This document shows, piece after piece, positions 1-64,000 of a stretch of 64,000 nt of DNA (position 1 is the first letter of the stretch; every line of letters begins with the position of its first letter). The stretch is from contig NZ_CP055157.1 of the NCBI RefSeq assembly GCF_013367775.1, positions 1,653,001-1,717,000 on the forward strand, written 5' to 3'. The translations under genes and the position numbers were made by a program. The notes beneath the pieces are model-generated. The model did not search any database. It was not told where the DNA came from and saw nothing but the letters and a program-made list of their open reading frames with translations. The DNA is from Microbulbifer sp. YPW1. GTDB taxonomy: Bacteria > Pseudomonadota > Gammaproteobacteria > Pseudomonadales > Cellvibrionaceae.

Positions 1-58
1 CGCGCGACTCGAGAGCGGCGAAGCGCGCTATCGCATCGTGCTGGAGGCGGGCAAGTAA
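1..58 (+). CDS. C-terminal fragment of a probable zinc-type alcohol dehydrogenase / MDR oxidoreductase
   Basis: Only the last 18 codons are inside the window, read in the frame beginning at base 2 and ending with TAA at 56-58. The visible tail includes YRIVLEAGK. Zinc-dependent medium-chain dehydrogenases often end with a similar 'xYRxVL(D/E)' strand, which is the whole basis for the suggestion. With so little sequence a different enzyme is quite possible. A terminator-like hairpin follows, but its uridine tract faces the opposite strand. Confidence 0.35.
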   Translation, partial: ARLESGEARYRIVLEAGK

Positions 59-88
59 GCAGACAGGTAAGCGGGAAACACCGCGCAC

Positions 89-112
89 AAAAAAGGCCGG
101 CGAATGCCGGCC
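89..112 (-). terminator. Intrinsic terminator of the S8 protease gene
   Basis: A perfect 7-bp stem, GGCCGGC (95-101) with GCCGGCC (106-112) and a four-base loop, is followed on the minus strand by six uridines (A-run at 89-94). It lies about 40 bases past the protease stop codon and faces the right way for it. Confidence 0.8.
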
Positions 113-154
113 AAGCAAGGTTGGGGTCTTGCGATTTGAGAGAGCGTCGATCGG

Positions 155-2242
155 TTAGGGTGCGGCTTCAGCCTGCAGGGTCACGCCCGAGTAACTGTTG
201 TATCCGCGGATACTGATGTACCAGGTGCCCGCCTGCGGGTTGCTGATACTGCAGCTCTCGTCGTTGCCCCAGCGATACGGGCGGCAGTCATAGCTGCTGG
301 TAGTGGGCTGTGAGCCGTAGCGCACATACAGATCGCCATCACCGCTGCCGCCGGACATCAGTACTTCCAGGGAAGACATACCGCTGTTCACGTCGAGGGT
401 AAAGTGCTGCCAGCTGCCGCTGCTGCCGGTCACGTTGGTTTCCGTCCAGCCAGTGGCACCGCCTCCGCTGCTGCCTTCATCAAAGCTGCCGACCAGGCTG
501 ACGCTGGAGAAGCTGCTGTAGGCGCGCACCATCACGTGATAGGTGCCGGCCTGAACATTGCTGATGGAGCAGGTTTCATTGTTGCCGTTCAGGTAGGGAC
601 GGCAATCGTAGGTGGAGGTGGTGGGCTGGCTGCCGTAGCGTACGTAGAGGTCTGCATCACCGCTGCCACCGGAAATCTGGAAGCTCAGGTTGGATGCGCC
701 CGCGGGGACTTCCAGGGTGTAGCGCAATTCACCGCCGGTACTGGCGGAAAGTCCGGTTTCGGTAACCCCGTTGGTCAACACGCCGTCACCGGGCTCCGGG
801 TCTGGATCAGGGTTGCCGCCGCCATTGGCCGCATTCACCGCCGCTGTCGCATCCACAATGCCGGTACCGCACTGGCTACAGGAGCCGGGGAAGCTGCGGG
901 CAGTGTTTTTCAGGACAGTTTCCACTTCGGTCGGGGTAATGCCGCTGTCTACCGCGTACAGCAGTGCTGCCGCACCGGCTACGTGAGGTGCCGCCATACT
1001 GGTGCCCTGGTAGAAGGCGTAGTTGTCACTACCCGGTCCCTGGGTGCCGCTGTTGAGAGTCGACAGTACACCGTTGGAATTGGTCGAGGTCTCGCCGCCC
1101 GGGGCTGCCACATCCACCACGCTGCCGTAGTTGGAGTAGTAGGCGCGGCTGCCGGCGCGGTTGGTAGAGGCCACGGTCACAACGCCGGAACAGCTTGCCG
1201 GACTGTAGTTCGCCGCATTGGCGTTGGAGTTACCCGCAGCAACCACCACGGTAGTCCCCAGGCTGCGCGCGGTATTGATCGCGTTCTGGGTGGTGTTATC
1301 ACAGCTGCCGCCGCCACCGAGGCTGAGGTTCAGCACCTGTGCCGGGTTGGGGTTGGACGGTACGCCGCTCACGTTGCCGCCGGCGCCCCAGATGATGCCA
1401 TCGGCAATATCCGAGGTGTAACCGCCACAGCGACCGAGTACACGGATCGGCACGACCTTCGCCTTGTAGGCAACACCGGCCACGCCGCTACCATTGTTGG
1501 TAACCGCAGCGATGGTGCCGGCCACATGGGTGCCGTGCCAGCTGCTGTTGCGCGCCGGCTGGCCTGCGCCACAGGCACCGGCCGGCGACCAGTCGCCAGG
1601 ATCGCTGGCATCGGAGTCGCGACCATTGCCGTCCTGGGCCACGGTGGTGTCCGAGATCATGTCGTAGCCGGGCAGAATATTCGCGTTCAGGTCCGCGTGT
1701 GGGCGGTAACCGGTATCGATCACACCTACCACCACGCCTTCACCCTGGGTGATGTCCCATGCCGAGGGCAGGTTCAGTCCGCCGGTGGATTCAAAGTAAT
1801 GCCACTGCTGGTTGTAATTAGTATCGTTGGGGGTGGCCATGGGCTGCATCAGGCGATCTGGCTCGACGTAGTCCACCTGGGGGTCTTGTTGCAGGCGTGC
1901 AACGATCGCATCGAGTTCTGCTTTGCTCGCGCGCTTTTCCAGCTTCATCAGCTGCGCACCGGTAGCAAGACGGCGCATATGCTTGAAGCGATGACCTGCG
2001 GTTTGTGCCAGGCGATCGATCGCCGTTTGCGACATGGCGGAGGCATTGGCGCCGGCCATAGTGCTTTTGTATTTGACGATGATCCGATCGGTCACCACTT
2101 CATCCGGCGCTACCGCCATAGAGGACAGCTCGGGCTCCACCGCTTGTGCCGTAAAGCTGATACCGATAGTGGCGCTGGCGATCAGCGTCGCCGCGCCGAG
2201 CACGGTACTCGGACCTCGTTTGAATAATGCTGATAATTTCAT
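155..2242 (-). CDS. Secreted S8 family serine peptidase (subtilisin-like) with two PPC domains
   Basis: This is a 695-residue exported subtilase. A signal peptide (about residues 1-35) is followed by an I9-type propeptide, then the catalytic domain with Asp176 in VIDTG, His236 in HGTHVAG, oxyanion Asn338 in AAGN and nucleophile Ser415 in GTSMAAPH. An acidic Pro-Asp linker near 477-486 leads to two tandem bacterial pre-peptidase C-terminal (PPC) domains (about 500-590 and 605-690). Both carry the same GDxDLYVRYGSQPT core. PPC domains are usually trimmed after secretion. The start at 2242 is chosen because AAGGAG lies 12 bases upstream and a signal peptide begins there; an in-frame upstream ATG would add 68 non-signal residues. 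It is probably an extracellular degradative protease. It is monocistronic and followed by a terminator. Confidence 0.95.
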   Translation of the reverse strand: MKLSALFKRGPSTVLGAATLIASATIGISFTAQAVEPELSSMAVAPDEVVTDRIIVKYKSTMAGANASAMSQTAIDRLAQTAGHRFKHMRRLATGAQLMKLEKRASKAELDAIVARLQQDPQVDYVEPDRLMQPMATPNDTNYNQQWHYFESTGGLNLPSAWDITQGEGVVVGVIDTGYRPHADLNANILPGYDMISDTTVAQDGNGRDSDASDPGDWSPAGACGAGQPARNSSWHGTHVAGTIAAVTNNGSGVAGVAYKAKVVPIRVLGRCGGYTSDIADGIIWGAGGNVSGVPSNPNPAQVLNLSLGGGGSCDNTTQNAINTARSLGTTVVVAAGNSNANAANYSPASCSGVVTVASTNRAGSRAYYSNYGSVVDVAAPGGETSTNSNGVLSTLNSGTQGPGSDNYAFYQGTSMAAPHVAGAAALLYAVDSGITPTEVETVLKNTARSFPGSCSQCGTGIVDATAAVNAANGGGNPDPDPEPGDGVLTNGVTETGLSASTGGELRYTLEVPAGASNLSFQISGGSGDADLYVRYGSQPTTSTYDCRPYLNGNNETCSISNVQAGTYHVMVRAYSSFSSVSLVGSFDEGSSGGGATGWTETNVTGSSGSWQHFTLDVNSGMSSLEVLMSGGSGDGDLYVRYGSQPTTSSYDCRPYRWGNDESCSISNPQAGTWYISIRGYNSYSGVTLQAEAAP

Positions 2243-2569
2243 TGTTGCGAATTTCTCCTTGATTATTTTTGTCGGCAGAATTGGGTGCTTCCGCCGCGAT
2301 CCCGCTGCGTTACCCCAGTGCAGCGCTTCCTCCGGAAACGACCCCACAATTTTGTTGTGGGGATTTCTCCTAAGGCCTTTGTTTAACGAGGAGATGAATT
2401 GCCCCCCCAAGTAAAAACAGGGACAACTCTTTGTAATACGCGCCAAAATTAGGATCTAACTGGTACGCTTGTCACCCATTACAAAAGCCGCGTGAAGTTG
2501 ATCTCAATAATCGGATGATTTGTACGAAGGCCATTTTCCGTGAAAAAAATCGTGGGATATGTTGTCGGC

Positions 2570-2598
2570 TTGTTGCACCTGGTTGGTGCGGTGATAAT
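2570..2598 (+). promoter_or_regulatory. Putative sigma-70 promoter for the DUF805 gene
   Basis: TTGTTG (2570-2575) and GATAAT (2593-2598) are separated by 17 bases and lie 105 bases before the DUF805 start. The -10 is good and the -35 weak. The rest of the 460-base gap between the divergent protease and DUF805 genes shows a C7 tract at 2402-2408 in the protease leader and nothing else I recognise. Confidence 0.4.
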
Positions 2599-2702
2599 TG
2601 ATAGCGGGGAGAGCTCACACTGCGGTGTGATTTTCAAAAGATAAAAGTCACCAATAAAAATTACTGGATCGCTGAACGCGAGCCGCCATACAAGGATTTT
2701 CC

Positions 2703-3254
2703 ATGACCACTTCCATTGCTGCGGATCCCTACGCCTCTCCGCAAACTTCAGACCTGGACAGCGCGACAGCGGAAACCTTCAGTCAGCCACAGCTGTTTTC
2801 CTTCAATGGCCGTATCGGTAGGATGCGTTATTTTTCCTATCTGGTGCTGTCTTCCATTTTCTTGATGTTTGTTGCGGGTATCGCGGCGGCGATGTTGCTT
2901 CCGGTAGATCTGTCAGCAAGTCTGTACGTATACGGTGCATTTTTTATCTCTATCACCGTTTACGGATTTTCACTCAATGTGCGCCGTTTGCACGACCTGG
3001 ATAAATCCGGTTGGTGGTCTTTGCTGGTGGCGCTGCCGATATTGAACCTGCTGTTGATGGTTTATCTGGTTTTTTTTCCGGGTAGCAAAGGGCGCAATGG
3101 GTTTGGTGATAAACCTGTGGGTAATGGCGCTGGAGTATTTATCGCATTTGCCCTGAGCCTGTTATTGGGCTTTGCCTATGTGGGTACGCTAATGGCGGTA
3201 GCACTGCCGGCTTACCAGGAGTACGTGGAGCGCGCACAGCAGACCGCACAGTAA
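2703..3254 (+). CDS. DUF805 family inner-membrane protein with pilin-like C-terminal helix
   Basis: The 183-residue protein has a hydrophilic N-terminus of about 30 residues and then the DUF805 signature FSFNGRIGRMRYF. Membrane helices follow at about residues 45-68, 75-95, 110-125 and 145-170. The conserved 'RRLHDLDKSGWW' stretch lies between the second and third helices. The last helix ends TLMAVALPAYQEYVERAQ, which resembles the start of a type IV pilin after prepilin cleavage. Such a tail is seen in a subset of DUF805 proteins, and no function is established. It stands alone between a putative promoter and a bidirectional terminator. Confidence 0.85.
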   Translation: MTTSIAADPYASPQTSDLDSATAETFSQPQLFSFNGRIGRMRYFSYLVLSSIFLMFVAGIAAAMLLPVDLSASLYVYGAFFISITVYGFSLNVRRLHDLDKSGWWSLLVALPILNLLLMVYLVFFPGSKGRNGFGDKPVGNGAGVFIAFALSLLLGFAYVGTLMAVALPAYQEYVERAQQTAQ

Positions 3255-3266
3255 AATTTGTATTCT

Positions 3267-3315
3267 AGGACAACTAAAAAAGCCGCCCTAATCGGGCGGC
3301 TTTTTTAGTTGTCCT
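3267..3315. terminator. Bidirectional terminator, perfect 22-bp inverted repeat
   Basis: Arms at 3267-3288 and 3294-3315 are perfectly complementary around a five-base loop. The GC core is GCCGCCC/GGGCGGC and each arm contains an A6/T6 run, so it can terminate the DUF805 gene from the left and the glycosyltransferase gene from the right. The right arm contains the glycosyltransferase stop codon (3305-3307). Confidence 0.92.
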
Positions 3316-4540
3316 GGATTTTATTTTTGGCCTCGATCCAGCGGCTCATAAATTCCTCCGCACGGTGCTCGGTACGCCGGAGGATGCGCCCCCAGATATT
3401 CCGGTTGCGGTGCGTCTCCAGATTTTCGGCGATGTCCTGCAGCCGCTGTATAAAGTTTGCTGCATGGTCCTGATAGAAAAATCCTGCGGCAAGTGCACGA
3501 ATACCCGCATCGCGCACGTTTAGCCAGTCTGATTTATTTTGGTAAAGGCGCGCGATAGATTCAGCAAGCTGATCGGGATCATCGCTGAGCGTATAGCCCC
3601 ATGCATTTTCCGGAGCCATGGACTCGGCGCCGACGGGCGTGGTGACCGTGGGTGTTCCGCTGAGCCAGCCCTCCAGTATCTTGCCTTTTTGTCCGGCGCC
3701 GAAGCGCAGAGGTGCTAAGTTCAGTCGATAACGGGCGAGTGTCGCGAGAGCATTTTCGGTGCGTCCGTGAATCCGCAATCCGGTTTTCGGGTCACTGAGA
3801 CGATGCATGGCGTGATCCGAGTAGGCTCCGTACACGTGGCACTCCACACCGGGTAGTAGGGTGTGTAAGCGCGGCCACACGGTTTGTGCAAACCAGGTGG
3901 TGGCATCGCGGTTGGGCGCGTGCTTGAAGCCGCCGATCATGACGAGGTGTTCGCGTTCGTCAAAATCGGGCAGCTTGTTAACATCAGGCAATTCATGCAC
4001 CAGAAATGGCAAATAGTGCAATTGCCAGTCCGGCAGGCAGAAATGCTGTTTGAGGAGTTCTACCTCGACCTGGGAAATCATCACCGTGAGATCGCAGCGC
4101 GCCATGGCCGCAATTTCGCGTTCGGCACTCGCGTTAAACAGGTTAACCGGCTCACCAGTTTTCAGTGCCTGGTGACGCGCCTCGCGCAGGCTGTGGAAGT
4201 CGCTGGTGTCGAGCAGCGTAACGGCGTCCGGACACTGCTCGCGCACCCGCCAGCCGAACTGCTCTTCCATCATAAAGCGATCGTAGATCACCAGTGTGGG
4301 GTTCAGTGCGCGCACCCATTGATCAAAGCTGGCGTCGTTGACTGCAATGGGATGCTCGCCATAACCGGTCTTCGCCTGGAACGGAGTGGGCTGCGCCGGA
4401 CTCGCAATCTCCACCTGATAACCGGCTTCGCCCAGCAGATCGAGAATATCCAGTGTGCGACGACCGGCAGCGGTGGAGGTGGGTTCTGGCCACTGCTTGG
4501 CGATTAAAAGTGCGCGCCTGGTGGGCGCGGTGCTGGCCAT
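3305..4540 (-). CDS. Glycosyltransferase (GT-B, family 4/1-like)
   Basis: The 411-residue protein has a GT-B layout. An N-terminal Rossmann half begins with RALLIAKQWP and contains LDTSDFHSLREARH. The C-terminal half carries the strand HLVMIGGFKHAPNRDA followed by the acceptor/donor region RFGAGQKGKILEGWLSGTPT and then VTTPVGAESM. That last region is typical of GT4-type nucleotide-sugar transferases (the E-x7-E-like site). Donor and acceptor cannot be told from sequence. It starts seven bases after the yicC stop on the same strand, so the two are probably co-transcribed with translational coupling. No strong Shine-Dalgarno sequence is present. Confidence 0.85.
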   Translation of the reverse strand: MASTAPTRRALLIAKQWPEPTSTAAGRRTLDILDLLGEAGYQVEIASPAQPTPFQAKTGYGEHPIAVNDASFDQWVRALNPTLVIYDRFMMEEQFGWRVREQCPDAVTLLDTSDFHSLREARHQALKTGEPVNLFNASAEREIAAMARCDLTVMISQVEVELLKQHFCLPDWQLHYLPFLVHELPDVNKLPDFDEREHLVMIGGFKHAPNRDATTWFAQTVWPRLHTLLPGVECHVYGAYSDHAMHRLSDPKTGLRIHGRTENALATLARYRLNLAPLRFGAGQKGKILEGWLSGTPTVTTPVGAESMAPENAWGYTLSDDPDQLAESIARLYQNKSDWLNVRDAGIRALAAGFFYQDHAANFIQRLQDIAENLETHRNRNIWGRILRRTEHRAEEFMSRWIEAKNKIQDN

Positions 4541-4547
4541 CCGCGAA

Positions 4548-5423
4548 TTACTCGATGTTCTGCACCTGCTCCCGCATCTGCTCGATCAGTACTTTCAATT
4601 CCACCGCGGCCTGGGTGGTGTCGGTGACCACGGCTTTTGACGACAGGGTATTCGCCTCGCGGTTAAATTCCTGCATCAGGAAATCCAGACGCCGGCCGAT
4701 GGGACCGCCGTTTTTCAGCACGCGACGGGTCTCGGTGATGTGGGCGTCGAGGCGGTCGAGTTCTTCGTCTACGTCCGCTTTCTGGGCCAGCAGGGCAATT
4801 TCCTGCTCGATACGGTCCTTGTCGATCTCTTCGAGTAATTCTTCCAGCCGGCTTTTCAGTTTGTCGCGCTGGTTCTGCAGGATCTGCGGCAGTAACGCGC
4901 GCACGGTAGTGACCTGCTCATTGATGCCGATCAGTCGCGCCTCGATAAATCCGGCCAGTTCCGCACCCTCGCGCTCGCGGTTGTCCACGACCTGTTCCAG
5001 CGCCTGCTTGAAGCCATCGAGGATGGCTTTGGCCTGCTCGTCCGCGTCGGTTTCTGGTTCGGCAATCACGCCCGGCCACTTGAGGATTTCCAGGGGATTC
5101 AGAGACAGGCTGTCGCTCGCCGGTGCCACCAGCCCGGCGGCCTTGACCAGCTGCTCGGCGAGCGCCTGATTTACTTCTATACCCGCGACTTCCCCGCTGT
5201 TCGCCTTGAGGTTGAGGGTCATCTCTACCTTGCCGCGATTGAGGGTCTTGCGCAGGATTTCACGCAACTTGGACTCCAGTGCGCGGGCAGCCTCCGGCAA
5301 ACGGAAGTGAGGTTCGAGATAGCGGTGGTTGACGGAGCGCATCTCCCATACGGCGGTGCCGGTGGAGTAGTTGACTTCCGCACGACCGAAAGCGGTCATG
5401 CTGCGCACTTTGTTTTTGGCCAT
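4548..5423 (-). CDS. yicC: YicC/YloC family endoribonuclease
   Basis: The 291-residue protein begins with the family hallmark (K)VRSMTAFGRAE and ends with the DUF1732 helical region containing GRRLDFLMQEFNREANTLSS. The E. coli homologue is an RNase implicated in sRNA turnover. The start at 5423 matches the family N-terminus; 19 further codons upstream would be atypical. It is divergent from rph across 140 bases, an arrangement common in gammaproteobacteria, and it heads a likely two-gene unit with the glycosyltransferase. Confidence 0.95.
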   Translation of the reverse strand: MAKNKVRSMTAFGRAEVNYSTGTAVWEMRSVNHRYLEPHFRLPEAARALESKLREILRKTLNRGKVEMTLNLKANSGEVAGIEVNQALAEQLVKAAGLVAPASDSLSLNPLEILKWPGVIAEPETDADEQAKAILDGFKQALEQVVDNREREGAELAGFIEARLIGINEQVTTVRALLPQILQNQRDKLKSRLEELLEEIDKDRIEQEIALLAQKADVDEELDRLDAHITETRRVLKNGGPIGRRLDFLMQEFNREANTLSSKAVVTDTTQAAVELKVLIEQMREQVQNIE

Positions 5424-5563
5424 ACTGCCGGGCTCCAGAAAAGAATGCTGCTTGGAAAAAAGAGCGGCAAAGCATAGCACAGGGTGATTGTGTGCTTAGA
5501 TGGCTATAATGCCGAACCTTGAACGCTTTCAAGCTTAAATCGATTTCAAACCAGAGGTGCAAT

Positions 5564-6283
5564 ATGCAGCGACCAAGCGGCCGCAAGCCAGAGCAACTGC
5601 GCGATGTGCGCATTACCCGTCAATACACTCGTCACGCGGAGGGATCCGTACTGGTTGAGTTTGGTGACACCAAAGTGCTCTGCAACGCGTCAGTAGCGGC
5701 GGAAGTGCCGCGTTTCCTGCGCGGACAGGGCGGCGGCTGGATCACCGCGGAGTACGGCATGCTGCCCCGCTCCACTGGCTCGCGCATGGGGCGCGAGGCC
5801 GCGCGCGGCAAACAGGGCGGTCGCACCGTGGAAATCCAGCGCCTCATCGGTCGTTCCCTGCGCGCAGCGGTGGATCTGAAACTGCTGGGCGAACACCAGA
5901 TCACCCTCGATTGCGATGTGATCCAGGCGGATGGCGGCACCCGTACGGCCTCTATTACCGGCGCCTGTGTGGCCCTGGTGGACGCGATTCGTTATATGCA
6001 GCGGGAAAAAATGATCGCCACCGATCCGCTGAAAAATATGGTGGCGGCGATTTCCGTGGGTATCTATGACGGCGAAGCGGTGCTGGATCTGGATTATCCG
6101 GAAGATTCCAATGCCGATACCGATATGAATCTGGTGATGGCTGAAGATGGTGGCATGATCGAGGTGCAGGGCACCGCGGAAGGCGCACCATTTACCGAAC
6201 AGCAATTTGCCGAGATGCTGGCGCTGGGCAAGGCGGGCATCAAGGAGTTGATCGGGATGCAGAAGAAGGCATTGGCGGAATAA
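5564..6283 (+). CDS. rph: Ribonuclease PH
   Basis: This is a phosphorolytic 3'-to-5' exonuclease that trims tRNA 3' ends. The 239 residues match the usual length and show the RNase PH core [15 protein letters not shown], the phosphate-binding GSRMGREA(A)RGKQGGRT region and [16 protein letters not shown]. The start is fixed by AGAGG eight bases upstream and by the family N-terminus. It is divergent from yicC. Confidence 0.97.
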
Positions 6284-6444
6284 CCTGCCGATACCGGGTG
6301 GACGGGGAGTGCCCGTTCGCCCACTTTTTATCCGCGGTAACAAACTGACGCCAATAAATCCTTCCTTGTCGCCCTTTTGATGATCCCTTCTTTCCGCATC
6401 TATTAGGCTTTCTTTCCGCCCCGTGGAATACCGACGAGAAAGCC

Positions 6445-8142
6445 ATGTATCAGACACTGATTATTGCGGCACTCGCTGTAGCGCTGCTCACCTTTAATTC
6501 TCCGCTGCACGCACAGGGTGACGATAAACAAGCCCGCCCCCAGCACAAACACTACCGCGCACCGGAACAGGATAAGCCCTCCCCGACTGGCGCTCTGGCG
6601 CCGCGCCTGCAGAACCTCGGCGATCACAAGTTTCCGGTCAGCTGTCAGTCGGAGCGCGCGCAGAAGTTCATCACCCAGGGCGTGAACCTCGCCTACGCCT
6701 TCAACCATGCCGAGGCGGGGCGCTCATTCCGTGAGGCCGCGCGCCTTGCCCCGAACTGTGCCATGGCCTATTGGGGGCAGGCGCTGGTGCTGGGCCCGAA
6801 TATCAACGCACCCATGGACCAGGAGAAGGAGCCCGAGGCCCTGGAGCTGGTAAAGAAAGCCATGTCGCTGCGAAATACCGCCAATGATCGCGAGCGCGCT
6901 CTGATAGAAGCGCTGTCCACACGCTATTCCGGTGATCCTGCCGACAGGCGCCAGCGTGACAGCGACTATGCCGCGGCGATGAAAAAAGTCGCGCAGCGCT
7001 TTCCGGATAATCTGGATATTGTGACCCTGTATGCCGAGTCGATGATGGACCTGCGGCCATGGAATTACTGGATGCGCGACGGTACGCCCTACGAGGGCAC
7101 CGAGGAGATAGTTTCTCTGCTGGAAGGCGTGATGGAAAAAAATCCCAGGCATCCCGGCGCCCTGCACCTGTACATTCACCTGATCGAGCCCACCAACAAT
7201 CCAGCCCGCGCCGAAAAAGCCGCGGATACCTTGAAGGGACTGATGCCGGGGGCGGGACATATCGTGCATATGCCAGCGCACATTTATCAGCGGGTGGGAC
7301 GTTACGCGGATTCCGCCAGCACCAATGTGCGGGCAATTGCCGCCGATGAGGATTACATCACCCAGTGCCGGGCGCAGGGTATCTATCCCATGGCCTATTA
7401 CCCGCACAATATCCATTTCCTGTGGTTTGCCGAAAGTGCTCGCGGCCGCGGCGCCGCCGCCATCGAAGCCGCCAACAAAACGGCGGCGCAGATCTCCGAT
7501 GAGACGCTGGCGGCAATGCCGATTCTGGTGACCTTCCGGGTAACGCCCTACTGGGCGCTGGCGCGGTTCGGCAAATGGGGTGAGGTGCTGGCGTTACCGG
7601 AGCCAGCGGAAGACCTCTTCCTCAAGGGTGCCCGGCACTATGTCCGTGGCCTGGCATTTATTGGCAAGGGCCAACTGGATCAGGCCCAGAAAGAACTGGC
7701 GGCGGTGCAAAAGATTGCCGCAAGCCCGGCGCTGGATTACACGCTGTTTTCCCCCAACACCGCGGCGTCCATTCTCGCCATTGCCCCGGAAGTGTTGAGC
7801 GGCGAACTGGCGGCAGCCAAAGGCGACTACGACACGGCGATCATGCACCTGGACCGGGCGGTGCGTATGGAAGACGGGCTGGTGTATACCGAGCCCACCG
7901 AATGGCACTACCCGCCGCGCCTGGCGCTGGGTGCAGTACTGCTGAAGGCCGGTAAGCCCGCGCAGGCAGAAACCGTGTACTGGCAGAACCTCAGCCGTTA
8001 CCCGGAAAATGGCTGGGCACTGTTCGGACTGACCGAGGCCCTGAAGCAGCAGCACAAGGCGGATGAAGCGGAATTGATCGAGGCGCGGTTCAGGAAAGCC
8101 TGGCGGGATGCGGATGTGAAGCTGACGGCGTCGCGACTGTAG
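6445..8142 (+). CDS. Exported tetratricopeptide-repeat protein
   Basis: The 565-residue protein has a clear signal peptide (residues 1-23, ending LHAQG) followed by a helical-repeat protein. TPR-like helices are recognisable as FNHAEAGRSFREAARLAPN, ALHLYIHLIEPTNNPARAEKAA, IVHMPAHIYQRVGRYADS and, near the C-terminus, LALGAVLLKAGKPAQAETVYW. The conserved histidine-rich segments (HMPAHIYQRVG, YPHNIHFLWF) mark an uncharacterised family common in marine gammaproteobacteria and Bacteroidetes. No catalytic site is evident, so a periplasmic scaffold role is a guess. It is monocistronic, with a terminator downstream. Confidence 0.85.
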   Translation: MYQTLIIAALAVALLTFNSPLHAQGDDKQARPQHKHYRAPEQDKPSPTGALAPRLQNLGDHKFPVSCQSERAQKFITQGVNLAYAFNHAEAGRSFREAARLAPNCAMAYWGQALVLGPNINAPMDQEKEPEALELVKKAMSLRNTANDRERALIEALSTRYSGDPADRRQRDSDYAAAMKKVAQRFPDNLDIVTLYAESMMDLRPWNYWMRDGTPYEGTEEIVSLLEGVMEKNPRHPGALHLYIHLIEPTNNPARAEKAADTLKGLMPGAGHIVHMPAHIYQRVGRYADSASTNVRAIAADEDYITQCRAQGIYPMAYYPHNIHFLWFAESARGRGAAAIEAANKTAAQISDETLAAMPILVTFRVTPYWALARFGKWGEVLALPEPAEDLFLKGARHYVRGLAFIGKGQLDQAQKELAAVQKIAASPALDYTLFSPNTAASILAIAPEVLSGELAAAKGDYDTAIMHLDRAVRMEDGLVYTEPTEWHYPPRLALGAVLLKAGKPAQAETVYWQNLSRYPENGWALFGLTEALKQQHKADEAELIEARFRKAWRDADVKLTASRL

Positions 8143-8167
8143 CGAGAGTCGACTGTCCCGGATACGC

Positions 8168-8202
8168 AAAGGGCGCACCTGGTGGTGCGCCCTTTACTTT
8201 TT
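8168..8202. terminator. Intrinsic terminator between the TPR gene and crc
   Basis: A 12-bp stem, AAAGGGCGCACC (8168-8179) with GGTGCGCCCTTT (8184-8195), is followed by ACTTTTT. A further inverted pair, GATACGCAA (8161-8169) and TTGCGTATC (8211-8219), encloses it, so it may work for both convergent genes. Confidence 0.8.
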
Positions 8203-8237
8203 GTCCGGTGTTGCGTATCGGTCGTCCGACCGCGGCA

Positions 8238-9005
8238 TCAGACTTCCAGGTCGTAATCCATGATCACTGGCAGGTGGCTCGAGAAGGACACGTTCTTGTT
8301 GATGGCCCCGTACTCGATCTTGTTCTTGAGGGTCTGGGAAACGATCTGCATATCGGTGCGCCAGCCATCGCCCTTGCCGATTTCGCCGCTCGGCCACCAG
8401 GTGAACTCGTCTGCGTCCTTCACTACCCGGCGGAAAGCATCCACATAGCCAATTTCGTTGAACAACTGATCGAGCCAGCGCTGTTCATGGCGCATGAACC
8501 CCGGGGTGTCCTGATGGTCCTGCCAGTTCTCCACATCCGCGCGGCGGTGGGCCATGCCCCAGTTGCCGCAGAAGATGAAGTCGCGGCGTTTGCGGCTGAT
8601 CTTGGCCAGGTGGGCCTGCATGTCGTCGAAGAACTGCACCTTGGTTTCCAGCGACGCTTCGTCGGTAGCCACCGGCGCCAGCAGGGAGCCGACGCTGAGG
8701 CGCTCAAAGTCCGCCTGCAGGTAGCGGCCGTACATATCCACACCATTGGCAAAGCCCATGCCGAAGATCAGGGCCTTGGGCTGGGCGCGGGTATAGATGG
8801 CGACGCCGTTCTCGTGGGGGGTGCCTGAATCGAAGAAGTAGCTGTAGTAGCCGTCCGGATGGAAGATGGGGTGATCCAGCTCCGGTTCCAGTGAGCGCAG
8901 GTCCTGGAGGCAGATGATGTCTGCATCCTGATCTGACAACCAATCGTACAGTCCGCGCTGTGCAGCCTGGTGCACACCATCAACGGACAAACTCACTATT
9001 CGCAT
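8238..9005 (-). CDS. crc: Crc-type catabolite repression protein (ExoIII fold, catalytic site degenerate)
   Basis: The 255-residue endonuclease/exonuclease/phosphatase-fold protein follows Pseudomonas Crc along its length. Shared landmarks are ADIICLQDLRS, GVAIYTRAQPKA, GRYLQADF, FTWWPSGE and a terminal HLPVIMDYD. Compared with exonuclease III, the nuclease residues are missing: E34 is D35, D151 is N148, N153 is G150 and the D of the D-H pair is S243, with H244 kept. This fits a non-nuclease. In Pseudomonas, Crc acts with Hfq to repress translation of catabolic mRNAs. The gene is divergent from pyrE, exactly as in Pseudomonas. Whether it works with Hfq here is inference. Confidence 0.88.
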   Translation of the reverse strand: MRIVSLSVDGVHQAAQRGLYDWLSDQDADIICLQDLRSLEPELDHPIFHPDGYYSYFFDSGTPHENGVAIYTRAQPKALIFGMGFANGVDMYGRYLQADFERLSVGSLLAPVATDEASLETKVQFFDDMQAHLAKISRKRRDFIFCGNWGMAHRRADVENWQDHQDTPGFMRHEQRWLDQLFNEIGYVDAFRRVVKDADEFTWWPSGEIGKGDGWRTDMQIVSQTLKNKIEYGAINKNVSFSSHLPVIMDYDLEV

Positions 9006-9128
9006 TATTAGCCCCTTACCAGCGGACTGTGTAAAATTGCAGTCGTTATTCGTCTGAACATTTTTCGATTGCCGCTCCCCTTTCCGTGGGGACCTTCCTT
9101 CACCTTAGCCAATAGTTATCAAATTGCC

Positions 9129-9785
9129 ATGCAGCAGTACCAGCGCGACTTTATACAACTGGCCCTGGAGCACGATGTGCTCTGTTTCGGGGATTTTACG
9201 CTGAAATCCGGGCGCCAGAGCCCCTATTTCTTCAATGCCGGCCGATTCCACAGCGGTGCGGCGCTCGCCGCCCTGGGCAATGCCTACGCGGAGGCGATTA
9301 TTGCCTCTGGAGTGGAGTTTGATGTCATCTTCGGACCGGCCTACAAGGGCATCCCGCTGGGTGCGGTGACCGCGGTGGCACTGGCGCAGAAAGGGGTAGA
9401 TAAACCCTTCTGTTACAACCGGAAAGAGGCCAAGGACCACGGCGAGGGCGGAACCTTAGTGGGTGCGCCGCTTAAAGGCAAGGTTTTGATTATTGATGAT
9501 GTCATTACCGCCGGCACGGCGGTGCGTGAGGTCATGCAGATCATCAAGGCCGAGGGTGCCGAACCCGCCGGTGTGGTGATCGGTCTGAATCGTCAGGAAA
9601 AGGCGAATGACGACACCGACCTGTCCGCCATTCAACTGGTGGAGCAGGAATACAGTATTCCTGTGATCGGTATTGTGGAATTGGACGATATTATTTCCTA
9701 TCTTAAGTCCGAGGCTGCCAGCGAAGAGCTGTTGCAGCGTATCATCGACTATCGGCAGCAATACGGCGTGCGTACTGAGGGGTAA
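9129..9785 (+). CDS. pyrE: Orotate phosphoribosyltransferase
   Basis: This enzyme converts orotate and PRPP to orotidine 5'-phosphate in pyrimidine synthesis. The 218 residues show [19 protein letters not shown], the catalytic-loop region [12 protein letters not shown] and the PRPP-binding motif [13 protein letters not shown]. The start is placed at the family N-terminus ([13 protein letters not shown]); the Shine-Dalgarno sequence there is poor. It is divergent from crc. Confidence 0.97.
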
Positions 9786-9882
9786 AGCCCTCTCCTCGTC
9801 AGTTATTGGTACCGGGGCACTAGGGACGAGTGCTAGAGGTCAAAACTTGAACGATGTACGCAATATATAAGAAGAGGCACGT

Positions 9883-10479
9883 TTGAAAACCGCAATAGCG
9901 CTGGCATTGGCCGGCGCCTTTCTGACAATGGACGTCGGAGCCGCAGACCAGGGGTGGAATGGCAAGAAGCTATACCGCTATACCAACGAACACGGTGTTC
10001 AGGTGCTGGATGACGTGGTGCCCCCGCGCTATGTGGCTGGTGGTTATGAGGTTCTGACCGCGACTGGCCGGGTGCTGGAGGTGGTGGAGCCGGAGCTGAC
10101 GGGCAAGGAGCTGGCGGAGAAGCAGCGTCGCGAGGCGCGCATGGCTGCCGACTTGCAACTGCTCAAGCGCTACAACAGCGTTGCCGACATCGAATCCGCG
10201 CGCAAGCGCAAGCTTGCCATCGTACAGCAGGATATGGCGATCCTGCGTTCCAATTTAGCTTCCCTCAACCGACAGATCGAAAGCGAAGAATCCTCGGCGG
10301 CGCGCACACAGCGCAACGGCGGTACGGTTTCCCCGGAGCTGCTGCAGCGGATTGAGAATTTGCGCAAAGAGGTTGAGGTGGTTAGCGAGCGTCTGGCATT
10401 GCGCAAAAAGGAAGCGGTAACGATCAACAGCGAGTTCGACCACGCCGCCAACCGCTATCAGGAAATCGCGGGGAAATAG
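9883..10479 (+). CDS. Exported DUF4124-like coiled-coil protein
   Basis: The 198-residue protein has a signal peptide (about 1-20) and then a short beta region, KLYRYTNEHGVQVLDDVVP, typical of DUF4124-type periplasmic proteins. From about residue 75 to the end it is a long charged coiled coil. The start is TTG, supported by AGAGG six to seven bases upstream. Function is unknown; an envelope role is likely from the export signal. It lies about 100 bases after pyrE and could share its transcript. Confidence 0.75.
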   Translation: MKTAIALALAGAFLTMDVGAADQGWNGKKLYRYTNEHGVQVLDDVVPPRYVAGGYEVLTATGRVLEVVEPELTGKELAEKQRREARMAADLQLLKRYNSVADIESARKRKLAIVQQDMAILRSNLASLNRQIESEESSAARTQRNGGTVSPELLQRIENLRKEVEVVSERLALRKKEAVTINSEFDHAANRYQEIAGK

Positions 10480-10507
10480 GTTTTCCTGCTGGTTTTGAAG
10501 TGGGCCC

Positions 10508-10630
10508 GTGGGCGGTGAAGCACCGGGCAAAGCATTTCAAAATCGCTGTGAACCCATCCCTGGGCGCTCCGGCGCCGCCATCCATGGCGACGACGGTTTT
10601 GAAAAACTTTCCCCGGTACTTCCCCTTCGA
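10508..10630 (+). repeat. Cruciform intergenic element, copy A
   Basis: Ends are GTGGGCGG (10508) and CTTCGA (10630). The outer arms are imperfect: TTTCAAAATCG on the left pairs with CGGTTTTGAAA on the right, and CCGGG/CCCGG pair further out. Inner hairpin 1 is CCCA-TCCC-TGGG. Inner hairpin 2 is CGCCAT-CC-ATGGCG (10576-10589). It lies between two convergent genes and is the most degraded copy in the window. Confidence 0.8.
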
Positions 10631-10678
10631 TTCTGGGCACTGCGCATCGTTGTGAATAGTGCGCCTGAAAAAGAATTG

Positions 10679-11290
10679 TTACCCCTGCGCAGCCAGCGCA
10701 CTCTCCCTGAAGAATCCTGCAACTAGCACCGGCCACTGCTCAGCCCAGAATTCGGTGGGCTTGCGCTTGAAACCACTGCGCACGTACTGAACGATACGGC
10801 CCTCGGCGCTGGCCAGCAGCAGGTTGGCCGCGGCGGTCAGGGGGATGGCGGGGCGCAGTTGCTCGCGCAGTTCCGCTTCGCGCAGGATCTGCTTGAGCTG
10901 GGTTTCCAGACGGTCGAACAGCTGCAGAATACGGCCGTGCAGACGCTCGGTTTCACCGGTCAGTGCGTCGCCGGTGAGAAGGCGGGTGATGCCGGGGTTG
11001 CGTTCGCAGAAGGCGAGCAGCAGGTGCAGGATTTTCTGGCAGCGGGCCAGTGCGCTGGGCTCATCCTGCATGATGATCTTGATGCGGCTGAAGATGGTTT
11101 CTTCGATGAATTCGATCAGCCCTTCGAACATCTTGGATTTACTGGGGAAGTGGCGGTAGAGCGCCGCTTCGGAGAACCCCACCTCTTTGGCCAGTGCGGC
11201 GGTGGTGATACGGGCGCCGGGGCTGGCTTCCAGCATGTGGGCCAGGGCCTGCAGGATCTGCTGGCGCCGATTGATTTTTTCGCTGCTCAT
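10679..11290 (-). CDS. slmA: Nucleoid occlusion factor SlmA (TetR family)
   Basis: The 203-residue TetR-fold protein binds SlmA sites on DNA and blocks FtsZ assembly over the nucleoid. The N-terminal helix-turn-helix includes [21 protein letters not shown], followed by [16 protein letters not shown], a SlmA signature. The ligand/FtsZ-binding domain contains [24 protein letters not shown]. It is on the same strand as and 217 bases downstream of argB, with its own putative promoter between. Confidence 0.96.
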
Positions 11291-11404
11291 GAACTGCCTT
11301 TACCCGGAATATTCAGCCGGGAACTGATTTTGTTGTTGTACCGGTATGGTTCTCGTTGCGCGGCTTTTAAGCGTTTGTGTTGTGAGCGGGGTGTCAGAAG
11401 CCCG

Positions 11405-11433
11405 TTATAAGTCGCAGAAAAGCGCATTGTCCG
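11405..11433 (-). promoter_or_regulatory. Putative sigma-70 promoter for slmA
   Basis: Read on the minus strand, CGGACA and TTATAA are separated by 17 bases. The start site would be near 11398, giving a leader of about 108 bases. The -10 is strong and the -35 is a partial match. Confidence 0.45.
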
Positions 11434-11507
11434 GCGGCAGAATCGTAACCATTCGCCGCCGCGGCATCAATTGTTAGTGCCTGTTAACAACGGTAATGTG
11501 ATGGAAA

Positions 11508-12476
<969 letters not shown>

Positions 12477-12496
12477 TTACTGCTCGGATCGGTTGA

Positions 12497-14845
12497 TCAG
12501 CCCGGAATCTTCAGGGCGGGATCGATGGACTGAAGCTGGATCGCCACAATCTTGCGGATACGTTCCAGAGCCTGTTCATCGTCGGCTTCAAAGCGCAGGG
12601 TCAGTGCGGCGCCCGTATTGGACGCGCGCACCAGCCCCCAGCCGTCGGCGAATTCGATGCGCAGGCCATCGATGGTATTGAGATCGGCATCGCCAAAGTG
12701 CCCTTGTTCGCGCAGCTTGTCGATGAGGCCAAATTTCCTCTGCTCGGGTACCGGCAGCAGAATTTCCGGGGTGTTGACCATCTGTGGCAGGGAGTCGAGC
12801 AGCTCGTCGAGGGACTGTTCGCGCAGGGCCATGATTTCCAGCACCCGCGCCGCGGCGTAGATGCCGTCGTCGAAGCCGTACCAGCGATCCTTGATAAAGA
12901 TGTGCCCGGAGAGCTCGCCACCGAGCAGCGCGCCGGTCTCGAGCATTTTTTCTTTCATCGGCGCGTGGCCGGTTTTCCACATCACCGGGCGACCACCGTA
13001 CTGGGTGACGAGATCTGCCAGCGCGCGGGTGCTCTTCACATCGAACACGATATCCGAGCCCGGGTTGCGCGCGAGGATATCCCGCGCCAGCAGCATCACC
13101 AGTTGATCTGCCCATACGATCCGGCCGCTGGCGGTAACCAGGGTGACGCGATCGCCGTCGCCGTCGAGCGCGATGCCCAGGTCGGCGCCCTCGCCTTTGA
13201 CCGCGGTGATCAGATCCTGCAGGTTCTCCGGCCGCGATGGGTCCGGCGCGTGATTGGGGAAGTTGCCATCTACTTCGCAGTAGAGGGTTTCCACTTCACA
13301 GCCCAGTTGTTCAAACAGTTCCGGGGCGAGCTCGGAGGTGGCGCCGTTGCCGGCGTCGATGACGATACGCGGCTGGCCCGCGAGCGCCACGTCGTTGAAG
13401 ATCTCGTCGATGTAGGTTTCGCTAATATCCTGGCGGCTGTTGCTGGCCTCGCCGCTGGCGAACTTGCCGGACTGCATCAGCGTGCGCAATTTCTGCAGGC
13501 GATTGTCTGCCAGCGGGCGGCCGTTCATCACGATCTTGAAGCCGTTGTACTCAGCGGGGTTGTGGCTTGCCGTTACCATCACACCGCTGTTGGCATTTTT
13601 GCCCCGTGCGCAGGCGAAATAGAGTAACGGCGACGGCACCAGCCCCAGGTCCACGGCGTTACAGCCGCTCTCCAGAATGCCCTCGATCAGGCAGTCCCGC
13701 AGCAGCTCACTGCTGTTGCGTCCATCGCGCCCTACCAGCAGCAGTTTTTCCCCGGCTTGCAGTGCAATGGTGCCCAGCGCGCGGCCCAGCTGATAGGCAA
13801 AGGGCTCGTTGATTTCCTCCCCGGCAATGCCGCGGATATCGTACGCGCGGAACACATGTGCGGGGATTTCGGTGCTGGGTGTGCGCATCAACGCACCGGT
13901 TGCAGGAGCCTGCTTCGCAGGTGCGGCGGGTGCGGGTGCCGGCGCGGCGGCGACCGCAGCCAGGTGGTCATCGCTGGCCGGGGGCGGCGCATGCAGGTCT
14001 TCTTTGCGCAGGCCTTTTTTGGCTGGCGCGCGACCGCTGCGCGTAGATTTCTCCCAGGGGGCGGCATCGCCTTCGGCGGGAACCAGGGTGCGCAGCGCGA
14101 ACAGGGTTGCGAGCAGCCCGATCAGCGCCGCTGCGTAAATCCAGTAGGCCGCGATACTGTGATCCCCGGCAAAGGCTGTGGACGGGGTAAACACCAGCTG
14201 CAGATAGGAGCCGGCGATGGGTGCGCTGACCGCATCTCCACCGGCAGCGCTGCCGGGAGACTGCCAAAGTCCGCGCGCGGGGCCGTCCGGGAACTGTTGC
14301 ATGATCTGGAAACTGCCCGGATTCTGGTCGAGCTGGTCCAGGGCGCGCTGGAATACGCTGAATGGCTGGCTGATCAGCAGTGCGCCGTCGCTTTCCGCGC
14401 GGGCGCTGTACAGTTGCCACTGCTTGTCGCTGCCGCGCAGGAATTCAGGTTTTGGCTGCCCGTCTTCACGGCTGCGCTTCAGCAGGTCGACCAGCGCGAA
14501 ATCCAGTGGCGGATTACCGGTACCCACCTGCAGTTGATCGGGCGTAAAAAACTGTATTGAAGCCTGCGTCAGCGTGCGGCTCGGGGTGCCGGTTGCGGAT
14601 TTTCGGACACTCTTCAGGTCATCGAGCTTTTGCTGGCGTGCACTGAAAAAATCCCCAAGCTGCTGCGCATAGCCGTCCGCCAGTTGCTGCGCGGCGCTGC
14701 GCACGCTGTCGGCATTGTGTCCCTGGATAACATTGGTCATCAGCAGGTGCGCACCACCCAGCCACACCGCCGCTGCCAGCAGTGCGGGCAGCGTCAGGCC
14801 GCTGTGCCACAGGGGTTTTGTTTGCGATTGAATATGTGAAGCCAC
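12497..14845 (-). CDS. algC: Phosphomannomutase/phosphoglucomutase with N-terminal membrane module
   Basis: The 782-residue protein has two parts. Residues 1-255 form a membrane-anchored module: one helix at about 18-40, a periplasmic stretch of about 190 residues, and a second helix at about 232-252. A Pro/Ala linker (about 288-318) leads to a complete alpha-D-phosphohexomutase. This carries catalytic Ser427 in TASHNP, the metal loop DGDGDR, the sugar loop GELSGH and the phosphate site RASNTGAALTLRFE. The enzyme interconverts mannose and glucose 1- and 6-phosphates for exopolysaccharide and LPS. Long AlgC forms with this membrane module are known in pseudomonads. It sits between coaBC and argB, but dut, usually found before it in Pseudomonas, is absent. 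Confidence 0.95.
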   Translation of the reverse strand: MASHIQSQTKPLWHSGLTLPALLAAAVWLGGAHLLMTNVIQGHNADSVRSAAQQLADGYAQQLGDFFSARQQKLDDLKSVRKSATGTPSRTLTQASIQFFTPDQLQVGTGNPPLDFALVDLLKRSREDGQPKPEFLRGSDKQWQLYSARAESDGALLISQPFSVFQRALDQLDQNPGSFQIMQQFPDGPARGLWQSPGSAAGGDAVSAPIAGSYLQLVFTPSTAFAGDHSIAAYWIYAAALIGLLATLFALRTLVPAEGDAAPWEKSTRSGRAPAKKGLRKEDLHAPPPASDDHLAAVAAAPAPAPAAPAKQAPATGALMRTPSTEIPAHVFRAYDIRGIAGEEINEPFAYQLGRALGTIALQAGEKLLLVGRDGRNSSELLRDCLIEGILESGCNAVDLGLVPSPLLYFACARGKNANSGVMVTASHNPAEYNGFKIVMNGRPLADNRLQKLRTLMQSGKFASGEASNSRQDISETYIDEIFNDVALAGQPRIVIDAGNGATSELAPELFEQLGCEVETLYCEVDGNFPNHAPDPSRPENLQDLITAVKGEGADLGIALDGDGDRVTLVTASGRIVWADQLVMLLARDILARNPGSDIVFDVKSTRALADLVTQYGGRPVMWKTGHAPMKEKMLETGALLGGELSGHIFIKDRWYGFDDGIYAAARVLEIMALREQSLDELLDSLPQMVNTPEILLPVPEQRKFGLIDKLREQGHFGDADLNTIDGLRIEFADGWGLVRASNTGAALTLRFEADDEQALERIRKIVAIQLQSIDPALKIPG

Positions 14846-14945
14846 GACTTGTGCAGTCTCCCAGTCTTCCCAGACCAGCCCCCGGACCGGTTCAGTATTG
14901 TCTGAATCTTGTGTGTTGTTGTTTCTTGTTCGGCTTTTATAAGCG

Positions 14946-16166
14946 CTAAATATTGCTGGCGGGGAAAGCCCGCGCCGCGATCAGTGCAACCAGTTGCGTT
15001 GCCAGTTCAGATTTCAGTGCCGCCGGCAATGGCTGCTCACCATCGCGATCGATAACCGTCACCTGATTGCGATCACTGTTGAAGCCCCCTGCAGGATCGC
15101 TCACATCGTTGGCGATGATCATGTCCAGATTCTTGCGCGCCAGCTTGCCCTTGGCGTGCTCGGCCACCTTTTCGGTTTCCGCGGCAAAGCCGACTACAAA
15201 CGGGCGCTTGTGCTCGCGTCCGGCAATGGCGGCGACGATGTCCGGGTTTTTCACCAGCTGCAGCACATCGCTGTCATTGCCATCTTCTTTCTTGATCTTC
15301 TGCGCGGCGACCACTGCCGGGCGGAAGTCCACCACCGCAGCGGCGGCGATAAACAGGTCGCAGTTGTCTGCGGCGGTTTCCGCAGCCCGATGCATATCCT
15401 CGGTACTGACCACATCCACGCGCGTGACCCCGGCGGGGGTATCGAGGCGCACCGGTCCGGCAATCAGCGTGACGTCAGCGCCGGCGCGCGCGGCGGCAGC
15501 GGCAATGGCAAAGCCCATCTTGCCGGAACTGTGGTTGCTCAGGTAGCGCACCGGATCCAGTGCCTCGCGGGTGGGGCCGGCGGTGATGGTGACCTTCTTG
15601 CCTGCCAGCACCGGTTCCGGGGCGATGGTATTGATCAGCCCCTCGACGATATCCAGCGGCTCGAGCATACGCCCGGGGCCCACGTCGCCGCAGGCCTGGC
15701 TACCGGCATCCGGGCCAAGCAGCGTGGCGCCGCGATCGCGCAGGGTTTGCGCGTTGTCCTGGGTCGCGCTGTTGCGCCACATCGCCTGGTTCATAGCCGG
15801 GGCCAGCACCAGGGGTGCCTCGCTGGCCAGGCACAGGGTCGTCAGCAGATCGTCGGCCATGCCCGCGGCGAGCTTGGCCATCACACTGGCACTGGCGGGG
15901 GCGATCAGGATTACGTCCGCCCATTTGGCCAGCTCGATATGCCCCATTGCGGCCTCGGCAGCCGGGTCCAGCAGGTCGGTATGCACCGGGTTACCGGACA
16001 GTGCCTGGAAAGTGAGCGGCTGTACGAACGCGCGGGCACCAGCGCTCATGACCACGCGCACGGTGGCGCCGCGATCCTGGAGCCTGCGTACCAGGTCGGC
16101 GCTTTTATAGGCGGCGATGCCGCCGGTAACACCGAGCAGTATCCGTTTATCGGCCAGAGAGGGCAT
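14946..16166 (-). CDS. coaBC: Bifunctional phosphopantothenoylcysteine decarboxylase / phosphopantothenate-cysteine ligase
   Basis: This enzyme carries out two steps of coenzyme A synthesis. In 406 residues, the N-terminal flavoprotein decarboxylase shows LLGVTGGIAAYKSADLVRRL, the active-site PAMNQAMW and GSQACGDVGPGRM. The C-terminal ligase shows VTITAGPTREALDPVRYLSN(HSSGKMG). The start at 16166 matches the family; 23 additional upstream codons are unlikely to be translated. It is divergent from radC, as in E. coli (dfp/radC). Confidence 0.96.
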   Translation of the reverse strand: MPSLADKRILLGVTGGIAAYKSADLVRRLQDRGATVRVVMSAGARAFVQPLTFQALSGNPVHTDLLDPAAEAAMGHIELAKWADVILIAPASASVMAKLAAGMADDLLTTLCLASEAPLVLAPAMNQAMWRNSATQDNAQTLRDRGATLLGPDAGSQACGDVGPGRMLEPLDIVEGLINTIAPEPVLAGKKVTITAGPTREALDPVRYLSNHSSGKMGFAIAAAAARAGADVTLIAGPVRLDTPAGVTRVDVVSTEDMHRAAETAADNCDLFIAAAAVVDFRPAVVAAQKIKKEDGNDSDVLQLVKNPDIVAAIAGREHKRPFVVGFAAETEKVAEHAKGKLARKNLDMIIANDVSDPAGGFNSDRNQVTVIDRDGEQPLPAALKSELATQLVALIAARAFPASNI

Positions 16167-16307
16167 ATTCTGTGGTTCCGGAACTCTGAGAACGCGTAAG
16201 ATTACCATTTTAGCGCCTGTGGCAATACGGCCCATGGGCAGCAGTAATTAGCGCGCAATGGAAGCGAGCATTCACTTTGACTATGTGGTTCTGCCCAGGG
16301 AGGGGAT

Positions 16308-16982
16308 ATGGCGATTACGGATTGGCCGGCAGAGGAGCGGCCGCGGGAAAAGCTGCTGGCCAGGGGCGCGCAGGCGTTGTCCGATGCCGAGCTGCTGGCA
16401 ATCTTCCTGCGCACCGGCCTGCCCGGGGTTTCCGCGGTGGATCTGGCGCGCCAGTTGCTGGCGGATTTTGGCGGCCTGCGACCATTGCTGGAGGCCGATC
16501 GCAAGGCATTCTGTGCGGGCAAGGGGCTCGGCGATGCGAAGTTTGTGCAGCTGCAGGCGGTGCTGGAGATGGGCCGTCGTCACCTGGCGGAAGGCCTGCA
16601 GCGCTCGGATGCCCTCACCAGTCCCCAGGCGGTGCGCGACTATTTATCCGCGCAATTGCGCCACCGCACCCGCGAGGTCTTCTGTTGCCTGTTCCTGGAC
16701 AGTCAGCACCGGGTGATTGCCTATGAAGAGCTGTTTGAGGGCACCCTGAACGCGGCCAGCGTGTATCCGCGGGAGGTGGTGCAGGCGGCGCTGGCCAAAG
16801 GCGCAGCGGCTGTGATCCTTGCCCACAACCACCCTTCCGGGGTCAGCGAGCCCAGCCAGGCGGATATCCACATCACCGGCCGGCTGAAGGACGCCCTGGC
16901 GCTGGTGGATATCCGGGTGCTGGACCATCTGATTGTCGGTGAAGGGGGTGGTTGTTCCTTCGCCGAGCGAGGACTGCTTTAA
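16308..16982 (+). CDS. radC: RadC family JAB/MPN domain protein
   Basis: The 224-residue protein has an N-terminal helix-hairpin-helix-like domain ([21 protein letters not shown]) and a C-terminal JAMM metalloprotease-like domain. The latter includes the zinc-ligand motif [14 protein letters not shown] and the upstream glutamate in PREVV. Its historical link to DNA repair is doubtful and no biochemical role is settled. It is followed by rpmB-rpmG-mutM as in E. coli, but a repeat element and a separate promoter lie between. Confidence 0.96.
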
Positions 16983-17018
16983 TCCGGGCTGCTGGTGCAG
17001 GTGGGTGTAGCGGGCGCG

Positions 17019-17137
17019 GTGGCGGCCAAGTGCCGGGGCGGGCTTTCGAAATCGCTGTGAACCCATCCCTGGGCGCTCCGGCGGCGACTTCCTGTCGCCG
17101 ACGGTTTCGAAAGCCCGCCCCGGCACCTGACCTTCTC
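17019..17137 (+). repeat. Cruciform intergenic element, copy B
   Basis: GTGGCGG begins at 17019 and a CCTTC end lies at 17131. The outer arms, 17030-17051 and 17105-17126, are perfectly complementary over 22 bp and contain the self-complementary TTTCGAAA. Inner hairpin 1 is CCCA-TCCC-TGGG. Hairpin 2 is CGGCGAC-TTCCT-GTCGCCG. It lies between radC and the rpmB promoter. Confidence 0.92.
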
Positions 17138-17241
17138 ATCGCGGTTCTAGCCCCCGCGGCCTGCTTTCGGGCGCCATCAAGTTGGTTTTTCCGCCCTTGA
17201 CCCAAAGTGGCCGCCCAGACAGCAAAAAAACTGGTCAAAAC

Positions 17242-17270
17242 TTGCCCCACCCAGGGTGTTCTGGTATAAA
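17242..17270 (+). promoter_or_regulatory. Sigma-70 promoter of rpmB-rpmG
   Basis: TTGCCC (17242-17247) and TATAAA (17265-17270) are separated by exactly 17 bases and followed by a GC-rich discriminator (ACGCCGC). That combination is typical of growth-rate-controlled ribosomal promoters. The leader to rpmB is about 115 bases. Confidence 0.82.
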
Positions 17271-17391
17271 ACGCCGCTCTTTGCGGCCGGGCCAGATTCT
17301 GTACAGATCCCGCGGTCGCGCTGGATACCGAATTTAGTCCCTGCCCCGCCCCCGAGCTGAGGGCACGAGAGTTATTGAAGAGGCCAATCAG

Positions 17392-17628
17392 ATGTCTAAG
17401 GTATGTCAGGTAACCGGCAAGCGCCCGGTAACCGGAAACAACGTTTCTCACGCCAAAAACCGCACCAAGCGTCGCTTCGTGCCGAACCTGCAGTCACACC
17501 GTTTCTGGGTGGAAGCAGAGAAGCGCTTCGTTAAACTGCGTGTTTCTACTAAAGGTATGCGCATTATCGATAAGAAAGGTATCGATACCGTACTGGCAGA
17601 GCTGCGCAAGCGCGGCGAGAAAGTTTAA
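17392..17628 (+). CDS. rpmB: 50S ribosomal protein L28
   Basis: This 78-residue large-subunit protein starts [17 protein letters not shown] and carries the [13 protein letters not shown] basic core. Only one cysteine (Cys5) is present, so it is the zinc-free form. GAGG lies upstream. It forms an operon with rpmG 32 bases downstream. Confidence 0.98.
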
Positions 17629-17660
17629 TTACTGCTTAACCGCAGATTGGAGACAGAACA

Positions 17661-17816
17661 ATGCGTGACAAGATTCGCCTGAATTCCAGCGCCGGCACCG
17701 GCCACTTCTACACCACTGACAAGAACAAGCGCAACATGCCTGAGAAAATGGAGATCAAAAAATACGATCCCGTTGTTCGCAAGCACGTTATGTACAAGGA
17801 AGGCAAAATCAAGTAA
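17661..17816 (+). CDS. rpmG: 50S ribosomal protein L33
   Basis: This 51-residue protein begins [19 protein letters not shown] and ends [19 protein letters not shown], a full-length L33. It contains no cysteine, so it is the zinc-independent form. A GGAGA sequence lies nine bases before the ATG. It is the last gene of the rpmB-rpmG operon, with a strong terminator 22 bases after the stop. Confidence 0.98.
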
Positions 17817-17837
17817 TTGATTGCCTTGCTAGTTCGC

Positions 17838-17865
17838 AAAAAAGCCCGGTTTTCCGGGCTTTTTT
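17838..17865 (+). terminator. Intrinsic terminator of rpmB-rpmG
   Basis: AAAAAAGCCCGG (17838-17849) pairs with CCGGGCTTTTTT (17854-17865) around a TTTT loop. The U6 run makes it a strong terminator, and the A6 run allows function on the other strand. Confidence 0.95.
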
Positions 17866-17907
17866 GTGTCTGGAAAAAACTACTGTACGTCGACGCTAAG
17901 GCTTCGA

Positions 17908-18015
17908 TAGTGTCTCCCCTTTGCCAGACCTTCAAAAACAGGATGTTTTTGCAGAGCCCCCATGGATGGGTTCACGGCGTGTCTGGCGAAGGGGAGACAC
18001 TAGCGGAGCCGCCAC
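17908..18015 (-). repeat. Cruciform intergenic element, copy C
   Basis: This copy is in the reverse orientation, ending CCGCCAC at 18015. Arms 17908-17929 and 17981-18002 pair over 22 bp with one G-T position. Hairpin 2 is CAAAAAC-AGGAT-GTTTTTG; hairpin 1 is CCCAT-GG-ATGGG. It ends 34-47 bases before the mutM start. It is shorter than the other copies because its far end is not recognisable. Confidence 0.88.
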
Positions 18016-18049
18016 TCAATCAGCTAGTGGCGCCCCGGAACCTATTAAG

Positions 18050-18865
18050 ATGCCTGAACTACCAGAAGTAGAAACCACCAAACGCGGACTGGCCCCCCAC
18101 CTGGAAGGCCGCAAGGTAAAGCTGTGCGAAATCCGCCAGCACAGCCTGCGCTGGCCCGTGGACGCGGATTTTGCGGAGAAGATCCAGGGCGCCCGTATCC
18201 AGCGCCTGGACCGACGCGCCAAATACCTGCTGGTGGAAACCGACAAGGGCCTCGCGATCTGGCACCTGGGCATGTCCGGTAGCCTGCGTATCGTCGATGG
18301 CAAACTGCCTCCGGAGAAACACGACCACATCGACTGGCTGCTCGACAGCGGCCAACGCCTGCGTTTCCACGACCCCCGCCGCTTCGGTGCGCTACTGTGG
18401 ACCACCGAAGCCATCGCCAACCACGAACTCATCGCCCACCTGGGCCCGGAGCCCCTGAGCGATGACTTTCACGCGGACTACCTGTTCAGCCGCTCCCGCG
18501 GTCGCAAGGCCCCAGTGAAAACCTTCATCATGGGTGGTCGCATCGTCGTCGGTGTCGGCAACATCTACGCCAGCGAAGCCCTGTTTATGGCCGGCATCCG
18601 TCCACAGACCCCGGCCGGAAAAATCTCCCGGCCCCGTTACGAAAAGCTGGTGGAAGCCATCAAAACCGTCCTCGGCAACGCTATCCAACAGGGCGGCACC
18701 ACCTTGCGGGACTTTGTCGGCGGCGACGGCAAGCCCGGCTACTTCGCCCAGCAACTGAACGCATACGGCCGCGCCGGCCAGCCCTGCCCACGCTGCCCCG
18801 GCACCATCCGCGAGCAGATTATCGGCCAGCGCAACACCTTCTTCTGCCCTCGTTGTCAGCGTTAA
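18050..18865 (+). CDS. mutM: Formamidopyrimidine-DNA glycosylase
   Basis: This base-excision enzyme removes 8-oxoguanine and FapyG and cleaves the abasic site. The 271 residues start MPELPEVETTKRGL, where Pro2 (after Met removal) is the Schiff-base nucleophile and Glu3 is catalytic. The helix-two-turn-helix and a C-terminal zinc finger (CPRCPGTI...FFCPRCQR) are intact. The start is set by the obligatory N-terminal proline; upstream in-frame codons come from the adjacent repeat and are not part of the protein. Confidence 0.98.
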   Translation: MPELPEVETTKRGLAPHLEGRKVKLCEIRQHSLRWPVDADFAEKIQGARIQRLDRRAKYLLVETDKGLAIWHLGMSGSLRIVDGKLPPEKHDHIDWLLDSGQRLRFHDPRRFGALLWTTEAIANHELIAHLGPEPLSDDFHADYLFSRSRGRKAPVKTFIMGGRIVVGVGNIYASEALFMAGIRPQTPAGKISRPRYEKLVEAIKTVLGNAIQQGGTTLRDFVGGDGKPGYFAQQLNAYGRAGQPCPRCPGTIREQIIGQRNTFFCPRCQR

Positions 18866-19027
18866 ATGCTCCAACAGCACCGCGACAAGGGTGGGGCGAA
18901 AGGTGAAGCTTCAGTACCAGTTAAGGCGGGTTCCCTGGGACCCGAAATGATTCGCGTGATTCATCCTGAAGCCGTCAGTATAAAATCGCCCAACCTATTT
19001 CATTCATTAAACCGCAATGGAAATGTT

Positions 19028-19501
19028 ATGCAGTTTTTGAAAGGTATCGCAGTGACCCTGCTGTGTTTAGTTTCGTCAAGTGTGCTGTCTGTCGAGTGTC
19101 CGGTGTCTACCGCGCCCAGAGCAATCTTTTCTGAATTGGAGCAACTCGCGAATGAGCGTTTCGAGCCAGATCACGGGAAATATAGTGCAACCTTCAGGAA
19201 CGGTGACAGTGTTACCGCCCGATTTGATCTGTGTGGATTGGGCATTAGTGCGAGCTACTTGATTGAAGGTGACGCTGAAAATTTGTCAGAAAAAATCAGC
19301 TTGTTACTGACACACGTGATTCCTGAGAAAAATTCGGCCAGTGATCTAGCTGCTCGAGTGGTCAGTTATTCCAAGGAAAATTTCCAGCGGGGGCTTACCT
19401 TGCAAGGTGTCAATGGTGATCACTGGGTTCAGATCAAAGAATCTCCTAGCCCCTTGTATTCTGGAATTATCCACTATCGTTGGATTCCGCCAGAGTACTG
19501 A
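19028..19501 (+). CDS. Hypothetical exported protein
   Basis: The 157-residue protein has a signal peptide (about residues 1-21, hydrophobic GIAVTLLCLVSSSVL). It then forms a small alpha/beta domain with two cysteines that could form a disulfide (in VECPVS and FDLCGLG). I do not recognise the family. Codon use is visibly AT-richer than the flanking genes. It ends ten bases before the next unknown gene, whose Shine-Dalgarno sequence overlaps this stop, so the two form a translationally coupled pair. Confidence 0.6.
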   Translation: MQFLKGIAVTLLCLVSSSVLSVECPVSTAPRAIFSELEQLANERFEPDHGKYSATFRNGDSVTARFDLCGLGISASYLIEGDAENLSEKISLLLTHVIPEKNSASDLAARVVSYSKENFQRGLTLQGVNGDHWVQIKESPSPLYSGIIHYRWIPPEY

Positions 19502-19511
19502 GGAGATGGTG

Positions 19512-19946
19512 ATGACATTATCTAAATTAATCGGTACTGCTGCGTTGCAATTTATCGCCCTCATGGGTTGCGTAGAAGAGAGCCGTGCAACAGGTGCCGA
19601 AGAACAAGCTAAAATAACCAGAAGTGCGCTGAAAACAAAGCTCAAAAGTAAGGGGGATATTTTATCTATCGGAGCAGGTTCTTCTGGAAGTATAAAAGCG
19701 AGCTACATATTTACCTCGGAACCAACTAAAGAGCGACTCGCCAATCGAATCGTTGAAATGATGCGAGAGTTAGGAATAAACAAAGAATTTATTCAGAAAA
19801 TCAGAGGGCGACTAAAAGGGAATCGTGCTCTCGGTAAAAAAGAATTTTCTTTGCAGCTTACTGATATGGACGGAGTCGTGTATCGATTTGAATTTTTCAG
19901 TGATACTGAAAACCAGTTCTTCGTTATTAATTACTCTTCGCCATAA
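19512..19946 (+). CDS. Hypothetical lipoprotein
   Basis: The 144-residue protein begins with a short hydrophobic segment ending in ALMGC, a plausible but non-ideal lipobox with Cys19. The remainder is lysine-rich with a mixed alpha/beta pattern (ERLANRIVEMMRELGI, FSLQLTDMDGVVYRFEFF). No family is recognised. GAGGAG six bases before this ATG decides the start over an ATG two codons earlier. AT-rich codon use is shared with the preceding gene, suggesting joint acquisition. Confidence 0.6.
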   Translation: MTLSKLIGTAALQFIALMGCVEESRATGAEEQAKITRSALKTKLKSKGDILSIGAGSSGSIKASYIFTSEPTKERLANRIVEMMRELGINKEFIQKIRGRLKGNRALGKKEFSLQLTDMDGVVYRFEFFSDTENQFFVINYSSP

Positions 19947-20148
19947 AATGTATTCAAAGCGAGAAAGCAGCTGATATTTAGCTAGCGGTTGGGCTTTGCA
20001 TGACAAATAATTTCCGAAGGGCATGAATCAGGGGGGATGGGATACCCTGATGGACTAAATGTCCTTTTCCACGTCGTTTTCTAGCAATTGGGATTTCTGC
20101 TGGCGTCACTCTAAGTTTGAGTCCGATATTCCAATCGGTCTCCTGCAT

Positions 20149-20307
20149 ATGGTCATGATGTTGCCTTTTCTCACTGCACTGATCTCCGCGTGGTACTGCT
20201 GGCGCGGCGGTCGTCGTGCTGCCATGGGGTGGTGGGCGGTTACTGCGGTCATCTATGTGGCCTGGTGCTTCTACCATATGACCGACCCGCTGAAGATCTC
20301 CCTGTAG
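20149..20307 (+). CDS. DUF5993 family small membrane protein
   Basis: This is a 52-residue protein of two membrane helices (MLPFLTALISAWYCW and GWWAVTAVIYVAWCFY) joined by RGGRRAAM. It ends HMTDPLKISL, the usual DUF5993 tail. Members commonly precede a DsbB-type gene, as here, where the next Shine-Dalgarno sequence overlaps this stop. The exact start is uncertain: several ATG codons cluster at 20149-20160 and no clear ribosome-binding site precedes them. It may be a partner of the DsbB-like protein, by context only. Confidence 0.7.
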   Translation: MVMMLPFLTALISAWYCWRGGRRAAMGWWAVTAVIYVAWCFYHMTDPLKISL

Positions 20308-20317
20308 GAGGTACGTT

Positions 20318-20899
20318 GTGGCGAATACTACCTCTGGCGCTGTACATGGCCTCGGTCGTTGGTCCGATTGCCTCAATGCCCTCGGCTTGTTAGGTATCAG
20401 CGGTATCCTCTGGTTCGCATTTGCCTGGCAGATATTCCTGCACGAACTACCCTGCCCCCTGTGCCTGCTGCAGCGAGTGGCCTTTGTCATGGTCGGGCTC
20501 GGCTTGCTGCTGAATGTGTGTTTTGGCAGCCGCCCCGCGCACTATGGCATTGCGATTGTGTCTGCACTGGCTGGCATGGTGTCGTCTGCGCGACAGGTGT
20601 TGCTGCATATCGCACCGGGTGATCCTGGCTACGGCTCGCCGTTTCTGGGAATGCATTTTTACACCTGGGCACTGGTGGCTTTTTTTGCGCTCGCCCTGTA
20701 CCTGGGTGGTCTGCTGATGATCGACGGGATGAAGCTGAAAGAAGCCGCGGATACACCGCGGAAAGCCGGTTGGCTGGGAAGGCTGGCGGGGATCAGCTTT
20801 CTGTTGGTTCTGGTAATGAATGTCCTGTCGACACTGGCCGAGTGCGGCGTGGGTGCCTGTCCCGACAATCCCACCGATTATCTGTGGTTGCCGGGATAA
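20318..20899 (+). CDS. DsbB-like disulfide oxidoreductase with C-terminal cysteine pair
   Basis: This is a 193-residue four-helix membrane protein. The quinone-side CxxC motif is present as CPLC (residues 46-49) followed by LQR. Canonical DsbB has a second cysteine pair in the periplasmic loop between helices 3 and 4. That loop has no cysteine here, and the only other pair is Cys176/Cys181 in the tail (AECGVGACPDNP). The start is GTG with TAGGAGGT ideally placed. It is coupled to the DUF5993 gene. A canonical DsbB occurs elsewhere in the window, so this one probably serves a separate thiol partner (inference). Confidence 0.88.
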   Translation: MANTTSGAVHGLGRWSDCLNALGLLGISGILWFAFAWQIFLHELPCPLCLLQRVAFVMVGLGLLLNVCFGSRPAHYGIAIVSALAGMVSSARQVLLHIAPGDPGYGSPFLGMHFYTWALVAFFALALYLGGLLMIDGMKLKEAADTPRKAGWLGRLAGISFLLVLVMNVLSTLAECGVGACPDNPTDYLWLPG

Positions 20900-20912
20900 A
20901 TCATCACACCGT

Positions 20913-20942
20913 AGCAATCACCCTGAGGCTGATCGCTTTTTT
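20913..20942 (+). terminator. Probable terminator of the DUF5993-dsbB pair
   Basis: An interrupted palindrome, AGC.ATCA.CCT with AGG.TGAT.GCT, is followed by six thymines at 20937-20942. The mismatches lower confidence. Confidence 0.5.
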
Positions 20943-20950
20943 CCGGTTTT

Positions 20951-22726
20951 CTAGCGTCCCAGCGCGCTGCCTTCACGGCGGGGGTCGGCGCCGCCGTGGA
21001 GTTTCCCATCCATCAGCGCGATGGCGTGGATGCCGCTGTTCAGTTCTTTCTGCACTACCTTGTGGCCCATGGCTTCCAGCTTTGCGATATCCGGCGCGGA
21101 GATCGTATCGGGCTCCACTTCCAGTCGGTAACCGATAGCAGCGATGTTGCCCGCGTCGATGGCTTCGGCGATGGGGATTCCTTTGCCCAGGTGGTAGAGG
21201 ATGGTGCGCGCGGTGTAGTCGATAATACGCGAGCCGCCAGGGGAGCCCACCAGTAACCGCAGGCTGCCGTCTTTATTGAATACGATGGTGGGAGACATAG
21301 ACGACCGCGGACGCTTGCCAGGCTGCACGCGATTGGCCACCAGCTCTTTTTCCGCGTTGGTGGGCACGAAGGAAAAGTCGGTGAGCTGGTTGTTGAGCAG
21401 GAATCCTTTGACCAGCAGGCGTGAACCGAACCCGGTCTCGATACTGGTGGTCATGCTCACGCCGTTGCCGTACTTGTCCATGATGGACAGGTGGCTGGTG
21501 TTAGGCATTTCCGGCGATTTCGCCTTGATCCGGGCGCCGGAAAATTCTCCCGGGACACCCGGTCGCGCTGGCTGTGCGGTTTTCAGGTTGATCAGTTTGG
21601 CCCGCTGCGCCAGATAGTGCGGTGCGACCATCGCATTGGTGGGGACTTCGACAAAGTCGCTATCCGCGCTGTAGGTATTGCGGTCGGCAAACGCCAGCTC
21701 CGAGGCTTCGGTAAACAGGTGGGTGAGTTCGGCGCTGCCCGCATCAAAATCGTCGATGGGGGTATGTTGCAGCATGCCGAGGATGGCCCCCACGGTGGTG
21801 CCGCCGGAAGACGGCGCCGCGGCACCGCACACCCGGTAAACCAGGAATTTACTGCATACCGGCTCGCGCACCTTTGCCTGATAATCGGCCATGTCCTTAC
21901 GGGTCATAACGCCGGGATTTTCCGGATCGTTGCGCACCGCATCGACAATGGCCGCGGCAATCTCACCTTGATAGAAGGGCGCCACACCCTCTTCGGCCAG
22001 GGTGCGCAGGGTTTGCGCGTAATCGGGGTTTTTCAGCAGATGCCCGACCGCGAGCGGTTCGCCATCGGCGTCGAAGAAGTAATCGCGGATCGCCGGGCGC
22101 ACCGCTACCCGCGGCATGCGCACCAGCAGCTCGCGCAGGCGCGGTGACACTTCAAATCCCTGTTCGGCGAGGCTGATCGCGGGCTGGAACAGGTCTTTCC
22201 ACGGCAGTTTGCCGTCGCGCTTGTGGGCCAGTTCCAGCATGCGCATGACCCCAGGCACCCCTACCGAGTTACCGCCGATCACCGCTTCGAAAAATCCGCG
22301 CGGCTTGCCGTCGCGCATGAAATAGTTTTCGTCCACCGCCATGGGCGCGGTTTCGCGGCCGTCGTAATAGTGGAGATCTTTCTGGTCGGCGCGGTAGCTC
22401 AGCATAAAGGCGCCGCCGCCGATGCCGGAGGACTGCGGCTCCACCAGGCCCAGCACCAGCTGTGCGGCAATGGCGGCGTCTACCGCGGTGCCGCCGCGGG
22501 CGAGGATCTGCTCGGCGGCAGCAGAGGCGTGGGGGTTGGCGGTGACTGCCATATATTCCGCGGCGCTGGCGGACTTGATTTCCGATCGCCCGGTGGCGAA
22601 TTCAGGCTGTACCTCCGGTTGCGCATCCTGTCCGGCATAGGCGGAAGACGCGGCCACCGCGGTGGCGGAGGTCAGGGAGGCAGAGAGGATGAGACGAGCT
22701 ACTGAGTAACGCAGAAATCTGTTCAC
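20951..22726 (-). CDS. ggt: Gamma-glutamyltransferase
   Basis: This periplasmic enzyme hydrolyses or transfers the gamma-glutamyl group of glutathione. It has 591 residues with a signal peptide (about 1-32). The N-terminal part carries EPQSSGIGGGAFML. The autoprocessing nucleophile is Thr410 in NTSHLSIMD, with GFGSRLLVKGFLLNN and GSPGGSRIIDY later. Self-cleavage before Thr410 should give large and small subunits. It is monocistronic on the minus strand. Confidence 0.96.
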   Translation of the reverse strand: MNRFLRYSVARLILSASLTSATAVAASSAYAGQDAQPEVQPEFATGRSEIKSASAAEYMAVTANPHASAAAEQILARGGTAVDAAIAAQLVLGLVEPQSSGIGGGAFMLSYRADQKDLHYYDGRETAPMAVDENYFMRDGKPRGFFEAVIGGNSVGVPGVMRMLELAHKRDGKLPWKDLFQPAISLAEQGFEVSPRLRELLVRMPRVAVRPAIRDYFFDADGEPLAVGHLLKNPDYAQTLRTLAEEGVAPFYQGEIAAAIVDAVRNDPENPGVMTRKDMADYQAKVREPVCSKFLVYRVCGAAAPSSGGTTVGAILGMLQHTPIDDFDAGSAELTHLFTEASELAFADRNTYSADSDFVEVPTNAMVAPHYLAQRAKLINLKTAQPARPGVPGEFSGARIKAKSPEMPNTSHLSIMDKYGNGVSMTTSIETGFGSRLLVKGFLLNNQLTDFSFVPTNAEKELVANRVQPGKRPRSSMSPTIVFNKDGSLRLLVGSPGGSRIIDYTARTILYHLGKGIPIAEAIDAGNIAAIGYRLEVEPDTISAPDIAKLEAMGHKVVQKELNSGIHAIALMDGKLHGGADPRREGSALGR

Positions 22727-22794
22727 AGGGCGATCCGGTTGCCAAATTTGCAGGGATCGCCCGAGTGTACCAGACAGTCAGTGACTGAAGCAGA

Positions 22795-23322
<528 letters not shown>

Positions 23323-23392
23323 TTAAACAATTTAGGCCCTGCTCTCAAAAAGTCCTGCAAAAGTGCGCCAAACTGGAGTGAATATGGGGGAT

Positions 23393-23986
23393 TCAGCGGA
23401 CAAATAATCGCATGCAGACCTGCCCAGCGTGCTTTTCCTTCTCCAGTTGCCAGTCTGCCGGAGCCTCGATCAGGGTGTTTCGAGGGGATTCCACATAGAT
23501 CAGGGTGCCCTCGCCGATACACCCCGCCTCCACCAGGCCGCTGAGCGCACTTTGCCACAGGTCGTTGGCAAACGGGGGATCGATAAAGATCACGTCGTAG
23601 GGGGCGGCCGGCTGGCTGAGGAATACCTCCGCCGGACAGTTGTGCACCCGTCCCCCCTCGGCCTGCAACAGGTCCAGCTGCTGGCGCAGGGTCTGTGCGG
23701 CACCCCGGTCCAGCTCCACGAAGTCCACGGTCTCGGCGCCGCGGCTCAGGGCCTCGAGCCCGAGTGCGCCGGAACCGGCAAACAGGTCCAGGCAGCGGGC
23801 GCCGGGCAGGTGAAACTGCAGCCAGTTGAACAGGGTCTCGCGCAGGCGATCGCCGGTGGGGCGCAGGCCGTCGATGGGGGCGAAGGCGACTTTGCGCCCG
23901 CGCCAGCGGCCGCCGATGATGCGCAACTGCGAGGACGAGGCCGTTTTTGACTGGTCACTGGTGCGGGGTCTGCGGTTTCTGGGCAT
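23393..23986 (-). CDS. rsmD: 16S rRNA (guanine966-N2)-methyltransferase
   Basis: The 197-residue SAM-dependent methyltransferase starts with a basic tail and then LRIIGGRWRGRKV. SAM-binding motif I is CLDLFAGSGALGLEALSRGA and the catalytic motif is DPPF. It modifies G966 of 16S rRNA in the small subunit. It is divergent from ftsY, as in E. coli. Confidence 0.97.
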   Translation of the reverse strand: MPRNRRPRTSDQSKTASSSQLRIIGGRWRGRKVAFAPIDGLRPTGDRLRETLFNWLQFHLPGARCLDLFAGSGALGLEALSRGAETVDFVELDRGAAQTLRQQLDLLQAEGGRVHNCPAEVFLSQPAAPYDVIFIDPPFANDLWQSALSGLVEAGCIGEGTLIYVESPRNTLIEAPADWQLEKEKHAGQVCMRLFVR

Positions 23987-24135
23987 TCGGTATCCGGGTG
24001 ATGGGGAAAATTAAGCGGGGCATCACTGTGTGCTAAACAGTCAGCGGTGCTAAGATTAGCGCCTTTCTGCCACCGGCCGCCAGCGGCTGTTGGTGACCCT
24101 GTCATCCAAGTTTCCAGTCAAAGAATTCACACCCG

Positions 24136-25422
24136 ATGATTTTTGATTTCCTGCGCAAGAAGAAGCCCGAGGCTGAAGAGTCCACAGAAGAGAAGGTGGA
24201 TAACCCCCTGGCACCGGAATCGCCAGAGCCTGAGGCGGAGCCAGAATTCGAGATCCCGGATAACCTGCTGGCGGATACCGCGGAGGCCGAGGGCGCTGCG
24301 GAGACTGCCCCTGCGCAGGTAGAGGTCGAACCGGAGGAGACTGCGGAAAAGGCTGAAGCGGATAAGGCTGAAGAAAAACTGTCGGTAGAGGAAGCGCCGG
24401 AGGCGGCGTTTGACGCAACTGCCGAGGTTGCCGCTGCCACAGATACTCCGGCGGAGCCCGCACCCCAGCCAACCCCACAGGAAAAGCCCAAGAAAGAGGG
24501 CTTCTTTGCGCGTATCCGCCGCGGCCTGGCGCGCACCAGCAGCCAGTTTGCCGAGGGCATGGGCAACCTGTTCCTGGGCGCCAAGGAAATCGACGAAGAT
24601 CTGATGGAGGAGCTGGAGACCCAGCTGTTGATGGCGGATGTGGGCGTGGATGCCACCACCGAGATCATCGACCGCCTCACCGATCGCGTGTCCCGCCGGG
24701 AGCTGTCCAATGGTGAAGCGCTTTACACGGCGCTGCAGGAAGAGCTGGCCGGCCTGCTGGACAAGGTGGAGGCACCGCTGGATATCGATACTGCCAGGCA
24801 GCCATTCGTGATTCTGGTGGTGGGCGTCAACGGTGTGGGCAAGACCACTACCATCGGCAAGCTGGCGCACCGCTATCTGAACGAGGGCAAGTCTGTGATG
24901 CTGGCTGCGGGGGATACTTTCCGCGCGGCGGCGGTGGAGCAGCTGCAGGTTTGGGGACAGCGCCACAATGTGCCGGTGGTGGCCCAGCACACCGGTGCCG
25001 ACAGTGCCTCGGTTATTTTTGATGCGATCCAGTCCGCCCAGTCCCGCGGTGTGGATGTGGTGATTGCGGATACCGCCGGGCGTCTGCACAACAAGTCGAA
25101 CCTGATGGAGGAGTTGTCCAAGGTGCGCCGGGTGATGGGCAAGCTGGACGATTCCGCGCCCCACGAGGTGCTGTTGGTGCTTGACGCGGGTACTGGTCAG
25201 AATGCGCTTTCCCAGGCGGAGACCTTCCGCGATTCGGCCGGGGTGACCGGTCTGGTACTGACCAAGCTGGACGGCACTGCCAAGGGTGGGGTGATTTTCG
25301 CGCTGGCGCAGAAGCTGGGGATTCCGGTACGCTTTATCGGCGTTGGGGAGCAGGCGGAAGACCTGCAGCCTTTTGTGGCTAAAGACTTTGTGGCGGCGCT
25401 GTTTAATCGGGCTCAGGGCTGA
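24136..25422 (+). CDS. ftsY: Signal recognition particle receptor FtsY
   Basis: This 428-residue SRP receptor GTPase targets membrane proteins to the translocon. The N-terminal A domain (about 1-120) is strongly acidic, rich in Glu, Ala and Pro. The NG domain begins near KKEGFFARIRRGLARTSSQF. GTPase motifs are GVNGVGKTTTIGKLA (G1), DTAGRLHNK (G3) and TKLDGTAKGG (G4/G5). In most gammaproteobacteria ftsE follows closely; here a 257-base gap with a repeat element separates them. Confidence 0.98.
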   Translation: MIFDFLRKKKPEAEESTEEKVDNPLAPESPEPEAEPEFEIPDNLLADTAEAEGAAETAPAQVEVEPEETAEKAEADKAEEKLSVEEAPEAAFDATAEVAAATDTPAEPAPQPTPQEKPKKEGFFARIRRGLARTSSQFAEGMGNLFLGAKEIDEDLMEELETQLLMADVGVDATTEIIDRLTDRVSRRELSNGEALYTALQEELAGLLDKVEAPLDIDTARQPFVILVVGVNGVGKTTTIGKLAHRYLNEGKSVMLAAGDTFRAAAVEQLQVWGQRHNVPVVAQHTGADSASVIFDAIQSAQSRGVDVVIADTAGRLHNKSNLMEELSKVRRVMGKLDDSAPHEVLLVLDAGTGQNALSQAETFRDSAGVTGLVLTKLDGTAKGGVIFALAQKLGIPVRFIGVGEQAEDLQPFVAKDFVAALFNRAQG

Positions 25423-25497
25423 TTAACCGGGCGCAGGGCTAATTAGCCGAAAGCTGGGCTGAATTGCCCCGGCTTTTTAGGTTTATGAACTCGGACG

Positions 25498-25621
25498 CGA
25501 AGGTGACGATGCCGGGTGCCCCCTTGTGAGACCGTATGCGGCCTGGATGGCCGCATCCGAGCCCCCAGGGATGGGTTTACGGCGTGTCTCACAAGGGGGC
25601 ACCCGGTAGCGGCACCGCCAC
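25498..25621 (-). repeat. Cruciform intergenic element, copy D
   Basis: Reverse orientation: CGAAGG at 25498 and CCGCCAC ending at 25621. Arms 25512-25532 and 25586-25606 are a perfect 21-bp match ending in GAGAC/GTCTC. Hairpin 2 is ATGCGGCC-TGGAT-GGCCGCAT; hairpin 1 is CCCA-GGGA-TGGG. It sits between ftsY and ftsE and ends 58 bases before the ftsE start. Confidence 0.93.
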
Positions 25622-25679
25622 AGGGGCCTGAAAAATGCTTGTGCATTCTCCCCAGAACTAAAACAACAAAAATGCGCTC

Positions 25680-26363
25680 ATGATCCAATTCGATAACGTC
25701 AACAAACGCTACGAGTCCGGCCAGGATGCGCTGGGGCGTGTCAGTCTGGAGATCGATCGCGCGGAGATGGTTTTCCTTACCGGCCATTCCGGCGCCGGCA
25801 AAAGTACCCTGCTGAAACTCCTCACGGCCATCGAGCGCCCGACCCGCGGCAGCATTATTGTCGGCGGGCAGAACCTGAACCGGTTGCGCAACGGCCAGAT
25901 CCCCTTCTATCGCCGCAATCTCGGCATCGTCTTTCAGAACCACCAGCTGCTGTTTGATCGCAGTGTGTTCGACAACGTCGCTCTGCCGCTGTCGGTCTCC
26001 GGCTGCAGCAAGCGCGAGGTGGGGCGCCGGGTGCGTGCGGCGCTGGACAAGGTCGGGTTGCTGCACAAGGAAAAACAGAACCCCATCGTGCTCTCCGGTG
26101 GTGAACAGCAGCGGGTGGGGATTGCGCGCGCGGTGGTGAACAAGCCCGCGCTGCTGGTGGCGGACGAGCCCACCGGTAACCTGGACCCGAAGCTGTCGGA
26201 AGAAATCATGCAGCTGTTTCGGCAGTTCAACGCGGTGGGTACCACGGTGCTGATCGCGAGCCACGATCTCGAGCTGATTGCACGTATGCGCCAGCGGGTG
26301 CTGACCCTGCAGCAGGGGCAACTCATTTACGACGGATACCCGAGCCGTGAACCAGCGTACTAA
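25680..26363 (+). CDS. ftsE: Cell division ATP-binding protein FtsE
   Basis: This is the ABC ATPase of the FtsEX complex, which activates septal peptidoglycan hydrolases. In 227 residues it shows MIQFDNVNKRYESG, Walker A GHSGAGKSTLLKLL, Q-loop NLGIVFQNHQ, signature LSGGEQQRVGIARA and Walker B LLVADEPTGNLD. The stop overlaps the ftsX start by 17 bases, giving tight coupling. Confidence 0.98.
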   Translation: MIQFDNVNKRYESGQDALGRVSLEIDRAEMVFLTGHSGAGKSTLLKLLTAIERPTRGSIIVGGQNLNRLRNGQIPFYRRNLGIVFQNHQLLFDRSVFDNVALPLSVSGCSKREVGRRVRAALDKVGLLHKEKQNPIVLSGGEQQRVGIARAVVNKPALLVADEPTGNLDPKLSEEIMQLFRQFNAVGTTVLIASHDLELIARMRQRVLTLQQGQLIYDGYPSREPAY

Positions 26364-27345
26364 ACCCTCTCCCCCGGCTACCGAACGCGCCCGCTCCGCC
26401 GGCGCGGTGACTGCGCGCACTGGCGCCGGCGACCGCTTCAGCAGCTGGCTGGATCATCACCGCGAGATGTGGCGGGAGTCCTGGGTGCGCTTTTTTGCTT
26501 CGCCCATGTCCAGTGGCATGACGGCGCTGGTGATCGCGATCGCGCTGGCATTGCCCGCGGCACTGCAGCTGGGGCTGGCCAATTTCCAGAAGGCGGTGGC
26601 TGGCTGGGACGGGCAGCCGCAGATTTCGGTGTTCCTGCACAAGCGCGCGAAGGACAGCGCGGTGACTGCCTACGCGGACGATCTGCGTGGGGATCCGCTG
26701 GTGGCGGAGGTGACTTACATTTCCCCGGAGCAGGCGCTGGCGGAGTTCCAGCAGGCGTCCGGGCTCGGTGATGCGCTGGCAGGTATGGACAGCAATCCGC
26801 TGCCGGCGGTGCTGCTGGTGCGGCCTTCGGGGTCGGATAGCGCCGGGCTCGAGACGCTGGCGGAGCGCTTGCGGGAGAGCGCGCTGACCGATTCCGTGGT
26901 GCTGGATATGGCCTGGGTACAGCGCTTGTCGCAGTTGACCGAGCTGGGCCGGCGCATGAGTCTGGGGCTGGCGTTTCTGCTGGCGCTGGGGGTGTTGCTG
27001 GTGGTGGTGAACAGTATCCGCCTGCACATTGAGAATCGTCGCCAGGAGATTCTGGTGGTGAAGCTTGTGGGGGCGACGGACGCATTTGTGCGGCGTCCCT
27101 TCCTGTACACCGGGCTGGTGTACGGCCTGGTGGGCGGTCTGATTGCCTGGTTACTGGTGAGTGTCGGTGTGTGGCTACTGACGGGGCCGGTGAGCGGGCT
27201 GGCGAACCTGTACGGCAGCGGTTTCCAGCTCGATGGACCGGGCATTACCTATCTGATCGGCCTGGCCGGCGGTGCCGCCCTGCTGGGGCTGACCGGTGCC
27301 TGGCTGGCGGTGGCGCGACATATTTCGGCGATCCAGCCGCGGTAA
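26347..27345 (+). CDS. ftsX: Cell division protein FtsX
   Basis: The 332-residue membrane partner of FtsE has a cytoplasmic N-terminus of about 55 residues, one helix (MTALVIAIALALPAAL), a periplasmic domain (about 85-190) and three C-terminal helices. The conserved segment NSIRLHIENRRQEILVVKLV lies between the second and third helices. The start codon is GTG inside ftsE. The Ser/Thr/Pro/Ala-rich N-terminal tail is low complexity. Confidence 0.97.
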   Translation: MNQRTKPSPPATERARSAGAVTARTGAGDRFSSWLDHHREMWRESWVRFFASPMSSGMTALVIAIALALPAALQLGLANFQKAVAGWDGQPQISVFLHKRAKDSAVTAYADDLRGDPLVAEVTYISPEQALAEFQQASGLGDALAGMDSNPLPAVLLVRPSGSDSAGLETLAERLRESALTDSVVLDMAWVQRLSQLTELGRRMSLGLAFLLALGVLLVVVNSIRLHIENRRQEILVVKLVGATDAFVRRPFLYTGLVYGLVGGLIAWLLVSVGVWLLTGPVSGLANLYGSGFQLDGPGITYLIGLAGGAALLGLTGAWLAVARHISAIQPR

Positions 27346-27725
27346 GTATCTCCGTGAGCCCGTTAACGCCGCCTTTGCCGCAAAATCCATGTTTTTGACG
27401 CGGCTTACCTCGCATATCGATCGCATGACCTCGCGGTCAGTCAAGATTCGTAAAGCCGCCTTCCCGCGTGGAACTTCCCCTGTGGATAACCGCTCTAACC
27501 TCCCGTATATCAAGGCCTGGCGCGGTATGTCGGGCAATCGCGGGCGGGGTTCCATTTCCCGTTGCGAGTGCTACACTGTGGCCAACTTTGCTCTCCCGGT
27601 GCCGCTCAAAAGCTGATCAGCTCAGGGCTGGAGGAGCAAGCCGCCGCAAACTACTGGTCCCGGTAAGAAATAGTCCGGGCAGCAAGTGCCAAGCGGGGCA
27701 ACAAGAGTTACGAGGAGAATCCTGA
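27346..27725 (+). promoter_or_regulatory. rpoH leader region with a possible extended -10 promoter
   Basis: The 380 bases before rpoH hold no gene. TGCTACACT at 27569-27577 reads as an extended -10 (TGnTACACT) with no good -35. It would give a leader of about 140 bases. A strong Shine-Dalgarno sequence, GAGGAGA, precedes rpoH. An RNA thermometer like that of E. coli rpoH cannot be judged by eye. Confidence 0.35.
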
Positions 27726-28580
<855 letters not shown>

Positions 28581-28608
28581 TACGCCAACAGATTCAACCG
28601 GATTCAAG

Positions 28609-28633
28609 AACCGCGCTACTGGCGCGGTTTTTT
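28609..28633 (+). terminator. Intrinsic terminator of rpoH
   Basis: AACCGCGC (28609-28616) pairs with GCGCGGTT (28622-28629) and continues into a run of six thymines, about 30 bases after the rpoH stop. Confidence 0.9.
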
Positions 28634-28680
28634 CGTATGTGGTCCCGGGCTTCTGTGGTATTTGCTTTGGAGCTGGTTCG

Positions 28681-28802
28681 GTGGCGGGGAGGCACCGGGT
28701 GCTGCTTTTTGAAACCGCTGTGAATACATCCATGTACGCTGCGTCGGCGACATCCCTGTCGCCGACGCTTTCAAAAAGCAGCACCCGGCACCTCCCCTTC
28801 GA
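28681..28802 (+). repeat. Cruciform intergenic element, copy E
   Basis: GTGGCGG at 28681 and CCTTCGA ending at 28802 bound this copy. Arms 28686-28714 and 28769-28797 pair over 29 bp with a symmetrical two-base mismatch next to CCGGG. Hairpin 1 is TACAT-CC-ATGTA. Hairpin 2 (28741-28768) is a perfect 12-bp stem around TCCC. It ends 42 bases before the DUF423 gene and is matched by inverted copy F on the other side. Confidence 0.93.
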
Positions 28803-28844
28803 TTTGATCTCTGTACTTCGTAAGCTCGAAAGAAAGGCATAACG

Positions 28845-29222
28845 ATGGCTAAATTGTATCTATTGCTCGCCGCATTTTTTGGCGGCACTGGCGTGATCCT
28901 TGGTGCATTCGGTGCTCACGGTCTGCGCAACAAAGTCGCGGAAAATCTGCTGGAAACCTATAAAACCGGTGTGCACTACCAGATGATTCACGCCCTGGCG
29001 CTTATTGCTGTGGCTATCCTGATTCATCAGATCGGTGCAAAAACTTCACTGATCGTAAGTGGCGCGCTGTTTTCCATCGGCATTTTGCTTTTCTCCGGTA
29101 GCCTCTACGGCCTGACATTTGGTGGTCCGAGAATACTGGGCCCGATCACACCACTGGGTGGCACTCTGTTGATCGGCGGCTGGATATCACTGTTTATCAC
29201 GGCACTTAATTACTCAAAATAA
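28845..29222 (+). CDS. DUF423 family membrane protein
   Basis: This 125-residue protein of four membrane helices has the family start LLLAAFFGGTGVILGAFGAHGL and the sequence TGVHYQMIHALALI. The function of DUF423 proteins (YgdD in E. coli) is unknown. It is flanked on both sides by inverted repeat elements E and F. Confidence 0.93.
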   Translation: MAKLYLLLAAFFGGTGVILGAFGAHGLRNKVAENLLETYKTGVHYQMIHALALIAVAILIHQIGAKTSLIVSGALFSIGILLFSGSLYGLTFGGPRILGPITPLGGTLLIGGWISLFITALNYSK

Positions 29223-29259
29223 CCACCAACATAGGGTGGTAAAAACTTAGAAGCATGAT

Positions 29260-29381
29260 TCGAAGGCCAAGTGCCGGGTATGGGGTTTCAGAAGCGTCGG
29301 CGACAGGGACGTCGCCGACGCAGCGTACAGGGATGTATTTACAGCGGTTCTGAAACCCCATACCCGGTGCTTGGCCGCCAC
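29260..29381 (-). repeat. Cruciform intergenic element, copy F
   Basis: Reverse orientation: TCGAAGG at 29260 and CCGCCAC ending at 29381. Arms 29265-29293 and 29348-29376 pair over 29 bp with the same two-base mismatch position as copy E. Hairpin 2 (29294-29321) is the copy E stem inverted. Hairpin 1 is TACA-GGGA-TGTA. It ends 52 bases before trmB. Confidence 0.93.
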
Positions 29382-29433
29382 AGCACAAGCCACGAAGCAC
29401 CGAAGAACAGTGCTCCGGGCCTAGAGGTAAAAG

Positions 29434-30171
29434 ATGCAAGAAGAACCCAACAACGAACAAGGTAACGAGGAAGAAGACTTCCCCTACCGCACCGAATTCA
29501 AAAAGAAATCCATCCGCAGCTACGTGATTCGCGGTGGGCGGATGACGGAAGGCCAGCGCAAAGCGTTCGATACTTACTGGGGGCCGTTTGGTCTCTCTCT
29601 GTACGATGGTGGTATCGAGCCGCAAGAAATCTTCGGTCGCGAAGCGCCCGTCGTTCTCGAAATCGGCTTTGGCATGGGTGACTCCCTGCTGGAAATGGCC
29701 ACCGCCGAACAGGACAAAGATTTTATTGGCATCGAAGTCCATCCTCCCGGTGTCGGTCGCCTGATCAACAACGCCGGTAAAGCCGAAATCAAAAACCTGC
29801 GTGTGTACATGGCCGACGCGATCGATGTATTGCACGACTGTATCCCGGACGCCAGCCTCGATCGCTTCCAGCTGTACTTCCCGGATCCCTGGCACAAAAA
29901 GAAACACAACAAACGCCGCATCGTACAGCCCAGCTTTGTGAAGCTTCTGTGCAGCAAGCTGAAGCCCGGCGGCCTGATGCACATGGCAACCGACTGGGAA
30001 AACTATGCCGAGCAGATGCTGGAAGTACTCGAGGCGGAAGACATGCTCGAGAACACCGCCGGCAAAGGCAACTATGCCCCGCGTCCCGAATTCCGCCCGC
30101 AGACCAAATTCGAGCGCCGTGGCGAGCGCCTCGGCCACGGCGTGTGGGATCTGCTTTATAAAAGAAAATAA
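29434..30171 (+). CDS. trmB: tRNA (guanine46-N7)-methyltransferase
   Basis: This SAM-dependent enzyme makes m7G46 in tRNA. Its 245 residues contain the SAM site LEIGFGMGDSLLEMA, FIGIEVHPPGVGRL, the signature FPDPWHKKKHNKRRI and the C-terminal RPQTKFERRGERLGHGVWDL. The N-terminus is acidic (EEPNNEQGNEEED), slightly longer than in E. coli. AGAGG lies seven bases upstream of the ATG. Confidence 0.98.
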   Translation: MQEEPNNEQGNEEEDFPYRTEFKKKSIRSYVIRGGRMTEGQRKAFDTYWGPFGLSLYDGGIEPQEIFGREAPVVLEIGFGMGDSLLEMATAEQDKDFIGIEVHPPGVGRLINNAGKAEIKNLRVYMADAIDVLHDCIPDASLDRFQLYFPDPWHKKKHNKRRIVQPSFVKLLCSKLKPGGLMHMATDWENYAEQMLEVLEAEDMLENTAGKGNYAPRPEFRPQTKFERRGERLGHGVWDLLYKRK

Positions 30172-30264
30172 AATGCCAACCGGTCGGGTGTCCTGCCACA
30201 AGGTCACCCGGTCCACTGTGCTATCTTCACACTACCGCCGGTAAACGGAAGCTCCGGAGTAACA

Positions 30265-31101
30265 ATGACAACAAGACCCACTGCCGCACGCAAAAACCTG
30301 CGTCATTCCCTGTCCAGAATAGTACTCGGTACCTGCCTCGCGCTGCTCAGCGCGCAGACCCTGGCCGACCGCGAAGGCACCCTCAATCTCTACCTGAATG
30401 GCGGTCAGTACTGGTTCGATAAAGACCGTCTCTCAGGCACGCCCTATTTCGGCGATGAGCTGGAAGACAGCAGCGGCGGCGGCATCGGTTTTGGCTACAA
30501 CGTTACCGATCGCTGGGTGGTCGAAGGGGTCTACGATTACTTCAGCGTCAATCTGAAGGATTCCTACGAGGACGTGACTGTCGAGAATTACCACCTCGAC
30601 CTGATGTACCAGTTTGCCGGACGTTTTTGTGGCAACTTCGACTGGCAGCCCTACGTGGTAGTTGGCGCCGGTGAATTGCGCGTGAACGAGGATACCTACG
30701 GCTATCCGTACAACTGGCACGAGCGCCAGACCATGGTCAACTTCGGCGCCGGTATCAAATACCGCCTCGGTCCGCGCTGGCAGTTGCGCGGCGACGCGCG
30801 CGGATTCCAGGGCGTGGAAGAAGGCGGGTTGGACAGTTTTCTGAGCCTTGCCATCGGCTACCAGTGGGGTTCCGATCCGGTGGTGTACGACCGCGATGGC
30901 GACGGAGTATTCAGCGATGTGGACGAATGCCCGCAGACCCCGCCGGGCATCGATGTAGACTTCCGCGGCTGTCCCATGGACAGCGATGGCGATGGCGTGC
31001 CTGACTATCTTGACCAGTGTCCGACGACGCCCATGGGTATGGCGGTGAATGAGGACGGTTGTCAGCGCGAGCCCTACGACCCCGCTGACTTCGCCAAATA
31101 G
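30265..31101 (+). CDS. OprF/OmpA-type outer-membrane beta-barrel with thrombospondin type 3 repeats
   Basis: The 278-residue protein has a signal peptide (about 1-34, ending TLADRE). It continues as an eight-strand OmpA-like barrel with alternating hydrophobic residues and aromatic girdles (LNLYLNGGQYWF, YNVTDRWVVEGVYDYF). Two calcium-binding TSP3-type repeats follow: DRDGDGVFSDVDECP and DSDGDGVPDYLDQCP. It stops about 15 residues later, so the peptidoglycan-binding OmpA domain expected after such a linker is absent. The stop is clean and no downstream remnant is seen. It is probably a surface or porin-like protein. Confidence 0.85.
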   Translation: MTTRPTAARKNLRHSLSRIVLGTCLALLSAQTLADREGTLNLYLNGGQYWFDKDRLSGTPYFGDELEDSSGGGIGFGYNVTDRWVVEGVYDYFSVNLKDSYEDVTVENYHLDLMYQFAGRFCGNFDWQPYVVVGAGELRVNEDTYGYPYNWHERQTMVNFGAGIKYRLGPRWQLRGDARGFQGVEEGGLDSFLSLAIGYQWGSDPVVYDRDGDGVFSDVDECPQTPPGIDVDFRGCPMDSDGDGVPDYLDQCPTTPMGMAVNEDGCQREPYDPADFAK

Positions 31102-31134
31102 GAGTGTGCGCGCAGGCCGGATAAGTAGACGGAT

Positions 31135-33054
31135 CTATTCGCCGCGCGCCGCCTCCAACTGTTCGGAAATTTCCAGCCACTCCATCTCCAGCTCGTCCAG
31201 GGCGTCTCGGGTTTCCCCCTGGGCCTTGGTCAGGCGCGCAATCTCATCCTGCTGACCGCCGCTGTACAGGCCCTCATCGGCGAGCTGGTTCTCCAGCGCG
31301 GCCAGCTCTTTCTCCGCCTTTGCCATTTTCTGTTCGATGCTTTTCAGCTTGTTGGTAAGCGGCTTCAGCTGCTCGCGCAGGGCCGCAGCGGCGCGGCGCT
31401 GGGCTTTTTTGTCCTCGACGGGGTTCTCCGCCCCGGTGTCACCGGTGTCCACGCCGCTATCCTGGCGACGTTTTTCGTCGCGCTTGAAGGACAGCAACCA
31501 CTGCTTGTAATCGTCCAGGTCGCCGTCGTAGGGCTCGGCGCGGCCATCTGCGACCAGGATGAACTCGTCGGTGGTGTTGGCCAGCAGGTGACGATCGTGG
31601 GAGACCAGCAGCATGGCGCCGGGAAATTCCGCCAGCGCCAGGGTCAGCGCGTGGCGCATTTCCAGGTCCAGGTGGTTGGTGGGTTCGTCCAGCAGCAGCA
31701 GATTGGGCTTCTGCCACGCCAGCAGCGCCAGCGCCACCCGCGCCTTCTCACCGCCGGAAAAACCGCCCACCGGCTCGAAAACCCGGTCTCCGACAAAGCC
31801 GTAGCCGCCGAGAAAGTCCCGCAGTTGCTGTTCGCTGGCATCGGGAGACAGGCGCTGCACGTGCAGCATCGGTGAGGCCTTGGCATCCAGCGCCTCCAGC
31901 TGATGCTGGGCGAAGTAGCCGATTTTCAGGTGTTCGCCGCACTGGCGTACCCCGGACACCAGCGGCAGATCCCCCGCCAGAGTCTTGATCAGCGATGACT
32001 TGCCGGCGCCGTTGGGGCCCAGCAGGCCGATACGACGGCCGGGCTGGATACCCATTTCCACCTTGTGGAGGATGGTCTTGCCCGGGTAGCCGATCTCGGC
32101 CTCGCGCAGGTCGATCAGCGGATTGGACACCTTGTCGGCACACGGCAGGCGAAAGCGGAATGGTGAGTCCACATGGGCCGGGGCAATCTCCGCCATGCGG
32201 TCCAGGGCTTTCAGGCGGCTCTGGGCCTGCTTGGCTTTGGTGGCCTTGGCGCGGAAGCGGCGTACAAAGTCTTCCATATGTGCGCGCTGTGCCTGTTGTT
32301 TCTCATACTGGATCTGCTGCTGCGCCAGGCGCTCGGCGCGGGCGCGCTCGAATGCGGTGTAGTTGCCGCTGTACAGCACCAGCTCCTGCTGCTCGAAGCT
32401 GACGATGCCATCCACCACAGCATCGAGAAAATCGCGGTCGTGGGAGATGATCAGCAGGGTGCCGGGAAAGCGCTGTAGCCACTGTTCCAGCCACAGGGTT
32501 GCATCCAGGTCCAGGTGGTTGGTGGGTTCGTCCAGCAGCAACAGGTCCGCCGGGCACATCAGTGCCCGCGCGAGGTTCAGGCGAATACGCCAGCCACCGG
32601 AAAAGCTCTTTACCGGACGCTGCTGGTCTGCGTGGGAGAAGCCCAGGCCGTCGAGCAGCTGTGCCGCGCGCGCCGGGCCGCTGTAGCCATCGATGGCCGC
32701 CATGCGTTCGTGCAGCTCGGCAATACGCTTGCCGTCGCTGCCATCGGCCTCGGCTGCGTCCAGTTCGCGCTGCAGGTCGCGCAGGCGGTGATCGCCGTCC
32801 AGGGCGTACTCCAGCGCGCTCTGATCTGTGGCGGAGACCTCCTGGGCCATGTGCGCCACTTCCCAGCCCGCTGGTACCTCGATACTACCCGCGTCGCTGT
32901 CCTGCTGTTTCAGCAGAAGTTTGAACAGGGTCGACTTGCCGCAGCCGTTTGCGCCGATGACGCCCACCTTGTGACCCGGGAAAATACGACAGCTGGCGTT
33001 GTTGAGCAGATCTCGCCCGCCCACTTGCAGCGACACGCCTTGCAGATTAATCAA
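31135..33054 (-). CDS. yheS: ABC-F family ATPase YheS
   Basis: The 639-residue protein carries two ABC domains and no membrane helices. Walker A sites are GANGCGKST and GPNGAGKSS, the signatures are SFSGGWRIRLNLA and GFSGGEKARVALA, and both Walker B/H-loops read LLLDEPTNHLDL. The inter-domain linker carries RFRAKATKAKQAQSRLKALDRM, matching YheS. A C-terminal coiled coil spans about 555-639. ABC-F proteins act on the ribosome during translation. Divergent to the TIGR02444 gene, as in Pseudomonas. Confidence 0.95.
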   Translation of the reverse strand: MINLQGVSLQVGGRDLLNNASCRIFPGHKVGVIGANGCGKSTLFKLLLKQQDSDAGSIEVPAGWEVAHMAQEVSATDQSALEYALDGDHRLRDLQRELDAAEADGSDGKRIAELHERMAAIDGYSGPARAAQLLDGLGFSHADQQRPVKSFSGGWRIRLNLARALMCPADLLLLDEPTNHLDLDATLWLEQWLQRFPGTLLIISHDRDFLDAVVDGIVSFEQQELVLYSGNYTAFERARAERLAQQQIQYEKQQAQRAHMEDFVRRFRAKATKAKQAQSRLKALDRMAEIAPAHVDSPFRFRLPCADKVSNPLIDLREAEIGYPGKTILHKVEMGIQPGRRIGLLGPNGAGKSSLIKTLAGDLPLVSGVRQCGEHLKIGYFAQHQLEALDAKASPMLHVQRLSPDASEQQLRDFLGGYGFVGDRVFEPVGGFSGGEKARVALALLAWQKPNLLLLDEPTNHLDLEMRHALTLALAEFPGAMLLVSHDRHLLANTTDEFILVADGRAEPYDGDLDDYKQWLLSFKRDEKRRQDSGVDTGDTGAENPVEDKKAQRRAAAALREQLKPLTNKLKSIEQKMAKAEKELAALENQLADEGLYSGGQQDEIARLTKAQGETRDALDELEMEWLEISEQLEAARGE

Positions 33055-33122
33055 TGGAAACCTCTTTGAATTCGCCCAAAATTGACTAGGCTAACGGCAT
33101 AACAAATCGCCGGGATTCTATC

Positions 33123-33656
33123 GTGACAGAAACCGCACCTCCATCATCGCCGCCCTCCCCGCTGCAAAATCCACTTTGGCACTTCAGCCTGGAGTTCTAC
33201 CAACAGCCCCATGTCGCCGAGTTCCTGCTGCAGTGTCAGGACACTCGCGGTGCGGATGTGTGTCTGCTGCTGTGGGCCAGCTATACCAGTGCCTGCGGCC
33301 GGCAGTTGAGTGAAGAGAGCTGGAGAGTGGCCGATCGCGGGCTGGCCCCGCGCAGGCGCATGATCCGCAGCGTGCGCAACCTGCGGCGCTGGCTGGGGCG
33401 GATGAACAAACAAAGTGGCGTTTACGAGTGGTGCAAACGCTGTGAGCTGCGCATGGAACAGCGGCAGCTGGCGGCGCTGTGGAAACTGCACGGCGAAACC
33501 TGGCCGGAGACCCGTTCACCGCTGGAGCTGGCCGGACAGCAATACGGCCTGTTACAAAAAGATCAGGCCCGCTGGGCGGGCCTGATCGATGCCTACAGTA
33601 CCGGTGCCGATAGCACGCTGGACTCGGTGGTTTCTAGCGACGGCGCCGCCTCCTGA
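33123..33656 (+). CDS. TIGR02444 family protein
   Basis: The 177-residue soluble protein has a proline-rich start followed by NPLWHFSLEFYQQPHVAEFLL and GADVCLLLWASYT, the hallmark of TIGR02444/DUF2390. The next region RGLAPRRRMIRSVRNLRRWL is strongly basic. No biochemical role is known. It starts with GTG, and its position between yheS and algP is conserved in Pseudomonas. Confidence 0.88.
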   Translation: MTETAPPSSPPSPLQNPLWHFSLEFYQQPHVAEFLLQCQDTRGADVCLLLWASYTSACGRQLSEESWRVADRGLAPRRRMIRSVRNLRRWLGRMNKQSGVYEWCKRCELRMEQRQLAALWKLHGETWPETRSPLELAGQQYGLLQKDQARWAGLIDAYSTGADSTLDSVVSSDGAAS

Positions 33657-33705
33657 TCCAGTGCACCGGTAACTGCTACCGGTGCAGGGAGCTGGATTAA
33701 ACCAC

Positions 33706-34722
33706 TCAGTGTTTGTGCTTGTGCTCTTCCGGACCGTAGTGCGGGTTTTCCTCGGTGGAAAACAGGCTGTTAGCGGGCGTGCTGGGGGTGATGGTCGGAG
33801 TCACCGGGGTTACCGCCGCCGGGCTGGATTCGGATACCAGTGGTTTCGGCTCGGAGGTTTTGCCCATGATGGGTTCCGCTGCGCTTGATTCCGCTGGCGC
33901 TACCGGCGCAGCCGGTTTTTCCTGAGCTGGCGCTGCCGGCTTGCTGCCGTTGGTCTTGGCCGGCTTGGCCGAGGCTTTGGGTGCTGCGGTTTTCTTGGGG
34001 CTGGCTTTTTTGGCCGCGGGCTTTTTCGCGGTGGTTTTCTTGCTGGCCGCCTTCTCCGCCGGTTTTGCCGCTGCAGAGCTGGCTTTGGCGCTGGCAGCTT
34101 TTTTCGCCGGGGCTTTCTTGGTTGTCGCTTTTTTTGCCGCTGCCTTTTTCGGTGCGGCTTTCTCGCTCGATGCTTTCTTGGCGGTTGCTTTCTTCGCCGC
34201 GGGCTTCTTCTCGCTGGCCTTTTTCTCGCTCGCTTTGGACTTGGCCGCTACGGCTTTCTTGGCAGTCGCCTTCTTCGCGCCGGCCTTTTTCTTTTTCGGC
34301 TTGGCTGCGGCTGCTACCTTCTTGGCTGCGGCTTCACCGGCTTTCTTGATGGTGTTGGCGGTCTTCTCGGCAAACTTGGCGGCGCTGGCTGCAGCCTTGG
34401 AATCGGCCAGTGCCTTTGCTGCGTCCTTAGCGACCTTCTCAACCTTGGCTACGGCAGCCTTGGCAGTGTCTACTTTTTTCTTGCCAGCGGTTTTGGCCGC
34501 TGGAGTTTTTGCCTTGGCGGCAGCGGTGCGCGCGGTAGCCAGCTTGGCCTTGGCTTTCTTTACCTGGGCCTGGGCTTTTTCCGCTTCCTTACTGGCTTTT
34601 TTCAGCGCTTTGTCGGTGTCGGCTGCTTCCTTGGCTCGCGCCTTGTCGAGTTGGGTGGTGATCTTGGCGATCTGTTTTTCCAGATCGGAAATGGATGCAA
34701 CGGCTTTGCGTTTAGCGGCCAT
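33706..34722 (-). CDS. algP: AlgP-like histone H1-type Lys/Ala-rich protein
   Basis: The 338-residue protein has a short non-repetitive N-terminal helix (KRKAVASISDLEKQIAKIT), an Ala/Lys coiled-coil segment to about 140, and then many degenerate AAKKA/TAKKA/PAKKA units to about 270. It ends in a Pro/Ser/Thr tail with a histidine-rich end (EEHKHKH). AlgP in Pseudomonas binds DNA like eukaryotic histone H1 and is linked to alginate control. The neighbourhood (yheS, TIGR02444, FKBP, rsd) supports orthology. The repeats make copy number unstable. The start is set at 34722 by AGGA upstream and the family N-terminus. Confidence 0.9.
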   Translation of the reverse strand: MAAKRKAVASISDLEKQIAKITTQLDKARAKEAADTDKALKKASKEAEKAQAQVKKAKAKLATARTAAAKAKTPAAKTAGKKKVDTAKAAVAKVEKVAKDAAKALADSKAAASAAKFAEKTANTIKKAGEAAAKKVAAAAKPKKKKAGAKKATAKKAVAAKSKASEKKASEKKPAAKKATAKKASSEKAAPKKAAAKKATTKKAPAKKAASAKASSAAAKPAEKAASKKTTAKKPAAKKASPKKTAAPKASAKPAKTNGSKPAAPAQEKPAAPVAPAESSAAEPIMGKTSEPKPLVSESSPAAVTPVTPTITPSTPANSLFSTEENPHYGPEEHKHKH

Positions 34723-35243
34723 GAGTTGAAATCCTGCGTTTGAAACGGGTTGTGAGTATCGGTGAGCACTATACCCTGCGCCCTCTCCTGTTCGCAGTGT
34801 ATAACCACCTTTCTGCGGGAGAAAAAAATCAGGGTTGAACGCTGATAATAGCGCTGTTATTTGGGAAGTGCATCCCCGCATCCCGCGCAAATCCATGCAT
34901 TTATTTAGGGCGTTTTGCGATTGCACTCATCCCCGGGCGGATCTGCGGGCAGAACGATGGGCCGGGATGCCTGGCAGTACCAATCGCGCAGTGCCGGAAA
35001 TACCGTATCGCCCGCGGGTCTGAAAATATTACCGGGAAATGAAACCACCGGCAGTAAATGCAGTCTTAGCGGACGATGTGCAGCCCTAACCTGCATGGGG
35101 TAGACTTGCCTGTCGCTGGCCGGACCTGCTGTACTGTGACCTGCCGCACATAGTGCGCCGGGGGTTCGGGTGTACAACAGCAGAGGAGGGTGGGACCCTG
35201 CTCAAACCTAATAATGCTACACGGAAATAAAGAGACGATTCTC
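34723..35243. other. Divergent intergenic region between algP and the FKBP gene
   Basis: These 521 bases contain no convincing gene. It must hold promoters for both divergent genes, but no -35/-10 pair stands out. None of the cruciform elements is present. I see nothing else to report. Confidence 0.5.
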
Positions 35244-36029
35244 ATGAACAAAACTTCTTTGGCTGCTGCGATTGCACTGGGTGTTGCACTGGCTGGCTGT
35301 AACAAACAGGAGTCCGCCGACTCCGCCGATATCAAGCTCGAGTCCCAAGAGCAGAAAGTCAGCTATATCATTGCCGAAGATATGGCCAATCGCCTCAAGA
35401 GCCAGGACGTTGCCCTGGATCCGAAAATTGTCGCCATGGCCCTGAACGATGTGGCCAGCGGCCGTGAATCCCGCCTGAGTGAAGAAGAGAAGAAGTCCGT
35501 CATTCAGGTATTCCAGGAAAACATGCAGGCCAAGCAGAAAGAGCTGATGGCCAAGCAGGAAGCCGACTTTAAAGCCTCCGCTGACAAGAACCTGGAAGAA
35601 GGTAAAAAGTTCCTGGAAGAGAACGCCAAGAAAGAAGGCGTACAGACCACTGACTCCGGCCTTCAGTACAAAGTGATCACAGAAGGCTCTGGTGCTAGCC
35701 CCAGCGAAACCAGCGTTGTTGAAGTGGATTACAAGGGCACCCTGATCGACGGTACCGAGTTCGACAGCTCTTACAAAAACGGCAAGCCGGTTCAGTTCCC
35801 GGTGAACGGCGTGATCAAGGGCTGGACCGAAGCCCTGCAGCTGATGAAAGAAGGCGCTAAGTGGGAACTGTATATCCCGTCTGACCTGGCCTACGGCCCG
35901 GGCGGTGCGGGCGGCCTGATTGGCCCCAATTCCACCCTGATTTTCGAAGTGGAACTGCACAAGGCCGACATCAGCAATGATGAGGGCGCGGCGGAAGAAG
36001 AAGCGGTAGAAGAAGATTCCGCGCAGTAA
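35244..36029 (+). CDS. FKBP-type peptidyl-prolyl isomerase lipoprotein (Mip/FkpA-like)
   Basis: The 261-residue protein has a lipoprotein signal with Cys19 in LAGC. A helical dimerisation domain (about 40-130, [26 protein letters not shown] in shorter pieces) precedes an FKBP domain with [39 protein letters not shown] and [13 protein letters not shown]. It would fold or rescue proteins in the periplasm. A Glu/Asp-rich tail closes it. The neighbour order algP-FKBP-rsd is the Pseudomonas arrangement. Confidence 0.95.
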
Positions 36030-36069
36030 CAGCGTTCAGCGCGACCGCTGAGGTCGAGTGCTAAATAAA

Positions 36070-36091
36070 AAAGGGGCCCCGCGGCCCCTTT
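36070..36091. terminator. Bidirectional terminator between the FKBP gene and rsd
   Basis: AAAGGGGCC (36070-36078) pairs with GGCCCCTTT (36083-36091) around CCGC. An A-run precedes and a short T-run follows, so it serves both convergent genes. Confidence 0.85.
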
Positions 36092-36115
36092 GTTATTGCC
36101 TGCCTGAAATTAAAC

Positions 36116-36589
36116 TCAGGCCAGCTGATTCTTGTGCGCTGTGTGCAGGGTATCGATCATGCGATCCTCGGCGGCAAAGCGGGTTTCCAGTGCAACGCCG
36201 AGTTCGGAAAGGTCCTTGGACAGGGATTCCAGATCGTCGGTCTCCTGGTATTTGTCGTTGAAGTCCACGGCAATATCGGTGGTCGCGTCGATTTCCCGAT
36301 ACAGGGATTTTGCCTGCTGCAGACCCTCGGCGTCGCCAAATGCCTGACCCTCTTGGATAAGCTGGTCGTAAATTTCGAAGTGCCCGGCAGATATATAATC
36401 CACCAGCTGCTGACACAGGGTGCGTACACCGGCTTCGGCTTCCTTGTCGCCGTCGGCGATTTCTTTCTTTTCCGACAGGTGGCAGAAGCTGACCAGCAGC
36501 AACTGTCGCGAGTGCAGCCAGCGGTCGATGATCTGGCTCACGCCGCCCCAGCGCTCCTGCGCATTTTTACAGTTCTCCAACATCTCCAA
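36116..36589 (-). CDS. rsd: Anti-sigma-70 factor Rsd/AlgQ
   Basis: The 157-residue helical protein starts MLENCKNAQERWGGVSQIID and continues WLHSRQLLLVSFCHL, the Rsd/AlgQ signature. Rsd binds region 4 of the housekeeping sigma factor and favours alternative sigma factors in stationary phase. In Pseudomonas, AlgQ also affects alginate and siderophore genes. Translation may start at residue 1 or 3. The location beside FKBP/algP supports the call. Confidence 0.94.
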   Translation of the reverse strand: MEMLENCKNAQERWGGVSQIIDRWLHSRQLLLVSFCHLSEKKEIADGDKEAEAGVRTLCQQLVDYISAGHFEIYDQLIQEGQAFGDAEGLQQAKSLYREIDATTDIAVDFNDKYQETDDLESLSKDLSELGVALETRFAAEDRMIDTLHTAHKNQLA

Positions 36590-36723
36590 GATTCCTTTTT
36601 TGACTTCTACAACTGCGTCTTAGGAATGTAGAAGCTTCTGCCGCCGTGGGCAAGGACGACGCCGCATTAAACGCCAGAAAGAGACATCTGTCGGCAGCAC
36701 CGTGAAAGAATGGTAATAATCGG

Positions 36724-37476
36724 TCAGAAAGTTGCGACCATCGGCAGCACCAGCGCGGTCAGGGCGCCGCACAGGCCCATGGCCAGCGCGGAGAAGGCAC
36801 CGCACAGGGCGCTGATTTCCAGCGCGCGCGCAGTGCCGATTGCGTGGGCATTGATACCGAGACTGAATCCCAAAACGCGCTCATCGGTCACGCTCAGGCG
36901 GCGCAAAATACTGGGGCCGAATACGGCACCGATAACCCCGGTAAACGCGACCACACCGGCGGCCAGGCTCTGGATGCCGTGCAGCTCCTGCGCCAGGGCC
37001 AGCGCCACCGGGGTGGTGACTGATTTGGTGGTGAGCGCAATCAGTACCATGCGACTGCCTCCCAACAGGACGGCGATCAGCACGGCGACCAGCGGTGCCA
37101 GAATCGCGCCCACCAGCAGTCCCAGCATCAGCGGCCAGCCCGCCCGGCGCACCATCGCCAGATTCTGTTTGAGGGGAATGGCCAGGGCCACAATGGCCGG
37201 TCCCAGCAGCAGGTACAGCAGCCCGCTGCCGCGCTGATAACCCTCAAAGTTCACGCCCATCAGCCACAGGGTGACGAATACCAACAGGCTGGCGCCAATC
37301 ACCGGGTGCAGCAGAGGGCTCCCGCTGCGGCGATAGAGTTGCAGTCCGACCCAGAAGGCGACGGCGTTCAGCGGAAGGATGACCAGCGGATGGGCGGCGG
37401 AGAGAGGTTCGAAAATATCACCTGCCACTTGCTGGGCCTGAGTCAGCCAGCGCTGCCACTCATTCCACATGCGCAT
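36724..37476 (-). CDS. lrgB: LrgB/CidB family membrane protein
   Basis: The 250-residue protein has about seven hydrophobic segments. The family motif TTKSVTTPVALALAQELHG is followed by VAFTGVIGAVFGP and SLGINAHAIGTARALE. LrgB partners LrgA/CidA in murein-hydrolase and metabolite export control. It overlaps the upstream cidA-like gene by 17 bases, indicating one operon. Confidence 0.92.
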   Translation of the reverse strand: MRMWNEWQRWLTQAQQVAGDIFEPLSAAHPLVILPLNAVAFWVGLQLYRRSGSPLLHPVIGASLLVFVTLWLMGVNFEGYQRGSGLLYLLLGPAIVALAIPLKQNLAMVRRAGWPLMLGLLVGAILAPLVAVLIAVLLGGSRMVLIALTTKSVTTPVALALAQELHGIQSLAAGVVAFTGVIGAVFGPSILRRLSVTDERVLGFSLGINAHAIGTARALEISALCGAFSALAMGLCGALTALVLPMVATF

Positions 37477-37843
37477 TTCCTGCGCGCTGCAGCAGTCGCT
37501 GCAGCAGCAGTGCGGTGAGGGTAAAGCTGATGAGCGTGCCCACCAGCATGGCGATGGCGAGGGTTAGCCAGTCGCGGATGGCGAGCTCCTGCAGGAAATA
37601 GATCCCCACGGTGGCGGGGAGCAGGATTAGCACCAGCATGCGCAGAATCAGAACCGCAACTTCTGCAAGGCCGCGCGGTATGCGGCCATAGATCACCAGT
37701 GCCAGCAACAGCAGCAGCATTCCCACAACCGGCCCGGGCACCGGCAGGGAGAAGGCGGTGCTGAGGCTGCGGCCGGCGAGATCAAAGCCCAGCAGCAGCC
37801 CTGCCCCCATCAGCCAGCGCGGGAATGCTTTTAGTAGCGCCAT
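37460..37843 (-). CDS. lrgA: CidA/LrgA family holin-like protein
   Basis: The 127-residue protein has four membrane helices. The family core is LPVPGPVVGMLLLLLAL, then LPATVGIYF and SFTLTALLLQRL. It is the holin-like partner of the overlapping lrgB. It starts three bases after the dsbB stop on the same strand, so it may be transcribed with dsbB. Confidence 0.92.
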   Translation of the reverse strand: MALLKAFPRWLMGAGLLLGFDLAGRSLSTAFSLPVPGPVVGMLLLLLALVIYGRIPRGLAEVAVLILRMLVLILLPATVGIYFLQELAIRDWLTLAIAMLVGTLISFTLTALLLQRLLQRAGNAHVE

Positions 37844-37846
37844 GGC

Positions 37847-38347
37847 TCAGTGTTTGCGGAATGCCTGCCAGGCGCCAAACAGGATCAGGCCAATGAAGCC
37901 CACCGCGGCCCAGCCGGCAATGGAGAGGCCGAGCAGGGTCCACTGCACTTCGGCACAATTGCCGTCGCCGGTGAGCAGGGTTTTGATCACCTCAGCCATG
38001 GGGAATACGTCGATCATGTAGCTGATACCGGGGCCGCAGGCGGGCACCTGGTCTTCCGGCAGGCTCTGCAGCCACAGCTGGCGGCCAGAGAAATACAGGC
38101 CGCCGATAGCCCACAGGGAGACCAGCAGGCCGTAGATGCGCCGCCCGATCTGGTTCACTCCATTGGGGTTGTGCAGGAAGGCGATCAGGGAGGTGAGGCC
38201 GACGCCGAGAAACATGACCCGCTGGGTGATACACAGTGGGCAGGGTTCGAGGCCCTGGACGTATTCCAGATAAAACGCGACACCGAGTACAAAGACAACG
38301 GCGAGGAACATAAGCAGAAAGGTGTAGCGAGGGCTTGGCAGGGTCAT
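37847..38347 (-). CDS. dsbB: Disulfide bond formation protein B (canonical)
   Basis: The 166-residue four-helix protein reoxidises DsbA and passes electrons to quinone. It has the first pair CPLC (Cys36, Cys39) and the second periplasmic pair Cys104 and Cys131, close to E. coli positions 104 and 130. Arg43 (TQRVMF) follows the first pair as usual. The start at 38347 matches the family. A further 71 codons upstream would overlap acpH and have no signal. It differs from the tail-cysteine copy elsewhere in the window. Confidence 0.95.
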   Translation of the reverse strand: MTLPSPRYTFLLMFLAVVFVLGVAFYLEYVQGLEPCPLCITQRVMFLGVGLTSLIAFLHNPNGVNQIGRRIYGLLVSLWAIGGLYFSGRQLWLQSLPEDQVPACGPGISYMIDVFPMAEVIKTLLTGDGNCAEVQWTLLGLSIAGWAAVGFIGLILFGAWQAFRKH

Positions 38348-38381
38348 GTGATTATTTTCCGGGGTATTTCTTTTTAATTCG

Positions 38382-38975
38382 TTACTGGCGGAATGTTTGT
38401 TGTCGGAACAGTTCGGCCTGTTGCGACAAGTCGGTAAACACCCGTTGAAAGTCCTGCTCCAGCGCTTCGTTATCGGCCAGCAGCAGCGGCAGGATATCTG
38501 CCAGTGGCTGCGGGCGCCGCAGGCGCATGCCGACCCGTTCCAGTGTGCGCTGGATGACATCTACCTCGCGGTAGCCGGGCAGCAGTTTAAATTGCTCGGC
38601 GCGCTGAATAAATGCCTGTGCGTTGTCGGGTATCCATTGGCGGCGCCTGTGGAAGTTTGACCAGCAGTTCCGGGTGAAGGTTTCCAGGGATTGCGGATGC
38701 CAGTTCTGCCATTGTTTGGCGAGCAGGTGGTCGAACCAGATATCCAGGGCGATGCCGCCGAGTCGCCGCCACTGGGGGCCGAGACGGTGGAGTGCTTCGA
38801 GATAGGCGGGATGGCGGTCGCTCAACAGGTCGATGCGCCGGTGCAGGCGCATACCGTCTTCAATGGCCTGGGGGCGCTCGCCCTTGAGCGGGCCTTTGAC
38901 GAAATCGCCCAGTAACCCGCCCAGTTGCCAGTCCGGGTCCGGACCGGAGAGAAGCAGGTGGGCGAGGTAGTTCAT
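38382..38975 (-). CDS. acpH: Acyl carrier protein phosphodiesterase
   Basis: The 197-residue HD-like helical enzyme removes the 4'-phosphopantetheine group from ACP. Its motifs are MNYLAHLLLSG, LGGLLGDFVKGPL, LHRRIDLLSDRHP and IALDIWFDHLLA, with a conserved His/Asp set. It lies between dsbB and gshA on the same strand, with repeat G just upstream of its start. Confidence 0.93.
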   Translation of the reverse strand: MNYLAHLLLSGPDPDWQLGGLLGDFVKGPLKGERPQAIEDGMRLHRRIDLLSDRHPAYLEALHRLGPQWRRLGGIALDIWFDHLLAKQWQNWHPQSLETFTRNCWSNFHRRRQWIPDNAQAFIQRAEQFKLLPGYREVDVIQRTLERVGMRLRRPQPLADILPLLLADNEALEQDFQRVFTDLSQQAELFRQQTFRQ

Positions 38976-38999
38976 GGCGGCACTCTTAGAATAAGTACT

Positions 39000-39122
39000 G
39001 TGGCGGTACCGCAACCGGGTGCTGGTGCGTGAGACACGCCGTAAACCCATCCCCGGGGGCTCTGCAAAAACATCCTGTTTTTGAAGGTCTCACGCACCAG
39101 CACCCGGCAGCGGCACCTTCGA
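39000..39122 (+). repeat. Cruciform intergenic element, copy G
   Basis: GTGGCGG at 39000 and CCTTCGA ending at 39122. Arms 39015-39035 and 39087-39107 are a perfect 21-bp match ending GAGAC/GTCTC. Hairpin 2 is CAAAAACA-TCC-TGTTTTTG, the same stem as copy C inverted. Hairpin 1 carries CCCATCCCCGGGG. It lies between the gshA stop and the acpH start. Confidence 0.93.
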
Positions 39123-39128
39123 TTCCGG

Positions 39129-40718
39129 TTATAAACCTTTCTGACAGAAGGTGTACTGGGCGTAATACTGCCCGAGAAAATCCTCGAACGTACCCGTGTC
39201 TGCGGCTTCAACCGCGGCTTGCTGCTGCAGGGATTCCTCGGCCAGGCGCTGGTATTCCGCCTGTTCTGCCTCACTCAGCGGGCGCTCGAGGAAGTACTGG
39301 CGGTGTTGCTCGGCCTTGGCCTGGGCCCACTGGAAGAAGGTCTGCTTGTGCTCGTGCATTTCCGCGAGCATCTGCGCCGCCGGGGTCGGGACCTTGCCAT
39401 CGATCTTGTCGCGCTGGGCGGATACGGCGCGCTGGTAGTCGTGACTCTCCCAGGCGCTGTCGAGCAGCTCTGCCATGGGGCTGATTTCGTCGAGCAGCTC
39501 CGAGGCCCAGTCGGTGAGCTTGCGCTCGCTGCCGTTGTGCACCAGCTGGATTTCCGGGTCGCGCCCCTGATAGACGATGCGCGACTGGTTTTCCTGGATT
39601 GCGCGGTAGTCGGCGTCATCCGCCTGCGGGCTGTCGCTGAGCAGGCAGTGCAGCAGGAAGGCGTCGATAAAGCGCATCTGCGGGGCTTCGACGCCGAGGG
39701 GTACGAAGGGATTGAGGTCCAGACAGCGCACCTCGATATATTCGACACCGCGGGCGTCGAGTGCGGAGAGCGCGGTCTCCCCCATGCCCGCCGGGTTCTT
39801 CGGGCGGATCGGGGAGTAGAACTCGTTTTCGATCTGCAGTAGGCCGGTGGAGAGCTGCTGGTACTCGCCGTTGGCATCTTTCACGCCCTGCTCATGGTAG
39901 GGCGGATAGGGTCGGCTGATGGCCGCGCACAGGGTGGTCAGATAGCTGGGCAGGTCGTTGTAGCAGACGATCAGGGATTTCTGTGCGTCGCTGGTATAGC
40001 CCAGGTCGCCCATGCGCAGGGAGGTGGCCTGGGGCGCATACAGGCTGCGTCCGTCGCCGTCGAATGATTGCAGCTTGTGCTCGCGATCCTGCACGAAGGT
40101 GCCGCACACCGCGGGAGCGGCGCCGAACAGGTAGATCAGCAGCCAGTAGTGGCGACGGAAGTTGCGGATCAGGTCGAAGTAGCGGCGGGTTTTGAAATCC
40201 TGCAGCGATTCGTCACTGCCTTCTTTCGCTTGTAGCCACTGCCAGAAACTGTCTGGCAGGGAGAAATTGTAGTGGATACCGGCAATGGTCTGCATGGCGC
40301 GGCCGTAGCGCAGGCCGAGACCGAGCCGGTAAATGGTTTTCATGGTGCCGCTGTGGGAGCTGCCATAGCGGGCAACGGGAATGTCTTCATCGCGACCGAT
40401 GCGGCCGGGCATGCTGTTGACCCACAGGCGTTCGTCGCCGATCTGGCTGTAGGTATAGCGGTGGATCTGGTCGAGCTTTTCCAGCGCCTGTTCCGGGGTG
40501 GCTACCGGCGGCGTGATGAACTCCAGCAGGGCTTCGGCAAAGTCGGTGGTGATGCACTCGTGGGTGAGTGCGGAACCGAGGCCGCGGGGGTGCTCGGTGT
40601 GCGCCAATTCGCCCTCGGGGGAAACCCGCAAGCTTTCTTTCTCGATGCCGCGGCGAATGCCCTTTAACAGAGCTAAAGCTTCCGGCTGGGCCAGTTCGGC
40701 CAGGTTGAACGTGGTCAC
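39129..40718 (-). CDS. gshA: Glutamate-cysteine ligase
   Basis: This enzyme catalyses the first step of glutathione synthesis. The 529 residues are of the gammaproteobacterial type, with IRRGIEKESLRV, ALTHECITTDFAEALLEFITPP, HYNFSLPDSFW and EYIEVRCLDLNPF. The start is GTG with a strong AGGAG six bases away. Repeat G begins 7-12 bases downstream of its stop. Confidence 0.97.
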   Translation of the reverse strand: MTTFNLAELAQPEALALLKGIRRGIEKESLRVSPEGELAHTEHPRGLGSALTHECITTDFAEALLEFITPPVATPEQALEKLDQIHRYTYSQIGDERLWVNSMPGRIGRDEDIPVARYGSSHSGTMKTIYRLGLGLRYGRAMQTIAGIHYNFSLPDSFWQWLQAKEGSDESLQDFKTRRYFDLIRNFRRHYWLLIYLFGAAPAVCGTFVQDREHKLQSFDGDGRSLYAPQATSLRMGDLGYTSDAQKSLIVCYNDLPSYLTTLCAAISRPYPPYHEQGVKDANGEYQQLSTGLLQIENEFYSPIRPKNPAGMGETALSALDARGVEYIEVRCLDLNPFVPLGVEAPQMRFIDAFLLHCLLSDSPQADDADYRAIQENQSRIVYQGRDPEIQLVHNGSERKLTDWASELLDEISPMAELLDSAWESHDYQRAVSAQRDKIDGKVPTPAAQMLAEMHEHKQTFFQWAQAKAEQHRQYFLERPLSEAEQAEYQRLAEESLQQQAAVEAADTGTFEDFLGQYYAQYTFCQKGL

Positions 40719-40885
40719 TGGGATCTCCTGTGGGCAGCCGGTCGGCTAACGGGCCGGGTTGCCGCAAACCGGATGGTTTACGCATCCGGCCTAAATGGGG
40801 GCGCGGCACAGCAACTCAAGGGGGCTGGGGGGAATCCCCGATTTGCCCGGCACATTTGAATCAACAGGCGCGCGATGGTGGCCGC

Positions 40886-41344
40886 TCAGGCCGGGCCGGA
40901 TACGGATTCCGGGGGTTGGTTGGGCTCCACTTCCGGGGTAGTACCGGGGAACTGATCCGGATTCACTTCCGGCTGGGGTTGTGGCTCCACTTCCGGTACC
41001 GGCTGCGGGTCCGCTTCCGGGTTGTACTCCGGCGGTGTTTCGCTCGGATCCGGTTGCGGCAGCTCTTCCGGATCTCCCGCGGCGATCCCCTCTTCAGTGG
41101 CGAGCAGCGGCTCGTCGCTCAGGGCCTCGGCGGGAATCTGGGGGTGCTTTTTCGTGTCCAGCGCACACTCGAGCAGCTCGATGCGCAGGGTGACATCGCG
41201 AGTGTTGGCCTCGAACATCTGATTGATGGCGACATCTTTGTGTTCGGTGCGGAACAGCTTGGTGCTCTCGCGGCCATCGATCCACTCGTTGCTCTTGCTT
41301 AAAAACTGCTGGTGCTGGTTGGTCAGCACATAGACGTGACTCAT
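40886..41344 (-). CDS. Hypothetical protein with Pro/Glu-rich repeat tail
   Basis: The 152-residue protein has a compact N-terminal domain of about 75 residues (SHVYVLTNQHQQFLSKSNEW, HKDVAINQMFEANTRDVTLR) conserved in Pseudomonas-like bacteria. From about residue 90 it is a low-complexity acidic tail of PEVEPQPQPEVNPDQ-type units. No signal peptide or known domain is recognised. Two ATG codons, at 41356 and 41344, could start it. Confidence 0.75.
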   Translation of the reverse strand: MSHVYVLTNQHQQFLSKSNEWIDGRESTKLFRTEHKDVAINQMFEANTRDVTLRIELLECALDTKKHPQIPAEALSDEPLLATEEGIAAGDPEELPQPDPSETPPEYNPEADPQPVPEVEPQPQPEVNPDQFPGTTPEVEPNQPPESVSGPA

Positions 41345-41457
41345 GCGTGGGGACATCTTTGCTCAGACATGGGGGCAGTTTAGCGGCGGTAGGGGGGAGG
41401 CTCAAGGATCGGGAGGCGAAGTGATTATTTGCCGTCCGGTTCCACCGAAATGCGGGT

Positions 41458-41580
41458 CGAAGGTGGCGATGGCCAGTGCAGACTTGTGAGACCTTCTAAA
41501 ACAGGGATGTTTTAGAAGAGCCCCCAGGGATGGGTTCACGGCGTGTCTCACAAGTCTGCACTGGCTGGCGCCACCGCCAG
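41458..41580 (-). repeat. Cruciform intergenic element, copy H
   Basis: Reverse orientation: TCGAAGG at 41458 and CCGCCAG ending at 41580. Arms 41472-41492 and 41545-41565 are a perfect 21-bp match ending GAGAC/GTCTC. A second outer pair GGTGGCG/CGCCACC encloses them. Hairpin 2 is an 11-bp stem CTTCTAAAACA around GGGA, the copy J stem inverted. Hairpin 1 is CCCA-GGGA-TGGG. Confidence 0.94.
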
Positions 41581-41598
41581 CGGGATTTCAATCCACCG

Positions 41599-42852
<1,254 letters not shown>

Positions 42853-43021
42853 CAGGATGTCATCTCTATAGGTTTGGAATGCGGCCGGCACTGGTTGGGC
42901 GGGCGGCAATTTACAGCGGATTTTTGATTTTATTGTGGGGGCAGGAGGACGCCCCTATCCGAGGCGCGAAGGATAACCGAGACGACTGGATATCCACAAG
43001 CTCAAAAACTGAACGCCATAG

Positions 43022-43858
43022 TTAATTTCTACTAATTTCGATAGTAAATTCAGAATCGGACGCAATAAACCATCTTTTATTCTCCCTATTCCGGGATGAA
43101 TATCTCTTGCCTCGGTCCACCAGCCAGCCTTTCACCACTATTTGACGCCCTTGCCAATTGCGCCCGTTTCGGTGGCCATAATCCCGTTTCGGATCCAGGC
43201 GCACCGCTACCGGGCCGTCCAGTTCCAGCCACAGGAAGCGGTTGCGATCGGTTTTCTCGACCCTGCCGGTGAGCAGCACAAAGCCGCCATCTCCCGGTCG
43301 CACCTGGGAGGCTTCGAGCACCGGCCATACTCCCGGGGCCCAGACGCCGCGCTGGTACTCCCGGGCGCGCTCCTCGCGGCTGGCAAGGCACTCGGCGAGA
43401 CTGAGATTGGGCGCGACCGCGATGTGGAAGGCGAGGCCGGCGGAGAGCAGCGCGGACTCGAGGCTGTCGCCGCGATGGTTGTAGACATGGGCGAGCAGGC
43501 GGCCGTGGTTGTCGTAGCGGTCCTTGTCGTAAACCAGTTCCAGGTCGCCCCCGGCCAGGAAGCGCTCGGTAAACTCCTTCGCCTCCTGCGCCAGTGGCTG
43601 TGCGCGGCGCCGGCCGTGGGCCAGCTCCGGTGTGTTGACGCCGATAAGACGCACCCGGCGGCCGTCTTTGAGACGCAGGGTGTCGCCGTCCACCACCTTC
43701 TTGAGCGCGACCACCTCGTCCGCCTCGCCCAGTACGCAGTCGGCGAACACCTGCGCGGGCAGCAGCGCGCTGATAAACAGAAACAGGCAGGCACAAAAAA
43801 AGACGCCGAGGGAGGCCCTGGGCGTCTTTTTCTTCGCTGCCGGAATCACACAAGCCAT
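43022..43858 (-). CDS. Secreted thermonuclease-family (SNase-like) protein
   Basis: The 278-residue protein has a signal peptide (about residues 1-40; basic KKKTPR then a hydrophobic core ending VFADC). Its staphylococcal-nuclease fold shows VVDGDTLRLKDGRRVRLIGV, NTPELAHGRRR, VYDKDRYDNHGRLLAHVY and the C-terminal SREERAREYQRGVW. The catalytic Asp/Arg/Glu pattern (DGDT, R in RLIGVNTPE, DKDRYDNHGR) appears complete. A non-nuclease OB-like domain follows. It lies just after rpmE as in Pseudomonas. The rpmE terminator lies inside its signal-peptide codons. Confidence 0.88.
   Translation of the reverse strand: MACVIPAAKKKTPRASLGVFFCACLFLFISALLPAQVFADCVLGEADEVVALKKVVDGDTLRLKDGRRVRLIGVNTPELAHGRRRAQPLAQEAKEFTERFLAGGDLELVYDKDRYDNHGRLLAHVYNHRGDSLESALLSAGLAFHIAVAPNLSLAECLASREERAREYQRGVWAPGVWPVLEASQVRPGDGGFVLLTGRVEKTDRNRFLWLELDGPVAVRLDPKRDYGHRNGRNWQGRQIVVKGWLVDRGKRYSSRNRENKRWFIASDSEFTIEISRN
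43796..43831 (-). terminator. rpmE terminator embedded in the nuclease coding sequence
   Basis: On the minus strand, AAAAAGACGCC pairs with GGCGTCTTTTT, with an inner AGGG/CCCT pair, and is followed by a U7 run. It begins about 50 bases after the rpmE stop (43882). It covers codons 10-21 of the nuclease. Confidence 0.85.
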
Positions 43859-43881
43859 TCCGGTGCGCGGCTCGGCGGCAC

Positions 43882-44094
43882 TTACTTGGAAATGCGGCTG
43901 CCGAAGCGCTTCTTGAAGCGGTCTACGCGGCCGCCGGTGCTCGCTTCGCGCTGCTTGCCGGTGTAGAACGGGTGGCAGTTTGCGCAAACGTCCAGCTGGA
44001 TGTCCTTGCCCAGAGTGGAACCCATTTTGTAGGAGTTGCCACAGGAGCAGGTCGCGGTGATTTCGCTGTAATTCGGGTGGATATCGGTTTTCAT
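43882..44094 (-). CDS. rpmE: 50S ribosomal protein L31 (zinc form)
   Basis: The 70-residue L31 protein starts [20 protein letters not shown] and has zinc ligands Cys16, Cys18, Cys37 and Cys40. This is the C+ form used when zinc is available. It is next to priA and the nuclease gene as in Pseudomonas. It has its own putative promoter and a terminator. Confidence 0.98.
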
Positions 44095-44192
44095 GATGGC
44101 CTCTTTTCGACACCGCCACCCAGTCTTTCGCTGAGCACGGAATCGTCTTTGGTGCAGGGGTCTTCACCCCGGGCTGTTTAAAAAGTCGGCGC

Positions 44193-44220
44193 ATACTATC
44201 AGATTAGCCCGGCGATTCAA
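44193..44220 (-). promoter_or_regulatory. Putative sigma-70 promoter of rpmE
   Basis: On the minus strand TTGAAT and TAGTAT are separated by 16 bases. The leader to rpmE would be about 92 bases. Confidence 0.5.
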
Positions 44221-44272
44221 GCGCAAATGCGGCTGCGGGGCCGTCGCGGCGCGAGACCCCGCCAGCCGGGGC

Positions 44273-44578
44273 TCAGCCACCGGTGCCGCTGGTGTCGATC
44301 AACGCCTGCAGAGCGGCCATATGCCCGTTCAGGGCAGTGCGACCGGCAGGTGTCAGCTGATACCACGTGGTCGGCTTGCGCTCCACAAAATCCTTGCGTG
44401 CTGCAATATAGCCGCGCTCTTCCAGTTTGCGTAATTGCGCCCCCAGATTGCCGTCGGTAGCCTGCAGCTGGGACTTGAGACGGGCGAAGGTGATTTCGCC
44501 GTGCTTGGCCAGCAGTACACAGGTGCCCAGGCGGAGGCGGTGCTCCAGCAGCGGGTCCAGTGCGCTCAGCGCCTTCAT
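44273..44578 (-). CDS. Winged-helix transcriptional regulator (HTH_34-like)
   Basis: The 101-residue MarR/ArsR-like winged helix has the recognition region TFARLKSQLQATDGNLGAQL, then RKLEERGYIAARKDFVERKP and the wing TWYQLTPAGRTAL. Such short regulators usually sit beside a membrane protein gene and repress it. Here the ATG overlaps the stop of the membrane gene by four bases. An AT-rich palindromic cluster upstream of the pair is a candidate operator. Confidence 0.88.
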   Translation of the reverse strand: MKALSALDPLLEHRLRLGTCVLLAKHGEITFARLKSQLQATDGNLGAQLRKLEERGYIAARKDFVERKPTTWYQLTPAGRTALNGHMAALQALIDTSGTGG

Positions 44579-45159
44579 TCTTTTGCCCCGGTATCCTGTG
44601 CCCTGAGTGCCGCGCGACGGCTAAACCCTGCCCAGCACAGCGCCAGCCCCACGGTGATGCCGGTGATGGTCCAGGAATAAGGTGGCAGCAACACCACCAT
44701 TACCCCGTAGGCCAGCAGCATCACAATGCCACACCACAGCAGCGGCCGTTCCAGGTGTACACCGGCCAGGCCGTAGGCGATACCGGTGATCAGCAGAAAA
44801 TTTGCCCCGCCCATCTCCGGTGATACGCGCCCCAGCATCAGCGGCAGAAAGCACAACAGAAAGGCGGCACCGGCCAGCGACCAGTGCAGGCCGTAGCGCA
44901 GGCCCAGACGGCAGTCGTTGATACCCTGCCGCCGGCTCTCGCGCGCGCCCAGGTACCAGCTGAACAGGCCGCCGCCGATCCCCGCCACCAGCCAGTAAAT
45001 CCCCGCCAGCCGGGGTGCGAAATCCGGCAGGCTGAAGCCCACCGCAATCAGCAGGGCCCACAGAAAATACAGTGCCGGAATACCGCCGGCGGTAGCGTCT
45101 GCGCGCACCGCGCTGCTGATATAGTCCAGGTCACTCTGTAATTTGTTCACGTCCGTCAT
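44575..45159 (-). CDS. Hypothetical multi-pass membrane protein
   Basis: The 194-residue protein has a soluble N-terminus (DVNKLQSDLDYISSAVRAD) and about six hydrophobic helices in pairs. No transport motif is recognised. The ATG at 45159 is chosen because GGGAGG lies five bases upstream; a GTG two codons earlier overlaps that site. It is followed directly by the winged-helix regulator. Confidence 0.75.
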   Translation of the reverse strand: MTDVNKLQSDLDYISSAVRADATAGGIPALYFLWALLIAVGFSLPDFAPRLAGIYWLVAGIGGGLFSWYLGARESRRQGINDCRLGLRYGLHWSLAGAAFLLCFLPLMLGRVSPEMGGANFLLITGIAYGLAGVHLERPLLWCGIVMLLAYGVMVVLLPPYSWTITGITVGLALCWAGFSRRAALRAQDTGAKE

Positions 45160-45273
45160 GTTCACCTCCCTTGTGGATATATTTTGGCGGGACGGCTGTG
45201 GATAAGTCCCGTATGCGGATCGGCCCCGCCCTGCCTGCGAAATCTGATCAGGGGCGTGTCGGTGCCGCTAGAG

Positions 45274-45322
45274 AACTCTAATATTTAGAGTTGATCTGTA
45301 GAGTACTTTAAATTTTAGAGTT
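45274..45322. promoter_or_regulatory. AT-rich palindromic cluster, candidate operator
   Basis: AACTCTAA-TAT-TTAGAGTT (45274-45292) is a perfect palindrome, and TTAGAGTT recurs at 45315-45322 with GTAGAGTAC between. It is unlike the GC-rich surroundings. It lies about 115-165 bases before the membrane/regulator pair and upstream of divergent priA. The remaining bases of the 45160-45583 gap show nothing else I can name. Confidence 0.5.
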
Positions 45323-45583
45323 GGCAACTGGAAGCGACGCCAAACGAGGTATTTAGGTGGTATTGCGCGCCAGTTTTTCGCCTTTAGCCGCTTCCGGTGG
45401 GAGCGCGAGCGCGAAATGGCGCGTAACCATCTACCGCGTGGCATCGCGGCCTGCCACGTCGCAGTGCGGTAATGGCTGGCCATCGGTGATGGTGGTGCTG
45501 TACCCGGGGGCGCCAACCGGTACACTAGCGCGCTTTCGCGGCGCGAACGCGCGTACCTGATACCGGGCAGTTTGGGGGACAGA

Positions 45584-47809
45584 TTGGAGCAAGCGGCGGC
45601 ACATACAGGCGGAGTGCACGGCATCCTGCGATTGGCGGTGCCGGTACCGTTGCGTCGTCTGTTTGACTATCTGCCGCCGCAAGGACTCACCGCGGAAGAC
45701 CTGCGTCCCGGGCAGCGTTACTGGGTCTCCTTTGGCAATCGCAACCTGGTGGCCGTACTGGTGGAGGTGGTTTCCGACTCGCCGCTGGCGGAGCTGAAGC
45801 CCGCCCTGGAGCGGATCGACCGCCAGCCCATTTTTGACGATCGCAGCCGCGGCTTTCTGCAGTGGGCTGCGGATTACTATCAGGCGCCGCTGGGTGAACT
45901 CTACGCGGCCGCACTGCCGGTAGCCCTGCGCAAGGGCAAGCCGGCGGATCACTGGGCGGAGCAGTGGCTCGAGCTCACTACCGAGGGCAAGGGGCTGCCG
46001 GAAACAGCGCTGGCGCGGGCCAGGAAACAGCAGGAATTGTTGCAGCTGCTGTTGCGCAGTGGGCGCCAGAGTCGCACCGCACTGAATGCCCGCGGGCTCA
46101 ACAGCAGTGTGTGCAAGGCGCTGATCGAGCGCGGGCTCGCGCGCTGGGTATCGGGGCCCACCGCACCGCCGCCACTGGAGGTAGTGGAACCGCGCCCGGC
46201 CCCGGAACTGAATGACGAGCAGCGCCAGGTGATCGACGGTGTGGCTGCCACCGGGTTCAGCGCCTCGCTACTCGAGGGCACTACCGGCAGTGGCAAGACC
46301 GAGGTTTACCTGCGCCTGATGGAGCGTGCCCTGCAGCGGGGGCAGCAGGCGCTGCTGCTGGTGCCCGAGATCGGCCTGACGCCCCAGACCCTGCGCAGAA
46401 TTGCCGCGCGCTTTCCCGACTTCCGTATCGCCGCCCTGCACTCCGGTCTCGCCGATGGTGAGCGCGCCCGGGCCTGGCTGTCGGCGGCAAGCGGTGTGGC
46501 GGACATTGTGATCGGCACCCGCTCCGCCATTTTTACCCCGCTGCCGCGGCTGGGGGTGATTCTGATTGACGAGGAGCACGACGGCTCTTTCAAACAGCAG
46601 GACGGGGTGCGCTACTCCGCCCGCGACCTGTCGCTGGTCCTCGCCAAGCGCGCCGATGTGCCAGTATTGCTGGGTTCCGCCACCCCGTCGCTGGAGAGCC
46701 TGCACAACGCCCTGAGCGGGCGCTACCAGCACCTGCGCCTGCGTCAGCGCGCGGGCAATGCGCGTCCGCCGGAAATCAGCGTGGTACCGACGTTTCACCA
46801 ACAGCTGCAGGAAGGATTTGCGCCGCAGGTATTGCGGCATATCGGCGAAACTCTCAACCGTGGCGAACAGGCGCTGGTGTTTATCAACCGCCGCGGCTAT
46901 TCCCCGGCACTCACTTGCGACGACTGCGGCTGGCTCGCGGACTGCCCGCACTGCTCTGCCAAGCTCACCCTGCACCGCCGCCAGCGCCAACTGCGCTGTC
47001 ACCACTGCGACTACCGCATGCGCGAAGTGCACAATTGCCCGCAGTGCCACAGCCGCAACCTGAATGCACTGGGTGCCGGCACCGAGCGCAGTGAGGACTT
47101 CCTTACCCATACCTTTGCGAATTTCCCGGTAATCCGCGTGGATCGCGATACCACCGCCAGCAAGCAGGCGCTGGACAAACTGCTGGAACCCGCGCGCAAC
47201 GGGGAGCCCTGCCTGCTGCTCGGCACCCAGATGCTGGCCAAGGGCCACCACCTGCCGCGGGTCACCCTGGTGGTGATCCAGGATGCCGACGGCGGATTGT
47301 TCAGTGCCGACTTCCGCGCACCGGAACGCATGGGGCAGCTGCTCGAGCAGGTGGCCGGCCGCGCCGGCCGCGGCGACCTGCCGGGACACGTGCTGGTACA
47401 GAGTCGCTACCCCGAGCACCCCCTGCTGCAGTTGCTGCTGAACAAGGGCTACGGCGCCTTCGCCCGCCAGTTGATGGAGGAGCGCAAGATCGCCCAGCTG
47501 CCGCCGGCGCGGGCAATGGCGCTGGTGCGCGCCGAATGCGAAGAGCCGCGCTGGGCGGAGGAGTTTCTCAGCAGTGCGCGGGAATACCTGCAGGCCATGG
47601 CGCCGCCCTCGCCGGAACTGCAGTATCTGGGACCGGTGCCGGCGCTGCTGGAGCGCAAGTCCGGACGCTTCCGTTTCTATGTGCAGATCACCGCCGACAA
47701 GCGCGGCTTGTTGCAGAAACTGCTCGCGCAGTTCAGCAGCTGGGCCGAGGGCAACCGCAATCGGCGCATACGCTGGGCGATCGACATGGATGCCCAGGAA
47801 TTATCGTAA
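45584..47809 (+). CDS. priA: Primosomal protein N' (PriA helicase)
   Basis: This 741-residue 3'-to-5' helicase restarts stalled replication forks. The N-terminal DNA-binding domain begins ILRLAVPVPLRRLFDYLPP. Helicase motifs are GTTGSGKTEVYLRLM, IDEEHDGSFKQQDG, LLGSATPSLES and VAGRAGRGDLPG. Eight zinc cysteines lie in CDDCGWLADCPHC and CHHCDYRMREVHNCPQC. The start is uncertain: TTG at 45584 has GGGGGA upstream, and TTG at 45572 is possible. argS, which follows priA in Pseudomonas, is not present here. Confidence 0.96.
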   Translation: MEQAAAHTGGVHGILRLAVPVPLRRLFDYLPPQGLTAEDLRPGQRYWVSFGNRNLVAVLVEVVSDSPLAELKPALERIDRQPIFDDRSRGFLQWAADYYQAPLGELYAAALPVALRKGKPADHWAEQWLELTTEGKGLPETALARARKQQELLQLLLRSGRQSRTALNARGLNSSVCKALIERGLARWVSGPTAPPPLEVVEPRPAPELNDEQRQVIDGVAATGFSASLLEGTTGSGKTEVYLRLMERALQRGQQALLLVPEIGLTPQTLRRIAARFPDFRIAALHSGLADGERARAWLSAASGVADIVIGTRSAIFTPLPRLGVILIDEEHDGSFKQQDGVRYSARDLSLVLAKRADVPVLLGSATPSLESLHNALSGRYQHLRLRQRAGNARPPEISVVPTFHQQLQEGFAPQVLRHIGETLNRGEQALVFINRRGYSPALTCDDCGWLADCPHCSAKLTLHRRQRQLRCHHCDYRMREVHNCPQCHSRNLNALGAGTERSEDFLTHTFANFPVIRVDRDTTASKQALDKLLEPARNGEPCLLLGTQMLAKGHHLPRVTLVVIQDADGGLFSADFRAPERMGQLLEQVAGRAGRGDLPGHVLVQSRYPEHPLLQLLLNKGYGAFARQLMEERKIAQLPPARAMALVRAECEEPRWAEEFLSSAREYLQAMAPPSPELQYLGPVPALLERKSGRFRFYVQITADKRGLLQKLLAQFSSWAEGNRNRRIRWAIDMDAQELS

Positions 47810-47886
47810 ACCCCGCACACAGTGCCCAGCGCAGCGGTTACAATTTGCCGTCCGTACAATAATCATCGAAGACTGAGAGAAGTGTC

Positions 47887-48453
47887 ATGGCTCGCCGCAA
47901 TACCCGCCGCCAACAATCCACCGGCAAACCCGCCTGGGTCTGGTTTGTACTGGGCAACTTCGTCGGTGGTTTCGCGGTGTTTGTATTCCTGCTGAATGAC
48001 CTCAAGATCGAACAGGGCAAGGTTGCAGCCCGGGCCGAAAAGCCCGCCGCCCGCGAGCCGGCACCAGCGGAAGCCAAGCCGCGCTTTGATTTCTACAAGT
48101 TGCTGGAAGAGAACGAAGTCAAAGTGCCCGAGCCGAAGAAGCAGCAGGCGAGAGTAAAAGCGGGAGAAGAGAAAAGCGGGGATACCGCGCAACGGGTAGA
48201 GCCAAAATCCGACCTGGTCTACATCCTCCAGGCTGCCAGCTTCCGCGACAAAGCCGAAGCCGATCGTCTGCGTGCACAGCTGATGCTCGCCAACCTGGAC
48301 GTCAAGGTCGAATCTGCCACCGACACCCGCGGCACCTGGCACCGGGTACTCGTCGGCCCCTATACCAACCGCTCAAAAATGGCCGCGGCGCGTAGCGTGC
48401 TCGCGGAACACCGCCTGATGCCGCTGGTGCTCAAGCGACCTGCCAAGGGCTGA
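47887..48453 (+). CDS. FtsN-like SPOR domain protein
   Basis: The 188-residue protein has a basic N-terminus, one membrane helix (AWVWFVLGNFVGGFAVFVFLL split across about 16-36), a Pro/Ala/Lys linker and a C-terminal SPOR domain. The SPOR domain contains YILQAASFRDKAEADRLRAQL and WHRVLVGPYTNRSKM. It should bind denuded septal glycan. It sits between priA and hslV as in Pseudomonas. Confidence 0.92.
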   Translation: MARRNTRRQQSTGKPAWVWFVLGNFVGGFAVFVFLLNDLKIEQGKVAARAEKPAAREPAPAEAKPRFDFYKLLEENEVKVPEPKKQQARVKAGEEKSGDTAQRVEPKSDLVYILQAASFRDKAEADRLRAQLMLANLDVKVESATDTRGTWHRVLVGPYTNRSKMAAARSVLAEHRLMPLVLKRPAKG

Positions 48454-48471
48454 CCTCGCAGACTGCGGAGT

Positions 48472-48708
48472 CTAAACCTCGGTTTCCACCAGGCTGCGCG
48501 CGATCCGGTGCGCCACCGGCGCGATCAGGGAAATCAGCGGAAATGCCACCGCCCAGGCCACCAGCCCCGCGTGCAGCCAGCGCGACAGGAAGCCCTCGGT
48601 CACCCCGGTATTGATGATTGTTACCACACCCGACATCAGTGTCGACATAAAGAACGACATAAAAAACGCGAACACCAGGGTGTAATAACGGGACTTCAAA
48701 CGGGCCAC
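48472..48708 (-). CDS. DUF2798 family small membrane protein
   Basis: The 78-residue protein has two membrane helices (FAFFMSFFMSTLMSGVV and GLVAWAVAFPLISLIAPVA), matching DUF2798. The likely start is GTG at 48708 with GGAG seven bases upstream. It lies opposite to its neighbours between the SPOR gene and hslV and interrupts the usual order there. Confidence 0.8.
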   Translation of the reverse strand: MARLKSRYYTLVFAFFMSFFMSTLMSGVVTIINTGVTEGFLSRWLHAGLVAWAVAFPLISLIAPVAHRIARSLVETEV

Positions 48709-48766
48709 AGGCACTCTCCATCCAACCTCAGGAAGTAGCCGCGGAGTATAAAGCCGCACCCCCCAA

Positions 48767-48795
48767 GTTGAAATCCTGCCCCTTCGACCACACTT
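48767..48795 (+). promoter_or_regulatory. Possible sigma-32 promoter for hslV
   Basis: GTTGAAA (48767-48773) and CCACACTT (48788-48795) are separated by 14 bases, close to the sigma-32 consensus CTTGAAA / CCCCATNT. The start site would lie about 27 bases before the hslV GTG. Confidence 0.42.
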
Positions 48796-48828
48796 AGTGC
48801 TCTTGAAATGTAAAACGCAGAGGCACAC

Positions 48829-49368
48829 GTGCAACAATATCGCGGTACAACCATTCTCTCCGTCCGCCGGGGCGGCAAAGTCGTCATCGGCGGTGACGGT
48901 CAGGTTTCCATGGGCAACACCATCATGAAAGGCAACGCCCGCAAGGTTCGCCGCCTCTACAACGACAAGGTCATCGCCGGATTTGCCGGTGGCACCGCCG
49001 ACGCCTTCACCCTGTTTGAACGCTTCGAAGCCAAACTGCAGGCCCACAACGGCCAGCTCACCCGCGCCGCCGTCGAACTCGCCAAAGACTGGCGTACCGA
49101 CCGCGCCCTGCGCCGCCTGGAAGCCCTGCTCGCCGTCGCCGACGAAACTGCCAGCCTGATCGTGACCGGCAACGGCGACGTCATCCAGCCGGAAGACGAC
49201 CTGATCGCCATCGGCTCCGGCGGCCCCTTCGCCCAGTCTGCAGCGCGTGCGCTACTCGACAATACCGAAATGGATGCGCGCAGCATCGTCGAGCAGGGAT
49301 TGAAAATTGCCGGTGATATCTGCGTGTACACCAACCACAACAATACGATTGAAGAATTGAATTACTAA
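48829..49368 (+). CDS. hslV: ATP-dependent protease subunit HslV
   Basis: The 179-residue N-terminal-nucleophile protease forms a double hexamer capped by HslU. The conserved start [19 protein letters not shown] is preceded by six residues (MQQYRG), so the nucleophile Thr7 must be exposed by removing a short propeptide. E. coli has only Met before the threonine. [22 protein letters not shown] and [15 protein letters not shown] are conserved. The start codon is GTG. A 220-base gap with repeat I separates it from hslU. Confidence 0.97.
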
Positions 49369-49406
49369 GTAAGAACCCACTTGCTGAAGAAGTAATTTTC
49401 TACGAA

Positions 49407-49528
49407 TTGAAGGGCGGGCGCCGGGGAACAGGTTTCAGGACTGTCGGAAACAGGGATGTTTCCGACAGAGCGTACAGGGATGTATTCACAGCGGTCCTGA
49501 AACCTGTTTCCCGGTGACCGCCCGCCAC
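49407..49528 (-). repeat. Cruciform intergenic element, copy I
   Basis: Reverse orientation: TTGAAGG at 49407 and CCGCCAC ending at 49528. Arms 49421-49440 and 49495-49514 pair over 20 bp with one mismatch, enclosed by CGGGCG/CGCCCG. Hairpin 2 (49441-49468) is a perfect 12-bp stem around GGGA. Hairpin 1 is TACA-GGGA-TGTA. It lies within the hslV-hslU operon and ends 60 bases before hslU. Confidence 0.93.
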
Positions 49529-49588
49529 CGCTCCAGCTTTAGAACGTAAAAGACTGGAACAAAGCGACAAAGAATCCGAGTAAAGACC

Positions 49589-50902
49589 ATGTCCATGACC
49601 CCCAGAGAAATCGTCCACGAACTCGATCGCCATATCGTTGGCCAGAACGACGCCAAGCGCGCCGTTGCCATCGCGCTCCGCAACCGCTGGCGCCGCATGC
49701 AGGTCAACGAAGAACTGCGCGCGGAAATCACCCCGAAAAACATCCTGATGATCGGCCCCACTGGCGTCGGTAAAACCGAAATCGCCCGTCGCCTCGCCAA
49801 GCTGGCCGGCGCGCCGTTTATCAAAGTCGAAGCCACCAAATTCACCGAAGTCGGCTACGTCGGCCGCGACGTCGAATCCATTGTCCGCGACCTCGTCGAA
49901 ATGGCCATCAAACTCGAGCGCGAGCGCGCCACCGAAGGCGTCAAACAGCGCGCCATGGACGCCGCCGAAGACAGGGTGCTCGACGCCCTGCTGCCCCCCG
50001 CTCGCAACACCGACCCCAGCGAAAAAGACTCCAGCACCCGTCAGGTCTTCCGTAAAAAACTGCGCGAAGGTGAGCTCGACGACAAAGAGATCGAAATCGA
50101 CGTCTCCGCTAACCCCATGGGCGTCGAAATCATGGCGCCTCCGGGCATGGAAGAAATGACCAACCAGCTGCAGGGCATGTTCTCCAACATGTCCAAGGGT
50201 AAAACCCAGAAGCGCAAGCTCACCGTCAAGCAGGCGCTCAAGCAACTGACCGACGACGAAGCTTCCAAGCTGATCAACGACGAAGAAATCAAAACCAAAG
50301 CCATCCGTTCCGCAGAACAGAACGGCATCGTGTTTATTGACGAAATCGACAAGGTCGCCAAGCGCCAGGAAAGTGGCGGTGCCGACGTATCCCGCGAAGG
50401 TGTGCAGCGCGACCTGTTGCCACTGATCGAAGGCTGCACCGTCACCACCAAATACGGCATGATCAAAACAGACCATATTCTGTTTATCGCCTCCGGCGCC
50501 TTCCACCTGTCCAAGCCCTCGGACCTGATTCCCGAACTGCAGGGTCGTCTGCCAATTCGCGTGGAGCTGAGCTCGCTGACTTCCCAGGACTTCCAGCGCA
50601 TCCTCACCGAACCCAGTGCCTCGCTGACCGAACAGCAAAAAGCACTGATGGGCACCGAAGGAGTAAACCTGGAGTTCTCTGAAGACGGCATCCGCCGGAT
50701 TGCGGAAGTGGCCTTTGAAGTGAACGAATCCACCGAAAATATCGGTGCCCGCCGCCTGCACACGGTTCTCGAAAGATTGCTCGAGGAAGTGTCTTTTGCC
50801 GGCGGCGACGGCAATACCACCGTAACCATCGATGCGGGCTACGTGGACGCGCAGCTCGGTGAGTTGAGCAAGGACGAAGACCTGTCCCGCTTTATTCTTT
50901 AA
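49589..50902 (+). CDS. hslU: ATP-dependent protease ATPase subunit HslU
   Basis: The 437-residue AAA+ unfoldase feeds substrates to HslV. Walker A is [15 protein letters not shown], Walker [15 protein letters not shown], sensor I near [15 protein letters not shown] and sensor II region [17 protein letters not shown]. The intermediate domain lies at about 110-235. The C-terminal LSRFIL tail inserts into HslV. It keeps the full family length. Confidence 0.98.
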
Positions 50903-50943
50903 TTGTCTATTTTTGCGAGCAGAAAAAACAATTTGATCAGGAA

Positions 50944-50965
50944 AGAGGGGCCGTAGAGCCCCTCT
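50944..50965 (+). terminator. Hairpin after hslU, weak terminator
   Basis: AGAGGGGC (50944-50951) pairs with GCCCCTCT (50958-50965), followed by GTTATTTG rather than a true uridine run. It ends nine bases before the DUF971 gene, so partial readthrough is likely. Confidence 0.5.
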
Positions 50966-50974
50966 GTTATTTGC

Positions 50975-51376
50975 ATGAAATCTTCAGTAAAAAAACAGCA
51001 AAAACCGCCGCAGAAAATCCGCCTGGATAAAGCTGCCCGACAGCTGGTTCTGCAATACCCCGACGGCGAGTTTTCGCTGCCGGCGGAATATCTGCGTGTC
51101 TACTCTCCCAGCGCAGAGGTGCGCGGCCACGGCGCCAGCGATGGCATCCTGGTAACCGGAAAAATACATGTGGGTATTGAAAAAGTCGCCGCCGCAGGTC
51201 GCTATGCCCTGCAGATATTTTTTGACGATGGCCACGACAGCGGTATTTACACCTGGGCCTATTTGCGCGAGTTGTGTGAGGAGCAAGCGTCAAAATGGCA
51301 GGCTTATCTCGCGCAACTGGAATCCGCCGGCCAAGGTCGCGACCCGGATGAAAGTGCCGTGAAGTTTATCCAGTGA
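50975..51376 (+). CDS. DUF971 domain protein
   Basis: The 133-residue protein matches the N-terminal domain of gamma-butyrobetaine hydroxylase: LVLQYPDGEFSLPAEYLRVYSP and GRYALQIFFDDGHDSGIYTWAYLRELC. This domain, alone, follows hslU in Pseudomonas. Its role is unproven; links to iron-sulfur or metal handling have been suggested for the family. The C-terminal extension is Glu/Ala-rich. Confidence 0.9.
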   Translation: MKSSVKKQQKPPQKIRLDKAARQLVLQYPDGEFSLPAEYLRVYSPSAEVRGHGASDGILVTGKIHVGIEKVAAAGRYALQIFFDDGHDSGIYTWAYLRELCEEQASKWQAYLAQLESAGQGRDPDESAVKFIQ

Positions 51377-51453
51377 TCCGGTGAGCCATGGACAGGGGAT
51401 TTTGTTTGGTGTTACCGACTTCAGTTTGTGAACAGATTCCGAATTAATAAAAA

Positions 51454-51509
51454 GTTCACCAATACTTCACGCGCAATGTCACGACTCTGTCATTTCGAAT
51501 CGTTTCAAT
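51454..51509 (+). promoter_or_regulatory. Pho box and -10 of the PhoX-type phosphatase
   Basis: ATGTCAC (51476-51482), GACT, CTGTCAT (51487-51493) form a 7-4-7 PhoB direct repeat with one perfect half. Weaker TTCAC half-sites lie at 51455-51459 and 51466-51470 at about 11-base steps. A -10-like TTCAAT (51504-51509) follows after exactly 10 bases. Confidence 0.75.
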
Positions 51510-51545
51510 CCCCGCTCGAAAATAATTTAGCTGGGTGGGTACATC

Positions 51546-53396
51546 ATGATTCCTTTTTCCAAAACACCGCTGGCGATGAAGCTCGGGGTAATGCTCGCCG
51601 CATTTGCCCTGCTTCCCGCCTGTAGCGACGACAACAACAATCGCAACAATCCGCCGGTGGTCACGCCGGATCCGAATCCCGGTGATGGCGGTGATGAAGC
51701 GCCCGAGCGTTCCCTGAGCTTTACCGGAGTGCCGGCACCTGCCACCGACAGCGAAAAGCGTCAGATCCTGGCATCGCCCAAGGTCGAAGTGGACGGTGAA
51801 GAGTTCGATATCGGATTCCACACCCTGCTGCGCTCCGGCGATTCGGTAAATGGCAATGTGGTGTTCGGCCAGCTGGTGGATGCCGCGGGCCAGCCCCTGT
51901 ACGGCGAAGACGGCATGCTCAAGGTCACCGATGCCAATGAGCACACCTCCCTGCTGCCGATCGGCGATCGCCTGTTCTCCGTATCGCAAATGGAAACCCG
52001 CCCCGGCGCCATGTTCCTGATGGAGCTGGACCAGAATCCGGAAAACGGTGCGCTGTCCACCAAAGATCTGTGGCAGATTGACCAGTCCGGTGTGGATGGT
52101 GGCTGGGTACACTGCGCCGCGTCGGTGACGCCGTGGAACGCCCACCTGGCGTCGGAGGAATACGAGCCGGATGCGCGCAGTCTGCGTACTCATGTCGAAG
52201 CCTCCGAGGACGGCTACTCCGCCGGTATGCTGGATTACTACGCGGATCCCAGCCAGTGGAACCCCTATTTCTACGGCTGGAATATCGAGATCAATATCAA
52301 CGCGGAAGGCGAAGGAGAGCCGACCACCGACCTGGTCAAGCACTACGCCATGGGCCGTATTGCCTTCGAGCTGTCCTACGTGATGCCCGACAGCAAAACC
52401 GTATACATGACCGACGACGGCACCAATGTGGGCCTGTATATGTTTATCGCGGACACCGCCGGCGACCTGAGTGCGGGTACCGTGTACGCGGCCAAATGGA
52501 ACCAGACTTCCGCCGAGGGCCTCGGCAGTGCCGATCTCGAATGGGTTTCCCTCGGTCACGCCAGCAATGACGAAATTGACGTGGCGGTGCACGGTGCCGA
52601 AGGCCAGCCTGCGGTGACCTTCGACGATATTTTCGAAGTCGACGGCGAAGGCTGCGTCGAGACCGCCACCAACGGCAACAGCGAGTGCCTGAGCGTCAAG
52701 CCGGGCATGGAAAAGATCGCTTCCCGCCTCGAGACCCGCCGCTATGCCGCGCTGATGGGCGCGTCCACCGAATTCCGCAAGGAAGAAGGGGTCACCTTCG
52801 ACCCGGACGGCAGCAAGCTGTACGTGGCCATGAGCTCTGTGGGCCGCGGTATGACCGACGACGTTGGGCATATCCAGATTGCCGAGGGCAATTCCTGCGG
52901 CGCGGTCTACCAGCTGGATGTGGCGGCGGATACCGACATCGGTTCCGATTACGTGGCCACCAATATGAGCGGCCTGATCGGCGGTATCGAAGCGGAGTAC
53001 CCGGCGGACAGTCCCTTTGCTACCTACAGCTGCGATGCGGATGCCATTGCCAATCCGGACAACGTGACCTTCATCACCGGTTACAACACCCTGATCATCG
53101 GTGAGGACACCGGTTCCGGTCACCAGAACGACGTAATCTGGTCGCTGGACCTGGATGAAGTCGATGCGGCTGACTCCACCGCGGGCCTCACCCGGATCCA
53201 GACCACGCCCTACGGCTCCGAGACCACCTCGCCCTACTGGTACCCGAATATCAACGGCTTCGGCTACCTGATGAGTGTGATCCAGCATCCCTACGGCGAG
53301 TCCGATGGCGACAAGCTGGCCCCCGGCTCCCTGGAACACCGCGCCTACACCGGCTACGTGGGTCCCTTCCCGGCCATGGATGTTACCGGCCAGTAA
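51546..53396 (+). CDS. PhoX-type (DUF839) alkaline phosphatase lipoprotein
   Basis: The 616-residue protein has a lipobox at Cys26 (LLPAC) and an Asn/Asp/Pro-rich linker to about 55. The PhoX region contains WVHCAASVTPWNAHLASEEY, FYGWNIEININ, TRRYAALMGASTEFRKEEGV, FDPDGSKLYVAMS and EYPADSPFATYSCDADAIANPDNVTF in shorter segments. Family members are calcium/iron-dependent phosphomonoesterases. The Tat signal common to PhoX is replaced by a lipoprotein signal. A Pho box precedes it and a terminator follows, so it is PhoB-controlled and largely monocistronic. Confidence 0.9.
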   Translation: MIPFSKTPLAMKLGVMLAAFALLPACSDDNNNRNNPPVVTPDPNPGDGGDEAPERSLSFTGVPAPATDSEKRQILASPKVEVDGEEFDIGFHTLLRSGDSVNGNVVFGQLVDAAGQPLYGEDGMLKVTDANEHTSLLPIGDRLFSVSQMETRPGAMFLMELDQNPENGALSTKDLWQIDQSGVDGGWVHCAASVTPWNAHLASEEYEPDARSLRTHVEASEDGYSAGMLDYYADPSQWNPYFYGWNIEININAEGEGEPTTDLVKHYAMGRIAFELSYVMPDSKTVYMTDDGTNVGLYMFIADTAGDLSAGTVYAAKWNQTSAEGLGSADLEWVSLGHASNDEIDVAVHGAEGQPAVTFDDIFEVDGEGCVETATNGNSECLSVKPGMEKIASRLETRRYAALMGASTEFRKEEGVTFDPDGSKLYVAMSSVGRGMTDDVGHIQIAEGNSCGAVYQLDVAADTDIGSDYVATNMSGLIGGIEAEYPADSPFATYSCDADAIANPDNVTFITGYNTLIIGEDTGSGHQNDVIWSLDLDEVDAADSTAGLTRIQTTPYGSETTSPYWYPNINGFGYLMSVIQHPYGESDGDKLAPGSLEHRAYTGYVGPFPAMDVTGQ

Positions 53397-53436
53397 GCGG
53401 CACTGGCGCCCATCACGGGTAAAGCCATCCAGGCTG

Positions 53437-53466
53437 AAAACCCCGGCAGGTGACTGTCGGGGTTTT
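53437..53466 (+). terminator. Intrinsic terminator of the PhoX-type gene
   Basis: AAAACCCCG (53437-53445) pairs with CGGGGTTTT (53458-53466), with an inner CAG/CTG pair. The thymine run is part of the stem. Confidence 0.75.
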
Positions 53467-53515
53467 GTCTATCCGCTGTTCGAGCGGGCTTCTGAAAACG
53501 TTTTGAGTGAACTCC

Positions 53516-55171
53516 ATGCGTACCATCATTCTGGCAATCACTACCGCACTGTTCGGGTCCGGTGCGGTTTCCGCCGAGCCGGAAAATCTCGGCCGCCTGT
53601 ACCTTTCCAACCCGGCAGCGGTGACGCCACCGCAGTGTTATACCAAGACCGAAAATGAAAACGCGCCGGCGAGTAATCCCTGTTACGTCTGCCACACCGA
53701 TAGCCGCGCGCCCAACTTTACCAACGACCTCGACCTGCAATTGCTGTACGACTTCGCGGAACCCGCGCGCACCAACCGCTGGCACAACCTGTTCAAGGAC
53801 CGATCCGAGTATCTGGCTGAAGTCAGCGACGAGCAGATTCTCGGCTACGTGCGCGAAAGTAATTACCGCGCGAAGGATGGCAGTGTGCCCTTGCGGGAAA
53901 AATTGCGCGAAAACCTGCCGGCGCACTGGGATGGCAATGGCAACGGCCGCTGGGATGGCTATGTGCCCGATGTGCAGTTCAATTTTGACAGTGCCGGTTT
54001 TGACCGCGATGCCGACGGCGGGTACAGCGGCTGGCGCGCGCTGGCCTACACCCCTTTCCCGGGGACTTTCTTTCCCACCAACGGATCCACCGACGATGTG
54101 CTGATCCGCCTGCCGGCCATGTATCAAAACAATGAGCAGGGCGAGTTTGATGTCGAGGTGTATCGGATCAACCTGGCGATTGTAGAGGCGCTGATCAAGC
54201 GCGCGGATATTGCCATCGACCCGGTAGACGAGGAAAAGCTCAAGGTGGACCTGGACAAAAACGGCGAGCTGGCTACCGCTACACAGATTACCTATGACTG
54301 GGCGCCGCTGGAGCAGCGCCATATGTCCTATGTGGGCGAGGCGCGGCTGGCACAGCAGCGCAAAGAGGCACCTCTGTCTGCCGGTTCCTATCCGCTGGGC
54401 ACCGAATTCCTGCACAGCGTGCGCTACCTGGATGTGGACACCAATGGTGAAGTCTCTATGGCTGCACGCATGAAAGAGCTGCGTTACGCGCGCAAGGTGC
54501 GCTGGGTCACTTATTTCCAGCATCGCGAACTGGCTGCAGACGAACTCAAGGACGCGCACGATTTTCCCGACCGCTTGGAGCCGGTGATCGGGGATATCGA
54601 GCGCGGTGTCAGCAATCGTCGCGGCTGGCGCTACAGCGGATTTATCGAGGATCGTCACGGCGGATTGCGACCGCAGTCCTACGAAGAGCTGGCCACCTGT
54701 AGCGGCTGTCACGGCGCCATTGGCGCCAATGTGGACGGCAGCTTCGCCATGACCCGCAAACTGGATGCGGGCAAGAGTTTCCAGCGCGGCTGGTACCACT
54801 GGGACCAGAAATCCCTTGCCGGCACGCCGGAGCCCCTGCGAGGGGATGGGCAGGGCGAGTATGCCTACTACCTCAAGCAGGTGGGCAATGCGGACGAGTA
54901 CCGCTCCAACGGCGAGGTGCGTGCGCGCTTCTTCGATAGCGAGGGCGCACTCAAGAGCGCGATGCTCGACCGCCTGGCGAAGGATATCAACGTGTTGATC
55001 ATGCCCTCACCGCGCCGTGCCCTCGACCTGAACAAGGCCTACCGCGCAATTGTGCAGGAACAGAGTTTCCGCGAAGGCCGCGATGCGGTGTTGAGCCCGC
55101 GCGACAACCTGCTGCGCGAGGTTGCCGAGGGACAGGAGACCGGTGTGCAGCGGGCGTCGTCGTATTTTTGA
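53516..55171 (+). CDS. Exported diheme c-type cytochrome of unknown function
   Basis: The 551-residue protein has a signal peptide (about 1-20, ending VSA). Covalent heme motifs are CYVCH (56-60) and CSGCH (395-399). About 330 residues separate them, so it is not a tandem cytochrome. Two acidic loops, WDGNGNGRWDGY (138-149) and FDRDADGGYSGW (162-173), look like calcium sites. The family is not recognised. The start at 53516 is chosen over GTG at 53507. It lies between the two phosphatase genes, but a terminator separates it from the first. Confidence 0.75.
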   Translation: MRTIILAITTALFGSGAVSAEPENLGRLYLSNPAAVTPPQCYTKTENENAPASNPCYVCHTDSRAPNFTNDLDLQLLYDFAEPARTNRWHNLFKDRSEYLAEVSDEQILGYVRESNYRAKDGSVPLREKLRENLPAHWDGNGNGRWDGYVPDVQFNFDSAGFDRDADGGYSGWRALAYTPFPGTFFPTNGSTDDVLIRLPAMYQNNEQGEFDVEVYRINLAIVEALIKRADIAIDPVDEEKLKVDLDKNGELATATQITYDWAPLEQRHMSYVGEARLAQQRKEAPLSAGSYPLGTEFLHSVRYLDVDTNGEVSMAARMKELRYARKVRWVTYFQHRELAADELKDAHDFPDRLEPVIGDIERGVSNRRGWRYSGFIEDRHGGLRPQSYEELATCSGCHGAIGANVDGSFAMTRKLDAGKSFQRGWYHWDQKSLAGTPEPLRGDGQGEYAYYLKQVGNADEYRSNGEVRARFFDSEGALKSAMLDRLAKDINVLIMPSPRRALDLNKAYRAIVQEQSFREGRDAVLSPRDNLLREVAEGQETGVQRASSYF

Positions 55172-55246
55172 TGCAGGCGTCCGCCGGCGCACGGAGGCGC
55201 TGGGATTCTTGCATCATTTGTCGTGGGCGGCGATCGGTCGCCGCCC

Positions 55247-55280
55247 CGGTCACGGTTCTGTAATATTCCCCCTCTTTAAT
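55247..55280 (+). promoter_or_regulatory. Pho box and -10 of the PhoA-type phosphatase
   Basis: CGGTCAC (55247-55253), GGTT, CTGTAAT (55258-55264) is a 7-4-7 PhoB repeat. TTTAAT (55275-55280) follows after exactly 10 bases, as in the first Pho promoter. The leader is about 25 bases. Confidence 0.75.
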
Positions 55281-55311
55281 TGGCGCGTTTGTTCTCTCAG
55301 GGGTATTCAGA

Positions 55312-56913
55312 ATGATCCAAAAAACGCTCTCCGCGGTGCTCGCCGCGCTCTCGACCGCAGCCATTCTCGGCGGTTCTCTCGCCTACAGTTCGGAGGGCGT
55401 TGCTGCCGCCAAGGATTCCGGCAATGACGCCGTGCAGTTGCAGGGCAGCCAGCGTTCCAGCCACTGGTTCAATGAGGGGCAAGCAGCCCTGCGGCAGGCT
55501 ATCTCGCAGCCGGTCAACAACAAGCGCGGCGCGGCAAGAAACGTCATCCTGTTTGTGGGCGACGGCATGGGTATTTCTACCGTCACCGCCGCGCGTATTC
55601 TTGCCGGCCAGCAGCAGGGTCTGGACGGTGAGGAATACCGGCTCAGCTTCGAAAAAATGCCCTTTGCCGGCCTGATCAAAACCTACAACACCAACCAGCA
55701 GACCCCGGACTCCGCCGGTACTGCTACTGCGATGCTGACCGGTGTGAAAACCAAGGCTGGATTTATCGGTGTCGATGAAGCGGTGGATCGCGGCGATTGC
55801 CCTGCGAGCCTCGAGCATGGTCTGACGACTGCACTGGAGCTCGCCGAGCAGCAAGGCAAAAGCACCGGCCTGGTGAGCACCGCTCGCATTACTCACGCCA
55901 CCCCGGCTGCGGCCTACGCCAAGGTGCCCGAGCGAGGCTGGGAGTTCCAGGCACCGGAAGGCTGCCGGGATATTGCCGCGCAGTTGGTCGCCCTGCCTGC
56001 GGGCGACGGTGTTGATGTCGTACTGGGTGGCGGTCGCCGCAGCTTTCTGCCGCAAGAAGTCACGGACCGGGAAGGTAAAAGCGGCAAACGTACCGACGGC
56101 CGCAATCTGGTGAGCGAGTGGAAGCAGCGTTACGGTGACAGCGCGGCCTATATCGAGGATCAGGAGGGATTCGACGGCCTGGATCTGGCGGCCACTGACA
56201 AGCTGCTGGGCCTGTTTGAAAGCTCGCATATGCGCTACGAAGCGGACCGCAAAAACGATGTGGCCGGCGAGCCCGCCCTGCACGAGATGACCGCCAAGGC
56301 CATCGACCTGCTGGAGAAAAACGACAACGGTTACTTCATGCTGGTGGAAGGTGGACGCATTGACCACGGCCACCACGCGGGCAACGCCTACAACGCCTTG
56401 AATGATGCGGTGGAAATGGCGCGCGCGGTGCAGGTGGCGATGGAAAAAACCAGTGCGGAGGACACACTGATCATCGTCACCGCCGATCACAGCCATGTGA
56501 TGACCATCGCCGGATATCCGACCCGCGGCAACCCGATCCTGGGCAAAGTGGTGGGCAATGACAGCCGTGGCCAGGCCGAGGACACGCCGTCACTGGCCGC
56601 CGATGGCAAGCCCTACACCACTATCGGTTACACCACCGGCCTCGGCCACGCCCACTATGGCGACGAGACCGATGCCGATGTGCGCTACAGCGACCCGATC
56701 GACAGCGGACGCAAGGACCTGTCCAAACTGGATACCACCGCGCCTGGCTATCACCAGGACTCCCTCGTGCCTCTGGGCTCGGAAACCCACGGCGGCGAGG
56801 ATGTCGGTATCTGGGCGCGCGGCCCGGGCGCACACCTGTTGAGCGGCACCAATGAGCAGAGCTTTATTTTCCATGTGATGGCCCACTCCGGAGGCCTGTT
56901 GGGGGAAGACTGA
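55312..56913 (+). CDS. Alkaline phosphatase (PhoA family)
   Basis: The 533-residue exported phosphomonoesterase has a signal peptide (about 1-33). The metal aspartate is Asp84 in FVGDGMG, and nucleophile Ser134 lies in TPDSAGTATAMLTG. Further zinc/magnesium sites are MLVEGGRIDHGHHAGN, VTADHSH and a late SETHGGEDVGIWARGPGAH. Length and motifs fit the larger marine PhoA form. It has its own Pho box. It likely cleaves phosphate esters in the periplasm under phosphate limitation. Confidence 0.95.
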   Translation: MIQKTLSAVLAALSTAAILGGSLAYSSEGVAAAKDSGNDAVQLQGSQRSSHWFNEGQAALRQAISQPVNNKRGAARNVILFVGDGMGISTVTAARILAGQQQGLDGEEYRLSFEKMPFAGLIKTYNTNQQTPDSAGTATAMLTGVKTKAGFIGVDEAVDRGDCPASLEHGLTTALELAEQQGKSTGLVSTARITHATPAAAYAKVPERGWEFQAPEGCRDIAAQLVALPAGDGVDVVLGGGRRSFLPQEVTDREGKSGKRTDGRNLVSEWKQRYGDSAAYIEDQEGFDGLDLAATDKLLGLFESSHMRYEADRKNDVAGEPALHEMTAKAIDLLEKNDNGYFMLVEGGRIDHGHHAGNAYNALNDAVEMARAVQVAMEKTSAEDTLIIVTADHSHVMTIAGYPTRGNPILGKVVGNDSRGQAEDTPSLAADGKPYTTIGYTTGLGHAHYGDETDADVRYSDPIDSGRKDLSKLDTTAPGYHQDSLVPLGSETHGGEDVGIWARGPGAHLLSGTNEQSFIFHVMAHSGGLLGED

Positions 56914-56986
56914 GCCTGTAATAGATCTGTGGGAACAGCGGAATTAAAAATACTGAGGAGAATCTGCGAGACGGGATTCGGATAAC

Positions 56987-57040
56987 AAAAAAAGCCGCAT
57001 CGTTGGATGCGGCTTTCGAAGCGGGAGCCTTGCGGCTCCC
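56987..57040 (-). terminator. Terminator of the TonB receptor gene (two hairpins)
   Basis: On the minus strand, GGGAGCC...GGCTCCC (57023-57040) comes first, then AAAGCCGCATC...GATGCGGCTTT (56991-57016) followed by a U7 run. The second hairpin may also terminate the PhoA-type gene from the left. Confidence 0.85.
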
Positions 57041-57070
57041 CGGTTCTTGTTGTTTCTCTGAGAGAGATTT

Positions 57071-59929
57071 TTAGAAGGTGTAGTTCACACCCATGTAGAA
57101 ACTGCGACCCAAAGTGTCGTACATACCGGAGCCACCACCGGTACCGGAAAGGTACGCGGGGGGATCCTGATCTTCGATGTTGTTGATACCACCGTAAACT
57201 TCGAAGGAGTCCTGATACAGGTATGCTGCACGCAGGTCGTTGTAGCGGATCACACCGGTGTTACTCGGAGCTGCGCTTTCCGGCTGAGTCAGGCCAATGT
57301 CGTACAGGGCCATGTCATCCAGGTAGCGATGCGCCCAGTTCACGGACAGGTCACCGTAGCGGTAGGTGACGTTCATGTTGTACGCGTTGGTGGGATCACC
57401 CAGTTCGCCGTCGATGCGGTCTGCACTGTCAGGCTCGTTCTGGAAGGAGTAGTCGTCGCGTTCCAGCAGGCGAGTACCCTGCAGGCTCAGGGTCAGGTTG
57501 CCCAGCTCGGATTTGAACAGGTCGGCCAGCGCCATTTCGTAACGCACTTCGTAGTCAATACCGCGAGCAGTGAGCTTGGATGCGTTCAGGGCCGAGCTGG
57601 TCAGGGAAACCAGGTCGCCGTTGGCATCGCGCTGGATGTTGCCACAGAACTGGTTGTCGATGGAGGAAGCGTCAACACACTTGTCCAGAATCGTCTGGCC
57701 ACCGTAGTAAGAGATCGCATCTTCGATTTCGATGTCCCAGTAGTCTGCGGTAACGGTCAGGCCTTCAGCGAAGCGCGGGGTGAGCACCACACCGAAGGTC
57801 AGGGTAGTCGCAGTCTCTTCCTGAAGATTTTCGTTACCACCGCTGAAGCCCGGCAGAGTCGGACCTTCGTTCCATGGGGACTGGTAGTCTGCGGCCAGGC
57901 CCAGGGCGGCACAGTTGGCTGCACGCTGAGTCGGGTTCGGAGCGTAGGCTACCTCGTCGGCATCACACGGATCGTCAATATTGAAGAAGTTCTGGCCCAG
58001 CGGTGCGAACAGCTCGTCGATGTTCGGAGCACGTACTGCCTGAGAGGAGGTAGCGCGGACACGAACGTCGTCGATCACAGTCCAGTCCAGTCCGGCCTTC
58101 CAGGCACCGGTGCTACCGATGGTGGAGTAGTCAGCGGCGCGGTATGCGGTGTCGAATACCAGGCTCTGGACACCCGGGAGGTCGGACAGCAGCGGAGCAG
58201 ACAGTTCTACGTAGGCTTCCGATACGTCGTATTCACCGTCAGTGGTCGCGAGCGCGTTCATGAAGGTAGCGCCGCTTTTGATGATTTCATCAAAGTCGAC
58301 AAAACTGGTTTCTTCGCGGTATTCGAAGCCGCCGACTACGGACAGCGGGCCCGCAGGAAGGTCGAACAGGTCACCGCCGATAAAACCGGAAGCGACGGTT
58401 TGAGTCATCTCTTCCACTGAACCGGTGTTATCCAGCATTACCCAGTCGATAGCTTCCTGGGAGTTCTGGTTTTCGCCGAACAGGTCAAGCGGCTGACAGC
58501 CAGCTGCGCGGGCGTCGGCGTCGGCACAGACAATCTGTCCATCGACTTCGATGGCGTCGATGGCCTGGGCGAAGCGCTCGTTATGGCGGTTGTTCAGGTA
58601 GAAGATGTCGGCGTCGTACTGGCCGTAAACGAGGCTGGCCTCGTAGTTCCAGCGGCTACCGATGTCGCCCTTTACGCCCACTACGTAGCGCTGGGTTTCA
58701 CGCTCGGCCAGATCGCCGCGGTAACCCAGGTCGGAATGCATGCGGTACATGCCGAAAGCGGGAATGCCGGCAGCTACCAGCTCGTCGGACAGATCTTTGT
58801 CCAGGAACGGGTTGGTGGAGGAGTAGCCATTGTAGCTGAAGCTCGCCTGACCCCAGCTCTCGGCTTCGTGGCTGACGTATTTGGCTTCGGCAAACAGGCG
58901 CGTGGAGTCGTTCAGGTCGAAGTGACCCTTCACGTACACATTGTTGGTATCCATGCTCGGATACATCTGGTACTGGCCAATCCAGCGATAGCCGTCACCA
59001 CCGGTACAGCGGCCGGCGGAATCACAGTAGTCACCGGGGATAACCGGGCGCGCGGAGCCGTCTTCGTCAAAGGTGTAGTCACCGAAAGGCGCGGGCAACC
59101 AGGCGATACCGGCGTCACTCAGGATGGGCAGGGTGTAGTTCTGCACGATGAAACGATCCGGGATGCCATCTTCGGGGCCGGTGTCGTTGGGGTTGCGCAG
59201 GGTGCCGTAGCCTTTGGTGATCCAGTCGCGATCGGTGCCGTACACATCGCCGCGGCTGGTAAGGGAGACACTACCAGCGACGTTTGCGCGGCCGTCGAAA
59301 AAGTTTTGGCCGAAGGTAAAGGAAGCTTCAGTAGTTTCCGCGCCACCGTTTGTGGTATCGCTGGCGAAGGCGCTGATCTTCACGCCTTCGAAGTCATCTT
59401 TCATGATGAAGTTAACTACACCGGTTACAGCGTCCGCACCGTAGATCGCGGAAGCACCGCCGGTGATCACGTCGACGCGCTCAATCAGGTCTTCCGGGAT
59501 AGTGTTTACGTCAACCGCAGAAGTACCTACAGAGGAGGCGATGTGACGACGGCCGTCCTGCAGTACCAGGGTGCGGGAAGTGCCGAGACCGCGCAGGTCC
59601 AGCAGGTTCAGGCCCACGGTGCCGATAAAGCGACCGGAGTTCTGACCGGAAAAGGTGGAGCGCAACGCAGGCAATTCGTTGAGGAAGTCACCCAGGTTGG
59701 TTTCACCACTGAGGCTGATATCTTCCGCGGTCAGGGTGGTGACCGGGGTGGGGCTCATGGAATTGGGACGCGCGATACGCGAGCCGGTCACGGTGACCTG
59801 TTCAATGGCGCCATCGTCGATTTTGGAAGCATCTACTGCTTTGGTGTCTTCCTGAGCGAATGCGGGAGTAACACCAACCGCCGCCAAAATGGCGCCGCGG
59901 ATGGCCATGGAGAGCGTGTTGCCTTTCAT
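57071..59929 (-). CDS. TonB-dependent outer-membrane receptor
   Basis: The 952-residue receptor has a signal peptide (about 1-25). The plug domain shows IEQVTVTGSRI, TPVTTLTAEDI, DLRGLGTSRTLVLQDGRR, VDVITGGASAIYGADAVTG and VVNFIMK. A large 22-strand barrel ends NNIEDQDPP...YDTLGRSFYMGVNYTF with terminal Phe. It belongs to the marine/Xanthomonas-like type that imports complex substrates. Convergent to the PhoA gene, it may import organic phosphorus compounds or carbohydrates. No Pho box is near its start. Confidence 0.93.
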   Translation of the reverse strand: MKGNTLSMAIRGAILAAVGVTPAFAQEDTKAVDASKIDDGAIEQVTVTGSRIARPNSMSPTPVTTLTAEDISLSGETNLGDFLNELPALRSTFSGQNSGRFIGTVGLNLLDLRGLGTSRTLVLQDGRRHIASSVGTSAVDVNTIPEDLIERVDVITGGASAIYGADAVTGVVNFIMKDDFEGVKISAFASDTTNGGAETTEASFTFGQNFFDGRANVAGSVSLTSRGDVYGTDRDWITKGYGTLRNPNDTGPEDGIPDRFIVQNYTLPILSDAGIAWLPAPFGDYTFDEDGSARPVIPGDYCDSAGRCTGGDGYRWIGQYQMYPSMDTNNVYVKGHFDLNDSTRLFAEAKYVSHEAESWGQASFSYNGYSSTNPFLDKDLSDELVAAGIPAFGMYRMHSDLGYRGDLAERETQRYVVGVKGDIGSRWNYEASLVYGQYDADIFYLNNRHNERFAQAIDAIEVDGQIVCADADARAAGCQPLDLFGENQNSQEAIDWVMLDNTGSVEEMTQTVASGFIGGDLFDLPAGPLSVVGGFEYREETSFVDFDEIIKSGATFMNALATTDGEYDVSEAYVELSAPLLSDLPGVQSLVFDTAYRAADYSTIGSTGAWKAGLDWTVIDDVRVRATSSQAVRAPNIDELFAPLGQNFFNIDDPCDADEVAYAPNPTQRAANCAALGLAADYQSPWNEGPTLPGFSGGNENLQEETATTLTFGVVLTPRFAEGLTVTADYWDIEIEDAISYYGGQTILDKCVDASSIDNQFCGNIQRDANGDLVSLTSSALNASKLTARGIDYEVRYEMALADLFKSELGNLTLSLQGTRLLERDDYSFQNEPDSADRIDGELGDPTNAYNMNVTYRYGDLSVNWAHRYLDDMALYDIGLTQPESAAPSNTGVIRYNDLRAAYLYQDSFEVYGGINNIEDQDPPAYLSGTGGGSGMYDTLGRSFYMGVNYTF

Positions 59930-59947
59930 ATTTTTTATTCCCCCCCC
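59930..59947 (-). promoter_or_regulatory. G8 tract in the TonB receptor leader
   Basis: Eight consecutive guanines on the minus strand (59940-59947) end ten bases before the ATG and replace a normal Shine-Dalgarno sequence. Length changes in the tract would change its spacing from the start codon. Confidence 0.45.
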
Positions 59948-60271
59948 AGAGGGTTTCTCGTTCTTGGTCAGAAATTCGGCGTTTAGAGTTTTGTGCCGTA
60001 TTCCAGTAACGATTGGGAGGAAAGTTCCCTCATGGAAATTATTAACAAGATTAAATATTTTTTGTTTCAGATGAAACCTAATGAGATATTGTGCAAGGAG
60101 GGCTAAAAAATGACATTAATGCTAAAGTTGAGCCTGACTGACGGCTGAGTCACCCTGCTGTGGCGAGCCTTTCGTTGGCCAATGTGCTCGACGCAAAAAG
60201 GTTCCTGCATGTCCCATTCCAATTCGGCCCATGTACAATACCGCCCTCAAATCTGGCTCAGCAGGCATACG
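59948..60271. other. Intergenic region between the TonB receptor and ubiE
   Basis: These 324 bases include an AT-rich stretch (60041-60120), unusual for the window, that probably holds the receptor promoter. A single Pho-box half-site (ATGACAT at 60110) lacks a partner. An ATG at 60209 could extend ubiE by 21 residues. Confidence 0.45.
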
Positions 60272-61021
60272 ATGACGGAACGCAAGACGACCCACTTTGG
60301 CTACCAGGAAGTACCGGTGGAAGAGAAGGCCGGTCGGGTGGCGGATGTTTTCCACTCGGTGGCGGCCCGCTACGATGTGATGAACGACCTGATGTCCGGC
60401 GGTGTGCACCGGTTGTGGAAGCGTTTCACCATCGAGCTGTCCGCGGCGCGACCGGGGCAGACGATCCTGGATATTGCCGGTGGCACCGGTGACCTGACGG
60501 CGCGCTTTTCGCGTATTGTCGGCCCTACCGGCAAGGTGGTGCTTGCCGATATCAATGCGTCGATGCTGAAGGTGGGCCGCGATCGCCTGCTGGACCGCGG
60601 TATTGCGGGCAATGTGGAGACGGTACAGGCGGATGCCCAGTACCTGCCCTTCCCGGACAATACCTTTGATTGCATTACCATTGCCTTTGGCCTGCGCAAT
60701 GTGACAGATAAGGATCTGGCGCTGCGCTCAATGCTGCGGGTGTTGAAGCCCGGTGGTCGGCTGCTGGTGCTGGAGTTTTCCAAGCCGCAGTCCAAGCTGC
60801 TGGAGAAGGTCTACGATCAGTACTCTTTCCGCCTGCTGCCTTTTATGGGCAAACTGGTGGCGGACGATGCGGACAGTTACCGTTATCTCGCCGAGAGTAT
60901 CCGCATGCATCCGGATCAGGAGACCCTGAAAGACATGATGGGCGAGGCCGGTTTCGTGGATTGCGAATTCCACAACATGACCGGTGGCATTGTGGCTTTG
61001 CACAAGGGTATCAAACCCTAG
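60272..61021 (+). CDS. ubiE: Ubiquinone/menaquinone C-methyltransferase
   Basis: This 249-residue SAM-dependent enzyme methylates the quinone ring. Its motifs are [56 protein letters not shown] and [12 protein letters not shown]. The start matches the family ([12 protein letters not shown]). ubiJ and ubiB follow, forming the conserved ubiE-J-B cluster, with repeat J inserted after this gene. Confidence 0.97.
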
Positions 61022-61036
61022 CTCTTTTCTCTGTCT

Positions 61037-61157
61037 GTGGCGGTCCGAGCGGCGTGAACCCCTCGCGAGACACGCCGTGAACCCATCCCTGGGGGCTCTT
61101 CTAAAACATCCCTGTTTTAGAAGGTCTCGCGAGGGGTTCACGCCGCCCAGACCTTCG
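61037..61157 (+). repeat. Cruciform intergenic element, copy J
   Basis: GTGGCGG at 61037 and CCTTCG ending at 61157. Arms 61051-61071 and 61124-61144 are a perfect 21-bp match ending GAGAC/GTCTC, enclosed by GGTC/GACC. Hairpin 1 is CCCA-TCCC-TGGG; hairpin 2 is the copy H stem inverted. It lies inside the ubiE-ubiJ interval and ends 38 bases before ubiJ. Confidence 0.94.
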
Positions 61158-61195
61158 CATCAGCGTATTTCGCACGGACGAATTCAGAAAAAGTA

Positions 61196-61867
61196 ATGAC
61201 CGACCCCACCTTCCGCGCCGGCTTCGACGCCACTCTGGAAACCGCCATCAACTCCGCACTCCGGTATGACCCGGGTACCCGCGCGCGCCTCGGCAAACTG
61301 GCGGGCAAGGTGCTGGCGGTGAAGTTGACCGCACCCGCCATGACCCTGTTTCTGGCGATCGAAGATGACGGCGATGGCGGTTTTATCGAGGTGCATGGTC
61401 GCTGGAGTGGCGAAGTGTCCACCGAGCTGTCCGGGTCGGCGATGGCGTTTGTGCAACTGCTGCGCAACCGCGATGCCACGCCGGCCAAACTGGGGGTGAC
61501 GGTGCGCGGCTCCAGCGCACTGTTGGCCGAACTGCAGTCGATTCTGCGGGATCTGGATATCGACTGGGAAGAGCCGCTGGCCAAGTTGATTGGCGACGCG
61601 CCAGCTCACCAGCTGGGCACGGGCATGCGTATGGCGGCGAGCTGGCTGAAGGGCGCGCTAGCTGCGGCGCCGAAGGCCGGTGCCGAAGCGGTGAGTGAGG
61701 AGTGGAAGGTGACACCGCCGCAGGCGCAGTTTGAAGCGTTTGCGGAGGATGTGGCGGAGTTTGCCCAGGGGGTAGACCGGCTGGAGGCGCGCATCGAGAT
61801 TTTGCGTCGCAAGCTGGAAGGTGGCCAACCGCCGAATGAACGCAAACCGGGTCAGGGGAAAGATTGA
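61196..61867 (+). CDS. ubiJ: Ubiquinone biosynthesis accessory factor UbiJ
   Basis: The 223-residue protein has an SCP2-like lipid-binding domain (about 10-110, [20 protein letters not shown]) and a C-terminal helical coiled coil ([20 protein letters not shown]). UbiJ organises the Ubi complex in the cytosol with UbiK. It ends one base before the ubiB start, so the two are tightly coupled. Confidence 0.95.
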
Positions 61868-61868
61868 C

Positions 61869-63506
61869 GTGCCAGTAGCGAGAAGCCTGACCATCGCGCG
61901 GATTTTTCTGCGCTATCGACTGAACGAACTGGTGCCTGCCGAGCATCAGCCCCTGTGGCTGCGCGCGTTGTGGGCGCCGGCAAAACTGCTGCCGGCAAGT
62001 GGCAAGATCAAGCAGATGGGGCGCGGGGAGCGGCTGCGACGGGCGCTGGAGGACCTGGGGCCCATCTATGTGAAGTTCGGGCAGTTGCTGTCAACGCGCC
62101 CGGATCTGCTGCCGCCGGATATGGTGCTGGAGCTGAACCAGCTGCAGGACAATGTGCCGCCCTACCCGGCGGATCAGTGTATTGCGCGTATCGAAGCGGC
62201 GCTGGGGGCACCGGTAGACGAGCTGTTCGCAGAGTTTGAGCGCGAGCCCCTGGCTTCGGCATCGGTGGCCCAGGTGCACGCCGCGCGGCTGAAAGGCGAG
62301 CGGGGCGCAGCGGGAAAGTCCGTGGTGGTGAAAGTGCTGCGGCCCGGTATCGACAAGATCATCCAGCAGGACCTGCAGCTGTTGCGGCATATCGCGCGCT
62401 GGATCGAGCGCTTTCTGCCCGACGGCCGCCGCATGCGCCCGGTGGAGGTGGTGGAGGATTACCGCCACACCATCGAGGGGGAGCTGGACCTGGTGCGCGA
62501 GGCCTCCAACGGTTCCGAGCTGAAGCGCAATTTCGCCAATTCACCGCTGTTGTACATTCCCGAAGTCTACTGGGATTACACCCGCGACAATGTGCTGGTG
62601 CTGGAGCGCATTGACGGTATTCCGGTTACCGACCTTGAGCAGTTGCGAGCCCAGAACACCGATATGGAATTGCTCGCCGAGCGCGGCGTGGAGATATTCT
62701 TCAAGCAGGTGTTCGAGCACAACTTCTTTCACGCGGATATGCACCCGGGCAATATTTTTGTGTCCCGGGAAAATCCGCAGCGCCCCAAATATATCGCCAT
62801 CGATACCGCCATCGTCGGCAGCCTTACCCGCGAAGACCAGTACTATTTGGCGCGTAATTTGCTGGCTATGTTCCGCCGCGACTATCGCATGGTGGCGGAG
62901 CTGCATGTGCAGAGCGGCTGGGTGCGCAAAGATACGCCGGTCAATGCATTCGAAGCGGCGATCCGCTCGGTGTGCGAACCGATTTTCGAAAAGCCCCTGG
63001 GAGAAATTTCCTTTGCGCGGGTGCTGATCAGCCTGTTCCAGACGGCGCGGCGCTTCGATATGGAAGTGCAGCCGCAACTGGTGTTGTTGCAGAAAACCCT
63101 GCTCAATATCGAGGGGCTGGGGCGACAGCTTTATCCGCAACTGGATCTGTGGAAGACTGCCCATCCATTTCTTGAGCGGTGGATGCGCGAGCGTATTCAC
63201 CCCAAGACCATCGTCGGCGAAATCCGGCGATACGGACCGGAATGGCTGGAAAAATTCCCGCAACTGCCGCAAATGGCGTTCTCTGCGCTTGAGCAGGGGC
63301 AGCAGCTGGGGCCACAACTGCAGCAGTTGAGCGATCAGCTCGCAGGCAGCCGACAGCGCGGGCGTGCCCGCTATGCGCGAATGATCGTGGGAGGGCTGCT
63401 CGCAGCGGGAGCAGCGCTGGTGGCTTCCCCTGGATTGCTGGCGCAGATACCGGTGGCCAGTTGGGTACTGGGGGCGGCGGCTCTGGCCATGTTGCTCTGG
63501 CCGTGA
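61869..63506 (+). CDS. ubiB: Atypical kinase/ATPase UbiB
   Basis: The 545-residue ADCK/ABC1 protein is needed for ubiquinone synthesis. KxGQ is present in [16 protein letters not shown], the A-rich loop as [13 protein letters not shown] and the catalytic loop as [13 protein letters not shown]. The metal-binding motif usually read DxG is IDTAIVGSL here, with alanine instead of glycine. Two C-terminal membrane helices end at the stop. The start is GTG one base after the ubiJ stop, with AGGGGA upstream. Confidence 0.96.
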
Positions 63507-63565
63507 GCCGCTGCCCTGAAGCGAACTCGCCAGCCTACAATAACGAATGCAGTAAGGACGCACAC

Positions 63566-63964
63566 GTGAGCGATACCGATTTCACCCAGGCAGTCAGCTG
63601 GAACAGTGACGGGCTGGTGCCCGCCATCGCGCAGGATTACAAGAGCGGCCGGGTGCTGATGATGGCCTGGATGAACGCCGAGTCCCTGCGACTTACGGTG
63701 GAGGAAGGGCGCGCGGTCTACTGGTCTCGCTCCCGCGGCAAGCTCTGGCGCAAGGGGGAGTCCTCCGGTCACGTGCAGCAGGTGCGCGAAATCCGACTCG
63801 ATTGCGACGGCGACACGCTGGTGCTGATGGTGGAACAGCTCGGCGGCATTGCCTGTCACACCGGTCGCACCAGTTGCTTTTATCAGGTACTGGAAGACGG
63901 CCAGTGGCAGATCCGCCAGCCGGTGATCACCGACCCGAAAGAGATCTATTCAGGGGAGAAATAG
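63566..63964 (+). CDS. hisI: Phosphoribosyl-AMP cyclohydrolase
   Basis: This enzyme catalyses the third step of histidine synthesis. The 132 residues contain [49 protein letters not shown] and the zinc-ligand motif [11 protein letters not shown]. The start is GTG at 63566, with AAGGA eight bases before. hisE begins eight bases after its stop. Confidence 0.97.
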
Positions 63965-63972
63965 ACAGCGCC

Positions 63973-64000
63973 ATGAGTAATATGCTGATACAACTGGATC
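63973..64000 (+). CDS. hisE: Start of a gene after hisI, probably hisE (partial)
   Basis: Only nine codons are visible, reading MSNMLIQLD. The call as phosphoribosyl-ATP pyrophosphatase rests on position, since hisE follows hisI in the Pseudomonas ubi-his region; the sequence itself is too short to identify. Confidence 0.5.

Follow-up and report, generated by a model that had tools for sequence, protein, structure and literature searches.

The window analysed here, a stretch of 64,000 nucleotides from the Microbulbifer sp. YPW1 genome, contains ten scattered copies of a palindromic element, which raises the question of what such a repeat preserves: a DNA structure, or an RNA made from one strand and recognized by a particular partner. 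The repeat is real, widespread, conserved in structure and of the YPAL type. The reading developed below is that each copy is a portable, two-site candidate CsrA-binding RNA element, with CsrA binding the best explanation of what stays fixed; this is argued from sequence, and we give it a probability of roughly 0.6.

All ten copies described in an earlier note on this DNA are present at the places given there. They are listed with window coordinates, ends taken from covariance model matches, and the strand of the RNA carrying GGA in its loops, followed by the orientation in which the copy was first read; gene names derive from Pfam matches or recognition by eye.

Copy A, 10507..10632, minus strand (first read as plus).
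Copy B, 17018..17139, minus strand (first read as plus).
Copy C, 17894..18016, plus strand (first read as minus), with neighbours that we take, by eye, to be rpmB/rpmG and mutM.
Copy D, 25496..25622, plus strand (first read as minus), in the gap between an FtsY-like and an FtsE-like gene.
Copy E, 28680..28804, minus strand (first read as plus), between a terminator-like hairpin 3' of a sigma-70-type (RpoH-like) gene and a DUF423 gene.
Copy F, 29259..29382, plus strand (first read as minus), in the gap between the DUF423 gene and a TrmB-like gene.
Copy G, 38999..39123, minus strand (first read as plus).
Copy H, 41456..41581, plus strand (first read as minus).
Copy I, 49405..49529, plus strand (first read as minus).
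Copy J, 61036..61159, minus strand (first read as plus).

Copy C, previously described as shorter at about 108 bp, measures 123 bp. The ends are conserved more loosely than had been claimed, with CCTTCT in copy B and CCTTAG in copy C. The outer arms were said to differ completely; most of the freedom does lie in their inner part, but words such as ACCGGGT and TTTTC are common to the arms. Flanking sequence is weakly conserved for about 20 nt on each side.

The YPW1 genome is a single contig of 4,578,595 bases, and the nearest relative of its trmB product, in a comparison that may omit records of this genome itself, is from M. mangrovi (99% protein identity). The covariance model that the earlier note called for was built from the ten window copies (R1; 126 positions, 38 pairs) and run on this genome, giving 138 matches at E ≤ 0.1. 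From these, 123 were kept and 15 dropped as opposite-strand echoes of better matches; 116 copies, the ten window copies included, pass E 1e-9 in the genome stretches searched with R1. With no more than a single mismatch allowed, the core pattern is found at 93 places in the genome and the reversed control at 1.

Selection on structure, as the earlier note had suggested, is borne out by covariation of the stems in the 116 copies. Because the alignment is fitted to the model and relatedness inflates counts, the following are not read as probabilities: 94.5% of cells pair, against a shuffled mean of 68.2% (no shuffle of 500 comes up to this); both sides are changed in 1157 cells, against 344.6 (0 of 500 shuffles reach this); the covariation score is 0.713, against 0.234; and, as a less telling measure, 34 of 38 pairs show change on both sides, against a shuffled mean of 30.6 (7 of 500 shuffles reach this). 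Sliding the partner by a single column lowers pairing to 45-47%.

The family, which the earlier note could not name, can be named as YPAL/RU-2 type, because the printed RU-2/YPAL carries the core with 0 mismatches to the pattern. In its form in PMC2759123 it carries CAAGGATG and CATGGATG; it shares with the Microbulbifer element two CANGGANG loops, a long stem and an intergenic location. It differs in that its outer arms vary less; and R1, unlike YPAL/RU-2 known from Yersinia, has matches in many gammaproteobacterial families. The R1 model has 126 positions, as against about 168 bp for YPAL, for which passages of PMC2229807 give target duplications of 3-26 bp, at or beside dyads. Here, gaps without the element are too diverged to place its ends for comparison with those duplications or as precise empty sites. 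A match to an already named repeat, which the earlier note held would count against its proposal, is thus found in part. Rfam gives nothing at gathering score in the window. Elsewhere, a molybdenum cofactor riboswitch match lies above gathering score at locus L017, 2639-2778.

The nearest Rfam entry is the Yersinia sRNA Ysr224 (RF02770), whose model aligns over the element core, on the strand opposite to the GGA strand, and has matches at several R1 places. Matches below threshold coincide with 3 of 10 window copies and, in 3 of 20 additional loci, with elements. The gathering score (70 bits) is reached in 0 of 369 genomes, the best scores being 37.6 bits in this genome and 51.3 bits in the class sample. 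Portions of two sources place Ysr224 among the most prevalent sRNAs (PMC9029176) and attribute to Y. ruckeri several copies that are not expressed alike (PMC12112432); within those portions it is described neither as a repeat family nor as a CsrA site. REP/BIME sequences with RAYT are likewise intergenic palindromic repeats and differ from the element in size, REPs being given as 20-40 bp in the source passage, and in their link to a Y1 transposase; attC sites were set aside as a further comparison. The literature search found no link of CsrA to YPAL, repeat elements or extragenic palindromes, and nothing to the point on Microbulbifer repeats, covariation of intergenic repeats or RsmA with Microbulbifer.

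The identity of the selected strand is reflected in the mismatches. As some R1 columns look out of register in part of the copies, each left arm was paired directly with its own right arm, and 8 of the 123 copies were left out (5 without a core, 3 without a long stem). In the 115 counted, outer-arm mismatches comprise 171 A.C, 15 G.T and 120 others. Many of these stem from few consensus positions, and the count was therefore limited to positions 2-21 from the core, where inner-arm mismatches comprise 36 A.C against 5 G.T (p 8e-7), and 33 others. In a second Microbulbifer species (G002; 47 of 49 copies), the corresponding numbers are 10, 0 and 12. Counted by distinct sequence context, A.C exceeds G.T by 35 v 5 in YPW1 and 10 v 0 in G002. 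The excess runs the same way on both genome strands and in both genome halves (9 v 1, 11 v 0, 6 v 3, 10 v 1), and in all four gene contexts.

An A.C on the strand first read is a G.U on the other, so that the simplest reading is selection on RNA folding of the other strand, whose RNA is the more stable in 86 of 116 copies. Selection in these two Microbulbifer genomes appears to act on RNA from the complement of the strand first read. The earlier note had left the choice between RNA and a DNA cruciform; the strand-biased mismatches point to RNA, and a cruciform would give no such bias. In distant copies the bias is weak and not significant (A.C 21, G.T 13, p 0.23; 36 of 36 copies, which are the best hits of a model with a preference for G.U on the other strand). 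Hairpin stems, with few mismatches, show no clear bias (hairpin 2, A.C 5 v G.T 3; hairpin 1, 2 v 2). A mirrored model, R2 (32 pairs), gave lower scores than R1 (38 pairs), which is not a clean strand test.

On the GGA strand, the loop of hairpin 1 is CANGGANG, and variation in the YPW1 copies is almost confined to its two N. Across 118 copies the columns read C117 A116 N G117 G118 A117 N G117, with 0-2 copies lacking any given fixed letter, and the two N are G84/T33/C1 and T105/C12/A1. The loop is near-identical in 47 G002 copies, where one letter differs once, and its fixed letters are identical in the 36 distant copies, although the model that picked these favours such loops. In 108 of the 118 copies GGA is exposed by hairpin 2 as well, in a loop of the ANGGAN or AGGAN type. 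Fold predictions for the ten window copies leave two GGA fully unpaired per copy, with any other GGA wholly or partly in stems.

Passages of two sources (PMC7652899, PMC3791407) give: the CsrA SELEX consensus RUACARGGAUGU, mostly in six-base loops; contact of RsmE with an ANGGAN loop whose N is variable; and bridging by a CsrA dimer of sites separated by 10-63 nt, best at more than 18. Judged by its letters, the putative recognition loop of hairpin 1 matches the CsrA/RsmE consensus. One form of it, ACAGGGATGT, present in 24 of 118 copies, fits the SELEX consensus. Two features of CsrA/RsmA-binding RNAs are found in the element: an ANGGAN loop closed by a pair, and at least two sites 10-63 nt apart. 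The GGA-GGA spacing is 22-24 nt in the 108 YPW1 copies with a scored hairpin 2, and 23-24 nt in 44 of 47 G002 copies and 33 of 36 distant copies. A bulge beside hairpin 1 is also conserved, which CsrA binding leaves unexplained. RNAs of the CsrB/RsmZ type resemble the element in presenting GGA within hairpin loops, with several sites per RNA; unlike them, the element has two sites per copy, and its copies are scattered over the genome. The Rfam models of CsrB and RsmX/Y/Z have no match in the window.

Two kinds of insert are also seen in the hairpins. An insert of about 14 nt, AGCTAGGCGCCCCC, recurs at one and the same position within hairpin 1 in copies that are unrelated, including those at genome positions 131234, 769326, 1076379 and 2063558 and at loci L067 and L207. 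A longer GC-rich insert lies in the hairpin 2 loop of two copies (locus L071, 9206-9358 and 5965-6126).

If CsrA binding is what preserves the element, the mechanism likely involves: folding of the GGA-strand RNA, with a long outer stem that bears two hairpins at its end; presentation by each hairpin of an ANGGAN (or AGGAN-type) loop, as recognized by CsrA/RsmA proteins; and capture by the protein. As the two GGA are 22-24 nt apart, one CsrA dimer could hold both loops. The outer stem would only need to be double-stranded, so its letters may drift by paired changes, with block-wise exchange between copies apparently adding to this. Those loop letters with which CsrA would make contact stay fixed. 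We infer that the RNA is made and that CsrA binds it, with the following outcome: each transcribed copy would form a bivalent CsrA site near a gene 3' end, and the copies together would amount to a CsrB dispersed over the genome, acting as a decoy, and/or to sites that affect RNA stability locally.

The distribution of CsrA itself does not follow that of the element. A PF02599 match occurs in 193 of 229 sampled gammaproteobacterial genomes, in 36 of the 41 that bear elements versus 157 of the 188 others. PF02599 has no match in the YPW1 sequence, where the alaS-lysC stretch runs into Ns at the place at which G263 has csrA, and absence is not judgeable. In Microbulbifer, CsrA is above cut-off in 42 of 48 genomes. 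Six element-poor species (G003, G004, G007, G009, G010, G014) have 7-23 CsrA matches, two other element-poor ones (G011 and G018) have 2, and the element-rich G006 has 10. Across 18 congeners, element count against CsrA matches gives a Spearman coefficient of -0.41 (p 0.09), which is not significant, ignores kinship and uses some counts that are lower bounds (at least) or include weak matches. Some Microbulbifer genomes contain many CsrA-like genes, with up to 28 matches at E ≤ 1, and in one case three lie within about 2.1 kb (G276 C1:637900-656900; L243 15850-17937).

The position of the element in the genome bears on a different function. By crude gene calling, the 3' end of a gene is adjacent to 114 of 122 elements, at a median of 37 nt and within 70 nt for 93 of them; one further copy, which overlaps a predicted gene, was left out. 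In the same stretches, 6 of 101 gaps with an element are divergent, versus 46 of 173 without. Of 26 pairs of neighbouring elements less than 1 kb apart, 22 have their right ends facing each other and 19 are separated by 45-85 nt. YPAL is reported to sit close after stop codons.

The element could thus be a gene 3'-end RNA element that stabilizes or trims mRNA by its long stem, its loops being read by another protein or by nothing, and the CsrA resemblance being incidental. The typical position, mostly 10-60 nt after stop codons, suits such a role, and the strand bias at the RNA level fits it. A review, in the passage concerned, also notes that YPAL possibly affects the stability of upstream transcripts. 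Left unexplained are the fixed CANGGANG loops beside free stems, the fixed spacing of the two loops, and the copies antisense to their neighbours, and we regard a 3'-end stability role without CsrA as rather unlikely. Relative to the upstream gene, the GGA strand has the sense direction in 76 of the 122 copies and not in 46, and the strand bias is independent of this; CsrA binding, for its part, leaves the source of RNA at the 46 unexplained.

Beyond this genome, R1 has matches at E ≤ 1e-4 in 41 of 229 sampled gammaproteobacterial genomes, YPW1 included, and in 36 of 196 genera; per-genome counts in this class sample rest on the best 15 candidates each. Both loops are present by a strict pattern in 11 of 19 distant loci and by a looser criterion in 33 of 36 distant copies. 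In G206 (8 copies) and G117 (7), outer arms mostly differ from copy to copy and still pair. Searches of plasmids with copy E and of phages with copy J, one copy each, gave no match.

At the sites of copies E and F, the element is present in the same orientation in 17 of 20 loci each, YPW1 included, the other 3 being unscored. Mean inner-arm identity between genomes is 0.70 (E) and 0.66 (F) versus 0.48 between random sites, the first two values being lowered because insert-bearing copies (1 at E, 3 at F) were misplaced in parsing. At each site 14 of 17 copies pair at 25-28 of 29 positions. Between some genomes the differences are single base pairs, each compensated; between others (L193 versus L203) the arms are retained and the hairpin block is what differs. 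In L207 and L211 the left and right arms are, by eye, unmatched at site E. We infer that blocks have been exchanged between copies. In the ftsY-ftsE gap (window 25420-25679), three other Microbulbifer loci carry the element in the opposite orientation; L068 and L070 keep only its right end, and L069 seems to hold another repeat.

Movement as DNA, with the hairpins as cruciform recognition sites for a transposase or recombinase, would account for the patchy copy number in the genus, which runs from 0 to at least 121, and for four anchored loci (L073, L074, L077, L217) in which site E is a gap of 110-160 nt lacking the element. Copies in G093 (L188-L192) have, by eye, terminal inverted repeats of about 22 bp, and host inverted repeats appear to enclose some of them. 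Against it stand the strand-biased mismatches and the copies at sites E and F, which stay put in 17 genomes each. The RAYT/IS200-like mobilizer proposed in the earlier note is not supported: across 29 genomes the number of Y1_Tnp matches fails to track that of the elements, as in G012 (50 elements, 0 Y1) and G002 (112 elements, 1 Y1 below cut-off). Nor was a longer partner element with the G093 terminal repeat seen, no inverted pair of it lying 0.5-5 kb apart in that genome (88% complete). DNA-level mobility as the reason for the conserved hairpins is accordingly improbable to a marked degree. Insertion into host dyads was rejected for the YPW1 copies, as the flanks of 119 of them show a mean complementarity of 5.35, not above the 5.44 of mismatched flanks. 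Derivation of the outer arms by copying of the target was considered and not adopted.

Neutral upkeep of the palindrome, by template switching that copies one arm onto the other and so yields complementarity without selection, would suit arms that are near perfect and widely varying, and the lack of a significant A.C versus G.T difference in distant copies, but it predicts equal A.C and G.T where 36 v 5 and 10 v 0 are observed, and is barely credible.

Taken together with its spread, the candidate CsrA-binding element permits a larger proposal, which we advance tentatively and consider more apt to fail than to hold: that the repeat with R1 matches in about one-sixth of the gammaproteobacterial genomes sampled works as a portable CsrA-binding RNA with two sites, and that genomes with 50-120 copies hold a distributed, self-spreading and diversifying CsrA decoy, the scattered counterpart of CsrB. 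Wobble asymmetry can reveal which strand of a palindrome is selected. Should the CsrA reading be true, a function would be found for bacterial repeats of a puzzling class; three subjects, namely YPAL repeats, the orphan sRNA Ysr224 and CsrA targets, would be joined; and CsrA regulation would depend on the collected copy number of a genome.
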